Shown: in pieces, positions 1 through 64,000 of the stretch
Layout of the letters: each line of letters starts with the position of its first letter
Position numbering within the stretch: position 1 is the stretch's first letter
Assembly (NCBI RefSeq): GCF_016808335.1
Contig: NC_053140.1
Location: 30,126,086-30,190,085 of the forward strand
From: Panicum virgatum
Lineage: Eukaryota; Streptophyta; Magnoliopsida; Poales; Poaceae
DNA length: 64,000 nt
Direction: 5' to 3'
The notes under the pieces: model-generated
What the model was told of the DNA's origin: nothing
The model's database searches: none
Seen by the model: only the letters and a program-made list of their open reading frames with translations
Made by a program: the position numbers and the translations under genes

Positions 1-1427
1 TGATTCAAAATCAAATGAGCTTAACAATCCATCTTTATAGAGTTGTTCAATGCGCTTCTCATTTATATGACCTAAGCGACAATGCCAAATAAAAGTGGGA
101 TTCAAATCATTTGGTCTAAGCCTCTTAGTATTAATGTTACAGACAGATTTATCCTCAAGATCAAGAACACATAATCCATTCACCAATGGACAATGAGCAT
201 AAAAAATACCATTACAAAAAATAGAACAACGTTTGTTCTCTATTACAATCTTAAAATCATCAACTTCTTCCAAACATGAAGAAGAAATAATGTTCTTGCT
301 CAAAGCAGGAATGCAATAACAATTATTTAATTCAAAAACTAATCCGGAGGGTAGAGACAAGTGGTAGGTGCCGACCGCCAACACTGCAACCATTGCGCCA
401 TTGCCGACACGAATGTCCAACTCGCCTCTTGCAAATCTTCTAGTCTCACTTAGACCCTGCAACTGATTTGCAAGTGTGAATCATCGATCCAGTATCAAAT
501 ACCCATGATTCACTGGAAGATAATGCAATATTAATTTCTATAACATTTATACCTGAAGTGGAAGTCTCACTTCCCTTCTTCTTCTTCTTTTCTTCCAAGT
601 ACTTCTTGCAGTTCCTAGATCAATGTCCCTTTTCATGACAGTGGAAGCATTCATCCTCAGAAGTAGGGCCAGATTTGGCCTTAGGTGCTGGCTTTAGCTT
701 AGAGCCCGAGGACTCACCACTGGAACTCTTTTCCTTGCCTTTACCTTTGGGATTAGGAGGCGTCCAATGCTTCCTCTTTTTGTTCCCCTTCTGAATCATC
801 ATCACATGATTGGGATTCTTCTTAATGCTCTCCTCTGCTGTCTTTAGCATTCCATGCAACTCACTCAATGTTTTATCCAAGCCATTCATCTGAAAGTTCA
901 TGATAAAAGGCTCATAGCTCGCCGGGAGCGACTGGAGAATAACATCAGTAGCCAAGTCTTGGTGAAGTTCAGAACCAAGTCTGTCCAAAGTCTCAATGTA
1001 ACCAATCATTTTGATCACATGAGGACTGACCGGGCTACCTTCTGGCAGCTTGCACTGCAAACAAGGACTTTGAGATATTGAACCTCTCAGTCCTGGCTTG
1101 GTTCTGAAACATCCCACGCAGCCCCTCGATCATGGTGTGAGCATCCGCATGCTCATACTGCTTCTGCAGATCAGGGGACATGGTGGCGAGCATCAGACAG
1201 CTGACATCAAGTGAGTCATTACAGTGCTTCTTAGAAGCTCTGCGATCAGCAGCAGTTGCATTGTCAGGGAGATCATCAGGATATGGCTGCTCAAGAACAT
1301 ACTTCTTTTTCTCTTGCCTGAGAACAATTCTCAGGTTGCGGTACTAATCAATAAAGTTTGTTCCATTTAACTTTTCTTTCTCAAGAACAAAACGGAAATT
1401 GAAAGCGGAATTGTTACTGGCAGACAT
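1..1427 (-). pseudogene. Copia gag-protease-GAG-pre-integrase, degenerate
   Basis: Start ATG at 1427-1425. The N-terminal part has the Copia gag context LNGTNFID followed by a TAG at 1346-1344 where Trp is usual. A single-base insertion near 1057 shifts the frame. The longest open stretch (1117-620) has the UBN2-type gag region (MLKTAEESI) and a zinc knuckle CFHCHEKGH, then a TGA at 622-620 where Trp is usual. Downstream lies an aspartic protease core (FDTGS, about 510-490) with another frame change, then the GAG-pre-integrase motif WHCRLGHINEKRI at about 110-60. The family role is the structural capsid protein and polyprotein processing. It is not translatable as a whole. Confidence 0.88.
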
Positions 1428-2680
1428 GATCTACAACATTAAAGTAAAGCAAGATTTCAGCACTAAGTTTATGTAAAGACTTTCATTAACTGATTTTTAC
1501 AAAAGACAACCTACTATATCAAAGTCATCTTCCCTCTAATGACATATAGTGGTTCAAGATCCATAATCACTAAAATCCTAGTGAGCTTTAGCATCATGGC
1601 TAGAAAAGTAGTGATACAGGTAAGCAACAAATTACTAATCACATCTCTATGCGACTCTTGTTTGTTGGGTGGCATCCAATGCCCCGGCCCCAACCCTATG
1701 CCTTAAAGCCCAAAACTATTTTGACAGCTTTGTTGAGTAAACCAATACTATGCTTGTGAATGTCCGACATCCACCCTATACAAAAGTGATAGCTGAGGGT
1801 ACTCTACTTTGGTAAACCTACCACACAACGATCAAAATTTATAGGTGCAGCTATTGGTAAAAGGCATAAAAAACTCAACCTTTTCTGAGGGAAGCTATTC
1901 TATCATGATTAAAACATCCACCATATGTAAAAGCATGAAAGAATAGTATGACAGGAAAATAAACATCACAGGCATATAATCATATTATATTGAGAATAGT
2001 ATGGCCTCTTGCATCACAATGGGCTCCATTGCCATGGCTCCAAGGTGACCTCCATTGGCATCCGTCCTGTCTTGTGGTGATCATCATCGCCATCATGATT
2101 GAAGCCTCCATGAAAAGATACTAAGCTACTACATCTAATAGCTAGTGAAACAATTACATGAGGATTCAAACATCACAAGTTGACACGCAGGTCGTTATAC
2201 AATAATGGTGCAACCTCAACCCGGTTGTGTTAACTTGCGACACGCGGGCCGCACAAATTATCACATACATCATCACATGACATTGAGGCCATACCATTCA
2301 CATCACACCCTGCAAAAACAAGTTAGGCGTACGACGTGTTCTACCAAAGTAGCGCTTAGTAAGCCACTATAGCGAGAAAGCAACGGCGGTCCCGCACTTG
2401 AGAAGACTGCATCTACACAAGACCTCGATCTGTTGGTTCAATCTGTTGACTATGCACACAGTTAGTCCCTGATGGTGATTCCAGCCGGTAGGGACGTGTC
2501 GTATGCATAACAGAGAAAGAACACGAACTAATCTTTTTGTCATATGCCGCGCAATCAACTCGCTCCAGTTTTAACCCCTTATGACCAATTGATCTAATCA
2601 AACCGTGCAAAAGTAATAGATCCAATCTACTACAACAACATATCACCTATATGAAAATGATCCAGACCAAAAACTACACA

Positions 2681-2698
2681 AGCTGGCTCTGGTACCAC
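2681..2698 (-). other. Copia primer binding site (initiator-Met tRNA type)
   Basis: Directly inside the LTR the minus strand reads TGGTACCAGAGCC, one base from the TGGTATCAGAGC complement of the plant initiator methionine tRNA 3' end. One spacer base separates it from the LTR. It marks 3188-2699 as the 5' LTR. Confidence 0.85.
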
Positions 2699-3188
2699 TG
2701 TAGGGAAACGGGTAGGCTATGCTAGCATCACTACCGCATATACCCAAGATACTTGCGAGTAGAAGATCATAGATCGTTACCACTAGACGCGCAGTGCAAC
2801 GGAAGAAGTCGCGCGTCGATGTAGAGGAAGTAGTCGATCACGTCCCACGAACCGAGCTCCTTGTACTTGATCCCAGCAGCCGATCAGCGTAGCAGTCGCA
2901 GCAGCGTCTCCACGAAGTCCACACGTACGGGGATGAAACGCCGGGCGTCGGTGTGCTAGCACCGCACGCACGGCAAGGGAGGCGGCCGAGAGAGAGAGGG
3001 GGGCGGCTAGGGAGGTGGCGCGGCTCACAGGGTTCTGTCGCCCCCTAACCCCTCCCTCGTATATATAGGGCGTACTAATGGGCTTCTATCTCATAGGCCC
3101 ATTAGTAACCCTAATCCCTCTTGGATCAATATCCTCTTGGGCCTTTAAACCGTATTGTGATGATGGGCTCTTGGGCATATCACTAACA
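2699..3188 (-). repeat. Copia 5' LTR (490 bp)
   Basis: The LTR reads TGTTAGTGATATGCC at its start and CCCTACA at its end on the minus strand, so it has TG...CA termini. A TATA box (CCTATATATACG, minus strand, about 3070-3058) lies about 120 bp from the start. The reading frames inside it are GC-rich chance ORFs. Confidence 0.85.
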
Positions 3189-3279
3189 TTGATCCATCTG
3201 CTCGGATCCCGACAGGGTGGCGTGCTCGGGGCGGATGAGGCAGTCATGGGCAGAGAGTTGACGCTAGACTGGTGGATGG

Positions 3280-3378
3280 GAGAAAATGGATCATTTAGGA
3301 TTCTAAACAATGCACTTTGCAATTTTATCATTTGTATTATTGACTTCGTAAAAATAAGCCTCTAAACATTGGCCAGTT
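3280..3378 (+). repeat. MULE left terminal inverted repeat
   Basis: Pairs with 6066-6163 with small gaps; the best block is CATTTGTA...GTAAAAAT...AAACATT. Confidence 0.75.
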
Positions 3379-3388
3379 CATTTCCATG

Positions 3389-4357
3389 TCATTAGGTGTC
3401 TTTCTCCTCTTTTCTCGTATTCTTCTATGCATTTGCAACCTGTGTGGACTATTTTGACCTTTTTGCTTTTGGGATACGTACCGACGTTTGGAGGGCAGCC
3501 TCACACCGGCGAGATCTCCATGCCGGCGGCCATGGAGGGCCAGCCACCTGACGACCACGCCCCGACCGCCTCCAGGCTGGCCTCGGCCGGCGGCGGCCTG
3601 CCTGCCTCCATCCTTGCGACGTCCGCTGACAGGCCGGCCGCCTCCAGCCTCGCAGTGGCAGCCGCCGGACTGGCCGCCTCCAGCCTAGCTGCGGAATGTG
3701 TCGAGGGGGTTGCGTTCGCCCATCGCCCACCTCACCCTGTTGCACTCGCCACTGCCCGTCTCACCCTGCTGCACTGTGCCGCCACCCGTCTCACCCTGCA
3801 GCGCCGCGTCGCCGTCCGCCACACCCTGCTGTGGCCGCCACTGCCCGACTCGCCCTGCTGTGTTGTGTTGTGCCGCGCCACCGCCCGACTCGTCCTGCTG
3901 CACCGCGCCGCCGCCTGCTCGCCCTGTGGCACCGCCCACTTTGTTGTTGGGGCTGGGACGCTGCCGAGGGATGCGACCGGAGGAGCGTGTGCCGAGCTTG
4001 TTGGCCGGAGGGGATGACGAGGAGCTGGAGCCAAGGTTGGGAGCGGGCGGCAGAGAGGGGAAGTCGGGAGGAGAAGGCCGCCTCTAGCCTCCCGCGCGGC
4101 CTCCCTGGATGAGGCCGCTGGTAGCCAGGCCGCGCCCGGCTCTGGAGGCGGCGCTAGCACGGCCCGCCTACCCCAGGCAGCGGCGGTGGCAGCCGGGCAG
4201 CCCCAGCAAGCGGTGTCGGTCACACACGGGAGAGACGAAGCGTCGTACGGGAGTCCAAACGTCCAGTACGTATCCCAAAAGCACTAGGGCAAAATAGTCC
4301 ACTCAGGTTGCAAATATATGGAAGAATACTTGAAAAGAGGGGAAATACACCTAATGG
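3389..4357. mobile_element. Pack-MULE-like element: about 104-bp TIRs around a GC-rich core
   Basis: Bases 3389-3492 pair with 4254-4357: ATTAGGTGT, then GCAACCTG.GTGGACTATTTTG, then GCTTTTGGGATACGTAC in inverted orientation. The 760-bp core is strongly GC-rich with proline, alanine and serine codon runs, unlike the AT-rich surroundings, which is the usual look of a gene fragment carried by a Pack-MULE. I do not recognise the source gene, and the frames in both directions are low-complexity. No clear 9-bp target duplication is visible. Confidence 0.6.
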
Positions 4358-4376
4358 CAACTGATGATGCATTGAT

Positions 4377-4479
4377 CACTTACTACACCAAAACGGAATT
4401 GCCTTGGCGGCCAAAATGAAACCGCCAAGAAAAGTATCAAAACTGCCAAGATAATTCCAATTTGGTGTATTGGCTAGTG
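4377..4479. mobile_element. Miniature CACTA-like foldback, about 100 bp
   Basis: The left end CACTTACTACACCAAAACGG and the right end (reverse complement CACTAGCCAATACACCAAAT) pair, and both continue into GGAATT..CTTGGC, so the element is one imperfect hairpin. No matching 3-bp duplication is seen. Confidence 0.45.
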
Positions 4480-4808
4480 TAGAGATTGAACATGATGAGC
4501 TGCTCCATATCAACATTGCAGCATCGACTATCCACACCGCTACAAGTTCGGCCACAATTGCTACCACCGACAACAACTATGCTGGGTGCAGCTCGGCCAT
4601 ATCGGGGACTGCAAGCCCAGTGGTGGAGCTGGAATTAAAATATACCTAGGGCGGAGGCACGGAGCGGCGGAGGGTGAGAAACCGCGGAGGCAGCTGAGGA
4701 CGACGAACCGACGGGCGACGGCGCCTTTGTACATTAATTTTTAACGGTTGAGCTTCAGGGAAACAGGCTGGTGATGGGCTGACGGCCTAAAAGTCTAAAG
4801 TCTAATAA

Positions 4809-5098
4809 GAGCATCTCAAGCAGATTACTTATCTCTCATATCTTATATATTTTCTCTCTCCGTTACCAATAATACTTTTTATGTTTTTGATAGCAAGTGT
4901 TGTAGAAGATTAGTCAAAGGATATGTTGGATGGAGGAATCCCCCTACATTTGAGCAAGAGGGACGTGTGTGTTTTGGCGATCACAAAAAAAATTAGGTAT
5001 TGGTGATGGAATTGGTAATCTGCTGGAGCACCTCCCATTACCAGAAGAACATATTTTTAGTATTGGGGAGAGGGATGAGTAATTTGCTGGAGATGATC
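4809..5098. mobile_element. Tourist-like (PIF/Harbinger) MITE, 290 bp
   Basis: Terminal repeats GAGCATCTCAAGCAGATTAC and GATCATCTCCAGCAAATTAC (reverse complement of the right end) are flanked on both sides by TAA (4806-4808 and 5099-5101), the 3-bp target expected for the superfamily. It has no coding capacity. Confidence 0.75.
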
Positions 5099-5101
5099 TA
5101 A

Positions 5102-6065
5102 ATGTTTTATCTTCTTCTTCTTCCTTCAGTTTCCAACAGAACATACCTCTATTTCCATGGTGGCTGAACCTCGCAGGAACTAGCGCCGGGGTTCATCGGC
5201 CATCAGGTATGGCGGCCGCCATGGCTCGCCATACTAGTGGCTCCTCTACTGTGCAAGTCTCTTCTCCACTCCACCTCTACCAATGTTGCAACCATGCTCT
5301 GATGTTGAGGCAGCTCCACCTGTTGCTCAGCCGACAAGCCAGCATGATGTCGTGGGCATGGCCAGCCTCTTCACCACCCCGCCACGACTAGTGCTTCAGC
5401 CCCCAGTGCCACAGAGAGCTCCAACACTAACACCAGCTCCTCGTTGATGCCGATGACACACTTTTGACATGTCATCAGCACGACGCAGCGCACGTCTCTC
5501 CACCACACATCGAATGACTCAAATGCAACGAGCGCAGTGTAACCTTTGTCGCAAGCTTGAACTTTTGACTGAGGAGCTTGAGCCAATTGAGGCTGCTTTA
5601 CAAGAGTTTATTGCCACGTTCAATGGCCCCCTACCAGCGGAGGTAGCTGCTGCTCTGAATGAGATGTTCAACCTCGATGACGGCGAGGCCGAGGTGATGG
5701 ACAGTACCCTAATCGGCATGGCTGGGGAGGGCATCGATGATCTACTAGAGGCGGCGGTACATGAAGTTGTTTGAGGCTTGCACTGATCTAAGCTCATGGC
5801 ATCTGCGAGTTTGCACCAAGTGGCTGATATAACTGTCAAGTGGAGGTCGACAAATGAAGTTAAGTTGAGGGACTTTTGTGATGGTTGAGTGGTGCCTAGT
5901 GTTGGAGCTTTGGAGCAACTTCTTGGTATTTATGACATCTTGAGTGGTGCGGCGCACGTTTTGTTGAGTTGTCGTTTTTCCTTTTTGTTGTATTGTTCAA
6001 TTTGAGCTTCCATTTTCTTTTTTATATAATCAACAGCTCTCCTGCCTGGTTCATTTCAAAAAAAA
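5102..6065 (+). mobile_element. L1-type LINE fragment: ORF1 C-terminus joined to 3' UTR and poly-A
   Basis: The segment carries the end of a LINE ORF1, then about 280 bp of 3' UTR ending in the typical grass LINE tail (AGCTCTCCTGCC followed by an A-run at 6057-6065). The endonuclease and reverse transcriptase ORF normally between ORF1 and the tail is absent, so this is an internally deleted copy. The left limit is the end of the Tourist MITE and is approximate. Confidence 0.65.
5290..5774 (+). pseudogene. LINE ORF1 C-terminal region
   Basis: The open part from 5469 begins SSARRSARLSTTHRMTQMQR and continues with ELEPIEAALQEF and LNEMFNLDD, the basic RRSAR-type motif and acidic tail that close ORF1 in many grass LINEs. 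The comparable segment of the other LINE in this window contains LPRRSRRIAKLPP. Upstream, to about 5290, the same protein continues with stops at about 5450-5468. ORF1 proteins bind LINE RNA. This piece is not a complete gene. Confidence 0.6.
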
Positions 6066-6163
6066 ATCAAGTGGCTAATGTTTGGAGGCCCATTTTTACA
6101 AAGTTAATGTTACAAATGGCAAAACTGTGAAGCGGTTTGGAGTCCCAAATCTACAATTTTCTT
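6066..6163 (-). repeat. MULE right terminal inverted repeat
   Basis: Reverse complement of the left repeat. Its inner edge touches the poly-A of the LINE fragment at about 6065. Confidence 0.75.
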
Positions 6164-6379
6164 GGTGGGAGGAGTGCTGTGACTCGGTGAACTCGATGTC
6201 GGCGAAGAAGAGGTCGCTGGAATCCAGGTTGTAAGCGAGGAAGGAGGCGGAACGGAGCGAGAACTCGGAGCGGAGATGGGGCAGGCGGAGGTCGGGCTTT
6301 GATTGGAGTGAAACGGCGTCGAAGAAGACGAGCATGGAATAGGGGCGGCGCACGGAGGGGGCAGAGATGAAATGGGTGA

Positions 6380-7312
6380 TGTCGGTGTTTTCTACCACAA
6401 GCTAGTGATTCTCATGGATTGCAGGTTTAGGTATGGATGGTATGCAAGAAGACAAGGATTATACTGGTTCGAGCCGAATACCTTACGTCCAGTTTGCGGC
6501 AACTCGCGTATCTTCCTTCAGTTTGCAGTAGAGATGTACAAACGGTCAAGAGAGGGGCGGGCGCCCCAAGTCTCTGATGCGGTGTGCATGGATGTTCTCA
6601 CTCCCGGTCCTCAGCTGTTGCTAGGGACCGAGCGCTCAAACTGTCTGTCTGGAAGTGAAAAATGAAAAGCAGTCTCCCCGTGCGGGGTCCGTTCCTTCTC
6701 TTTTATACGCCAAGGGAAAGAACGGTGTACAATAGTGAGAGAGAGAGATCCTTGCGTCTCGCGTCGGTGGAGATCCTCCTCTGTGCTGCTGGATACGGGG
6801 GACCCACTTCCCCAATCGGCACTGCATCTCTTAGTCGCTGTGGACCCTGCCGGGCGTGTCGTCGCTGCCCTCCTCCTCCGCGTCCGGGTCTGTCCCGTCG
6901 CGGGTCTACGGAGCGGGGAACGTCTCTTCCCTATAGCCTACCCTATCGTAGGCTGTGACAGGGGTACGCTCCACTGTTTGCTGTGTCAGGGCGCGTCTTG
7001 TCGCCAGTCCACCCACGCCGCTGTCAGTCGTCGTGCGGCGTGGGCTGTTGTGGGCCCTTGCATAGGTCAGGTGCATTCCCGGCGCCGGATCAAGGGTCGT
7101 ACTTCCCCCCCGCCCTTTGGTCAAAGGTCGGGCAAGGCGGAGCCCTCCCGCAAAGACCGGGTGAGGCGGAGCCCTCCCGTATCGGTCGGGCGAGGCGGGG
7201 CCCTTCCGCGGAGGTCGGGCGAGGTAATCTGGCGCGATCATCCTGCAGCCTGGCTGAGTTGCTTAGCCATTTACCCCATTACTTTGAGTATCCTTAATAT
7301 TAATACCCGACA
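6380..7312 (+). repeat. Ty3-gypsy solo LTR (933 bp)
   Basis: Begins TGTCGGTG and ends ACCCGACA, an inverted-repeat terminus typical of grass gypsy LTRs. Flanks GGTGA (6375-6379) and GATGA (7313-7317) are a 5-bp target duplication with one difference. OST3 coding sequence continues across both ends, so there is only one LTR with no internal region. The interior has the ACTGGTTCGAGCC...CCTACGTCCAG segment common in these LTRs, and GC-rich chance ORFs. Confidence 0.85.
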
Positions 7313-7449
7313 GATGACAACGGTACTGGTGAGGTGGATCACACCAGATGGGGACTGTGCGCGGAGGGACCAGAGCTCCGAGACAAGGTCATCAGTGCCG
7401 GAGTGAGGAGGAGCAGCAGCGGCAGGTGGCGGTGCGGTGGAGGCGCCAC

Positions 7450-7578
7450 GACGGATGGGCAGATCTGGGACCGGGGGGTAGGAGACCGGCGGGTGTAGAC
7501 TTGCATCTTTTTTTTTCTTTTTTTGAATCGGGGCTTAGACTTGCGTTGAGGCGCACAACGGTGGAAGAAGAGAAGACA
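7450..7578 (-). other. Former 5' flank of the OST3 copy
   Basis: Short stretch upstream of the lost OST3 start, with an A-rich run on the minus strand. No clear TATA box is visible before the CACTA insertion at 7579. Confidence 0.35.
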
Positions 7579-8256
7579 CACTACCAAAAAATGGCTCATT
7601 CATCCCCAACCGTTAGTACCGGTCATGCTTTGGTCCGGTACTAAAGTTGCCTAGACGCCACTTTAATACCGGGTCCAAATTTGAAAGCCCCCAGAACCAA
7701 TTTAGTACCGGGCTAAGCCCCCGGCCGGTACTAAACGTCGCATTTTAGTACCGGTCGGTGTCACCGACCGGTACTAAAATGGCGCGGCCATTTAGTACCG
7801 GCCAGTAACACCGACCGGTACTAAATGTCGCATTTTAGTACTGGTCGGTGTTACTGGCCGGTACTAAATGGTCCTCTAGTGGTTACTTCAAAAGAAATAC
7901 ATCTCCCACCCCGTCACAAGTGATGAATAGGTGGGATGGTAAAAAAGTCTCGCGTGAGACCGGAGGTCGTGAGTTTGATTCCCATGGACCGCGCACGCGC
8001 ATATTACACGCAAAATTCGCGTGACTTGTGACTTGGGACGATGCGCGTGTGCGGTGGCCTCCTAGCTGCTCAACACTTTTTTCTTTAATTTTTGGGTGCA
8101 AAACCATTTAGTACCGGTCGGTGGTCTCTTTAGTACCGATTGCTGCGTCTGGTACTAAATGGAGGACCATTTAGTACCGGCCAGCCACTAGCAGTTGAAG
8201 CAACCGGTACAAAGCAGCTCCTATGACCGGTACTAATAGGCATTTCTCTGGCTGTG
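7579..8256. mobile_element. Non-autonomous CACTA element, 678 bp
   Basis: Termini CACTACCAAAAAATGGCTC and, reversed, CACAGCCAGAGAAATGCCT. The 3-bp duplication ACA flanks both sides (7576-7578, 8257-8259). Many direct and inverted copies of TTAGTACCGGTC-type repeats lie near both ends, the usual transposase-binding subterminal array. No ORF of interest. Confidence 0.85.
7929..7983 (+). other. tRNA-like module inside the CACTA
   Basis: GGTGGGATGGTAAAAAAG resembles a pol III A box and GAGTTTGATTCC (7971-7982) a B box, with a short anticodon-arm-like segment between. No acceptor stem forms, so it is tRNA-derived rather than a tRNA gene. Confidence 0.4.
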
Positions 8257-8690
8257 ACAGAAGACTCATTAGCAAAGAAACAAAGTATCTGGGCCGCTTA
8301 CTTGGTCAAATCTTCAATGAATTGCTCCAAGAAGAAAGGAAAAGTTCATTTGCTCAAAAAAAAGTCCAATCACCCTAAACTAATCACTGGAATTTTTTTT
8401 CGAGGAACTAAGTCCCCGGTTGGAGGCTGGTGGATTTTGAGAATACAGCTGCTAGAATCTGGGTGGCCTCGGTCTCAAAAAAAAAATCTGGGTGGCCTCC
8501 ACTAAAAGGCTTTGTTGATGTTGATGTTGATGTTGGGTGGCCTCCACACGTCACCAAAATTCTAGAATTGTGTTGGATTCTGAGATTCTAGAATCCAGAT
8601 TCCAGAGTAGCACCTGAAATCCAGATTTTGAGATTCTGGAATCCAATCCAAACAGGGCCTAATTACTGGATTTGAAAGACTCCCTCAAAC
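8257..8690. other. Non-coding interval with MITE remnant
   Basis: Contains a short (TGTTGA)n tract at 8513-8532 and, at 8560-8661, a foldback-like segment ending ATCCAATCCAAACAGGGCCT, the familiar right end of a grass hAT-type MITE; its left end is not evident. CAAAC at 8686-8690 is the left target duplication of the Tat element. Confidence 0.45.
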
Positions 8691-9840
8691 TGTTGTCGAC
8701 CGAAACCCACCGGTGAGCAACGACGGGCAACACGAAGAGCCGGGAGGTTGCTAGGGCGCTAGAGGCACTGCTTCCTCGTCGACGGCCCGCAATTTCCGTC
8801 ACGCGCCCGGAGGATGTGTGAAAACCGGGCGTGCCACCTGACCTATACCCGATCAGGAGGGTGCAGACGTGCTCCGAACAGTTTCCTGCATACAAAGACA
8901 TGTGTAAACGTAAGTCCGAGCCGTGGTCGGCTCCCCGGGACGACTCTTGCATCGGCTTTGAAGAGCCGATCGAGTCCTGGTATCCAGATATAGTAAATAA
9001 AGCAAATAACTGTAAAACTGCTTCAATTAAATCTAATTGATCTGATCCACGATAGTAACAGCTTCACTGCTAGATCGGAACATCCTACACGTGACTAGGC
9101 CTAGCGAACATAACAGACAACTAAACCACAAACCAAAACAGAGGCCTAAGAACTAGCAAGAGCCGATTCCCGGAACAATCCCTATCAAGGCTAAGATAAA
9201 GCATCTATTACACCACCAGATCATCCAATCCGTTTGCAAGGCCTAATCTAGCAGATATTATGCCAACTCTTAAGATAAGAGCAAACCATAACAGATCAGA
9301 TGTACTGAACATGAAAGAAGCAGGGTGTTGCCCCTGTGCGACTAGTTCTATGCGATAAGAACTAGCATGAGATTGAAACGTGACTGCACAGAGTCAACAT
9401 GATATTTGCAGATGATAAGCAACGAAGCACAACAAATCTACTAAAAGCCATGCTACGAACATCATGATAACTAGTATCACTCACCATAAAAAATGCTTCA
9501 GTACGAGTAACACCAAGGTAAAAGCAAGAACTATACTGCCCTGATCGCAAGAAGCGATCAGGGCAGCATGGCACTTACTTGGATGAAACCCTAGGATTAG
9601 GGGTGGCGATGCGCCGAGAGTTGTTGTTTGCAAGTCGTGATGACGCTCTCTTTACGAATAACAAAGGATACATATTTATAGTCCGGAGACTTGGGAAACA
9701 ATCTAAACTAATCTTGTCCCGATCGAACTCTATCTCTAATCTTAAACTAAATCTAAGGATACACGGCCAATGTGGCCCAAACGCTCACGCAGGAGCCGAT
9801 TTACAAGCCTTCCTCACCCTGTTAATTTATGGCGATAACA
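8691..9840 (-). repeat. Tat 3' LTR (1150 bp)
   Basis: TGTTGTCGACC...GGCGATAACA on the plus strand. TATA box TATAAATATG on the minus strand at 9680-9671. A 13-bp perfect hairpin (9536-9548 with 9554-9566, loop AAGAA) lies about 110 nt downstream of it. Compared with the 5' LTR it lacks two short segments (near 8977 and near 9817). Confidence 0.92.
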
Positions 9841-9852
9841 CATGCCCCCTGG
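9841..9852 (-). other. Tat polypurine tract
   Basis: Minus strand reads CCAGGGGGCATG immediately before the 3' LTR, where the plus-strand primer is expected. Confidence 0.6.
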
Positions 9853-10094
9853 TTTTGGCAATTATAGTTCCAAAACCAATCCGTCGCTTCATCTTCCCGT
9901 TAATGCTCATTAAACATACTGCAACCACCAAGGAAGACGCAACATCTCTGCAACTGGCTCCTCGTAGAATGTGAAACTGTCGATCCGTCTTCCATCTTTT
10001 CACAATTTAATCTCACCCGAATCGGCTTCTTCCCACAGAAACTCCTTCTTCCTCCTAGAGCCAGTAGCGTAGAAACCCCAATCCTTCACCAGCC

Positions 10095-10701
10095 ATGGCC
10101 ATCTCCTCTTCCTCCGGCTCCAACTCTTTTGGAGACTCTTCTTCTTCTTCGTCTTCCCCTTCTTCTTCTTCCTCCCTCTCGGCTTCCTCCATCAACTCTA
10201 TCCCAGAGAGCCGAGAGCCGACCCCCCGAGTGGGACCCAACAGCAGCCTACGAGGCACTGGCTCCTCTACACTGGGACGCAGAGGAGTTCGACTTCGGGG
10301 TTGCCTTCGAGGAGGACGAGCCCATGACTGAAGGAGAAGACCTCCGGCTCCTGTTCCAAGAGGAGTCGGAGAAGGACGAGGAAGAAGACCCCTCGTCCGA
10401 CGGAGTCGACTCTTCCTCAGAAGAGGAGATCGACTCCCCCTCCGATGACGATGAGCCGATGGGCGGAAAGCCCTTCCGGTTCCTCGGGTCCTCCGAGGAG
10501 GACAGTGAAGAGGAGGTCAGCGGCGACGGCGGCGGCTGGAGCGACTCCGGGTCTGAAGGCGGCTGGAGCGACTCCGGGTCTGAAGGCGGCAGCAGCGCCT
10601 TCAGCAGCGACGACGACGACGACGGCAGCGACGATGACAGCAGCAATGACAACAGCAGCAGGGATATGCCGGCCCGAAGCCCCAAGTGTCGTAGGTACTA
10701 G
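10095..10701 (+). pseudogene. Antisense acidic Ser/Asp/Glu-rich ORF of the Tat element, frameshifted
   Basis: Starts MAISSSSGSNSFGDSSSS at 10095 with a long serine run. At the C-run around 10219-10225 the frame moves by one base, and the following 160 residues (PEWDPTAAYEALAPLHWD, then DEEEDPSSDG and polyaspartate) are open to a stop at 10699-10701. I infer one original protein of about 200 residues, highly acidic in its second half. It is transcribed opposite to gag-pol, next to the 3' LTR. Function unknown; it is distinct from the plant-mobile-domain gene that follows. Confidence 0.55.
10532..10591 (+). repeat. 27-30-bp tandem repeat in the acidic ORF
   Basis: Two consecutive copies encoding GGWSDSGSEG, with a partial third copy. 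Confidence 0.7.
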
Positions 10702-13113
10702 GTACCTACGAACAGTAGTAGTAGTATCGTAGGATTAGGACCAAAAAAAGCCGAAGGATCGATTCCTTTGTAGCAATCGGCTTTCCTTGTAATGAATTCT
10801 CCGTTAATGAAATCGAGTTCCTTCAATTTCGTGTGTCTTCATTCACTTCCCAAAAAGCCGATGGCAACGCATCAGGCTTCCATAAATATCCAAGAGCCGA
10901 CGAAATTCAACTAGAAGCAACCCGCACAAGAGTAGAATATCATTTCCAGCTTGAACCGAACTCGACGTACCCTCAAATTCGAGTGTAATTCGAAAACAAA
11001 GCTCTACAAATCCGATCAAGAACTCTCCAAGCAGCCGGAATTCAGAATCTCCAGCAATCCAACCCTAAATCAACAGATCTGTGTCCATGGCGGATTCTGC
11101 AGTTCAAACAACAAGCTCTAATGATGCGGCAACCCACGGCCTGAAGGTAATATTCGGCCTAATCTTTTAGTTTTCTTCAGCTTACCAAGCTTCTGAAACT
11201 AAAACTCTGAAACATGACACCATACGCATATTTCTGAATTCCTGAATTTCAGGTGTCAAACATCCTTCTGCCGCATCCTTCCAATCCAAAATCTTTCTGT
11301 CTTGGCCCACAAACCCATGAAAACCCCATAGATTTGATCTCTTGTGAAGAAAATAGGGTCCCTTTTGTGAGTCAAAACATTGATTTGAACCTCTGGGCCG
11401 ACTGCTTAAGAGCCTGGCCTAATCCACCTGAAAGCTGGATAACATGGTACAGCAGAGTAGCAAAGCCCACATGCCCTTGTGGCAAGATTTGAACATAGCC
11501 GATGCACTTAGCCTATCACTGTCACCCCTTGACAAAGATGAAAATCTCCGGAAAACCATCGGCTATTTCTGGTCTGATGCTCTGAATTGTTTCCTCTTTA
11601 GTCATGGACCCATGACCCCTACTCTGCTGGATGTGATCATGATCACTGGACTAGACATTAGCTCTCCTAATCCTGCTGCTCACAAAATGGCAGAAGTCCC
11701 CTTCAAACTTTCTTCCAAAGTCAACTGCACAAACTAGGGTACTTATATGAGTCAGCACATGAAAACAAAAGGTCCAGTGACTGAGAAGGAACACACAGCC
11801 TTCTTAAATCTTTGGCTGGAGCACTTCATCTTCTGTGGCCCTTCTTTGGCTCCAACCAAGAACTATCTCCCCTTGGCCTACCACCTGGCCCATGGTAATC
11901 ACACCGGCCTAGGCAAACTTTTTCTTGGAGAAACATACAGATATCTCCATTTAATGACATCTAACTTGCTCAACCACAAGAAACTGAGAACTGGAGGCCC
12001 TTGGTGGTTTATTCAGTTGTGGGCACAACTGTACTTCCAACATCATATTCCCAACTTCCAAGGCCTGACCAAGAACTCTTTCCCCGATGAAAGTGGTAAA
12101 CCAATTAGATGTACTAGCTACGGCCAAGCTTTGTTCAGTCTCCCTGGCAGTAAACTGAATTCAACAAATGCAGCAAACTGGTTTAGAGTCTTCTACAAAG
12201 GACTAGACAATCCTCTCTTCTTCCCGTTTACTGAATCTGAATCCTTTGAGAACCCAACTGCCTTCAGACTAGATAGCTTTACCGATGACGACAGCACTCG
12301 GCATCTGTATTCTTTGATGATTCGACCTAGCTTCCTTCTGTGACACCTCAGGTGTCAATACTTTTAAATCCAATCAATACACCTTAGTTAAAGTTAAAAG
12401 AAAATTTGGGAAAATAATTCAAGAGAAGGGTTCAAATAAAAGACCAGTTATTGCATAAGAAATGAAAGGAGAAAGAAAAAGGGTGAAAAGCTATTCAAAA
12501 GTTAAATTCAAAAATATGCACAAAAATTTAGTTGGCTCATGGGAGGTGTTTCAATTGACATGTGCTCAATTGAACTTCAGCAAAAATCAATTCAAAAACT
12601 GAATAAAACTATAGTCCTTTTGTGCAAATATGCAAAGGTACCAATAGTTCAAAATGTGAGTTTCAAATGAAAATTTGCATAACACAAAAGTTGTAGATCT
12701 TGAAAAGTTATGCAAAAGTGGTATTCAACACTTTTCCATTTGAGCCCTCCAATTAGGAGATAATTTTAGTTTACCGAGAGGTCCCTGGAATTTCAGAAAT
12801 CACAAAAATGCCCTTATCTCCATCTCTCTCTTTCCCGGCCTGCTCTGTTCGCGCCGCCCGCCGTACGTCGCCGGTGGACTTCGTCCACCGCGCGCCCGCG
12901 GCCAAATGGACCCGGGGAAACCTCTCCACGCCACCTGGCCCGCCCCTTGGCGCCCTCCCACGCCCACACGCGTCCCAGGCCGCTCCCCGAGCCGCCACGA
13001 CACCCCAGCCATGCGCCGCGCCGCTGCCTCCTCCGCCCGCTCGCCGTCGACTCGCCCAGGCCAAATCGACCGCCCCCAAGTCACTCCATTCCTCACCCAT
13101 GAGCTCTTTGGCC

Positions 13114-13120
13114 TATAAAG
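13114..13120 (+). promoter_or_regulatory. Tekay 5' LTR TATA box
   Basis: GGCCTATAAAGACCCCC in the CpG-rich U3; the same sequence is at 24980-24986 in the other LTR. Confidence 0.65.
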
Positions 13121-15130
13121 ACCCCCAGAACCCCCACAGTCGCGCCCCTTCTTCCCCTTCTTCCTCCTCCCGCCGCTCCGCCATGGCCGCCGAGATCCAG
13201 CTCGCGCGGGCCGGCTAGCCCAGCCCCACATTGCCCCCTCTGACCACCGCAGCAGCTTCGCCACCTCCCAGTTAAGCTCCACGCGCGCGGAATCGAATCC
13301 AAACCCCCTCCCGAAGCCGTTCCCCTTTTGCGCCGCCGCCGGCGAGCTCAGGCTCACCGCGGACCGGCCAGCTCCGGGGAAGACCGAGCCCGACAGCTAC
13401 CCCAGAAGCATCCACGAGCTCACGCGGTGCTCGTGCGCGCCTTGTTCCCCTACCCCGAGCCCTCCTTCGCCTCCAGCGCCGACGAACCGAACAACCGACC
13501 CGCCATCAACGCCGACGAGCTTGAACCTGTGCTCCAAACGCTCGAACGTCGACCAGGGTAGGTGTTCCTCGATCCTTTCTCCCCCACGCGCCTCCCCGTG
13601 GCAGCCCCGGTAAGCCCTGCACCGCAGAACACCACCGGCAAGATGCCACGGCGGAGAAGGCCGGCGAAGGACCCGGTTGTAATTTCTTTTTTTCGTTCAA
13701 GGGTGTCTCTGCAAGTTTTATAGTGTATACCAGTGAACTTCTAAAATGCAAAACAAATCACAGAAAAATCAGAAAAATGCAAACTCAACTGATCTGGAAT
13801 CCTTGTAACAAAATCTACAAATTTTGTAACATTCACATTTGCAGAAACTCAACCGAATTTAATCTAGGGAAAAGAATAAGAAAACCACCTTATGCATGTT
13901 CATGAAGTTCTACCCATCAAATGACCATGATTTTTTGGATATGTTATCACTAATGGAATGCTAAGATCACAGTAAAAAGATGACACCAACCCAAAACAGT
14001 TATCATGTTAGAACAATCAAGATTCTCTAATCTGTTGTTAGATTTTTCGAATTAATTCAGGAAAATATACACATGACCTTGCTCTGAAAATTTTACTACA
14101 GACTTGTGCCACTGAATCCCTACAAATCTCTAAATTTCAAATTTATTAGAGTTCGTGTGCTATATACCATGATTTATGCTGGTTTAATCAACTTAATTCC
14201 TCATATATAGTTCTTATGCTCAAAAAAATCTATATTTATTTCTGGAGTCTCTTTTAGCTCTATGTTCCTGTCTAAAAATTTTGAGCTGCAGTTACGGAGT
14301 TTTGCTTTGTTGAATAATCATGCTTAGCATCTTAGGGCTAGAATTACTATTTTTGTTCTGAGTAATCTACAATGTTTCTGATCTTTATTTTTGGGCATGA
14401 TCTTGTTTAGAGTATGATCTACCTGTGATAAAAAGTTCAGATGCAATACTGGTCAAATGCATCTTGAGAAATTTATGCAAACTCATGTTAAGTTAACTGA
14501 ATAACTAATTTATCATAGTGAGTTAAATCTTGAAAAATTTTATGGAGTATGTCTAACTCAGGACTAGTCTCTGGTAAAAATTTGAGAACCAAATCCTTAG
14601 TAAAACTTTCTATAGAATTAATCTTTGTTAATGGCTTGCTGTTTTTATTCTTTTTATCACCTCTGCTGTATAAGTGTATAAAATCTGGAAAAATTTCAGT
14701 GCTGAGTATATGCTGTGAAGTTGCTCCCATAAAATTTGCAGCACCAGAACCCATGTTGAACATTCTGTACAAAAAGATGAAGCAACTAGAGTAATCCATT
14801 TGCATGAATAGTTATAGTTTTTGCTCTATGGTAGATGCTGAAATTTTATACCATGAATGTTCAAGTTTGGATCTGAGTTACTTTAGTGTTTCATCACTAG
14901 CTCTTTAGTAGTTGTGTTGTTAAGAAAGAATGAAAGCATGCTATGTGTGAAATTAAAAATGAAAACCCAAAACCCCACTCATTCATGAAGAAACGTAGTT
15001 AGGTTTACTACTCTATAAATGACTGCCCGTGAAATAAACTGTTGAAATCATCACTTAAGTAACTTTTGTTGGACTACAACTTTATCGTGAAGGAAAGAAA
15101 TTGTATCCCTGAATAACTCAAAATCTTGCA

Positions 15131-15385
15131 TTGCATATAGAAACGGTTAACCTCGCGGACGGAGACTACGAACTGGTGCCCGCGGACTCTCGTGCGGAGC
15201 AGGAGGTTAATCTGAACTGTACTAACTTGTCTCAAGACCTGGGCCAAGCCCCAGAAGCTTTTCTGCCAGACAGTGCCCAAGAAGGCAAGCCCTGGAGCAT
15301 AATCCCACTAATTTTTCCGAATTATCATTCTGCTATCTATTTATCTATGTATGGTAATAGTTGGTTTTCTGCATTAAGTTTCTAG
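15131..15385 (+). other. Small conserved reading frame inside the Tekay LTR
   Basis: 84 codons, repeated at 26998-27252 in the 3' LTR. The first 55 residues (DGDYELVPADSR, then QDLGQAPEAF and QEGKP) resemble the 88-codon frame in the diverged LTR at 61112-60846 (RKYELIQESE, then EDLDQSPEE and REGKP). Protein-like similarity between diverged LTR families suggests a real exon or a structured leader. An AG (CATATAG) precedes it, compatible with a splice acceptor. Function unknown. Confidence 0.45.
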
Positions 15386-16728
15386 GCGTTGATCGAAAAC
15401 CTTAGATGCATGATCCATAGGAACCTATGTTTGATTCCGGATCTTTGTACCGACTAGTTGCCATGCTAAATAGGTACGGTAGAAGTCGAGTGGTTTCCTA
15501 CCTCTCGCGAGCAAATAGGAATTGTACTGACTTTGATTCCTGTTGAAATGTAAGGACAACGGGCGGGGTTGTGTAGTTGTGATACCCCGCTGGTGTAGTC
15601 AAAAATGGCTAAGGTCGCGGTGTGTGGCTCATTTCGTTAAGCGTTTGAAAGTACTAGGCACATACCGAGAAATATGGTAATCGGTAAGCTGAAGTACCTG
15701 ATTGGACCGGCGAGTGGAACGATCTCGCACCCTCCTGGTAGAAGTAGGATTTATATTTTTGTCGCGACGTACGGGTGCAGAGTGGTCGGACTCTGTAGTC
15801 GGGGAGGGTGTTCCGGATCCACGGACTGGAAAGAAAGGGGAAAAGTAGCATGGGCGGGAGCGAAGTCGATCCCCATGCGTGTGGTCTAGGTTCCCCTGGC
15901 CAGGTTGAAATCCGATTCAGAATCGTCCGCCTCTCACGGCATGAGATTGCTTAATGCTTTCGGTCACATAGAGTAACAAGTGGAACATGATGATGAAAAT
16001 ACTGCTGGTTGATTAAATGGTTGCTCTACCATGTTTGTGTAGAGTTAGTTGCAAATTTAGAATGGTTAATCCCACTAGAATCCGGCTAAGTAAAACCTGA
16101 AAGTAAGGATCAACACTTAGCGGCATTTTTGGCAAACAAACCCTACCAACCAAAAAGCCTTGCATGTCTAGTTATCGGACTATGTTATATCCGGAGACGG
16201 GTCAGTCTTGTTGAGTATTAGTATACTCAGCCTTGCTTGTGACACTGTTTTTCAGGTACTAACTTTGAAGATCTGTTTGCGAGTCTTACTTGGCCTTGTA
16301 CTCTGCCTCCGGGTTGGTCTGTTGAGTGGGATGGCCCTTCAGCTGGTGCTAATCACCCTTCCGCTGAGTGACGCATTCGTACGGGCTTTACCGATGCGTC
16401 ACGTTATCTCGCTAGTTATCTTTGCTGCTTCCGTTGAACATGAGACTTCAATAATTGAGTAGTTGGAACTCCGTGGTACTTTGTTACTCTGAACTTGGTT
16501 TGTAATAAATTTTCTTTCCGCTGCAATCACTCTGAGATGTATGAAATGGTTGGTGTTGTAATATCTGGGCTCACCTTCGTGTGAGTGTTGTCTGCTGATC
16601 CTGGAATAGCGTGGCTTTTATCGAGGCTTCACTCGAGGAACTACCGGTGAGTGCCAAATCGGGTCAGAGTTGCTTAGCAACGAAGATCAGTGCACCCGGG
16701 CCCAGTAGTTTTGGGTGGTTCCGCCACA

Positions 16729-18130
16729 GCTGGCATCAGAGCTCGCATACAGCCTACCAGAGATGGCAACCTCGGTTTTCAAAACAACAATTTAAAACTT
16801 GACTTCAAAGCTACTAAAGTTTTTGAAAGAGTTTAGGATCTCCAAGGACAAGTCTAGGACGTAAAGCCCTAGGGAATCTTATGGGTATAATCAGGTGGCT
16901 TATTTTGTATGGCTAACTTCCAGCACCTTACTTTTCAGTATTTACATTCTGTAATTTAAATTCTGCAACTACATCATCGCCACGAAGGTATGCTTACTCA
17001 GTCAGCTGAGGGAGTCTGACCTTCCCGTCGGTGATGCGAGACGAACGCTGGAGCTCAAGCAGTGGCCTACTTGAGCTGCTGCCCATATACCAACTTCGGT
17101 TGAGTATATGGGGAGTAATGGTTCGAAATTGGAATTCAATTCCCCGTCAAAGACGGTACTCAGTCAATACGTTGTTTCGATAACGTATGCTTAACGTTGT
17201 CCATACGGCGGTAATGGTATGGATGCCGATTCTATAGTGATCGGTAATGTATGGGGACGCTTTCGTGAGTGCTGGCACGAAAGGTTCATTTTATATACTG
17301 TCAATCTTCTGCAGGTACGCTAACTCGAGATCGAATTATAGGCTATCCAGCTATATCGAGTAGCTATATAGTGAGAGACGTAATAGGTATGCCACCAAAG
17401 TCATTGCGTAAGACCAAGGTTACTTGGCAATTTTTTTTCTTGGTGAGGACGTATAGGTTCTGCATTCATTCTCAAAAAGGTTAGCAAATAAATCTCTGGA
17501 GAAATCGCAAGCAAATCAGCTAAAACACTATCCTAAGGAGTATCCAGAAAGTCTGCAACCTGGTTTCCACGAATTTTAACCTTCTGTTAAGTCACTCAAA
17601 TCGACTTGGGGTAGTAAGACTAAATGATGTTTCCTAAGTTATCAAGCTTCTGTAAAAATTTGAAAATTTTTGAAGCCTTCTAGCATGGTATTTGTATTTT
17701 TGGATCAACCCGGTGTAAAACTGTTAACTCTGAACAGTCTATACAACTGAAATTTTTCGACCTTTATAAGTTGTTCAAACTAAAAATCGTTCAACATGAA
17801 AGTTGTAGACAACTAAGTGATGAGTTTACCATAAAAAGTTGAAATTTTTTTGACGTCTGGGTTGAGAGTTATAGTCAAAATACACCCTCTCTGGACACTC
17901 AGTTTTCCTGGTTGACATCACTCTGAATACCTGAGTATATCACCCCCATGGAATCCGAATTGAGCTTAGTGATGACTAGATGAATTGCTCCTTAATATCA
18001 GAGGGATCTTGTGTAAATTTTTGAGAATTTTTGAAGCAAGTTCTCTACAGTTTTGGCCATTTCTTTCACTGTTCCAGAGTTAGTAGTTCTTGTTACCATC
18101 AGCTGATCCATCGGTCTTTTGTTGGGACAG
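16729..18130 (+). other. Tekay primer binding site and non-coding leader
   Basis: Two bases after the LTR, TGGCATCAGAGC (16731-16742) is one base from the initiator-Met tRNA complement. The rest to 18130 is a leader in which I see no coding signal. Confidence 0.75.
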
Positions 18131-19030
18131 ATGGAAGAGCTGCTGGTCGTTGACGCGCAGGGGCACGTGCACTCCGCTTGCTTGCATTGGGACGGGTTTC
18201 CCCGCCGTCTTTGGGAGCTTTTGAGTGCAGCCGGTTACCTCCAGCCACCGGTTTACGATGGCCACGAGTTTGTTGAGGACGGAGTTCGTCGCTGCAGTGT
18301 GACGATGGTGATTCCGCAGCACCCGCTCAACGGGTGGGAGCCGATCGTGACTTAGATGGTCGGTCACTACCTGCTGGACACTTGGGAGCTTACCGCCATG
18401 AGGGCGATGACCGCTTTTTGCTCTTCGCACCCTCTGGAGGTGGTTCTGACCGCGTTCGGGTTGTTCCCTGCACCTGACCCGGCAGACCCGCTTTGGCTCG
18501 ACCGGATGGCACACGTGGATGTGGTCGCTACCCTTGACCCGGTCGGGGCCCTTCGGACGACAGCGAGGTGCTTGGACGGTCTCTACAGACTTCACACTTA
18601 CCAGGGTTACGCCGTCGCTCAGTTGGTGGACCACGCTCAGGCCCTGCACCTGGCGGTCCAGCTGAGAGATGGGCAGCTTCAGGAGGCTAGTACCGAGCTC
18701 GAGAGCAGGGCTACTCTTATCGCCCAGCTCCACGGCCAGGTTCACGAGCTTCAGGACACTGTGTCAGATCGTGACGCTACGATCAACTTCCTGGAGGACC
18801 AGTTTCACGACCTGCAGCTTGAGATGGACGAGGCTCAGGGGCAGCTCCACGCGATACAGCACGCGCAGGATGCCCTTCACGCACCTCCCGACGAGATACA
18901 GGTGGACAAGGAGGACGAGCCCCAGGAGATAGAGGGCGTTTCAGAGATGGACTCCGAGGACCAGGCGCCGCAGCCCGCAACGGTTGAGGTTCACACTCCC
19001 GCGGCGAGTGAGGCATCGGTCAACATGTAG
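18131..19030 (+). pseudogene. Extra leader ORF upstream of Tekay gag, about 300 codons with one stop
   Basis: From ATG 18131 (MEELLVVDAQGHVHSA) the frame is open through 19030 except for a TAG at 18353-18355. Codon use is GC-rich and the sequence differs from gag. Features: a globular first half (LHWDGFPRRLWELLSAAGY), then a long predicted coiled coil (QLRDGQLQEASTELESRATL to ELEMDEAQG-type repeats, about 18650-18880) and an acidic tail (DKEDEPQEIEG). I do not recognise the family. It sits 640 bp before gag on the same strand. It could be an element-specific accessory protein or a captured host fragment. Confidence 0.55.
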
Positions 19031-19670
19031 ACCGAGGCGCTGTTTCTTAGCTTTTGTAGACTCCTCTAGTGTGGCCTACTTTTGGATCATGGCTACTAGG
19101 CTAACTTAGAGTTGAGTAACCCCCTTAGTACTGATGTTGGGAGTGACCAAGTAGAAATGAGAGAACGATGGATGTAATGAACCGCTAATGCTACTAGTGA
19201 TCTGCAAAAAGCTGAAGGCAGCAGCTAGTTCGAATTTTTATCCTCTTTTCCTTTCGGATTTAGCTCCTGAGTTGAATACCAAAGTTGTTCCAAATTTCAT
19301 CAGGAACCTGCTCGCAAAATTTCAGCCCAAACGGATTGGTATTGCAGGAGATAATCGCAAATTACAGAAGCTCTGTTTTCTGTGAAGCAGAAAAACCAGA
19401 GGAGGAGTAATTGAATTTTTCGACTAACCTACTCTGGAAATCTGACTTTGTGATGACTACCAAAGTTGTAGATCATGAAATTTCCTCTCTCTTGTAAAAA
19501 TTTCAAGTCCATATCATGTACCGAACTCCAGTTATGAGCATTTTCGTATCGCTGGTTTTGCTGCACAACCTGATTAAGCAATTTCCAGTATTTCCATGTC
19601 ATTTTGAGTTGTATATTCCATTTGAAATGATGATAATGATGAGCCTAATGCAAAAGTACTCACATTTCAG

Positions 19671-20726
19671 ATGGTTGGATCAACTCGAGGCACCCCTAGT
19701 GGTTTTGGAGCCGGAGGGAATGGCGATCCACCTCCACCTCCTCCACCAGTGGGTATTGCTGAGGTTCTTGCCGCCCAGACGGAAATTCTGCGGCAGCTGG
19801 TTCAAGCTCAGCAGCAACCGCGGGGTGGGCATCATGCTCATCACGCACAAGAGGCGAGCTACCAAGATTTCCTCAGCACTCAGCCTCCGCTGTTCAATAA
19901 AGCGGATGAGCCTCTGGACGCGGACGCTTGGATTCGCACGATCGAGTCCAAGTTTTCTCTATTGACTACTCCTTGTTCCGAAGCGAACAAGACTCGCTAT
20001 GCCGCGCAGCAGCTTCGCGGATCAGCTCGTATGTGGTGGGATCATTACCACGGGATGCTACCGGCTGATCATGTGGTGAATTGGAATGAATTCAAATTGG
20101 CTTTTCGAGATCATCATATTCCAGCTGGACTTCTTGACCGTAAGCTCAACGAGTTCTTGGCCTTGACTCAGGGCACTCGTACTGTGGTGCAGTATGCCCA
20201 AGTATTCCATCAATTGTGTCAGTATGCTGGACATCACGCGGATACCGACGCTAAGAAGCGTGAACGCTTCCGTCGAGGCCTTAGTACCAAGTTACAGGAG
20301 AGGCTAAATCTTGTCCGAGCAGACTCATTCAATGAATTGGTGAATATGGCTATATCTCAGGAGGATCTAATTTCTGCACACCGCGCTGAAAAGAAGCGCA
20401 AGGCACCTGCTGGACCCTCGAGTGCCTCTGCACCGAGGTATCGTATTGTGCAAAATAACCCACCCGCATCCTCTCAGAAGGCCCCTCAGCCAGGGCGTTG
20501 GATTATTAGGCCTCCTCAACAGCAGCAGCCGACTCGATTCGGGCTTCCCCAGCAAGCTCGATTTGCACCTCAGCAGCAGCAGAACGGCCCTAGGCCGAAT
20601 GCTCAGCCAGCCGCTCGCCCCGATAATAATAACCGTTGTTTCAGATGCGGGAGTCCGAATCACTTTGCCAAGATGTGCCCCCAGGCGGGACAATCTCAAG
20701 GGCAGGCTTCTCGCAGAAATGATTAG
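19671..20726 (+). CDS. gag: Tekay Gag
   Basis: 351 residues from MVGSTRGTPSGFGAG. Retrotransposon-gag core at about residues 80-210 (DADAWIRTIESKF, ARMWWDHYHG, QLCQYAGHHAD), then a Gln/Pro-rich linker and one CCHC knuckle, CFRCGSPNHFAKMC, near residue 330. It forms the capsid and binds element RNA. The stop TAG (20724-20726) lies just after the knuckle; the frame downstream is open and in phase with protease, so in relatives this is one polyprotein. The ATG is directly preceded by a TTTCAG acceptor-like sequence. Confidence 0.9.
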   Translation: MVGSTRGTPSGFGAGGNGDPPPPPPPVGIAEVLAAQTEILRQLVQAQQQPRGGHHAHHAQEASYQDFLSTQPPLFNKADEPLDADAWIRTIESKFSLLTTPCSEANKTRYAAQQLRGSARMWWDHYHGMLPADHVVNWNEFKLAFRDHHIPAGLLDRKLNEFLALTQGTRTVVQYAQVFHQLCQYAGHHADTDAKKRERFRRGLSTKLQERLNLVRADSFNELVNMAISQEDLISAHRAEKKRKAPAGPSSASAPRYRIVQNNPPASSQKAPQPGRWIIRPPQQQQPTRFGLPQQARFAPQQQQNGPRPNAQPAARPDNNNRCFRCGSPNHFAKMCPQAGQSQGQASRRND

Positions 20727-21398
20727 AACAAGGGCAAGAGGCAAACCATTCAAGTCAGGCAGGGCCGACTTAACTTCACCAACCTTGCTGAACTACCCGA
20801 GGGAGCACCAATCATGTCGGGTACATTATCTATAAACCAACACCCCACAGTTATCTTATTCGATTCTGGTGCCTCTCATAGCTTCATTAGTTCTAAATTG
20901 GGAGCAAGGGTTGGGTTAGATTTCTGTCACACGAAAGGTTCATTCATGATATCTACTCTGGGTGGTAGAGTCGCATCAAACCAAATCGTTCATAATGCGC
21001 CACTTAGTTTGGGTAGTAAAACTGTTCCTACCACTTTAATTTTGTTACCACTAGAAGGTATGGACATTATTCTAGGAATGGATTGGATGAACAGACATGG
21101 GGTAAAGTTAGATATCTCTTCCCGGGCCGTTGAAATAAATTCTCCAACTCATGGTCATTCGGTTCTATATTTACCTCATCACCAATGCAACAACTCTTGT
21201 GCCTATGCCATGAAAGATATTCGTCTCGAAGATATTCCGGTAGTCCGTGAATATGCAGATGTGTTTCCAAATGATTTACCTGGTATGCCTCCAGACCGGG
21301 ATATCGAATTTGTCATTGAACTTCAGCCTGGTACAGCCCCTATTTCAAAAAGGCCGTATCGAATGTCGCCTAAAGAATTGGCTGAACTAAAAATCTAG
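20727..21398 (+). CDS. Tekay aspartic protease and linker to RT
   Basis: In the same frame as gag. Retropepsin active-site motif [13 protein letters not shown] at about 20855-20893, then [12 protein letters not shown], the conserved second part of the fold, and [20 protein letters not shown], the usual lead into RT. It cleaves the polyprotein. Ends at TAG 21396-21398 in the context [11 protein letters not shown], where relatives have an open codon, probably CAG. Confidence 0.88.
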
Positions 21399-24194
21399 CT
21401 ACAAGAACTGTTGGACAAGGGTTTTATCCGCCCTAGTGCTTCACCTTGGGGCTGTCCGGCATTGTTCGTAAAGAAGAAGGATGATAGTATGAGGTTGTGC
21501 GTTGATTACCGGCCTCTCAATGCGGTGACCATCAAAAATAAATATCCACTTCCCCGCATTGATGTACTGTTTGACCAGTTGGCTGGGGCAAAGATCTTCT
21601 CCAAGATTAATCTCCGTTCGGGGTATCATCAAATTAAAATCCGGCCTTGCGATATTCCCAAGACCGCCTTCTCAACCCGATATGGTCTCTATGAATATTT
21701 GGTTATGTCTTTCGGTCTCACCAATGCTCCGGCTTATTTTATGTACCTCATGAACTCGGTATTTATGCCGGAACTTGACAAGTTTGTCGTGGTCTTTATT
21801 GACGACATTCTGATCTATTCCAAAGATGAGGCAGAACATGAGCCACATCTGCGCATTGTTCTTCAACGTCTCAGAGATCATAAGCTATACGCAAAATTCT
21901 CCAAGTGTGAATTCTGGCTGGACACAGTCAAATTTCTGGGTCACACTATATCTAGTGAAGGCATTTCCGTTGATCCCAGCAAAGTACAAGAAGTGATGGA
22001 CTGGAAACCTCCTACTTCAGTTCATCAGATCCGCAGTTTTCTCGGCTTGGCGGGGTATTACCGCAGATTTATTCCGGACTTCTCCAGAATTGCTAAGCCC
22101 ATGACAGAACTACTAAGAAAAGATGTCAAGTTTAAATGGAACACGAAGTGTGATGAAGCGTTCCATACATTGAGAGCACATCTAACCACTGCACCAGTCT
22201 TGGCTCAACCTGACAACAATAAACCATACGACGTTTATTGTGATGCTTCAGGCACTGGTCTTGGTTGTGTTCTAATGCAAGACAATCGGGTGATAGCTTA
22301 TGCTTCCCGAGCTCTTCGGCCACACGAGCTAAATTATCCCACTCATGATCTGGAACTAGCCGCCGTTATTCATGCTCTCAAGCTTTGGAGACATTATCTT
22401 ATGGGCACTCATTGCAATATCTATACCGACCATAAGAGTCTCAAATACATTTTCACTCAAAGTGAGCGGAATATGAGGCAACGAAGATGGCTAGAATTAA
22501 TTAAAGATTATGATCTGGAGGTTCATTATCATCCGGGCAAGGCGAATGTTGTAGCCGATGCGCTCAGTCGCAAGGTTCACTGCAATTGCCTATCAATGGA
22601 GTCATATAATGACACATTGTGTGCTGAAATGCAAAGGCTGAAATTAGAAATTATTCCTCAGGGCTCTTTGAATCATATTTCGGTGGAACCGACCCTCTAT
22701 GACCAGGTCATCATGGCACAATTACACGACAAAAGTGTTGGTATCATCAAGCAGCAAGTAGTAGAAGGTGAAAATAAATATAAGTGTTTCCGAGTGGACC
22801 ATAAAGGAATTTTGTGGTTCGAGGATCGCCTAGTCGTTCCCAAGAATCCGGACCTGCGGAAACAAATCCTGGACGAAGCACATCTCTCTAAATTTTCTAT
22901 TCATCCGGGTAGCACCAAGATGTATCAAGATCTCAGACAAAATTTTTGGTGGACTCGCATGAAGAGAGAGATTGCCAAATATGTCAAAGAATGTGACACC
23001 TGCCAGAGAGTGAAAGCTAGTCACTTGAAAGTTGCTGGAACTCTCCAACCTCTACCAATTCCGTCCTGGAAATGGGACGATATCAGCATGGATTTCATCG
23101 TAGGCTTACCAAATACTTCTCAGCACCATGATTCCATTTGGGTCATTGTTGATAGGCTCACAAAGACTGCTCATTTTATTCCAGTACATACTGAATATCG
23201 AGCCAAGAAGTATGCTGAGATCTATATTGATCGGATTGTCTGCCTACACGGTATACCCAAAACAATTATATCGGATCGTGGTCCTCAGTTTGTGGCAAGG
23301 TTTTGGGAGCAACTCCAAGAGGCTCTCGGAACTAAATTAATTCGAAGCTCAGCTTACCATCCACAGACTGACGGACAGACCGAAAGGGTGAATCAAATTC
23401 TTGAGGATATGCTTCGAGCATGTGTCATCCATTATGACAAAAACTGGGACAAATGTTTATCCTTGGCTGAGTTTTCTTATAACAACAGCTATCAGGCCAG
23501 TCTGAAGATGGAACCCTTCGAGGCCTTGTATGGTCGACGGTGTCGAACTCCTTTGAGTTGGTCCCAGACTGGAGAACGTCAAATCTTTGGACCTGAATTA
23601 GTGGTCGAGGCTGAAGAGAAAGTAAAAATAGTACAAGCAAATCTCCGAGCAGCCCAGTCTCGGCAGAAGAGTTATTTCGATAAAAGAAGGGATCCTTTGA
23701 AGTTCATGGTTGGTAACCACGTCTATTTACGAGTGTCCCCAACTCGAGGCGTTCAACGTTTCGGAGTCAAGGGTAAGCTCGCACCTCGCTATGTCGGGCC
23801 ATATGAAATCATTGAAGAATGTGGACCCGTGGCTTATCGTTTGCGACTTCCTTCACGACTTGCCGCCATCCATAATGTTTTCCACATATCCCAACTCAAG
23901 AAATGTGTTCGAGTTCCTACGGAAATCATTGATCAACAGGAAATTTTAGTGGAGCCCGATCTCTCATATACCGAATATCCACTCAAAATTCTGGATCAAA
24001 AAGAGAGGGGTACTCATCGAAAGGTGGTAAAAATGTATAAAATTCAGTGGTCTCATCACACTGAGGAAGAAGCCACCTGGGAGACGGAGGATTATCTTAA
24101 TCGACATTATCCGGGTTTCCTTAGCTCTACCTCAGGTATATCATTTTCCCCACCTAAATCCAATCATCCAATCTCGGGACAAGATTCTTTTTAA
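21399..24194 (+). CDS. pol: Tekay reverse transcriptase, RNase H, integrase, chromodomain
   Basis: Open over about 930 codons to TAA 24192-24194. [42 protein letters not shown] and the catalytic [11 protein letters not shown]. RNase [16 protein letters not shown], then [13 protein letters not shown] and DHKSLKYIF. Integrase: HHCC zinc finger (HPGSTKMYQ...CDTCQRVK), DDE residues in [15 protein letters not shown] and QTERVNQ, and the GPY motif near the end. A chromodomain follows ([19 protein letters not shown]), thought to direct insertion to heterochromatin. Copying and integration of the element depend on this product, whose expression needs passage through the two upstream TAG codons. Confidence 0.93.
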
Positions 24195-24205
24195 GGGGGG
24201 TAGGT

Positions 24206-27200
24206 TGTGACACCTCAGGTGTCAATACTTTTAAATCCAATCAATACACCTTAGTTAAAGTTAAAAGAAAATTTGGGAAAATAATTCAAGAGAAGGGTTC
24301 AAATAAAAGACCAGTTATTGCATAAGAAATGAAAGTAGAAAGAAAAAGGGTGAAAAGCTATTCAAAAGTTAAATTCAAAAATATGCACAAAAATTTAGTT
24401 GGCTCATGGGAGGTGTTTCAATTGACATGTGCTCAATTGAACTTCAGCAAAAATCAATTCAAAAACTGAATAAAACTAAAGTCCTTTTGTGCAAATATGC
24501 AAAGGTACCAATAGTTCAAAATGTGAGTTTCAAATGAAAATTTGCATAACACAAAAGTTGTAGATCTTGAAAAGTTATGCAAAAGTGGTATTCAACACTT
24601 TTCCATTTGAGCCCTCCAATTAGGAGATAATTTTAGTTTACCGGGAGGTCCCTGGAATTTCAGAAATCACAAATATGCCCTTATCTCCATCTCTCTCTTT
24701 CCCGGCCTGCTCTGTTCGCGCCGCCCGCTGTACGCCGCCGGTGGACTTCGTCCACCGTGCGCCCGCGGCCAAATGGACCCGGGGAAACCTCTCCACGCCA
24801 CCTGGCCCGCCCCTTGGCGCCCTCCCACGCCCACACGCGTCCCAGGCCGCTCCCCGAGCCGCCACGACACCTCAGCCATGCGCCGCGCCGCTGCCTCCTC
24901 CGCCCGCTCGCCGTCGACTCGCCCAGGCCAAATCGACCGCCCCCAGTCACTCCATTCCTCACCCATGAGCTCTTTGGCCTATAAAGACCCCCAGAACCCC
25001 CACAGTCGCGCCCCTTCTTCCCCTTCTTCCTCCTCCCGCCGCTCCGCCATGGCCGCCGAGATCCAGCTCGCGCGGGCCGGCTAGCCCAGCCCCACATTGC
25101 CCCCTCTGACCACCGCAGTAGCTTCGCCACCTCCCAGTTAAGCTCCACGCGCACGGAATCGAATCCAAACCCCCTCCCGAAGCCGTTCCCCTTTTGCGCC
25201 GCCGCCGGCGAGCTCAGGCTCACCGCGGACCGGCCAGCTCCGGGGAAGACCGAGCCCGACAGCTACCCCAGAAGCATCCACCAGCTCACGCGGTGCTCGT
25301 GCGCGCCTTGTTCCCCTACCCCGAGCCCTCCTTCGCCTCCAGCGCCGGCGAACCGAACAACCGACCCGCCATCAACGCCGACGAGCTTGAACCTGTGCTC
25401 CAAACGCTCGAACGTCGACCAGGGTAGGTGTTCCTCGATCCTTTCTCCCCCACGCGCCTCCCCGTGGCAGCCCCGGTAAGCCCTGCACCGCAGAACACCA
25501 CCGGCAAGATGCCACGGCGGAGAAGGCCGGCGAAGGACCCGGTTGTAATTTCTTTTTTTCGTTCAAGGGTGTCTCTGCAAGTTTTACAGTGTATACCAGT
25601 GAACTTCTAAAATGCGAAACAAATCACAGAAAAATCAGAAAAATGCAAACTCAACTGATCTAGAATCCTTGTAACAAAATCTACAAATTTTGTAACATTC
25701 ACATTTGCAGAAACTCAACCGAATTTAATCTAGGGAAAAGAATAAGAAAACCACCTTATGCATGTTCATGAAGTTCTACCCATCAAATGACCTTGATTTT
25801 TTGGATATGTTATCACTAATGGAATGCTAAGATCACAGTAAAAAGATGACAACAACCCAAAACAGTTATCATGTTAGAACAATCAAGATTCTCTAATCTG
25901 TTGTTAGCTTTTTCGAATTAATTCAGGAAAATATACACATGACCTTGCTCTGAAAATTTTACTACAGACTTGTGCCACTGAATCCCTGCAAATCTCTAAA
26001 TTTCAAATTTATTAGAGTTCGTGTGCTATATACCATGATTTATGCTGGTTTAATCAAATTAATTCCTCATATATAGTTCTTAAGCTCAGAAAAATCTATA
26101 TTTATTTCTGGAGTCTCTTTTTAGCTCTATGTTCCTGTCTAAAAATTTTGAGCTGCAGTTATGGAGTTTTGCTTTGTTGAATAATCATGCTTAGCATCTT
26201 AGGGCTAGAATTACTATTTTTGTTCTGAGTAATCTACAATGTTTCTGATCTTTATTTTTGGGCATGATCTTGTTTAGAGTATGATCTACCTGTGATAAAA
26301 AGTTCAGATGCAATACTGGTCAAATGCATCTTGAGAAATTTATGCAAACTCATGTTAAGTTAACTGAATAACTAATTTATCATAGTGAGTTAAATCTTGA
26401 AAAATTTTATGGAGTATGTCTAACTCAGGACTAGTCTCTGGTAAAAATTTGAGAACCAAATCCTTAGTAAAACTTTCTATAGAATTAATCTTTGTTAATG
26501 GCTTGCTGTTTTTATTCTTTTTATCACCTCTGCTGTATAAGTGTATAAAATCTGGAAAAATTTCAGTGCTGAGTATATGCTGTGAAGTTGCTCCCATAAA
26601 ATTTGCAGCACCAGAACCCATGTTGAACATTCTGTACAAAAAGATGAAGCAACTAGAGTAATCCATTTGCATGAATAGTTATAGTTTTTGCTCTATGGTA
26701 GATGCTGAAATTTTATACCATGAATGTTCAAGTTTGGATCTGAGTTACTTTAGTGTTTCATCACTAGCTCTTTAGTAGTTGTGTTGTTAAGAAAGAATGA
26801 AAGCATGCTATGTGTGAAATTAAAAATGAAAACCCAAAACCCCACTCATTCATGAAGAAACGTAGTTAGGTTTACTACTCTATAAATGACTGCCCATGAA
26901 ATAAACTGTTGAAATCATCACTTAAGTAACTTTTGTTGGACTACAACTTTATCGTGAAGGAAAGAAATTGTATCCCTGAATAACTCAAAATCTTGCATTG
27001 CATATAGAAACGGTTAACCTCGCGGACGGAGACTACGAACTAGTGCCCGCGGACTCTCGTGCGGAGCAGGAGGTTAATCTGAACTGTACTAACTTGTCTC
27101 AAGACCTGGGCCAAGCCCCAGAAGCTTTTCTGCCAGACAGTGCCCAAGAAGGCAAGCCCCGGAGCATAATCCCACTAATTTTTCCGAATTATCATTCTGC

Positions 27201-28595
27201 TATCTATTTATCTATGTATGGTAATAGTTGGTTTTCTGTATTAAGTTTCTAGGCGTTGATCGAAAACCTTAGATGCATGATCCATAGGAACCTATGTTTG
27301 ATTCCGGATCTTTGTACCGACTAGTTGCCATGCTAAATAGGTACGGTAGAAGTCGAGTGGTTTCCTGCCTCTCGCGAGCAAATAGGAATTGTACTGACTT
27401 TAATTCCTGTTGAAATGTAAGGACAACGGGCGGGGTTGTGTAGTTGTGATACCCCGCTGGTGTAGTCAAAAATGGCTAAGGTCGCGGTGTGTGGCTCATT
27501 TCGTTAAGCGTTTGAAAGTACTAGCCACATACCGAGAAATATGGTAATCGGTAAGCTGAAGTACCTGATTGGACCGGCGAGTGGAACGATCTCGCACCCT
27601 CCTGGTAGAAGTAGGATTTATATTTTTGTCGCGACGTACGGGTGCAGAGTGGTCGGACTCTGTAGTCGGGGAGGGTGTTCCGGATCCACGGACTGGAAAG
27701 AAAGGGGAAAAGTAGCATGGGCGGGAGCGAAGTCGATCCCCATGCGTGTGGTCTAGGTTCCCCTGGCCAGGTTGAAATCCGATTCAGAATCGTCCGCCTC
27801 TCACGGCATGAGATTGCTTAATGCTTTCGGTCACATAGAGTAACAAGTGGAACATGATGATGAAAATACTGCTGGTTGATTAAATGGTTGCTCTACCATG
27901 TTTGTGTAGAGTTAGTTGCAAATTTAGAATGGTTAATCCCACTAGAATCCGGCTAAGTAAAACCTGAAAGTAAGGATCAACACTTAGCGGCATTTTTGGC
28001 AAACAAACCCTACCAACCAAAAAGCCTTGCATGTCTAGTTATCGGACTATGTTATATCCGGAGACGGGTCAGTCTTGCTGAGTATTAGTATACTCAGCCT
28101 TGCTTGTGGCACTGTTTTTCAGGTACTAACTTTGAAGATCTGTTTGCGAGTCTTACTTGGCCTTGTACTCTGCCTCCGGGTTGGTCTGTTGAGTGGGATG
28201 GCCCTTCAGCTGGTGCTAATCACCCTTTCGCTGAGTGACGCATTCGTACGGGCTTTACCGATGCGTCACGTTATCTCACTAGTTATCTTTGCTGCTTCCA
28301 TTGAACATGAGACTTAAATAATTGAGTAGTTGGAACTCCGTGGTACTTTGTTACTCTGAACTTGGTTTGTAATAAATTTTCTTTCCGCTGCAATCACTCT
28401 GAAATGTATGAAATGGTTGGTGTTGTAATCTCTGGGCTCACCTTCGTGTGAGTGTTGTCTGCTGATCCTGGAATAGCGTGGCTTTTATCGAGGCTTCACT
28501 CGAGGAACTACCGGTGAGTGCCAAATCGGGTCAGAGTTGCTTAGCAACGAAGATCAGTGCACCTGGGCCCAGTAGTTTTGGGTGGTTCCGCCACA
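24206..28595 (+). repeat. Tekay 3' LTR (4390 bp)
   Basis: Same ends as the 5' LTR, same length. TATAAAG at 24980-24986. Preceded by the polypurine tract AAGGGGGGTAGGT (24193-24205). Confidence 0.95.
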
Positions 28596-30400
28596 CCTTC
28601 CTTTTGGCATCAGCACTTCTAACAGAATTATCAAGCCAGGCTATGAATCTTACCAGCTAGTCATAGTAGCTCGGCAATTTGGCCTAGGACAGGTCCCTTC
28701 CCACTTCCATATTCACCACTTGGTGGAGAGCAGAGCCGATCTGCCTGACGGTCTTACCAGTTCAAGATGCTACAACATGTTTGATGACCTCCACATTCCA
28801 ATACCAGCCGATTTGTCCTTCACTTCTTCATCAATCGGCTTTGATACCTGGTGGAAGATGTGGACAACACATGTATTCAGGAAAGCTCTAGGCCCTCAAC
28901 TGCAGCAAATCGATCCTGAATACGTAATCCCCGAGGAAGAGGTACTGATTTTATGCATTCATCCTTTTGAATCCTCAATTCCTTTCTCTTGGCTTAACCT
29001 GCTCATCCTGTTAGCAGCAACAAGATGGTCCAGAACCCATGACCAGTACTGGAGAGCCATTTCACCTTCTTCCAACTGCTCCTGATGTTCTCTTCTGCAA
29101 AGGATCACCACCAATGAAGAAAGTGATAATGTCTGTTCAGCCAGACTTACTTCAGTCGGCTTCCAAGCGAAGACAAACTTCTGCAAGTGTTGCCCCCGAG
29201 TCTTGACCAAGAAAAGGAAGATGATCACGAGGCGAGTGATCAAGAAACCAACACCAGCTTCTTCGAGTCCATCAGAGTCTAATACCAACCAGGTAACTTC
29301 TCCCTCTGAAACTTCTTCTTTATCTCATACATGTATACTCTGGTTGACTGCAGTTCTATGTTCAGAATGCAGCTGAAGAAATCCCTAGTGTCGAAACCCT
29401 AGATCAACATGAGACAGCTGCAACTCCTGATGCACTGATGGATGCAAGTGAGGAACAAGCCGATGCAGCAGATGCTCTTGACGTCAACACCAGTTTTGAT
29501 AGGACGATTGCTCCTGAACCGTCCAACACTTCTTCTTCGGAACAGGTAACATTACAAAAACCAATTCTGAACCAGCCGATAACTCCATAAATGCATCTTG
29601 CACTAACTCCAGATACGCCCATAGAGTTTTGATATTTCAGGTTTGCTTTCCTTTGACCCTGCATCAATGGGTCTAACTATCCCTGGGTCAGAAACATCAT
29701 CTCTACAGCAATCGGCTAACCTAACACATCAGCTTCAACTTATCAAGGATCTTCTATCTGCCCCAATCATTGCTCTGGTTGATGATTCCAGTAAAATAAA
29801 GAACATCTTCGAGCAAATAGAATCCCAACTCCCGGAACCATTGCAAATCAAGCTCTGGTCAGCCAGCAACCTCCCATTCTTCCGGATAGAAGTCAGTAAA
29901 GCGCAAGAAAGGATGAAAGCACGTCGCTCTCAAGCTTCTCTGAAAGCCGACATTACCCAAAAATGCAAGGCTCTCAACCAAAAGAAAGCAACTCTAGATA
30001 TCAAAGCTGACGTATCTGCCAACATGAATCGACTCGACCTCCTGAAGAAAGAGCTGGCGGAACTCGAAGAAAAGGTCCACATTACCAAGGAACTCATCCA
30101 GGCCGAGGAAACTTCCATTGCAAACTCCAAACAAGAAACCCAGAAGATATCTGAGCAAATACAAGCAGCGTTTGCAGAGATCAGCACCTTGAGTCGGCAG
30201 ATAGTTTCAGGCAATGACAAGGATGACGAAGCGATTGTAGCACGTGCAGACGCCGTTCGTACTGAAGCCATCCACGCCATAAAAGAATTCCTGAACCAGT
30301 AGATAGGCTCAAGATACAATTAGTATTGCCTGTTAACCCGAAAGTTGTACTTGTTTAAAAACATCTCAAGTCGATGGTAATACATCGGCTATCTTTCTTT

Positions 30401-30515
30401 ACCGGCCAACTCAACGTGTTGGCCTATCATCATCATATTTTTTTTTACCGGCCAACTCAACGTGTTGGCCTATCATCATTTTTTTTTGTGCGGCCAACTC
30501 AACGTGTTGGTCTAT
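30401..30515. repeat. Triple hairpin tandem repeat between convergent Tat genes
   Basis: Three copies, spaced 46 and 42 bp, of GGCCAAC-TCAACGT-GTTGGCC (30404-30424, 30450-30470, 30492-30512; the last has one stem mismatch), each followed or preceded by a T-run. It lies between the end of the antisense PMD gene (30302) and the end of integrase (30551). Confidence 0.8.
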
Positions 30516-30550
30516 TACACTGCAGCCAGATGGATCTCATCGGCTTTTCT

Positions 30551-31954
30551 TTATTCGTCTTTCCACATGCTCGGGAAATACTTCTTCAGATGCTGTCCAT
30601 TGACAGCAATAGGAAACTTGACGCCGTCCAATTCCTCGAGCATGTACGCATTCCCAGGCAAAGCCTGATCAACCTTGTACGGACCATGCCAAGTTGGAGA
30701 CCATTTACCAAACTTTTTATCTTTAGTTCCCAATGGCAATACTGCCTCCCAAACCAAGTCTCCCACCTGGAAATCCTTAGGTTTGACCTTCTTGTTGTAT
30801 GCACGGGCAACTTTGGCTTTGTTCTCTTTGATTTTTTCCAGCGACCAAAGCCTTAGCTCTATCAGATCCTCCACATTATCATTCATCAAGGCTGCATACT
30901 GTTCAGCAGATAGATCATTCTGAAACTCAACACGCCTTGATCCGGCTGTGATTTCCCACGGTAGCACAGCATCCTGGCCGTAGACTAAATGGTACGGCGA
31001 CGTCTTGGTGGACCCATGACACGAAATACGATATGCCCACAAAGCTTCTGACAACACCTCATGCCAGCGCCTAGGATATTCATCGATCTTTCTTTTTATG
31101 AGCTTGATGAGGCTCTGGTTGGATGCTTCAGCCTATCCATTAGCTTGGGCATAATATGGAGATGATCTGATCAGGTTAATCCCCATGTCATCGGCAAACT
31201 TTCTGAACTCCTCCGATATAAAGACCGATCCTCCATCGGTCGTAATGGTCTGAGGGATCCCAAATCTGTGAATGATGTGTTCTTTGACAAAGCTGATCAC
31301 ATCTCTTGATGCCACTGACCTCATGGGTACTGCCTCTACCCACTTTGTGAAATAATCTGTGGCAGCCAAGACCCATTGGTGACCCTTGCTAGACGACGGG
31401 TTGATCTGTCCAATCATGTCCATGCCCCAACCTCTGAATGGCCAGGGTTTGATGATAGGATTCATCATTGACGCTGGCACTATCTGAATTTTGCCAAACC
31501 TCTGACATGCTTGACATCCCTTGTAATATTTGAAACAATCTTCAAGCATAGTGGGCCAGTAATAACCCGATCGCCTAATCAGCCATTTCATCTTATGAGC
31601 CGATTGGTGAGTACCGCAGGCTCCTTCATGTACCTCATGCAAGAGCCGATTTGACTCTGAAGGTCCCAGGCATTTAAGTAGTAGTCCTTCCAAGGTCCTG
31701 TAGAACATATCGTCCCCTATCAGAACATATTTCATGGCCTTGAGTCTTATCCTTCTGGGTGCCCCCCGAGCCGAATCCTTCAAGTAATTGAAGATATCGG
31801 CTCTCCAGTCTCCGGGTTCTAGAAACTGAACCTCTACCTCGACTCCATCGGCTGTCTCCTTGTAACCAGAAGCCATTTGTGCCAAATCATTGGCTTCATT
31901 ATTCAGAGTCCTGCGTATCCAGTGGAAATTGATGTACCTGAATCGTGACATCAA
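30551..31954 (-). pseudogene. Tat integrase, interrupted by one stop
   Basis: Zinc finger HEGACGTHQSAHKMKW followed by GCQACQR; core motifs GWGMDMIG (D), TTDGGSVF (D), and AEASNQ (E) just past a TAG at 31135-31133 (ANG*AEAS). C-terminal domain has WKWSPTWHGPYKV-type residues (GKWSPTWHGPYKVDQ). No chromodomain, as usual for Tat. The stop is the only break I see here. Confidence 0.9.
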
Positions 31955-32759
31955 CTCATGGCACTACATCCATATCGGGAAAAGAGCCTCGCTCTCACAC
32001 CTATATTCCTCCGTGAGCTGAGAAATCACTAGCTTCGAATCTCCAAAAATTTACACTGCTTCTGCACCGGCTTCGAGAAGCAATTCCATCCCTTTTCGAA
32101 CGGCTTCATATTCCACGAGATTATTGGTGCACGGGGCAGTCATTCTGATAGAGAAGGAATAAGTCGCCCCTCAGGGCGACACCAACAGAATTCCCACACC
32201 GCACCCATCATCACAAGCCGATCCGTCAAAGAACATAGCCCAAGCACGAATAAATAATGCAGCAATATCAGTGCTGATCCTATCCGCAACAAGATCCGCC
32301 AGTGCTTGTCCCTTGACTGCTTTTGCAGGCTGGTATCGGATATCGAACTCTGACAATGCAAACATCCATTTTCTAAGTCGACCTTTAACGATAGGGGCCG
32401 ACAGCATATGCTTTATGACATCCGATTTGCATATGACAATTGTTTCCGCCGAGAGCAAAATATGACGAAGCTTTGTACATGTAAAGTATAAGCAAAGGCA
32501 AAGCTTCTCGATTTTAGGGTACCTGGTCTCGGCGTCTAACATGCGTCTGCTAAGGTAGAAAACCACCATCTCCTGGCCGTCATGCTTCTGAACCAACACC
32601 GAAGCAATAGAAGTGTCACCCACAGATAGGTACACATAAAACGGCCTATCATGCTGAGGAACCAACACTGGAGGCTTTGACAAATATTCCTTGATTTCAT
32701 CGAAAGCTTGTTGCTGTTCTGCCCCCCCCAGCGAAACTCATCATCGGATTTGATCTTTA
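31955..32759 (-). pseudogene. Tat RNase H and second (archaeal-type) RNase H, broken
   Basis: The first domain has PFYVYLSVGDTSIASVLVQ and VVFYLSRRMLDAETRYP. The second has WAMFFDGSACDDGCGVGI, then NNLVEYEAV and IFGDSKLVISQLT after a stop at 32173-32171. The duplicate RNase H is a Tat-lineage hallmark. A frameshift lies at the C-run (plus strand 32722-32729) between RT and RNase H. Confidence 0.85.
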
Positions 32760-33527
32760 CTAAACCATAAACGGCTCAATGCGTCCGAACAGATTAGAAA
32801 TAAATCGCCTGATAAAGTTAATTTTACCGATGAGTTTCTGTAACTCCTTCTTTGTAGTAGGCGGCTTCATCATCTTCACAGCTTCTTGACTCTTTAGGCC
32901 GATCTCAATTCCCCGTTCGTGCACCAGGAATCCTAGAAACTGACCGGCCGACACACCGAAAGCGCACTTTTTCGGGTTCATTTTGAGCCCAAACCTTCGA
33001 GTCCGCTCCAAAACTTGGCGCAGATCTTCTAGATGCCCCGCAGCTGACTTGGACTTGACCACGACGTCATCAATATAAATCTCTACCAGCTTGCTGATGA
33101 GATCATGAAAAATGTAATTCATGGCACGTTGGTACGTTGCACCGGCATTTTTCAGTCCGAAGGTCATAACCAAGTACTCGAACAAGCCAACTGCACCTGG
33201 TACTCTGAACGCAGTCTTGTTCACATCCTCTGGGGCCATGAAGATCTGGTTGTAACCGGCATTGCCATCCATAAAACTCATCATTTTGTGGCCAGCAGCT
33301 GCGTTGATCAATGTTTCTGCAACAGGCATCAGGTACTCGTCCTTTGGCGTTGCTCTGTTGAGATCTCTAAAGTCAACGCAAACACGCCATCGGCCATCCT
33401 TCTTTTGTACCAGCACCACGCTAGAGATCCACTCTGCATATCGGCATGGCCTGATGAACCCAGCATCCAGCATGTTTTCTACCTCTTTCTTAACCTCTTC
33501 CAGGACTTCGGCCTTCATCTGACGTGC
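32760..33527 (-). pseudogene. Tat reverse transcriptase
   Basis: Open from about 33524 to TAG 32762-32760. Motifs: RVCVDFRDLNRATPKDEYLM, AGYNQIFM, MTFGLKNAGATYQR, and the catalytic EIYIDDVVVKS. The frame upstream is cut by a TGA at 33530-33528 and downstream by the TAG, so no full polyprotein is made. Confidence 0.9.
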
Positions 33528-35684
33528 TCATTGCTGAAACGGTCGAAACCCTTTCTTGAGCGGGAGCCGATGCTCGACTATGCTTCTATCCAGTCCAGGC
33601 ATCTCTGTGTAGTCCCATGCAAAGCAATCCCAGTATTCTTTTAGCAGTGTGATCACCTCCTCTCGCAAAGCCGGATCCAACTTCTTGCTGATAAATGTCG
33701 GCCGTGGCTTATCCCCAGGACCGATGTCAATCTCTTCCAAATCATCAGCTGATGTGAACCCGTATCCGAGTTTGCCGTCATCTAAAAAATCAGCCGCGAA
33801 TGCAAGCGAGTCTTCACTATCCACAAGATCAGCAGCAAACATAGGGAGATGACAAGAAAAATTATTTGGCCAACCGCACGGGCTGGCCGCTTCTATACTT
33901 CTATTATTTCTCAGAGCCAAATAGTCGATGAGTGACCAACTGCCAGAGCAGGCCATCGTGTGTACATGATGTAACAATTCCGACCAAAAACAGAATTTTT
34001 CTATTTTTCGGGGCCGATCGCCGGGACCGGCCTCTCTATTTTTATTACACTCCGTGGCATGCCAGGATGCGTTTACTCTGTGAGGCCAGTGGATAAGACC
34101 AGCCTCAATCCGTTTTTTTGTCGCCTCAATCCGATCACAGTCTTCCAGGGCGATCCCTGAGATCGGCTCTTGTCCTTCCGCGTCCCAGGCGTTCATATCT
34201 GCGACCGAGACCTCACTGGAATCATCTGCAGGGACCACTTCTACTTCATCGCCATCGCATTGGACGAGATACTGGTGCATTGTGGAAGGGATACAACAGT
34301 TGGCATGAATCCAGTCCCTTCCAAGCAGCACCGTGTATGTACTCTTGCTGTTAACGATGAAGAACGATGTCGGTACAGTCTTGCGGCCCACTGTCAGTTC
34401 CACATTAAGAACCCCCATCGCCTCTGATGGCTGTCCATTAAAGTCATTAAGCATCACATTGGTCTTGATCAAATCGGCAGAAGAACGACCCAATCGGCGC
34501 AGCACAGAATATGGCATCAGGTTAACTGCGGCACCAGTGTCGACCAACATCCTGTTCACAGGCTTGCCGTCAATGAAGCCCTTGAGATATAACCCCTTCA
34601 AGTGTTTGTAGCTCTTCTCCTTGGGCTTCTCGAAAATGATCGGCCGTGGGCCGAGATCCGGCTGCGCGATGGCCAATTCCTCCGGTTAGGGTGCTCGAAA
34701 CTCCGACGGGAGCACGAACACCATGTTCACATCAGCCGATGGCTTCTCATCGGTGTTTGTCTACTTGGGGCGCCACTCCATCCTCGGGGGGCGCCTCTCT
34801 TCCTTCTGCGGTCGCCTAACTTGCTCTGCTAGATCCGGACACGCTTTCCTCAGCATGTCAAGATACTTTGCTTCTGCCTCTTCCAGATTGCGCAGGCGCT
34901 GTTCTCTGCGCTTCTGCGACCGATTGAGCCCATCAGGACACCACCGTGGGCGATGGTACCTGTCTTCTTCCTCTAGCTCTGAATCACCCCTGGATGGGCG
35001 CCTCACATGGTTATCCTGACGTGTTCTGGGCCCCAAACGCCGGAACAACGATGTCTTGTCCTACTAGTGTCCTCGAGGCCTGCACTCCAAGCAATCATCT
35101 ATAGTGAGTAATCGGCTCATGCCGGAATTCCAACAGTACCTGAAGAACGGGCAATGCCAATGGTCGCGTATAGCTTGGCGCCTCCCCAATGTCCTTCCTG
35201 AGCGGTGCTCGTACTCGTCTTCCTCCGATTCGTATCGGCGGCGTAGCTGGTACTGGTACTGGTATTTTTCCAGAAGCCGATTAGAAACTGGAAGCTGATT
35301 GCGGATGTGACGCACTTGCTCTTCAGTCACATGCTGCTATTCCAACTCGTGTTCATTCTGCGGCCGCTTGCCAGAAGCGGCCTCTCTCCTCTGCTTGTCA
35401 TGGCGGCGCATAGGTCCCACCATGTTGATCTGGAATGCCAGATCTTGGCCCTCGGACCTGAAGTCTGACAGTTCCACCACGTTAGCTTGTGGGAAGGGCT
35501 TCGTATCCACCTTCATAGTGTGCTGAGCCAGGATTAATCGGCCTTGCTCGATAGCCGATTGGATCTGGTGACGCAGCTGCTTGCATTCACCCGTGGCATG
35601 AGTAAACGAGTGGTGCCACTTGCAGTATAGCCTTCCCTGCAGCTCTTGTGCCGTCGACAGCTTGTGATTTTTTGGGAGCTTCAG
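33528..35684 (-). pseudogene. Tat zinc-knuckle, linker and aspartic protease region
   Basis: After gag the same protein continues with YCKWHHSFTHATGEC, a Tat-type zinc-binding segment (about 35620), and a charged Arg/Glu-rich linker. Protease motif RMLVDTGAAVNLMP lies at about 34560, with VLLGRDWIH further on. Stops at 35339-35337, 35066-35061 (two), 34760-34758 and near 34688 break it. The last part (34676-33528) is open for 382 codons and ends before RT with the LDRSIVEHRLPLK motif. Confidence 0.82.
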
Positions 35685-37199
35685 CTATTTTTCTTTGAGG
35701 AGCAGGTCGAATATCTGCTCTGTTTTTGTCACGTCGAAGTCGAAGCCCTTCACAAGCCCCTGCTGCTTGATCCACTTGCATGGGACAGGATTTGCCCCCC
35801 GAGTCCACTCTGCCACGGCCACTTCTTGCTCCTCACCCGAGTCCTCAGATTCATCTGCCTGGGCCATGTTCACATGGCGCTTGAACTTGTCCTGGTACAG
35901 CTCAGGATGATAATGCTCGTATGCTGTAAGCTTCTGCACCAGGTGCGCCAGAGACGTGAGCTCCAACTGGAAAGTTGCATCTTTGATCGGCTTAGCAAGT
36001 CCCAGGACAGCCAGATCGACTGCCTCTTTCTCTGTGATGCGCGACGAGTAGCATCGGTTCTTGACCTCCCTGAAGCGCTGTATGTACTCTGACACGGTCT
36101 CTCCTCGCTTCTGCCTGACTTGGGCGAGGTCGGCAATTCCAGCTTCTGCAGCTTTCGAGTGGTACTGGGTATGGAATTGATCTTCAAGCTGCCTCCAAGT
36201 CTGAATCGAATCCGGAGCTAGTGACGCATACCATCCAAAAGCTGGGACTGTAAGGGATTGGCCGAAGAACCGGACCCTCAATGGATTCGACACTGAGATC
36301 ATCCCAAGCTGTGTTAAGTATCGGCTCACATGCTCGATGGAGCTGGCTCCCTCTGACCCGTTGAACTTGGTGAACTCAGGAAGCCGATACTTGGGTGGCA
36401 GTGGGATCAAGTCGTAGTCGCTTGGATACGACTTGTAATAGCCGATCGCTTTCCTCTTGGGCAGGATGCCGAACTGGTCTCTGAGTATTGCACTGACCTG
36501 CTCCACACTAAGAACTCTTGGGGCCGATGGCTCAGCACTCGGCCCAGTAGCGTACTTTGCCAGCCACGCTTGTTTTTCTGCGTCTGCTCCAGAAGCTCCT
36601 GGGTTCACCATCTGCACCGAGCGTGCTGGACTGACGCTGTCAGGGATGTAGGCGCACGTGTAGCCGTGCGGAATTAACTTAGGTGGCTCGGTGAGGAACT
36701 GGCCTTCTCCAGGATCACCGCCGATCTTGTGGACGACGTAGATCGGCGAGCTCTGTGGTCTGGGAGCTGCGAATGAGAATGGCAGTTGCGGCCTAGAATG
36801 CAGTGCAGCTTCCTCTGTGTGACTCCCCAGGATTGGCCCCGATGGAGAGTACTGGTTCTTGATTATCTCCTGGATGATGCGATGCGCCATGCGCTCAAGT
36901 TCGTTCATCAGGCTCTGAGACTGCCGATGAAGCGCATGGGCCACCATGTAGTTCATCTCCTGACGCAGGGCTCTGGTGCGTTCTTCAGATGGTACAGACA
37001 GATCTACATTGTCCAGAGCGCCTTCTGGTGAGAACCCCTTCCACTTGATGCCATGGTTGCGAGTCCTCTCAAAAGAGCCGATGAGATCGGCTTCCAGCAG
37101 AGCTTTGATCTCATCATACTTCTTCTTGTGTTCAGGAGGAAGCTCTTCATATGTGACGGGCTTGGGAGCAGGTTCTTGATCTTGAGCTCCAGTCATCAT
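35685..37199 (-). CDS. gag: Tat Gag
   Basis: About 504 residues from MMTGAQDQEP; I chose this ATG because the longer frame starts inside the LTR. N-terminal half is charged and proline-rich. The retrotransposon-gag core is at about residues 280-420 (YRLPEFTKFNGSEGASSIEH, then FGQSLTVPAFGWYASL and RQKRGETVSEYIQRFREVKN). Capsid protein of the element. A TAG (35687-35685) ends the frame before the zinc-binding segment, which continues in the same frame. Confidence 0.87.
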   Translation of the reverse strand: MMTGAQDQEPAPKPVTYEELPPEHKKKYDEIKALLEADLIGSFERTRNHGIKWKGFSPEGALDNVDLSVPSEERTRALRQEMNYMVAHALHRQSQSLMNELERMAHRIIQEIIKNQYSPSGPILGSHTEEAALHSRPQLPFSFAAPRPQSSPIYVVHKIGGDPGEGQFLTEPPKLIPHGYTCAYIPDSVSPARSVQMVNPGASGADAEKQAWLAKYATGPSAEPSAPRVLSVEQVSAILRDQFGILPKRKAIGYYKSYPSDYDLIPLPPKYRLPEFTKFNGSEGASSIEHVSRYLTQLGMISVSNPLRVRFFGQSLTVPAFGWYASLAPDSIQTWRQLEDQFHTQYHSKAAEAGIADLAQVRQKRGETVSEYIQRFREVKNRCYSSRITEKEAVDLAVLGLAKPIKDATFQLELTSLAHLVQKLTAYEHYHPELYQDKFKRHVNMAQADESEDSGEEQEVAVAEWTRGANPVPCKWIKQQGLVKGFDFDVTKTEQIFDLLLKEK

Positions 37200-37222
37200 T
37201 GCAGTGGATGTTGTTGCCGAGA

Positions 37223-37240
37223 GTCCCACCGGGCGTGCCA
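37223..37240 (-). other. Tat primer binding site
   Basis: Minus strand TGGCACGCCCGGTGGGAC, five bases after the 5' LTR. It begins TGG as tRNA-primed sites do; I do not assign the tRNA. Confidence 0.6.
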
Positions 37241-37245
37241 GGATG

Positions 37246-38446
37246 TGTTGTCGACCGAGACCCACCGGCGAGCAACGACGGGCAACACGAAGAGCCGGGA
37301 GGTTGCTAGGGCGCTAGAGGCACTGCTTCCTCGTCGACGGCCCGCAATTTCCGTCACGCGCCCGGAGGATGTGTGAAAACCGGGCGTGCCACCTGACCTA
37401 TACCCGATCAGGAGGGTGCAGACGTGCTCCGAACAGTTTCCTGCATACAAAGACATGTGTAAACGTAAGTCCGAGCCGTGGTCGGCTCCCCGGGACGACT
37501 CTTGCATCGGCTTTGAAGAGCCGATCGAGTTCCGGTGTCAGATGGGATCTGATTGTATCCAGATATAGTAAATAAAGCAAATAACTGTTAAACTGCTTTA
37601 ATTAAATCTAATTGATCTGATCCACGATAGTAACAGCTTCACTGCTAGATCGGAACATCCTACACGTGACTAGGCCTAGCGAACATAACAAACAACTAAA
37701 CCACAACCCAAAACAGAGGCTTAAGAACTAGCAAGAGCCGATTCCCAGAACAATCCCTATCAAGGCTAAGATAAAGCATCTATTACACTACCGGATCATC
37801 CAATCCGTTTGCAAGGCCTAACCTAGCAGATATTATGCCAACTCTTAAGATAAGAGCAAACCATAACAGATCAGATCTACTAAACATGAAAGAAGCAGGG
37901 TGTTGCCCCTGTGCGACTAGTTCTATGCGATAAGAACTAGCATGAGATTGAAACGTGACTGCACAGAGACAACATGATATTCGCAGATGATAAGCAACGA
38001 AGCACAACAAATCTACTAAAAGCCATGCTACGAATATCATGATAACTAGTATTACACGCCATCAAAAATGCTTCAGTACGAGTAACACCAAGGTAAAAGC
38101 AAGAACTATACTGCCCTGATCGCAAGAAGCGATCAGGGCAGCATGGCACTTACTTGGATGAAACCCTAGGATTAGGGGTGGCGATGCGCCGAGAGTTGTT
38201 GTTTGCGAGTCGTGATGACGCTCTCTTTACGAATAACAAAGGATACATATTTATAGTCCGGAGACTTGGGAAACAATCTAAACTAATCTTGTCCCGATCG
38301 GACTCTATCTCTAATCTTAAACTAAATCTAAGGATACACAGCCAATGTGGCCCAAACGCTCACGCAGGAGCCGATTTACAAGCCTTCCTCATCTTTTGCT
38401 TTAGGCTCATCTTGATTTCGGCCCATGTTAATTTATGGCGATAACA
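37246..38446 (-). repeat. Tat 5' LTR (1201 bp)
   Basis: Same termini as 8691-9840. Minus-strand TATA box TATAAATATG at 38255-38246; the 13-bp hairpin is at 38111-38141. Adjacent to the primer binding site, so this is the 5' LTR. Confidence 0.92.
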
Positions 38447-38451
38447 CAAAC

Positions 38452-39494
38452 TTAATACTGAACAAAGTACACGGCTCAACTTTTAAAAGTGTACAAAATA
38501 TCTACTTGACTACTTCAAAGTGATTTTTTGGGTGGTTTTACTGACGTGGCTACTGTAAGAAATGTACACCTAAAAGACTTCGACGGACATTGCCATAAAC
38601 ACTAAAAGAGCTGAGGAGCCAAAGCCGCTGAGAGTCCTTCCAAATTGTGATTAACGTTCAAATAGCGACGTCTTTTTCCCTGCCGCTAAAACGTTACAGC
38701 GCCGCTATGGACAATAGTGGTTTTACCACAACCATGAAAAATACAAGTAATAGTAGATGAACAAAAAAACATAGTGATTAACAAATGTCATAAACACAAA
38801 TATGTCTCCATGTCTACAAGAGTCCAAGGAACATTACTTAAGTTGACATTACAGTAAGATTCATACAATTTAAATGTTCAATTGTCCAAAAGATCAAATC
38901 AATAGTATAGAGCATGGCAACAAACTTGCATAAACCTATAGCCCCGCTATATCGGCTCTAAAGCTACGCCATTTAGCGCAGCTATAGCTTGGTTTAGCGC
39001 CTGTAGCTGTCGTAGTGGCACAAATTAAATACTAATATCGTAGCAGGGACCCTCTAAAAACGCTATAGCCCTACTATATCGGCACCCGCTATTTAAAACC
39101 ATGAGTCCAAGGCGGCGTAATATTAATCTATTTTCAAACGATGACTGACTTCCAGTAAATTAATCTCCTATCTCTTTTCATGCCTCGATTTGATATCGTC
39201 ATGGCCCAGAGTAGTGGGGACCGAGCTGAGCCCGGTTGGCTAGCACAGCGGGAGCTGGGCAAGCCCACCCGTGTTCTACGCCGGCCGGCGCGGGTGCTCC
39301 ACTCCTTCTTACAAGATGCGCCAGAGCTCCTGGCTGATTTCAAAAAAAAAAAAGGCCTAGTGTATTGATAAAATTATGTTGGTATTAAAAAAACCCCCGA
39401 AACTCATCTTATGCTGATGGACGAAAATGAAATACAGTATGCTCCTATTATAAATCATTCTCAAGGAAATAAATGATGACTTAACTTAATCATT
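38452..39494. other. Non-coding interval with a CGCTATAGC-rich MITE
   Basis: 38650-39104 begins near GTTCAAATAGCGACG and ends CCCGCTATTTAAAACCAT, with many GCTATAGC-type blocks, and shares its style with 44070-44194. 39160-39352 is a short segment ending GAGCTCCTGGCTGATTTC plus 12 A, like a 5'-truncated LINE tail. No gene seen. Confidence 0.45.
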
Positions 39495-39499
39495 GTCTG

Positions 39500-41439
39500 T
39501 GTTAACAGCCAAAATTGGCAAACACCGAGGCCAACCAATCTGACCGGTCGGGCCGACCGGTCCAGCCTGTATAATCTGAGTAGATTTAGATTTGTATTAG
39601 GAAATCTTTTGTAAATCGACTCGTGAAGGGGTACGTCTGAAAGTGATCGGGTGCTCTAGCCTAAGAGGGGAAGGGGGTGAATTAGGCACTAATAAAAACT
39701 TGACCTATGGCTCCAACAAGTTTGCACAAAACTTATACTTAAAACAAGCTATCTAGATGTGCAACTAGGTTGTTCTAGTGTAAAACCCCTATCCCAAAAG
39801 AGTTTAGTAACCTATAGCCTTTTCTATCAAGAAACTACTCTATGAAAGTAAAGGCATACAAATTGCTAGTATGAAATGCGGAAGCTTAAAGAGCGGGATA
39901 GGAGATAGCAAACTCTTGACGCGGGTGTTTATCCCGTGGTTCGGTTAGCCACAAAGGCACACCTACATCCACGTTGTTGTAGCACTCACTAAGAGTATTG
40001 CTACTCGGCCACCAAGTCTCTTCCGTGAACACAATCACGGTCACCTTGGCCCCGGGTTCCACTAAGGAGCTTCTCCACAAAGGATGGGGGTCTCCACGTC
40101 CCCCGCACAAAGTGTCGTCGCCGCTCCACACCAAGTCGGAGGGTCGATAACGTTGCCGGCGAGCTTCACGCTCCAAGGTGCCGGCGCACCAAGCTCTTGT
40201 TTTGGTTCACTAGAGAACCACAGCACAAAGGCTCAAGGCCATGCAATCACACTCACTAAGAGCTAATCTTGCACTCACACTTTACAAAACTAGTGCTATA
40301 AGCTAAGGATATGATCTATGAGCTCTTGTATGGCTTGGAGATGTTCTTGGATGTGTATGAGGTGTCTTGGGACTCCAGCAATCTTCAAATAGGCCGGGGT
40401 GAGGCGTATATATAGGCCACCAAGTCTTGTAGCCGTTGCTCCAACGGTCAGCTGAAATTCTGCGTATCACTGGAAGAACCGATGCCTCTGGCAGAGGTAG
40501 CGCCGGTTCATCCGGTCACACATAACACGAAGTAGCCGTTGAACTTCTGACAGCTGACACAGTGGCCACCGGTTGAACCGATGCTTTGTACCGATGCATC
40601 ACCGGTTCATCCGGTGCTTAAGGATCTTTTCCTGGGCGCTGACGTCATTGCACCGATGGTATACTCCGATGCACCGTCGGTTAAACCGGTGCTGAAGAAA
40701 CTTCTCCTGGGCACTTGACATCGTCTCTGGAACAAAGGACGCCCAATGCACCGATGCCCTTTCTTGGACCGTCGGTTCAATCGGTGCCTATAGGCTGACT
40801 TGGCTTCGATTTCCTCCTGCACCAAACATCAAGGCGTCGGTTCTTAGGTTCCCCCTCGACCCCCGTCCGCTAACCGGGTAGCGGAACCCCCGTAGGGGCT
40901 GCCCTTCGGGCCTTGCTACGCCTATTTTCTCTTTCTCTTTGTCATCACTTGAACCTAAAAGCCTGAGAATGATCATCTTAACAATCATATTAGTCCAAGT
41001 GTTGTGTTGTCATACGATCACCAAAATCACTTGAAATGGCATAAAAGGTGCCATGTTCCTTACAACGTCTTCCCCAGCCTATATATATGAAGGCTAAGGC
41101 CGATTGAGGGTTAGCCACAAACAAATCAATCAATTTGTCATTTATCGTTTTTTCTTTCAACCTCTAGCTTTTCCAACACATCTGTTGTTCTTCTTGCGTC
41201 TCTATGGCGTTCGAGGGCGTTCTGAGTGGCCTGCCGACCTCAGGACAATCCTAGATTTATTAGCTCCGACGGGGTCCCTCCCGAGCTTGTGATTCTAGGT
41301 TTTCGTGATTTCTCTAGAGCACCGGTCAGACTGGTCCGCTTAACTGGTCGGACCGATCGGCGCAGGGAGATTGCTGGTGATGATTGTTGCGATTCGCGCG
41401 TGCTAGCGCTTTCGTGTGTTGACCGGATTCGCGTCAACA
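39500..41439 (+). repeat. Solo LTR carrying a second solo LTR
   Basis: Starts TGTTAACAGCC and ends GCGTCAACA; perfect GTCTG duplications at 39495-39499 and 41440-41444. Without the inserted LTR it is about 510 bp. It has a TATA-like CCTATATATATG at about 41078 and short GACCGGTC-type repeats. Lineage not assigned. Confidence 0.82.
39638..41064 (+). repeat. Nested solo LTR (1427 bp)
   Basis: Starts TGAAAGTGATCGGG, ends GTTCCTTACA; perfect ACGTC duplications at 39633-39637 and 41065-41069. It has the CTAGCCTAAGAGGGG...GGTGAATTAGGC segment familiar from grass Copia LTRs, and repeated ACCGGTTCATCCGGTGC-type blocks at 40490-40800. Confidence 0.8.
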
Positions 41440-41591
41440 GTCTGTTTTTATTTTGACCAGTGATGCCACTGAAGAGGGATGAAGAGATTTGCGAGAAAAA
41501 TAAGTGCCCGCCTTTGGCTGGACTTGGACAGTGTTCAACTTCGTAGTGCTGGTTAGTTATTCCGGTTTCTGTGTAATCATATCGATGTATC

Positions 41592-41608
41592 ATTGCTCGA
41601 AAAAAAAA
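41592..41608 (+). mobile_element. 17-bp A-tailed insertion with 14-bp target duplication
   Basis: ATTGCTCG plus nine A, flanked by two identical CATATCGATGTATC (41578-41591, 41609-41622). This is what an extremely 5'-truncated LINE or SINE insertion would leave. Confidence 0.55.
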
Positions 41609-41622
41609 CATATCGATGTATC

Positions 41623-42295
41623 TTCTGTCAAACATGCAAAACACATACAGAACTAGCTGAAAAATGTTCTAAGAAAGCAAACAGCACAATGGTAGATGGC
41701 AACAGTCATGAAATTTATAAATGTTTCAGACTTCAGAGTGTACTTTGTGAAAAGCTTCCGTCACCAGTTTTTACGGAACCGTCTACTCAGTCCTTCACTG
41801 ACCGCAATAAAAATAGAGTAGAGTATGCAGAGGTTACACAATGTAATTCCCATGTTGTGAACACACTAGTAACTAAAAATCTAGCAGACTCGCAAGTCTT
41901 CTTCGCTTCTAGAGTTCTGCAGAAAATACAGCTATTACATTGGTGCAGTGATGCATCATCTGCATGCCTTTAGATGAGCCGCAAAGCATTTAAAACACAT
42001 ATGCCCATACAATGGTTGAAAGCAAATTCCCTATCTCATAAACCAAAGGGCAAACAACCTTCTGTATCAGCCAGAGCCAGTCATCATAAAGGAACAGCGG
42101 TATCATATAGAAGGCACCGCGCCACAACCACAAACATCATATCAATTGGATATCACCACGAATTATAAATATAAATATAAATATAAATATAAATATACAT
42201 TAACATTTGTGCAGAAAATGAATAACAGATAACTAAAAACAGTTGACAGGACATCCGTGAACCATATACTTTCCTTAAAAGGACAGACAAGCTAG
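41623..42295. other. Non-coding interval; (ATAAAT)n microsatellite
   Basis: A pure ATAAAT-type tract is at 42164-42196. The 126-codon plus-strand frame at 41593-41973 has no recognisable motif and crosses the A-tail. I see nothing else. Confidence 0.5.
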
Positions 42296-42434
42296 CTATT
42301 TAGGTTTCTGTTTCAGTTTCCAAAGTTGTTGCGTGGTTCTCCGATCAAAATATGCCAGTGGATTCACCATCACCACACAAGAATCCATGAAAGTTCTCCT
42401 GGATGTTCTTTTCATCTTCTTTGCAAAGAACATT
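42296..42434 (-). other. Candidate 3'-terminal exon of an unrecognised gene
   Basis: On the minus strand a CTGTAG acceptor-like site (to 42435) is followed by 45 open codons including RTFMDSCVVMVNPLAYFD and TTQQLWKLKQKPK, ending with TAG at 42298-42296. The composition is that of a real protein, but I cannot place it and no upstream exon joins convincingly. It may be a gene fragment. Confidence 0.25.
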
Positions 42435-42930
42435 CTACAGATAGTTAACTAATACGGATTCTTCGTTACTAACATGAAAGATGTTTTCCATTCACATGAC
42501 CATGATAATAACCTGCAGCAACATTTTACGTCAGCTCACCATCACCATGAAAAGCAGCTATTTTCATACACATGCTGATCATGGATACCAACATGCAGTC
42601 TATGTAATGTGAGAAAAAGGACAATGAATTAGATAGAGGGCCCTGCTAAGGTACTCCCATTACCCCCATACGAGGTAAGATTTCAAATAAATCTTAGCCC
42701 TTGATTTTTGAGGTGTGTACAAGAACAAAGTAGTTATTAATTAATTAAAATGTTTAGAAAAAATAAAAAAGAAAAGACAACAAACTGAACAAATGCATGT
42801 TAGATCTAATTGATAGATATTTACATAAAATTTTGTTTACTTTCCTATTTCTCAACATAAAAAATGCATTTCTCTTATTACCTCTTAAGAGGTAATGCTT
42901 TTCTTGGCAATTAAAAAAGAGTGGAGAACT
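42435..42930. other. AT-rich non-coding interval with a 20-bp perfect palindrome
   Basis: ATTACCTCTTAAGAGGTAAT at 42877-42896 is its own reverse complement; it does not extend. 42913-42930 is the left target duplication of the SINE. Confidence 0.55.
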
Positions 42931-44069
42931 GAGCGCTAGCTTAGTGGTGTGTGCTACGGTTGTGCAGGCCATCTGCCCGGGTTCGATGCTCAGCATCGGT
43001 GCTCGCGTGCCTCACCAGGAACAATGTTTCACTACTACAGAGACTACATGCATTCATAGATAGATTGTATCACAGTCGGTTTAACCAAAATTGTCATATC
43101 AAATGAGAAACACTTTCGGTTACATCTTTAGAGCCGTCACTAACAGTCAAGAGGGGAAAACTGACTGTGATATGGCATTATCACAGTCGGTTATGTAAAA
43201 CAAACCGACACATCAGTAGTACAGTCAGTTGGTGGCTAGAACCATCTATAAAATGACATTGTCACAGACGGCTCTAACACTCAACTGACATCAGTACAGT
43301 ACAGACGGTTCTAGCCTTGAACCATCACTAAAAATAGATTTACACCAAATCTTCAAAAAATCATAACTTTTCCATATGAAGTCAGATAGAGATAAACTTT
43401 ATATGAAAATTGTAGCTCTAGACGGGATCTAAAACTTTACAACTGACAAGTTTTTTATTTGAAGCCATATAGATGACTTAATATAGTTTGTAAAAATTGA
43501 CATTCTTAACATATATAATCTATGTCATGCTACTTTTCCTTAAACGTCTATGAAGTACTACTTGAGATACATGAGACGTATGGATATGGGATGGACCATG
43601 TGTACCATAGTTCATTTTCATCTTGATATTGATCCGGTAATTCTATATTTACTAGAGATATGCGTCAAGATCAATAAGCTATTTGACAGTCTTTCTATTT
43701 CTTTGAACATGTGTTACCAAAAATCAGAAGGCAAGTATAAAACCATATATGTACTTTGGTATTTGCATACCATGCATTGAGATGAGGAAAGCACACAGAG
43801 ATTGAAAAAAGAAAAGATCTGAAAGGGCCACCGAAATCAGGTTGACAATAGTATCAAAAAAAGAAATCAGGTTGACAATGCATGGAGAATTAAACTTGTG
43901 TTCCTACATGCATGCATTTGTGCGTGATTTTCTCTCATTGAGAGCACTTGGATGGGCCCCACTTGCATAGGACAGCTCCATATAAATATCCATGATGCAC
44001 AAGATAAGTTCGAGTTATTTTTTAGTACCACATTTTATTTCTTATCATCAGTTGTTAGATAACGCACAC

Positions 44070-44194
44070 GATGTTAAATAGCAGCGTATAGCGACACTAT
44101 AGCGGTTTCAGAGAGATGTCATTACGAGATTTAGCGGGCCAAAACGCATTATAGTGGCATTTTTAAATTTTATAGCCCTCTATTTAAAACATTG
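44070..44194. mobile_element. Small MITE, 125 bp
   Basis: Ends GATGTTAAATAGCAGCGTATA and, reversed, AATGTTTTAAATAGAGGGC pair imperfectly; GCTATAGC-type interior resembles 38650-39104. Confidence 0.45.
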
Positions 44195-45093
44195 GTACAT
44201 GTGCATATTTATATGCTATATAAGTGCCCAACATCTACTTATATGTAAAATTAGATTTTTTTTTTGAATTTTGGTTGATTTGAGTCAACAGTTTTCATTG
44301 ATGTTTCAATCACGGAGGGGAAATAACCATTATGTGAACTTGTGCTTAGACCAAGAAAAATTGGTTTACATTGTAAGTTTTGATAATTCAAACTCATAAC
44401 AAAATTATGCAATTTTCTTTTCTACACTGTAGGTCTATATGTACACTCCAAGTTTCGTATTCAAAAGACAGGATAAAGCAATGGAACGTCCAACTGATAT
44501 CACTAACGCATCATTGTTGGACTGGTTAGCAGAGGCTATGCGTGCGAGGGCTGAGATGTCGGTGGTCCGAATGCTGGTATTGGTGGATTTACGAAAAAAC
44601 GGAAATGACTGCGAGAGATAGTGGCTCCTATGTGCCCCGAGTGGTCTTCCAGCGCTCCTTGCAACTAATAGCTTTATTTTTTTTTGTTTTTTCCTATTGT
44701 TTCTGGGCTGAAAATATTATTTTTAAAAAATAACACTACTAGAAAACAGGCCAAAGGTCCAGGCCAAAGGTACTAGCTGCATCAGTACCGGCTGCAACAC
44801 CAGCTGGTATCTTTGGCTTGGACTGGGCACAAGGGAGGGAATTTGGTACCGGGTCATGGCACGACCCGGTGCCAATACTGGAGCACAGGCACCGGGTGGT
44901 GCCTCCAACCAGTACCAAATGCCCACGGCGGTAAAGGCACCGGTTCGTGGCATCACCCGGTGCCTATTGTGCAGGTAAAGGTACCGAGTGATGCCACGAC
45001 CCGGTGCTGGCCGATGCTCGGTCTTAAGGCACCGGTTGGTAATATGATCCGGTGCCAATGCGCTAGATTTTGCACCGGGTCATTGGCCCATAC

Positions 45094-45103
45094 CGATAAA
45101 TAG
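45094..45103 (+). promoter_or_regulatory. TATA-like box of the CACTA transposase gene
   Basis: GATAAATAGC directly follows the subterminal repeat array and lies about 800 bp before the first coding ATG at 45897. Confidence 0.4.
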
Positions 45104-45239
45104 CCCCCCCACCCCCCTCCAAGCTGTTGTGAACTCATTGTTCATGGCAGCCAAGTGACGGGAGGGGAGGAGAATTTTTGCAATTTTTTTAAAAAGGTTA
45201 GTATTTTTTTTCTCCATGATTTAGAAATTAATTTTTAAG

Positions 45240-45560
45240 ATATAGTTAGCACTTTATTTAGTTTATACATGTGATCAATATTGTTAGATGTAGTTATTTA
45301 GTTTATAGTTGTTATATTAATTATCCTTTCAATTAGTTTATAGTTATATTTAGATGTAGTTTTTTAGTTTATAGTTGTTGTATTAATTATTCTTTCATTT
45401 AGTTTATAGTTATTATTATATTAATTGATATACATGTGATAATAATATTTATTTAGATGTAGTTATTAGTTTGCTATTATTTTATATATGTGTTATTTTT
45501 TATATGTAGATAGCAAGAGATTTAATTAATTATATTACTATAATGAAATGTATAATTATA
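45240..45560. repeat. AT-rich degenerate tandem repeats
   Basis: Recurring TTTAGTTTATAGTTGTTATA-type units in the leader of the transposase gene. Confidence 0.5.
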
Positions 45561-45615
45561 ATAAGTTAGTGATTTATTAAAGGAAAAATATGATGTTTCC
45601 TCGTTTTGATTATAA

Positions 45616-45727
45616 GGAATCGGCAATGTTTCCATTCTTTCTCTCTCTCATTCGCGAGAGACAAATACATAAACACATATATAGAGAGACAGAGAGAGAG
45701 AGTGATAATGTGAACATTGCCGATTCC
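45616..45727. repeat. Foldback element, 15-bp perfect stem with GA/TC-rich extension
   Basis: GGAATCGGCAATGTT (45616-45630) pairs exactly with AACATTGCCGATTCC (45713-45727). Inside, CATT/AATG and TCTCTCTCTC/GAGAGAGAGAG extend the stem around a loop of about 30 bases. TTATAA-like bases flank both sides. It could be a tiny MITE or a small-RNA hairpin. Confidence 0.65.
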
Positions 45728-45896
45728 TTTTTATAACAAAGTTCAAGGATACGAGGGGAAATGTAAATATGTAAAAAATTTGAAGAGAGTGACAAAAATA
45801 ATTGTGAGATAGCGTATTTAATTTTAGGTTAAATTGTGTATTATGAATGAATTAGTATGACAATCTAAGATGTATATAAATCAATTGTGAATCCAG

Positions 45897-48800
45897 ATGA
45901 GTCGGCAATGGATGTACATGGCCGACCGGCGTTCAAATGAGTCCATGGATGGCGTGCATGAATTCATAGAAGAGGTCGAGAAATACAAGTATGGCGGTTT
46001 CGTTCATTGTCCATGCAAATTCTGTAAGAATGAGAGGTATTACTCATCATCAAGAACCATCCACAGTCACTTGTTCAATAGTGGTTTCATGCCGAACTAC
46101 TATGTTTGGACCAAACATGGAGAAAGAGAAATTATGCTGGATAATAATGAAGAAGAAGAGGACAGAATTCCTGATTTTGCTGCCAATTACGGTGCCTTTT
46201 TTGATAACACTACAATGGGTGAGCTGAAGAAGATACTGAAGGACACGTTGTAGAAGATGATCTGGGTCAGATGCTGCGTGAAGCTGAGGAAGTTTGCGAA
46301 ACAGAAAAGGAATCGAGAGATCTGAAGCATATGTTGGAGGACTACAGAACATTATTGTACCCGGATTGCAAACAAGGCAAAAGTTGGGTACCACACTGGA
46401 ATTATTGCAATGGAAGGCATCAAATGGTTTGTCTGACAAGGGATTCGAGGAGTTGCTGAAACTTATAAAAAACTTACTCCCTGAGGGTAACACCTTGCCC
46501 GAAACAACATACGAGGCAAAAAAGGTTGTTTATCCTTTAGGATTAGAAGCACAGAAGATACATGCTTGTCCTAATGACTGCATCCTATATCGTGGTGAAT
46601 ATGAAAATTTGGATTCGTGCCCTGTATGCAACGCATGTCGGTATAATACCCCTCGAGATGATCCAGGCGACGTTGAGGGGATACGTATCAAGAACAGGGT
46701 GCCTGCAAAGGTGATGTGGTATTTCTCTCTAATACCATGTCTGGAATGTTTGTTCATGAACAAAACGAATGCAAAATTGATGCGATGGCACAAAGAAGAA
46801 TGTAAGAAAGACAATATGTTGAAACACCCCGCTGATGGGTCGCAGTGGAGAAAGGTGGACAGAACATTCCCAACATTTGCAAATGATGCGAGGAATATAA
46901 GATTTGGCTTAAGTACGGATGGCATGAATCCTTTCGGTGAGCAGAACAGTGGCCATAGTACTTGGCCTGTGACACTCTGTATATACAACCTTCCTACTTG
47001 GTTGTGTATGAAGCTAAAGTTCATTATGATGCCGGTGCTTATCCCCAGCCCCAAGCAACCTGGTAATGATATTGATGTGTATTTGAAACCACTGATTGAC
47101 GATCTTCTATTGTTGTGGAAAGAGGAGGGTGTTGCTATGTGGGATGCGCATGCAGAGCAACATTTTAACCTACATGCATTGCTTTTCATAACAACCAATG
47201 ATTGGCCAGCACTAAGCAACCTGTCCGGACAGTCTAATAAGGGTTATAGGGCATGCACCCATTGTTTAGAAGAAACCGACAGCATGTATCTGAAGCACTG
47301 TAGGAAGATAGTGTATATGGGTCATCGTTGATTTCTTCCGATCAAGCACCCATTAAGGAGGAGGCATGATCACTACGGTGGAAAGGCAGATCATCGTATG
47401 AAACCTAGGCATCGTTGTGGAAAAATGGTGTTTGAAATGGTCAAAGATGTAAAAGTAGTCTTCGGAAAAGGACCTGGCAGCAGATCAGTGCAGAGTGATG
47501 ACGGACGCGCACCTATGTGGAAGAAGAAGAGTATTTTTGGGGGGTTTACCTTATTGGGGGTCCGCCATGCAATTGATGTGATGCACCTAACAAAGAATCT
47601 TTGTGTGAACCTTTTAGGCTTCCTTGGTGTCTATGGTAAGCCTAAGGATACACTGGAAGCGCGGCAAGATCTTGAACGTATGAAACAACAGGCCGCTCTA
47701 CATCCAGAAAAAAGGGATAAATGACATCATTACCTAGGTCCTGCGTGCTACACTCTTAGCAAGGAAGAGAAGCAAAGTATGTTCGATTGTTTGAACAGTA
47801 TCAAGGTTCCATCAGGCTACTCTTCGAACATAAAGAGGCTACTAAACCTGAAAGAGAAGAAATTCGCACACGTAAAGTCCCATGACTGTCACGTGTTGAT
47901 GACGCAATTAATTTCAGTTGCACTAAGAGGTATTCTACCAGCTAATGTTCGAGCAACAATAATAAAACTATGCGCATTTTTCAACGCAATTTCTCATAAG
48001 GCAATCGATCCATCTAGTCTAATCAGGCTACAAGAGGATGTTGTCCAAAGTTTAGTTAGTCTTGTGATGATATTTCCTCCATCATTCTTCAATATTATGA
48101 CACATCTTCTAGTTCACCTGGTCAAGGAGATTGGTATTCTCGGTCCTGTTTTCCTTCATAATATGTTTCTTTTTGAACGATATTTTGCAGTCCTAAAGAA
48201 ATACGTTCGTAATTGGGCTCGTCCTGAAGGAAGCATTGCGAAGGGTTATGTCACAGAGGAGGTCATTGAGTTTTGAGTTGACTATGTGGATGAACTCTGC
48301 CCAATTGGGGTTCCAGTATCACGGCATGAGGGGCGACTGATTGGAAAGGGCACACTTGGAAGAAAATCAATAAATGCCACCGATCATGCCACGTTGAGCA
48401 AAGCACATCTCACAGTTTTGCAACAATCAGCCTTGGTGGCTCCGTACATGGAGGAGCACATGCAAATGGTCCGAAGCATGTACCCTTCGAAGTTTGAGAC
48501 ATGGATTACAAACCATCATAACGATACATTCGCCACCTGGTTGCAGAAGGAATTCATGGCCAACGATGAAATTCTTGAGCAGCTAGCTTGGCTGGCCAGG
48601 GGTCCGGCAAATTCAATCTTGATGTACCAAGGATATGAAATTAATGGATACACATTTTACACAAGAGCCCAAGATAACAAGAGCACCAATCAAAATAGTG
48701 GTGTCCGTATAGATGCCACAGACTCTAGTGGCCAAACAAACTCATATTTTGGTTACATTGAGGAGATCTGGGAACTCGACTATGGGCCGCTGAAGATCCC

Positions 48801-49092
48801 TCTATTTCGGTGCCAATGGGTTAAGCTGACAGGAAAATGTGTTGATATCGATGAGTACGGAATGAAAACAGTAGACCTCAAAGCGCTTGGCTATCGAGAT
48901 GAACCATTCGTCCTAGCTAAGGATGTCACTCAAGTTTTCTATGTGCAGGACATGTCTAGCAAACCGAAAAAGGACAAGTCTAGAAATAAATCAAGTTTTT
49001 TAGGTGCGGGAGATGAGCCAAAGCGCCACATAGTTCTAGCAGGCAAAAGAAAAATTATGGGAGTCGACGATGTCACAGATGAAGAAGAATAA
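45897..49092 (+). pseudogene. CACTA transposase (TNPD/TNP2 family), degenerate
   Basis: About 1,060 codons. N-terminal transposase-associated domain with MSRQWMYMADRR and HCPCKFCKNERYY. Transposase_21 core: CPNDCILYRGEYENLDSCPV, RFGLSTDGMNPFG, TTNDWPALSNLSGQSNKGY, and GVRHAIDVMHLTKNLCVNL, which holds acidic residues of the catalytic core. Later SHDCHVLMTQL and EGSIAKGYVTEEVIEF, then the DUF4218- and DUF4216-type C-terminus (YFGYIEEIWELDYGPLKIPL). It would cut and rejoin element ends. Lesions: frameshift near 46235, TGA at 47329-47331 (HR*FLP), TGA at 47722-47724 and TGA at 48274-48276. The first is consistent with CGA to TGA. No active product is expected. Confidence 0.92.
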
Positions 49093-49264
49093 CACAAGGT
49101 CGAAGACATGACTCTGTTTACAATGGAGGTTGACACAAATATTCTTTTAGCCCAAGAGGAGGCTCCCTACGCACGTCATGATCACAATGAAGGGACGATT
49201 GTAAAGCGAACCATCGTTAATATTCCATTAGTTGAATGATTATCTGTTGTAATATTCTCTGTGA

Positions 49265-49660
49265 ATATTATCAGATTTATTGGGCAATTAAATGATTTAG
49301 TAGGCATTTATCAGATTTATTATTCAATTAACTAATTTATTAGATGATTAAATGATTAATTAGACAATTAGTATAATTATTGGGCAATTAAATGATTTAC
49401 TAGGCATTTATCATATTTATTAGGCAATTAAATGATTTATTATGCAGTTAATAGATTTATTGAGCAATTAACAAATTTATTAGGCATTAATCAGATTTAT
49501 TATTGAATTAACTAATTTATTAGGCAATTAAATGATTTATTAGACAATTAATATAATTATTAGGCAATTAACTGATTTTCTAGGCAATTATTAGATTTAT
49601 TATGCAATTATCAGATTTATTATGCATTTAAAAAAATTATTATGCAAACAAAAACAAAAT
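49265..49660. repeat. AT-rich tandem array downstream of the transposase
   Basis: About fifteen degenerate units of GGCAATTAAATGATTTATTA-type sequence, 20-27 bp each. Confidence 0.7.
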
Positions 49661-49818
49661 ATTTGAAGCAATATTTTTTGAAAGTTTATTTTGTTAATTT
49701 TCTGAAAGCTTATTTCTTTTTTTGCAATTAATTTGAAGCAATATATGAATTATTAGCCAATTAATAGATTTATAAGAGAACAAGAAAGGGGAAAAGAAAA
49801 GACAAAAATACAACCTTA

Positions 49819-50223
49819 TGGTACCGGGTTAATTTTCCACCCGGTACCAAAAGAGAACCTTTGGTACCGGTTGGAAAATCCACCCGGTACCATAGGGTAC
49901 TATTTGGGTAAAAAAAAGTAGGGCGTCGCGTGGGAGTCGAACCGTGGCCGCGACGCCCAAATTTCCGTGCGTTACCATTGAGCTACTGAGGAATTTCGTT
50001 CAAAGTGGGTCAAAGAGGACGGAAAAGTAAACTTCGAAAAGCCTTAGGCACCGGTTTTAGAAATCAACCCGGTACCATAAGGGCTTTTCATTTCCCGCCC
50101 GTTGGCGACCTAAGGCACCGGGTGGGCGGAGACACGATACCTAAGGCTTGCCAAGGGTACCAGGTTGATCAACAACCGGCTGCCTTAGGTACCGGTTTCT
50201 CTTTTTACCCGGTACCTTAGGCC
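49819..50223. repeat. Internal copy of the CACTA subterminal-repeat type
   Basis: Four inverted pairs: GGTACCGGGT...ACCCGGTACC (49820-49848), GGTACCGGTT...ACCCGGTACC (49863-49891), GGCACCGGTT...ACCCGGTACC (50049-50077), GGTACCGGTT...ACCCGGTACC (50189-50218). The same motif forms the true ends of the element. The array stops just before a TATA-like box for the second gene. Confidence 0.75.
49921..49987 (-). other. tRNA-like module within the internal array
   Basis: Minus strand has A-box-like TAGCTCAATGGTAA (49986-49973) and B box GGTTCGACTCC (49943-49933). The B box is in the loop of a perfect 10-bp stem, GGGCGTCGCG (49921-49930) with CGCGACGCCC (49949-49958). No normal tRNA cloverleaf results. 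Confidence 0.5.
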
Positions 50224-50228
50224 CTTCC

Positions 50229-50236
50229 TCTATATC
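50229..50236 (+). promoter_or_regulatory. TATA-like box of the second CACTA gene
   Basis: TCTATATC directly after the repeat array, followed by a 450-bp CpG-rich leader (50260-50715) and about 650 bp of AT-rich leader or intron before the ATG at 51374. Confidence 0.4.
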
Positions 50237-50714
50237 GGGGGCGGGCCCTGTTCTTTTTCCTCCCCCTACTCTCGTCGCGATTGCCGCCGGCCACCCTCTC
50301 TGATCGTCCGCCGCCCTGTGCGCCGCCGCCTAACCTTCACCAGGCCCGCGCCGGTATCCTCCGTCCAGTGGCCCGCGCTCGGGTCGTCCTCCGTGCCCGC
50401 GCCCCCGCCTCCATGCCCGCGCCGGTGCCTCCGTCGTCATCGTCAACTCCGGCCTCCGTCGCTGCACCACGCCGACGCCAGCGCCCCCGGCCGCCACCGC
50501 GACGACTCTTTGCCCCGGCCAGCCCGCCACCCTCGACGTCCCCATGCCGCCGCCGCTGATCAGCTCCTGCACGATGCCGCCCCGGCCCGCCACCTCGACA
50601 TCCACGCGCTGCTTCCCCGCGCGCGGTACGTCGCCACCCGGCCGCCGGCCTGCTTCCCTGCTCTGCCCGGCGGCCGGCCAACGCTGCCCACCGGCCGGCC
50701 GGCCCCGATGGCCT

Positions 50715-51373
50715 TTTTTTTCTTTAATTTTTTAGATAATTTGCCATTTAGTTTTCAAATTTAGTTTTTTCTTATGTGAATTAGATTTTTAGGTAATTTA
50801 GCATTTAGTTTACAAATTTAGATTTTTTCGCATGTGTATTATATTTTTAGGTAATTTAGCATTTAGTTTAGAAATTTAGGTTACAAATTTAGTTTACAAA
50901 TTTAGATTGTTTTAGGTAATTGCCCAGTAATTTTTTTTGTACTTGTGAATTAGATTTTTTTCTCATATATATTATTTGTCATGTTATTTTGTATTTCTTA
51001 ATTATTTTTTTACTTTTTTCTCATATATATTAGTTTGCAAATTTAGTTTACAAATGTTAGTGAATTATTTGGATGATATTAATTAGTACATTTTTAGTAT
51101 TTATTTAGTTTTCCTTTATGTAGTTCACACACAAAATCAAACACCACCCTCTCTCCAACACATTAACACACGCACACTAACACACACTCTCTCTCTCTAA
51201 CACACACAAACTAACACACTCTCTCTCTAACACACACAGACACACACACTAACACACACAGACACACACTCTCTCTAAGACACACACACTAACACACTCT
51301 CTCTCTCTAACACACACAGACACATACATACTCTCTCTCTCTAACACACGTTTAGGGTTAGTTTCAGTTAAAG
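50715..51373. repeat. AT-rich leader with CA/CT microsatellite
   Basis: 50715-51120 is AT-rich with repeated TTAGTTTACAAATTTAG-type units. 51125-51350 is a compound array of CTCTCTCTCTAACACACAC-type units. No ORF. Confidence 0.7.
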
Positions 51374-54300
51374 ATGGACCCCTACTATGAGGAGGCCGCC
51401 GCAAGATACATGATGCATGCAATAAACGAAGATACTAGGGTCAACGCTACTGAACAATTCGGTGCCGAAGAGGCCCGCACAGCCGATTCGATCCTGAATA
51501 TGTTCGAAGATGGCAGTGACGGGGATGATGACTTTACCCCGATGCCCGCTCAACAGCCCGTTCCAGTACGTATCTTAATTATGCATGGTGACTTAACTAT
51601 ATTAGATTTGCGATTAATATATCTTTTGTTACATTTAGTCGTGCTCTGCATCGAGGTCGAGCCAGTCGAAAGGGAGACGTCGTCTGACCAAAAACCTTGA
51701 GGGAAGACAGGTCGTCACAGAAGTGGACGCAGAGGGCTGTCCATGTGCTCCAGAGGCTGCTAGCACCAAGTTTGTCGCATAATGTGGGGTTGTTGTTCGG
51801 GCGAGAATTCTGATCACCACAAGACTCTGGAAATCGAGCAATCCAGAAGAACAACAACACGCTGTGCCTCCACACCAGAAGGAAATGCTATGGACAGAAC
51901 TGAAGGATATGTTCACATTTCCGAAAGGAGTAAATGAAGAACTTGTGAAGCAGTGTGCCTTGAAGAAGATGGCCCTTGCATTTGCAACATTCAAGAAAAA
52001 ATTGTTCTCCAATTACATCAAAAAGGATAAGGAACCAGACTAGAACGATCTTCCTCAAGTTAAACCTTACTGGGAGGAGTTCAAACAGTACAAGCTATCT
52101 GAGGAAGCACAAGTAAAATCTGAACTGGCCAAAAGGAATGCGAGAAACAAAAAAGTACAGCCTCCACCTTGGGGCAGGTGGGTATAAGAAGGCAGCAAAG
52201 AAATGGCAGAAGACGGAGCAAGACCTTATGGATAGAGGCATCCGGCCGGTGACTTGGGACTGGCCGGATAGATCGAAGTGGTGGTTATTTGTTAACGGTG
52301 TGACAACATGTGAGCTCCATGTGCGAGCAAAGAATATATCTGTTCATGTAGCACACGGGTCTGCCCTACCCGTGAATCCTGCTAGTACAATTCATGGGAT
52401 GCCGATACCCCTGGCTATGCCTCTATCACAGTCGAGCAGACAGTTGAACCAACCCATATTAATGAGGATCTCGAGCTCGATTTCGTTGGAGGTGATGGAG
52501 AGAAAATGTTGGGAGACGCACTACACGGGATTGTTCTATGGCGCAAGGCCGACATCAAAGTGATTGCGAACAACAAGGCTCCCGTGGATCACTCTCCCTC
52601 AGCACCATCTCCGCTCGACTATGGTAATGATTATCGCGATCCAACTCCCTCATCATTGTCTCCGCCTCAGCAGAGGCCCGGTAGTACTCAAACTCCTTCA
52701 GCACCGGAAGAAAAAGGAAAGAAAAAGACATCATCCCTCCCACTGGCTGGACCCACAAACAAGAAGCAGAAAAGGGTCGAAAACAAGATAGGCCCTAAGA
52801 AGAAATTAGCTTATGAGCTGACCCAAGAGGAACTTGATGAGGAGGTGGATCGCGAGGTGAAAGACCATTTCAAACCTAAAGTCCCAGAGAAGAGGGTACT
52901 AGTAGAGCCACAAATAGCAGCCAAGGTCTACTCATGCTTGAACTACCCACCAGGACCGACAAAACTACCCTCGGACTTTGATCGCACACTGATAAAGGCA
53001 CAGCAGCAGAGAAAAAATAAGAAATGTGGAAAGACTGTTCCTCAGCTAGGCTCAGTACAGAAGCAACTCGAGCCCCTCGTGGTGGGGAGGCAACCAAATG
53101 AACAAGAGACGGAATTTTTTCACGAAACAAGATTCATGCTTGATCAACCAGCGGGGACGGCAGATATCCCAATTGCTATAGTTGTTGCTCATCCATTCAA
53201 GCTTGGAAAACTTCTTGTTACTGAGGAGGAGGAGATCAAACTAGGCACACAGATGTTCAATATACATAGATGGTACATGCGCATGTCGAACGAAGAAATG
53301 GATATGTTTAGAGTTAAGTATCGCGACCACGATTTCTATCGTGGGGAGGACGACTTCGCGGTCTACTTCGAACTTCTACATCACATATATCATCGACAAG
53401 CTCTAGACGTCTCTATCATCACCATTTGGGTTCTGTAAGTATAAAAAAAATTAGATTGTCATCAACGTAAATAACTCTGTGCACTTCATAATTTGTATTT
53501 TATCATTCAGTATGGAGCTTCAAAGATGCCGGAAAGAAGGATGGCATCATCAGGTGGGCTTCATGATGCCGTTGTTAATCAACCAGAAAACTCTTAACGA
53601 CAACTACAAGGAGACATGTCAAAACGTGTACCATTCCCTGATGCGCCAACATTACAAATCTTATATAATGATACCCTACAACTATGGGTAAGTCTTGGTC
53701 GACTAAAATCTCTTTTATATTCCTAAATAAATGCTAAGTCTAATATAGTTGTGTATATATATCTGCAGTTATCATTGGGTTTTGCTCATAATTTGCATGG
53801 AGAGCGGCAATCTTACAGTGTTCGACTCCATGAGGTGCCCACAGGCTGCAATCCAACACTTCATAGACCCATTGAACAGGTAAGTACAATGTGCACATAT
53901 CGAATCCTTTTAAATTTTACATCAATTATTCAACATCCAAGTAAATTTCCTGCACAGGGTGTGGAAACAATTTGTAAAGAAGAACAAAGGAGTCGGTCAA
54001 GGGAAGTCGCAATTGGATGTTAGAATTGATTTTCCGGTAAGTTGGGTCACAACCAATTCTCTAAGTAATATCAATTGTTCTGCATAGGCATACACAAATA
54101 TAGAATAACTAATTTATTTCTTTTACGGTGTGCGAGACAACAAAAAGGAACTGATTGGTGTGGGTACTATGTATGCGACTACATACATAGTCTAGTAGAA
54201 TGCGGGAAAGAAACTTCGGAGGAAGCCAGAGTATGTCCATACCATTCTCAACTACGTTCAATTAATTATATTAACGTGGTGAATTAATATATATCAATCT

Positions 54301-54474
54301 TTTCAAAAATGATAGATGTCGCAAATCTACAATGCTGCTTTCATTGTTGATCGGATTAACGCCTTGTGCGAGCAGCTCGCAGGATTCATTGTGAAGGAGA
54401 TCCTGGATCCTAGAGGCGAGTTCTACCATGACGGACACATCAATAGTGTCATCTTCAAACTCTTGAGGGATTAG
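51374..54474 (+). pseudogene. CACTA second gene: TNPA-like region plus Ulp1 (C48) protease domain
   Basis: Inferred exons 51374-51565, 51639-53434, 53511-53697, 53769-53879, 53958-54036, 54129-54230, 54315-54474. First exon starts MDPYYEEAAARYMMHAINED. Exon 2 has the TNPA-like parts (LEGRQVVTEVDAEG, ALKKMALAFATFKKKLFSNY, LGAGGYKKAAKKWQ) with in-frame stops near 51780 and 52040 and frame changes, then a charged linker. The C-terminus is a Ulp1-type cysteine protease: YHWVLLIICM (His), VFDSMRCPQ (Asp), GTDWCGYYVCDYI (Cys). Such domains remove SUMO-like tags or act in element proteins. The acceptor before the Cys exon reads GG (54127-54128) instead of AG. TNPA-type proteins bind the subterminal repeats. 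Confidence 0.8.
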
Positions 54475-55395
54475 TAACTGCAGTATAAACATGACTTGTA
54501 TATTTGTAAATATTTTTAAACGTGATATCGTGTTGTTTGTATATTTGTATATATATTGTAATTGATAGCTAACTTAATTAAATGTTTGACTTTGACTTTT
54601 AGTTAATTTCGAATATTCTTTGAACTCTAACACAACCGATGGATGTATACGTATAGTACTGTATAGCTCGATCGGGTACGCATATCAATTCTCAAAGAAT
54701 AAACAAAACAAATAAAAAAGAAATTTGGGATAAACGGGAAAACTCTTTGGTACCAGTTGGAAATACCAACCGGTACCAAAGAGGCTGCACGCTTGCGTCA
54801 GCGTGGCAGCCTCAGAGGAACCGGATAGTTTTTCCAACCGGTACCTATGGCTGCCAAAGGCACCGGCTGGATTACCCGGTATCCTAGATCCGAGCCAATG
54901 GTCTCGGTTTGCGGGTACCGGTTGGAAAACCGGTACCTATGGCCTTCTTCAACCGGTTCTGAAGGCCTATTTTCCAGTAGTGTAACATCACAGATAGTTC
55001 TTGAATGGAACCGACTGTGAAAATCATTTTTACAGTCGGCACGTGAATAGACTGTGATTCCATTGCTTTTCACAGTCACATAATTACAGACGGTTCAGAT
55101 TCTGTCTGTACAAATGTTTACAAACCGACTGTATATATTGTTTCTGTAGCATTGTTTTCCTTAATAATTTCCGTAACCTCACACAGATGACGGATGTGCC
55201 AAAACTGTCAGACCTCTAAGTCGTGTTTCATAGCTTAGGTATAGGTTCTAGTTCTAGCTTGCGTACTAGGAGTGTGAGTGAGTGACTTGTGTGTGTGCGC
55301 GCGCGGTGTGCATTGGTGTGTAAGTTCAAATACTATATAGCTTGTACTGAAAAGGTTGAGGCAACAAAAAAAAACTAAAAAAAAGAATGGAGACT

Positions 55396-55473
55396 AAAAA
55401 CTTCCCTACGGTATAACTAGCATTGTATGGTGTAGAATATGTGCAATTCAGCAGAGCATTGAAGATGACTTGA
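55396..55473. other. Short interval between SINE and LINE
   Basis: Flanking DNA after the SINE target duplication; no feature seen. Confidence 0.4.
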
Positions 55474-55663
55474 TTTTTTTGTCGAATACGCAAAGAGCTG
55501 CATATCTTTGTATTAAAAGAGAAAGAGTAGTCCAATTACAAGGTAAACACTCCACACCTTGGACCAGAGTGAGGAGCGCACAAAACCACTACGAAGGAAA
55601 AAAATTACAAGGCGCAGGACCAGACCCCCCAAACACCCAAAGAACACTAATCCTGAACCACTC

Positions 55664-58600
55664 TCAACTCGGGGCGAAGAGCTGACAGTCCCTTAGCCCC
55701 CGCGTATTGCCAAGTGTGAGCTTCATCCATAAAAGCTTGTACTGCCTCCTGAATGTTTGGAGCCGCCCCATCGAAAACACAAGCATTTCTATGTTTCCAA
55801 AGGACTCATGCCCCAAGAATAAAAAAGGAGTTGAACCCTTTTCTGTTATGTTTCTGCAGTTTCCTTTGAGCCTTCTTCCACCATTCCGCAAAAATCGAAC
55901 ACCTGGTGGGTGTGATCAGGCATGACAAGTTAAGAGGCTATAGGATAGCGCACCAAAACTGTCTGGCAAAGACACAAGAGGTGAGAATGTGTTGGATTGT
56001 TTCCTCCTCTTGGTCGCAGAGGGGGCACTGCTCGGGATGTGGCAGCCCTCTTTTTTGTAAACGATCTGCTGTCCAGCAGTGATTCCGAATGGCTAGCCAC
56101 ACGAAGGTCTTACATTTACCCGGCGCCTAAGCCTTCCATAGTCTGTTCCATGGTTCAAAGGGTATGGAACCAACAAAGTAACTTCTATAGCGGATCTCGT
56201 AGAGAAAGGACCTGAGGCCTCGGGCTTCCAACGATGTATGTCTTCCGAGTTATTTAAGTTTGCCCCAGAGATTAAGTCCCATAACTCAAGGTATTCTGCC
56301 AATCCATACCACCCAAGAGCATTTCTAATGCAAGTTACCCAAAGATTCTCCTGCAAAGCCTCACTTACAGTTCTCTTTTTTCCGATTCTAATGGGAACAC
56401 ATTGGACGACATTTGGAGCTAAATCTGCTAGGCAGCAGCCATGCATCTAACGATCAGTCCAGAAAACTGTATTCCTTCGATTCTCCACTGCGGCTTTGGG
56501 AACTGCACAGCGCACAGTGGCGGCCAAATTTTTTTTCATCCTTTAAAAATGTTGAATACCCAAATCCTAAATCCTGGGCCCGCCCCTAGCTGTGAGGACA
56601 AATTTAACCAGGTACTGCTCGTCTAGCCAAAGTCAGTAATGAGGCTTTCCAACCAGGTGACTTGTTGACTATTTTTTCAATCCACACCAAGAGATCACAT
56701 TTTCTCAGCTTTTTGTTCGAGATAGGCAACCCTAAATAAGTGGTGGGAAAGCTAGAAGTGGTACACTGCAAGGTATTGTTCACCACATCTCCAATTTCCT
56801 CCTCGCATTGAATAGGAATTACACTACTTTTCTGCAGGTTTGTCTGTAGACCAGAAGCTTCACCGAAAGCTTGCAGGATTTTTTTTTGTGAGAAGAAGAT
56901 CTTGACCATTTGAACTGATAAATAACACAACATCATCTGCATAAAGAGAAAGTCTCTGACCGGTGGATAAAAGAGGTGAAAGCAGCCCTTCTGAATCAGC
57001 CTTGACAAACATGCTATTCAGCACATCCATGACAAGGATAAATAATATAGGGGAAAGTGGGTCTCCCTGACGCAACCATCCCTGGCGAAAAACGGGTTCA
57101 CCTGGCTCTCCATTGAGGATATATGAGTGGAAGCTGACTGCAATAAGTCGGAGATGATGGACCGCCAAGTAGGTCCAAAACCCAAATGTGCCAGAATCTC
57201 TAGAAGAAAGGCCCAGTCCACTGAATCAAATGCTTTAGAAATGTCTAATTTCAAGAACAGACTTGAAATCTTTCGTTGGTGAAGAACTTTGATTGTTTGC
57301 TGCACCAACATGAAGTTGTCATGAATGCACCTGCCTCTTATGAAAGTGCTCTGATTAGTTGCGACCAATGTGTTCAGCTGCGAGGCCAGGCGATTTGCCA
57401 AAATCTTGGTCACAAGCTTTGCGAAGCTATGAACCAATCTAATGAGACAATAATCCTTTGTCTCCAGAGCTTCAGCCTTCTTGGGGATTAGTGCTAGATA
57501 TGCTGAATTGAGCAGTTCCAAGTTCCTCTTATCTCACTGATGTAGGGACACCAAAGCTGCCAGGAGATCCACTTTAATAATAGGCCAACAAGCTTTGTAA
57601 ATGCGCCCTGTGAAACCATCAGGTCCTGGTGCACGATCAGCTGGCAGCGCTTTTATAGTCTCCCAAACTTCATCCTCAGTGAAAGGCGCATCGAGAGCTG
57701 AGAGATCAAAACCAACCCGGTGGAAGGCAGACAAATCCAGAGAAGTAGATCTTACTCTAGCCCTGCCCAGAACTCCATCGAAGTGGTCAAAGAGGATTTG
57801 CTGTTTATCCTCTTGTGCTGTGACCACACGCCCATCCACTATTAATTTTGGAATGAAGTTCTTCTTCTTCCGAAAGCTGGCTTGTTTATGAAAGAAAGAA
57901 GTGTTTGCGTCACCCCCTTTCAGATAACACACCTGAGATCGTAGGAGAGCAATTGTTCTTTCTAAAGATGCCAAAACCAGACAGTGCTTCTTCAGGTTAC
58001 GCCTCAGCCAATTCTCTTCGGCCGATAACTCCCGGTGTTCTTGGGCCACTTATAAGTTATGCAAGATGTGCTGAGCGAGAGCCAGCAGCGAGTTTACATT
58101 CCCCACCTGCTTCTGACTCCAAGATTGCAGAGCTTTGGAAAGACGCTTCAGCTTAATAGAAAATCTCAAGAAAGGGGAACAATGCTGTACCCGATCCTCC
58201 CAGGACTGCTGCACTGTTTCACGAAATCCATCAAGCCTTGTCCAGAAGCTCTCAAAATGAAACTTTTTCTTCCCCATTACGCCTTTCCTAAGGCCTAAGA
58301 TCAGCGGGCAGTGGTCAGACATCTCCATAGCATGAGTTTGCAACACACTTTCTGTGTAAATGTTCTCCCAAACATTAGTGCAAAGTACCCGATCCAACTT
58401 GACTAGTGTCGGAGAGTCCCTTTCATTGGACCAGTTATATCTTCTCCCTAAAAGAGGTATTCCCTTCAGCTCTATCTCATTAACAAAATGATGAAAGCGA
58501 CCCATCATAGCTCTGTTTATATTCTCATTATTTTTGTCTTCCGAACAATAGATCATGTTAAAATCCCCAGCTAACATCCAAGGGCCAGGGCAAAGTGACC

Positions 58601-58969
58601 TTACTTCCCGGAGTTCATCAAGAAAAGCTACTTTATCAGCATCCTGATGCGGGCCGTATACACCTGTAAACCACCAAGGTGGATCCTCCTGATTGCTAAG
58701 CAAAACAGAAACCGAGTGATGATGCACATGATGATGGGTAATCACAAAAGATCCTTCCCTGCACGCGATCAGAATACTGCCCCTAGTTTGTTGTGCGGGC
58801 AAATAAACAAAATTGGTGAAGTCTTGCCCAAGGAAAGATGCAACATCGCGCTCAGCAATATGAGATAACTTTGTTTCCTGGAGACAGACCACAGTCGGTC
58901 TAGAGTCATCCGCTTAGCTTTGTCGTTAAGACCACGGACATTCCAAACCAAAATACTTGTTCTATCCAT
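55664..58969 (-). pseudogene. LINE ORF2: endonuclease and reverse transcriptase, degenerate
   Basis: Starts MDRTSILVWNVRGLNDKAKR at 58969. Endonuclease: CLQETKLSHI, FTGVYGPHQDADK, LAGDFNMIYCSEDKN, RRYNWSNER, and MSDHCPLIL, the catalytic Asp-His pair. RT: PADRAPGPDGFTGRIYK, FLKLDISKAFDSVDW, GWLRQGDPLSPILFIL, and the catalytic LYADDVVLFI, then YLGLPISNKKLR. The zf-RVT-like tail has LWDLISGANL. The enzyme nicks target DNA and copies its RNA in place. There are frame changes near 58900, 57530, 57020-57100 and 56880, a stop at 58050, and a 75-bp insertion in the region after RT. Confidence 0.88.
56515..56589. mobile_element. Small hAT-like MITE inserted in the LINE ORF2
   Basis: CAGTGGCGGCC at the left and GGGCCCGCCCCTAG at the right form weak inverted ends around an A/T-rich centre. 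LINE coding resumes on both sides (LVKFVLTA and QFPKAAV). No clear 8-bp duplication. Confidence 0.45.
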
Positions 58970-59086
58970 GAGCACAGGAGGATTGACAAGACCACAACGA
59001 GCTATCAACACACCATCACCGATGTAGAGTCCTCACCCAACAGATCATCGGGTGGCACGGCCCAACCAAATAGAATTGCAAGGGCC

Positions 59087-59449
59087 TCAACGTGGTCCCT
59101 GCTGGGGAGATCGCGGTAGAACTTGGAGCATCTGTCCATCATCCTCTAGACCAAGCTTCTGGCACACTGTAGTCGCAGAAGTTCTGTCAAACTCGGGGGG
59201 CAATTTTGCTATCCGTCGACTGCGACGTGGTAGACCTACGGGACCACCAGTTTTCACCCTTTTTTTGTTAACCACCGGAGCCGTAACAATGGCATCAACC
59301 TTCTTGGTGATCCTTTCAATGAACTCAGCCGCTGGAGAAGAAGGAGCTGAAGAGGCTCGCCCCCTCGCCGCACGGGAGTAAACAATCAAGTTGTCAGGGA
59401 GGATTCTGGACGCAGTTGTGGCAGAACCACCTGAATTATTCCGGCTCAA
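59087..59449 (-). pseudogene. LINE ORF1 C-terminal region
   Basis: Contains GLPRRSRRIAKLPPEFDR followed by a region like that at 5469-5774, the basic motif that closes ORF1 in grass LINEs. It precedes ORF2 by about 120 bp. The beginning of ORF1 is missing. Confidence 0.6.
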
Positions 59450-59516
59450 GTGCGCTGGCCATCACCATAAAGGCATCATCGACTCAAACGCACTTCAAAC
59501 GGAACAATTCTTGGTC

Positions 59517-62500
59517 TGTCGGGTAACGTCCCGATACAACCACCGGTTCTCGAATCGAACAATCATACCCCACACGAAGCTGAGTCCAGAGATATTACAA
59601 CCATATATATTTTACAACACAGGCATAGTAGTGATTACAACATGTTTCAAAGTACTTATTACAGATCCAAACTTAGAAAAACATTATACAACCCATAAGT
59701 TTAAAGTTCAGAGTTAAGCAGTGGAAAGAAAACACGACGGCTACAACACGTCGCAAAAGGATACCAAACTAGCCCAAGCAAGGTATCACTCATCGGGGTC
59801 ATTGCCGGCCGGAGACGGATCCCACTCTACGGACCAGCTGGCAGGCAAAGAGCAGGGGTAAGTCAGACTAGCGATCTGGTCCTCAAAACTCATACCTGAA
59901 AAAAAAGTTTCAACAGAAAGGCTGAGTATACTAATACTCAGCAAGACTTAACCGTCAACGGATATACTTAGTCCACTTAACTAGACTATGCAGGGTTCTG
60001 ATAGGCTCTGATTTTTCTTTTGCTGAAAAGCAACAAAGAGTAGGTCCTTAAATTCATATTTTAGCTTTCAATGTTCTAGTTGATTAACCATTCTATGTAA
60101 GCATCTAACTCTAATCAATCATGGTAGAACTTTAATCAAATATCAAGATTGATCATAATAATGTTACTCTTATTACTCTGTGTGTCAAAGGAATCAAGCA
60201 GTCCCAAACCGTGAGAAGCGGATGATTCGAATCGAATTTGTTAACCTGGCCAGGCAGACCTAACACACACATTTGGAACACCGTCAGGTCGTTCCCAAAC
60301 AACCGTTGACCTTTCATTCCGGCTTGTGGATAGTGTCACTCTCCCCGACTACAGGGCACCAACTTCCTCCCTGCACCCACCCGTGGTGTTGCGCAACATA
60401 AACATAAATAAAAACCTATCTCTAAGAGAGAGTGAAAGATATATCCACTCCCTGGTCCGATCGGCTACTAGGCTTACCGCGTACCATATTTACGGCATGT
60501 AGCTAGTACATTCAAACACTTAACCACCGCTACCACACACCGCGACCTTAGCAGATTTCATCAACACAGACGGGTCTCACCCAAGTTCATGATATCGAAC
60601 ATGACCCCGTCCGTCGTCCTTATATTGATTGCAGAAAGTAAATAAGCAACTCCTATAGAGCTCGCGAGTGACAGGCAATCACTCGACTTTTACCGGTCCT
60701 GTTAGCATAGCATCTAATTCGGACTCGAATCTAGTGTTCAATACATAGGTTCCTAGGATCATGCATCTAGGGTTTCAATTCAACTCCTAAGAACTGTAAA
60801 TGCACAAATAAATAGTATATAAAGTGCATAATTTGAAAAACTGGGTTATGTCCGGGGCTTGCCTTCGCGGTAGTCACTAGCTAACTCAGCCTTGGGCTCT
60901 TCCGGACTTTGGTCCAGGTCTTCAGTCAGTACAGCAGCGTTCACCTGGGCTTCTTGATCACCTCCTTCAGACTCCTGGATCAACTCGTACTTCCTATCAA
61001 CTAGAACAGTTGTATCTATATGTGATGCAAGAAACGGTATTATAAACACACACTTCACAATAAAGTTGCAGTTTAAAAGATAACAAACATAACTAAGTAT
61101 ATGGGCAATCATTTATAGAGTAGTTATTTAACCTTTCTTACTACACAAACAACAGGATTAACCTCACAAGACAACTTGATTAACTTCACAAAGTAAGTTT
61201 TAGTTAACTCACATATCATTTAAAACATGGTTCGCTAAGAATTGAGTAACTCAGAATACAACCAGCATTTAAATGCAAAAAAATTACTTCAAACAGTTAG
61301 TACAGAGAGAAATCTACACAGAAAATTTCATGCCATTTCATGCAGCCAATTATTCAGAATAAAATATTTATTCAGACAGCACCTATAACAAGATTAAATT
61401 CTACAGGCTGAACTAGAGAAGATCAGAGGCTATAAATTTAACAGCATACTAACACAGTATTATCTAAGCTTCTATAACTTTTTCATTATTTTATCTGCAA
61501 ATCAATAATTCTGATAAAAAGAAAAAACTAGCATCAACACATCAAGATTCATTTTTAACTTCTGTTCTAGACATGATCTGGTGTTCAAACTTAATGGACA
61601 TGCTAAAATACTCAAAATGAACACTCAGAAATATTTGCATGATTTATATTGAAAATAAATTATTTTCCATAATTAAATCCTACTTAACAATCATTAAATC
61701 AAAGATATAGTTAAATAGATCTAAAATTTCCTAAACTTTCACAATAGCAAGGTTTCAGTGACATGAATGTATGGAAACAGTTTCACACTGAGGACTTTAA
61801 AATTTCTACCAGCATAAATACATTAGCAAAGCTAGTAGATCTAAGAATCTTGAAACTTTGACCTAGTTAATGATGTCAAAAAGGGTTCAAATTTTTACCA
61901 GGTACTAGCAACACTGCAAGACACTTTCTAGCCAAAAATCACAAAAAGTTACTGAGTACAACTCCTAGAACAGTTAAAGCCTATTTATTCTATTCTTTTT
62001 CTTGGATTAAAATACATACCAAAACTGAAGATATCGATGTAACACAAATTGTAGATCTTGTAACAAGGATTCCAAAACAATTAGATTTATATTTTTATGA
62101 TTTTTATACGAATTTCTAGGCATTTTTAAAGTTCACTAGTTTGAATTCTAGAGTTCATGAACATTTCTCAAATTAGCCCCTGGAACTTTCTTTTCTTTTC
62201 AAACGAGGTCCCTGGCCGGAGCAGGGGAGGCACGGCGCTGCAGATCCCGGCGAGGTCCGGCCCTGGGGCGAGGGGGAGGTTAGGGAAAAGGAGGAGGAAG
62301 TCCCTGCACACCTTTTGGTGGTCTTGGATCGCTGGGAGAAGGTCGGGAAGGTGCTCGACGGCGGTGGACAGGGAGCGGCGTCAGAGGTTCAACGGCGGCG
62401 AGGTTCTCCGGTGAGGGATTGGCGACAAGGGGAGGCTGGTGAGCTTCGCAGGCCCAAGGTGGAGCTCGCTAGGGGTCGAGAGGGTCGGGGAAGGTCTGGA

Positions 62501-63361
62501 GCGGCATGTCGACGGTGAGCTCGAGCTCGCCGGAGTTCGGGTGGACGGCGGCAGTGTTCTGGGGTTTCGGGGTGGGGATTTGGCGAGGAAGCGAGAGAAA
62601 TAGAATGAGGGGGTTCTGCTGGTGCTACTGCGCACGAGAGGAGGGGAGCCAGGGCACTGCCCTGTGCTGGTCACGGCGAAGGCGAGGTGGCGGCCACAAA
62701 GCTCGTCGGGGTGGCGTGGCGAGGAGAGGAGGGCTCCAGCGCGAGGGGAGGTAGGGCCAGGGGGTTGCGGGGGTGCCATGTGTGGCGGTGGAGCAGCAGG
62801 AGGTGTCCTGCGACCCTCCACGGCGGCGGGCGGCGCCGTCCAGCGCCGGCGACCGAGAAGCAGAGAGGTAGAAGATGAAGACTGGACTGGTTTATAATTT
62901 CTTAAAAGTTTAGGGGCCCTACTGTGAAACAAAAATAACTCCTAAACTAGGGCTCAAATGAAAAAGTGCCCAACATGAAAGTTGTTCAACTTTTGAAGAT
63001 CTACAACTTTGATGTTGTGCAAAAATTGACTTGACCAAAGGTTGATAAGTTATTTTGAAAACATAGAAAGGATTTTGAATTTAATGGACTTTTGTCTTTT
63101 GCAAAGCAAATTCACTTCAAGTTTAGACTAAAATGTAAAATTTTCTGCCATGTAATGATTACCCTGATTTTACAAAGACACCCTTCTCAAAAGCAAGATT
63201 CACGCATCTTATTCAAATTAACTTATAGAAAGAACCTTGCATAAAATCATATTTACACAAATGACCTTATACTTTTAAAATTAGATCCTTGCTCAAGCAA
63301 TTCGAGAGCATGATGCATAAAATAATTGCAGTTCTACTGTGCAGACACCTAGGGTGTCACA
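59517..63361 (-). repeat. 3' LTR of a minus-strand Tekay-like element (3845 bp)
   Basis: On the plus strand it runs TGTCGGGTAACG...GGTGTCACA; reversed, it starts TGTGACACCCTAGGTGTC, like the other Tekay LTR (TGTGACACCTCAGGTGTC). Next to it at 63362-63379 is the minus-strand polypurine tract AGGGGGGAAGGC, and beyond that chromodomain coding, so the element body is to the right. It has the same layout as the Tekay LTR: AT-rich, a CpG-rich block (62160-62880) and the small conserved frame. Sequence identity between the two families is low outside short blocks. Confidence 0.85.
60846..61112 (-). other. Small conserved reading frame in the second Tekay-like LTR
   Basis: 88 codons; the last 55 (DRKYELIQESEGGDQEAQVN to REGKPRT) parallel the frame at 15131-15385 in spacing and key residues (YEL, QE, N, DL.Q.PE, EGKP). 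The CATATAGA just before it is also shared. Confidence 0.45.
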
Positions 63362-63405
63362 GCCTTCCCCCCTAAAAGGAATCTCGCAACAAGATTACAG
63401 GAAGA

Positions 63406-63496
63406 TTAAAGATGGAAAGATTTGGTACCTGGATTGGTTCTAAGAAAGTCGGGAAAATTTCTTTGGAGATAAGTTTCAGTCTCCCAAGTGGCTTCT
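63406..63496 (-). pseudogene. C-terminal end of Tekay-like pol (chromodomain tail)
   Basis: Minus strand encodes ATWETETYLQRNFPDFL, the conserved end of the chromodomain, then NPGTKSFHL and TAA (63408-63406). The upstream part is removed by the LTR starting at 63497. Confidence 0.75.
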
Positions 63497-64000
63497 TGTG
63501 ACATCCCAAAAATTTACCAAATTAAATCACGTGTTAAATTTTTTTTCAAAACTTTTCATCGTTGAGCTCATTTAACCCTAACCGTCCCAATCATCATTCC
63601 ACCTTTTCTTCTCCCTTTTCCGCCGACTGAACCTTGCTCTCTCTCTCTATTTTTTTTCCTCGCCGCCGTCCCATCCCGCGTCGCTCGGCTGCCTGTCGCC
63701 CACGCGCGAACGCCCGCCGCGAATCCCGCCTCGCTCCTCTTTTCTTTTCCTTCCCTCTTTTTTTTTCTCTCCTCCTCCTTTTCCTTTTCCTTTTCTTTTC
63801 TTCTTTCCTTCTCCTTTCTTCTTTCCCTTTCCTTCTCCCCTGTTTCCTGGCTGTGCGCGCGCACGTCCCTGAGCTTGCCCCGTGCGCGTGCTCGCCCTGC
63901 TGCGCGCCCGTACCCACGCGCTCCGCGTGCCCAGGACGCCCGCCGCGCCGCTCGCCGCTGCTCGACGCGTCCTGTCACCTACTTCGCCGCGCCGCCCACC
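63497..64000 (+). repeat. Start of a further Ty3-gypsy-type LTR, cut by the window edge
   Basis: TGTGACATCCCAAAAATTTACC opens an LTR in plus orientation, inserted in the chromodomain coding sequence. A TC-rich and then CpG-rich block follows. The minus-strand frames there (63568-63978) are Lys/Arg/Glu low-complexity and not genes. Confidence 0.65.

Follow-up and report, generated by a model that had tools for sequence, protein, structure and literature searches.

A dispersed AGCCGAT motif under apparent DNA-level selection in a Tat-type LTR retrotransposon of Panicum virgatum

Introduction

Why would a retrotransposon carry the same seven-letter word throughout its LTRs, introns and genes? 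The question arises from a window of 64,000 nucleotides of the Panicum virgatum genome (the whole stretch analysed), whose minus strand holds a Tat-type LTR retrotransposon of ~13.5 kb interrupted by a nested Tekay element (Table 1). Tat-clade features are present: two LTRs (96% identical) and, between them, gag, protease, reverse transcriptase (RT, read by sequence), RNase H and integrase. A Pfam scan also gave an RVT_3 match at the start of the integrase ORF with E 0.0016, weaker than the cut-off. According to excerpts of PMC6317226, Ogre and Retand elements carry a further RNase H, of archaeal type, between RH and INT, and PMD occurs in 57% of Ogre and Transposase_28 in 23% of Retand; the extra protein of the Tat-type element matches only PMD.

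Results and discussion

A word concentrated in one element family

An exact scan detected 39 copies of AGCCGAT/ATCGGCT in the 13.5 kb of the Tat-type element, the number counted in the initial annotation, with 38 of its 39 coordinates exact (the site listed at 9171 starts at 9161). The two copies previously placed in Tekay (18339 and 22553) were recovered at the same positions; they represent the chance level and leave this nested element outside the motif system. The rest of the window had been credited with about five copies; the count is indeed low, although the figure is four (2878, 38951, 51481, 60460). No other 7-mer is as common in the Tat-type element as AGCCGAT. When one LTR was removed, 35 copies remained in 12,349 bp. 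Dinucleotide shuffles of this one-LTR sequence, the control proposed beforehand as a refuting test, gave a mean of 1.38 and a maximum of 6 in 300, with a ceiling of 13 for 7-mers of every kind. Markov models predicted 1.5–6.5 copies (order 1–3) or 17.9 (order 4, an expectation that already includes the motif's own 5-mers).

The motif follows the family. In their 126,395 aligned bp, ten other genomic copies (10 of 40 scored gag matches, retrieved as two pieces each, with 19 further ones as 4.6-kb loci) contained 341 sites (2.70/kb), whereas the 18,105 bp of unaligned DNA of the same 20 stretches held 4 (0.22/kb), in agreement with the assignment of the motif to the Tat element family. In the stretches retrieved for three of these ten copies (pieces L044, L048 and L050), the antisense end and 3' LTR are incomplete or missing altogether. 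The word is thus frequent in this family and scarce outside it, outside meaning here the rest of the window plus the 18 kb of unaligned DNA.

One-base variants had been said to abound, which held only weakly: each of the 21 occurs 0–6 times in the Tat-type element, with the clearest excesses over the rest of the window for GGCCGAT (6/1.0), AGCCGAC (5/0.5) and CGCCGAT (4/0.2). AGCCGAC is relevant to the idea that the element exploits a host protein, for example an AP2/ERF-type activator or a factor favouring open chromatin. The motif core resembles known plant cis-elements, since the CRT/DRE core RCCGAC and the GCC-box AGCCGCC share AGCCG/GCCGA with it, and AGCCGAC is among the few variants above background. 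However, DRE factors prefer C where the motif has T at position 7, and in the element T is strongly preferred at this position (35 AGCCGAT, 5 AGCCGAC, 2 AGCCGAG and 2 AGCCGAA), so we rejected identity with a DREB/CBF (CRT/DRE) target site. Moreover, the sites extend over gag-pol, introns and LTRs instead of being grouped in a promoter, and the sampled surrounding DNA showed no motif enrichment. We consider a host ligand improbable but a serious contender, as conservation of the sites shows only that some ligand exists.

Table 1 Features of the Tat-type element and its surroundings in window coordinates. All sites labelled motif come from the exact scan.
Feature	Position	Strand	Remarks
3' LTR, Tat-type element	8691..9842	-	4 motif sites; blastn vs 37246-38448, 96.2% identity
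5' LTR, Tat-type element	37246..38448	-	4 motif sites; blastn pair of 8691..9842
Nested Tekay element	12339..28595	+	LTR pair 12339-16728 / 24206-28595, 99% identity
gag ORF	35685..37265	-	Retrotrans_gag PF03732
Protease ORF	33528..34676	-	ORF and Pfam domain
Reverse transcriptase ORF	32760..33518	-	assigned from position and sequence, without Pfam scan
RNase H ORF	32171..32683	-	PF17917, PF17919
Integrase ORF	31133..31954	-	H2C2 zinc finger and rve core
Antisense PMD CDS, first part, cut by Tekay	11432..12343	+	PF10536, 8e-14 on 11747-12343
Antisense PMD CDS, resumed beyond Tekay	28591..29085	+	pN/pS 0.11
Antisense coiled-coil-like ORF	29625..30302	+	pN/pS 0.18
Antisense acidic low-complexity ORF	10129..10701	+	without Pfam family match
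motif	8951..8957	-	inverted pair with 8964
motif	8964..8970	+	start spacing 13 from 8951
motif	9161..9167	+	earlier listed as 9171
motif	9794..9800	+	
motif	10021..10027	-	
motif	10454..10460	+	
motif	10776..10782	-	
motif	10856..10862	+	
motif	11497..11503	+	
motif	11558..11564	-	
motif	28734..28740	+	
motif	28806..28812	+	
motif	28834..28840	-	
motif	29458..29464	+	
motif	29574..29580	+	
motif	29711..29717	-	
motif	30384..30390	-	
motif	30539..30545	-	
motif	31598..31604	+	
motif	31644..31650	+	
motif	31796..31802	-	
motif	31847..31853	-	
motif	32216..32222	+	
motif	33565..33571	+	
motif	34162..34168	-	
motif	34734..34740	+	
site lost in window copy (ATCGGTG)	34749..34755	-	present in 27/29 aligned rows
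motif	35111..35117	-	
motif	35275..35281	+	
motif	35553..35559	+	
motif	35986..35992	-	
motif	36320..36326	-	
motif	36382..36388	+	
motif	36440..36446	+	
motif	37076..37082	+	inverted pair with 37086, start spacing 10
motif	37086..37092	-	pair of 37076
motif	37506..37512	-	inverted pair with 37519, start spacing 13
motif	37519..37525	+	pair of 37506
motif	37736..37742	+	
motif	38369..38375	+	

Single, scattered sites in every reading frame

Motif density varies between 1.7 and 4.1/kb among the regions of the Tat-type element (gag-pol, introns, LTRs), and no regular spacing of the sites was seen (CV 0.94 vs 0.95 for the null). Apart from A-richness at -3/-2 and the absence of T at -3, the sequences flanking the 35 sites show no relationship, so the sites arose independently and not as a repeat array. 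Tandem Repeats Finder detected no array at the sites, the nearest one (30390-30515) overlapping only the last base of site 30384, and on both grounds a repeat origin was rejected. Other transposons, among them the CACTA-like elements of the window, commonly carry repeated short words, which lends some plausibility to a by-product, a word bias left by mutation, by gene conversion or by a former tandem array; given the unrelated flanks and the lack of arrays, we regard this as very unlikely.

The six gag-pol ORFs tested contain 13 sites, which use all three frames in each orientation, as the initial annotation had proposed for the frames. The use of both orientations and all frames points to double-stranded DNA. 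Synonymous-codon shuffles of these ORFs produced on average 1.7 sites (maximum 8 in 2000), against the 13 observed. Some sites do fall in conserved gag peptides, such as the pair 37076/37086, and favoured dipeptides could in principle generate the word, but sites also occur in the LTRs and other noncoding parts. For the site set as a whole we rejected constraint on the protein, which has the lowest probability of all the explanations considered and can practically be set aside.

Conservation among copies and subfamilies

In other genomic copies, 319 of 351 aligned window motif sites (91%) were kept, compared with 73–79% for several sets of control 7-mers. Of 39 well-sampled 7-mers that contain CG and have four G/C, seven are better conserved than the motif, which ranks only 8th; all seven are rarer words, and two of them overlap it. 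None of 237 motif columns had both alleles in at least three rows (11.8 expected), and none of 33 sites held such a column (8.9 expected); 5000 resamples yielded no value this low. When two rows per allele sufficed, 11 of the 237 columns varied (23.2 expected, P 0.003); counted per site at this looser threshold, 11/33 against 15.1 expected was not significant (P 0.10). Variants shared by at least three rows were also missing from noncoding motif columns alone (0/62, 3.6 expected, P 0.027) and, as synonymous changes, from coding motif sites (0/106, 4.0 expected, P 0.018). This deficit of shared synonymous changes, together with the synonymous shuffles, upholds the earlier claim that the constraint acts on DNA and not on protein. 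Rows in these tests are locus pieces, so that both LTRs of one copy may count as two rows. Alignments shorter than 300 bp and 3' LTR columns were left out of the column tests. The counts also omit L001, which is the window, and L002-L011, which lie within L031-L050. At least 8 rows per column were required for the both-allele test, in which 50 duplicate cells were skipped, and at least 6 for the single-row, pN/pS, noncoding and synonymous tests.

Mutations confined to a single row occurred at the motif at about the normal rate (CpG, 0.0105 vs 0.0120 per cell elsewhere). A normal single-row rate in the absence of shared variants suggests that old copies decay normally and that selection acts on the lineage; this combination is also hard to obtain from the mutational by-product considered above. 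Single-row C-to-T changes at the motif CpG equal those at other CpGs, hence there is no sign of unmethylated sites in old copies.

The check on relatives that had been suggested was run on subfamilies of the same genome (alpha, beta and gamma, 75–87% identity), in which 11 of 13 homologous sites were kept (5.2 expected, P 0.0015). Subfamily beta kept 3/3 sites in an LTR stretch that is noncoding and 85% identical, and no turnover of motif sites was seen in the three subfamilies. From these sequence comparisons, dispersed AGCCGAT is very probably a selected DNA-level binding site, and the lineage that propagates seems to be under selection to maintain this putative double-stranded-DNA site across LTRs, introns and genes.

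An antisense protein as candidate ligand

The candidate that we favour as ligand, at somewhat under even odds, is the antisense PMD protein of the element itself. Variation among the copies indicates purifying selection on the first part of its coding sequence (pN/pS 0.13–0.17), as on its continuation and on the coiled-coil ORF; the values for comparison ORFs were 0.32 for gag, 0.13 for protease and 0.05 for RT. The coiled-coil ORF probably encodes the C-terminus of the PMD protein, judging from a by-eye comparison with an 853-aa Lolium protein (P0121). The acidic ORF had a pN/pS of 1.35, from only 10 shared variants, with no sign of protein constraint, and the PMD/coiled-coil protein, under purifying selection, fits better as candidate ligand. 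Relatives of PMD in Lolium have ~69% identity, some of them in long ORFs. A search by sequence found no solved-structure relatives of PMD, and the predicted structure (mean pLDDT 39.6) was too poor for use.

Four other PMD loci (L051-L054) have 0–1 AGCCGAT per 3.9 kb and no blastn similarity to the Tat-type element. Downstream of each of their PMD genes lies a repeated CG-containing 8-mer in 6–9 copies, those of L053 and L054 within tandem arrays. As 12 of 47 window slices also hold at least six copies of a word, mostly CACTA-like subterminal, we treat these words as a lead only and not as evidence. Viral and other genome contigs yielded no usable Tat-type relatives; one locus (L055) gave a weak match, 33% identity over a short piece, and has 2 motif sites in 13.7 kb.

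The reading that we prefer as a whole, with a probability of roughly 0.42, is that AGCCGAT is bound by the element's own PMD protein in a VANC-like anti-silencing system. A sequence-specific double-stranded-DNA-binding protein would recognise AGCCGAT, and the ligand, we infer, would be the antisense PMD + basic + coiled-coil protein, whose gene lies between pol and the 3' LTR. Binding along the whole element could mark copies and keep their chromatin, or return it to, an unmethylated and transcribable state, and selection on the still-transposing lineage would retain ~2.7–2.8 sites/kb over the body. That the effect of binding is anti-silencing, instead of another use, is more tentative.

Alternatively, the antisense protein might repress copy number, switch between antisense and sense transcription, or act on double-stranded cDNA by protecting it, importing it into the nucleus or targeting its integration. 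Sites present body-wide and irrespective of orientation would suit a protein that coats linear cDNA just as they would one that coats chromatin. A nuclear location is known for the Grande antisense protein (excerpts of PMC7264820), and DNA binding has been predicted for the TRP28 domain of Retand (excerpts of PMC11963269). Self-repression, however, would be hard to select in amplifying copies, and we judge these other uses unlikely.

The function of Tat-clade antisense proteins is not known according to the available parts of PMC7264820 and PMC11963269, and the selected 7-mer offers a testable target for them. Should the PMD protein bind AGCCGAT, LTR retrotransposons may have sequence-specific anti-silencing, and PMD, which the silencing factors MAIN and MAIL1 also carry, would gain a biochemical activity. 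With a host factor as ligand, the family might instead titrate that factor on a very large scale: a gag search of the genome gave 13,811 raw candidate places, of which only 63 were scored and three of these retrieved as sequence.

Comparison with known systems

In CACTA transposons, a TnpA-like protein binds many short subterminal repeats of its own element. CACTA sites are gathered at the two ends, whereas those of the Tat-type element extend over the whole body and its genes.

The PMD proteins MAIN and MAIL1 are tied to transposon silencing and to a promoter motif, DOWN, a link without demonstrated direct binding in the available parts of PMC7156037 and PMC9899485. The MORC1 example of DOWN, CATGCAGTTT (excerpts of PMC9899485), which is the sole PMD-linked motif met with in the accessible literature, is unrelated to AGCCGAT, and we rejected DOWN as the identity of our motif. 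PMD might be a transposon-borne, evolvable, sequence-specific DNA-binding domain that reads its own word in each family and serves anti-silencing, with MAIN/MAIL1 as domesticated readers of DOWN; we hold this broader proposal to be doubtful.

Retand elements, also of the Tat clade, resemble ours in that an antisense ORF, encoding TRP28 (Transposase_28) and sometimes carrying an SMC domain, separates pol from the 3' LTR, whereas the Tat-type element has PMD (PF10536); the available text of PMC11963269 describes no body-wide motif in Retand. Nor was a body-wide motif in any LTR retrotransposon found in the accessible portions of the open-licence PMC literature, including the matches listed for the word AGCCGAT, and the parts available of PMC12859917 and PMC12844716 cover VANC without an LTR-retrotransposon counterpart.

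The nearest known parallel found in this literature is, as initially proposed, the VANC/VANDAL system of Mutator-like transposons in Arabidopsis (excerpts of PMC5735166). In both cases a short motif is dense in one transposon family and rare elsewhere, and an element-encoded extra protein is the natural candidate ligand. The VANC21 motif is YAGTATTAY and the VANC6 motifs are AGTTGTCC/AGTTGTAC; binding to the motif and demethylation have been shown for VANC, whereas for the Tat-type element both are predicted. The initial interpretation stood as regards DNA constraint, family specificity and the VANC parallel, but the VANC-style layout is not matched: VANC targets are mainly noncoding tandem arrays whose motifs share one orientation (same excerpts), unlike the single, dispersed Tat-type sites, which occur in both orientations, with unrelated flanks, in coding and noncoding DNA. 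The host element is also an LTR retrotransposon with PMD as extra protein, and not a VANDAL DNA transposon. If the broader PMD proposal is true, LTR retrotransposons would possess a VANC-like anti-silencing system of their own, of separate origin.

A sharp seven-base word along the Tat-type element

All 39 copies of the 7-mer AGCCGAT/ATCGGCT listed in the initial annotation of the Tat-type element were present, one of them starting at 9161 instead of 9171. With one LTR removed, the 12.3 kb of this element contained 35 sites, and the proposed over-representation held against dinucleotide shuffles (mean 1.38, maximum 6, n=300); the highest count of any 7-mer in 300 such shuffles was 13. Markov expectations were larger at higher order (order 3, 6.5; order 4, 17.9), reflecting the enrichment of sub-words of the motif itself. 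One-base variants had only 0–6 copies each in the one-LTR sequence and, therefore, the word is sharp at all seven positions. The flanks of the 35 sites carried A at −3 in 20/35 and at −2 in 18/35, never T at −3, and shared no other common feature. Spacing along the element was random, with regional densities of 1.7–4.1 sites per kb: 3.3 and 3.5 in the LTRs, 2.4 and 4.1 in the antisense-gene region, 1.7 in pol, 4.0 in the gag-protease link, and 3.8 in gag. The motif was also confirmed in every coding frame, with 13 sites across six gag-pol ORFs, in all frames and both orientations, versus 1.7 after synonymous shuffling (maximum 8, n=2000).

On the strand antisense to the element, the stretch separating pol from the 3' LTR contains a serine-rich acidic ORF with short internal repeats, a plant mobile domain (PMD) coding sequence split by a Tekay element, and a coiled-coil-like ORF. 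The last two are probably one gene, since the single ORF of the 853-aa Lolium protein P0121 combines a PMD with a basic stretch and with a charged tail that, compared by eye, looks like the coiled-coil ORF. The junction of pol with the antisense gene carries a tandem array (46-bp unit, 2.9 copies). The window also contains a CACTA-like element with terminal CACTACTAGAAA and TTTTCCAGTAGTG, subterminal words of GGTACCGGTT type and an array of 20-bp period; a second cluster, in which CCGGTACTAA-type words run in either direction, resembles the subterminal region of another CACTA-like element.

Features of the Tat-type element and of other elements in the window
Feature	Position	Strand
Tat-type element	3' LTR to 5' LTR	-
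5' LTR	37246-38448	-
gag	35685-37265	-
Protease	33528-34676	-
RT	32760-33518	-
RNase H	32171-32683	-
Integrase	31133-31954	-
3' LTR	8691-9842	-
Acidic ORF	10129-10701	+
PMD coding sequence	11432-12343 and 28591-29085	+
Tekay element	12339-28595	
Coiled-coil-like ORF	29625-30302	+
Tandem array	30390-30515	
CACTA-like element	44734-54982	
Array of 20-bp period	49168-49727	
Second word cluster	7616-8227	

Retention of the motif among copies

Ten further Tat copies were each read as two pieces (L031-L050, part of the antisense end being absent from the pieces of three copies), and 19 additional copies were read around gag (L012-L030). The aligned parts of the ten copies, mostly 88–97% identical to the window, contained 341 motif sites in 126.4 kb, versus 4 in 18.1 kb of unaligned sequence. 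Aligned window sites were intact in 319 of 351 cases (91%). Control words were kept less often: CG-containing 7-mers with four G/C in 73%, permutations of the motif's letters in 77%, and CCGA-containing words in 76–79%. In a symmetric conservation score, the motif ranked 8th among 39 well-sampled CG-containing words; the seven words above it were all rarer and two of them overlap it. One site (34749) is found in 27 of 29 rows (aligned locus pieces) and was thus lost in the window copy; another absent from the window (10895) occurs in 2 of 8 rows, and three more in a single row each.

Taken alone, this higher retention is only suggestive of conservation and, therefore, we divided variants by the number of rows carrying them. 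A column was first scored as variable when each allele occurred in three or more rows, which avoids the bias of picking sites by the window sequence. By this criterion, 0 of 237 motif columns were variable, versus 11.8 expected from base context, and 0 of 33 sites, versus 8.9; none of 5000 context-matched resamples was that low. The copies are related by descent, and the resampling assumes exchangeable columns, an assumption that holds for shared history and not for local constraint of neighbouring sequence. A four-row threshold also gave 0 variable columns (7.1 expected, P=0.0008). The deficit is not absolute, since at two or more rows 11/237 columns (23.2 expected, P=0.003) and 11/33 sites (15.1 expected, P=0.10) vary. 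Split by class, where expected numbers are small, the three-row test gave 0/62 noncoding columns (3.6 expected, P=0.027) and 0/106 synonymous changes in coding sites (4.0 expected, P=0.018); at two or more rows, each class had 2 versus 7.5 expected (P=0.013 and P=0.020, respectively).

Single-row variants, mostly post-insertion, occurred at similar rates per cell inside and outside the motif (CpG, 0.0105 and 0.0120; CHG, 0.0148 and 0.0144; A/T, 0.0038 and 0.0043; other G/C, 0.0089 and 0.0084). Given these normal rates and the deficiency of shared variants, the motif seems to decay neutrally in dead copies, yet to be retained in the lineage producing new copies.

Three places from a gag search corresponded to diverged subfamilies (alpha, beta, and gamma). 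Ordered by divergence, and not by name, their identities to the window over the LTR and gag start were 87%, 84%, and 75% (gaps included); the most diverged is 85% identical across a further noncoding LTR stretch. Homologous motif sites were kept in 11 of 13 cases, versus 5.2 expected from other CG-containing 7-mers within the same alignments (P=0.0015); with one copy per subfamily, losses may be private or subfamily-wide. No motif appeared at new positions in 2.4 kb of subfamily alignment, that is, no site turnover was observed there. Two inverted pairs occur, AGCCGAT N3 ATCGGCT (37076-37092), with both motifs retained in beta and gamma and one in alpha, and ATCGGCT N6 AGCCGAT (37506-37525), of unlike geometry, with both retained in alpha and beta and one in gamma. 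The gag pair sits within a conserved peptide. Such inverted pairs may hint at a dimeric ligand.

A candidate ligand

The motif is orientation-independent and present in LTRs, introns, and all frames, which points to a binder of double-stranded DNA. For variants common to at least two rows, pN/pS was 0.11–0.17 in the PMD ORF and 0.18 in the coiled-coil ORF, compared with 0.13 in protease and 0.32 in gag; both antisense ORFs are under purifying selection, like protease and stronger than gag. No purifying selection was apparent in the acidic ORF (1.35, from 10 variants only). Lolium PMD relatives showed ~69% identity, and Lolium gag ~65%. On the basis of this selection and of relatives of the same kind in Lolium, the PMD protein is the best candidate for the ligand; the main rival is host-factor capture, in which a host protein would bind the motif. 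Sequence search retrieved no solved relative of the PMD.

In four further PMD-bearing loci (L051-L054), which show no blastn similarity to the Tat element, the sequence downstream of the PMD gene contains a repeated CG-containing word, and this word differs from locus to locus (CTGCCGCC, GGCGCGAC, CTGTCGCC, and GGCGTGAC). These words are possibly subterminal repeats of DNA transposons, or possibly PMD targets.

Comparison with known self-recognition systems

The most economical reading of the motif and the antisense protein is a self-recognition system, in which the element would encode a protein and carry the address for it in its own DNA. Since sites are spread along the element, a whole-length function would fit better than a promoter function: gene bodies might be kept without silencing marks, or cDNA might be coated. 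In VANDAL transposons, such an arrangement strips DNA methylation from the family (PMC5735166, PMC10398659). The likeness to VANC anti-silencing proteins lies in an element-encoded protein with a matching address in the element's own DNA, which in Tat is a candidate pairing; the Tat case differs in belonging to another element class and in having single, dispersed sites that also lie within coding DNA.
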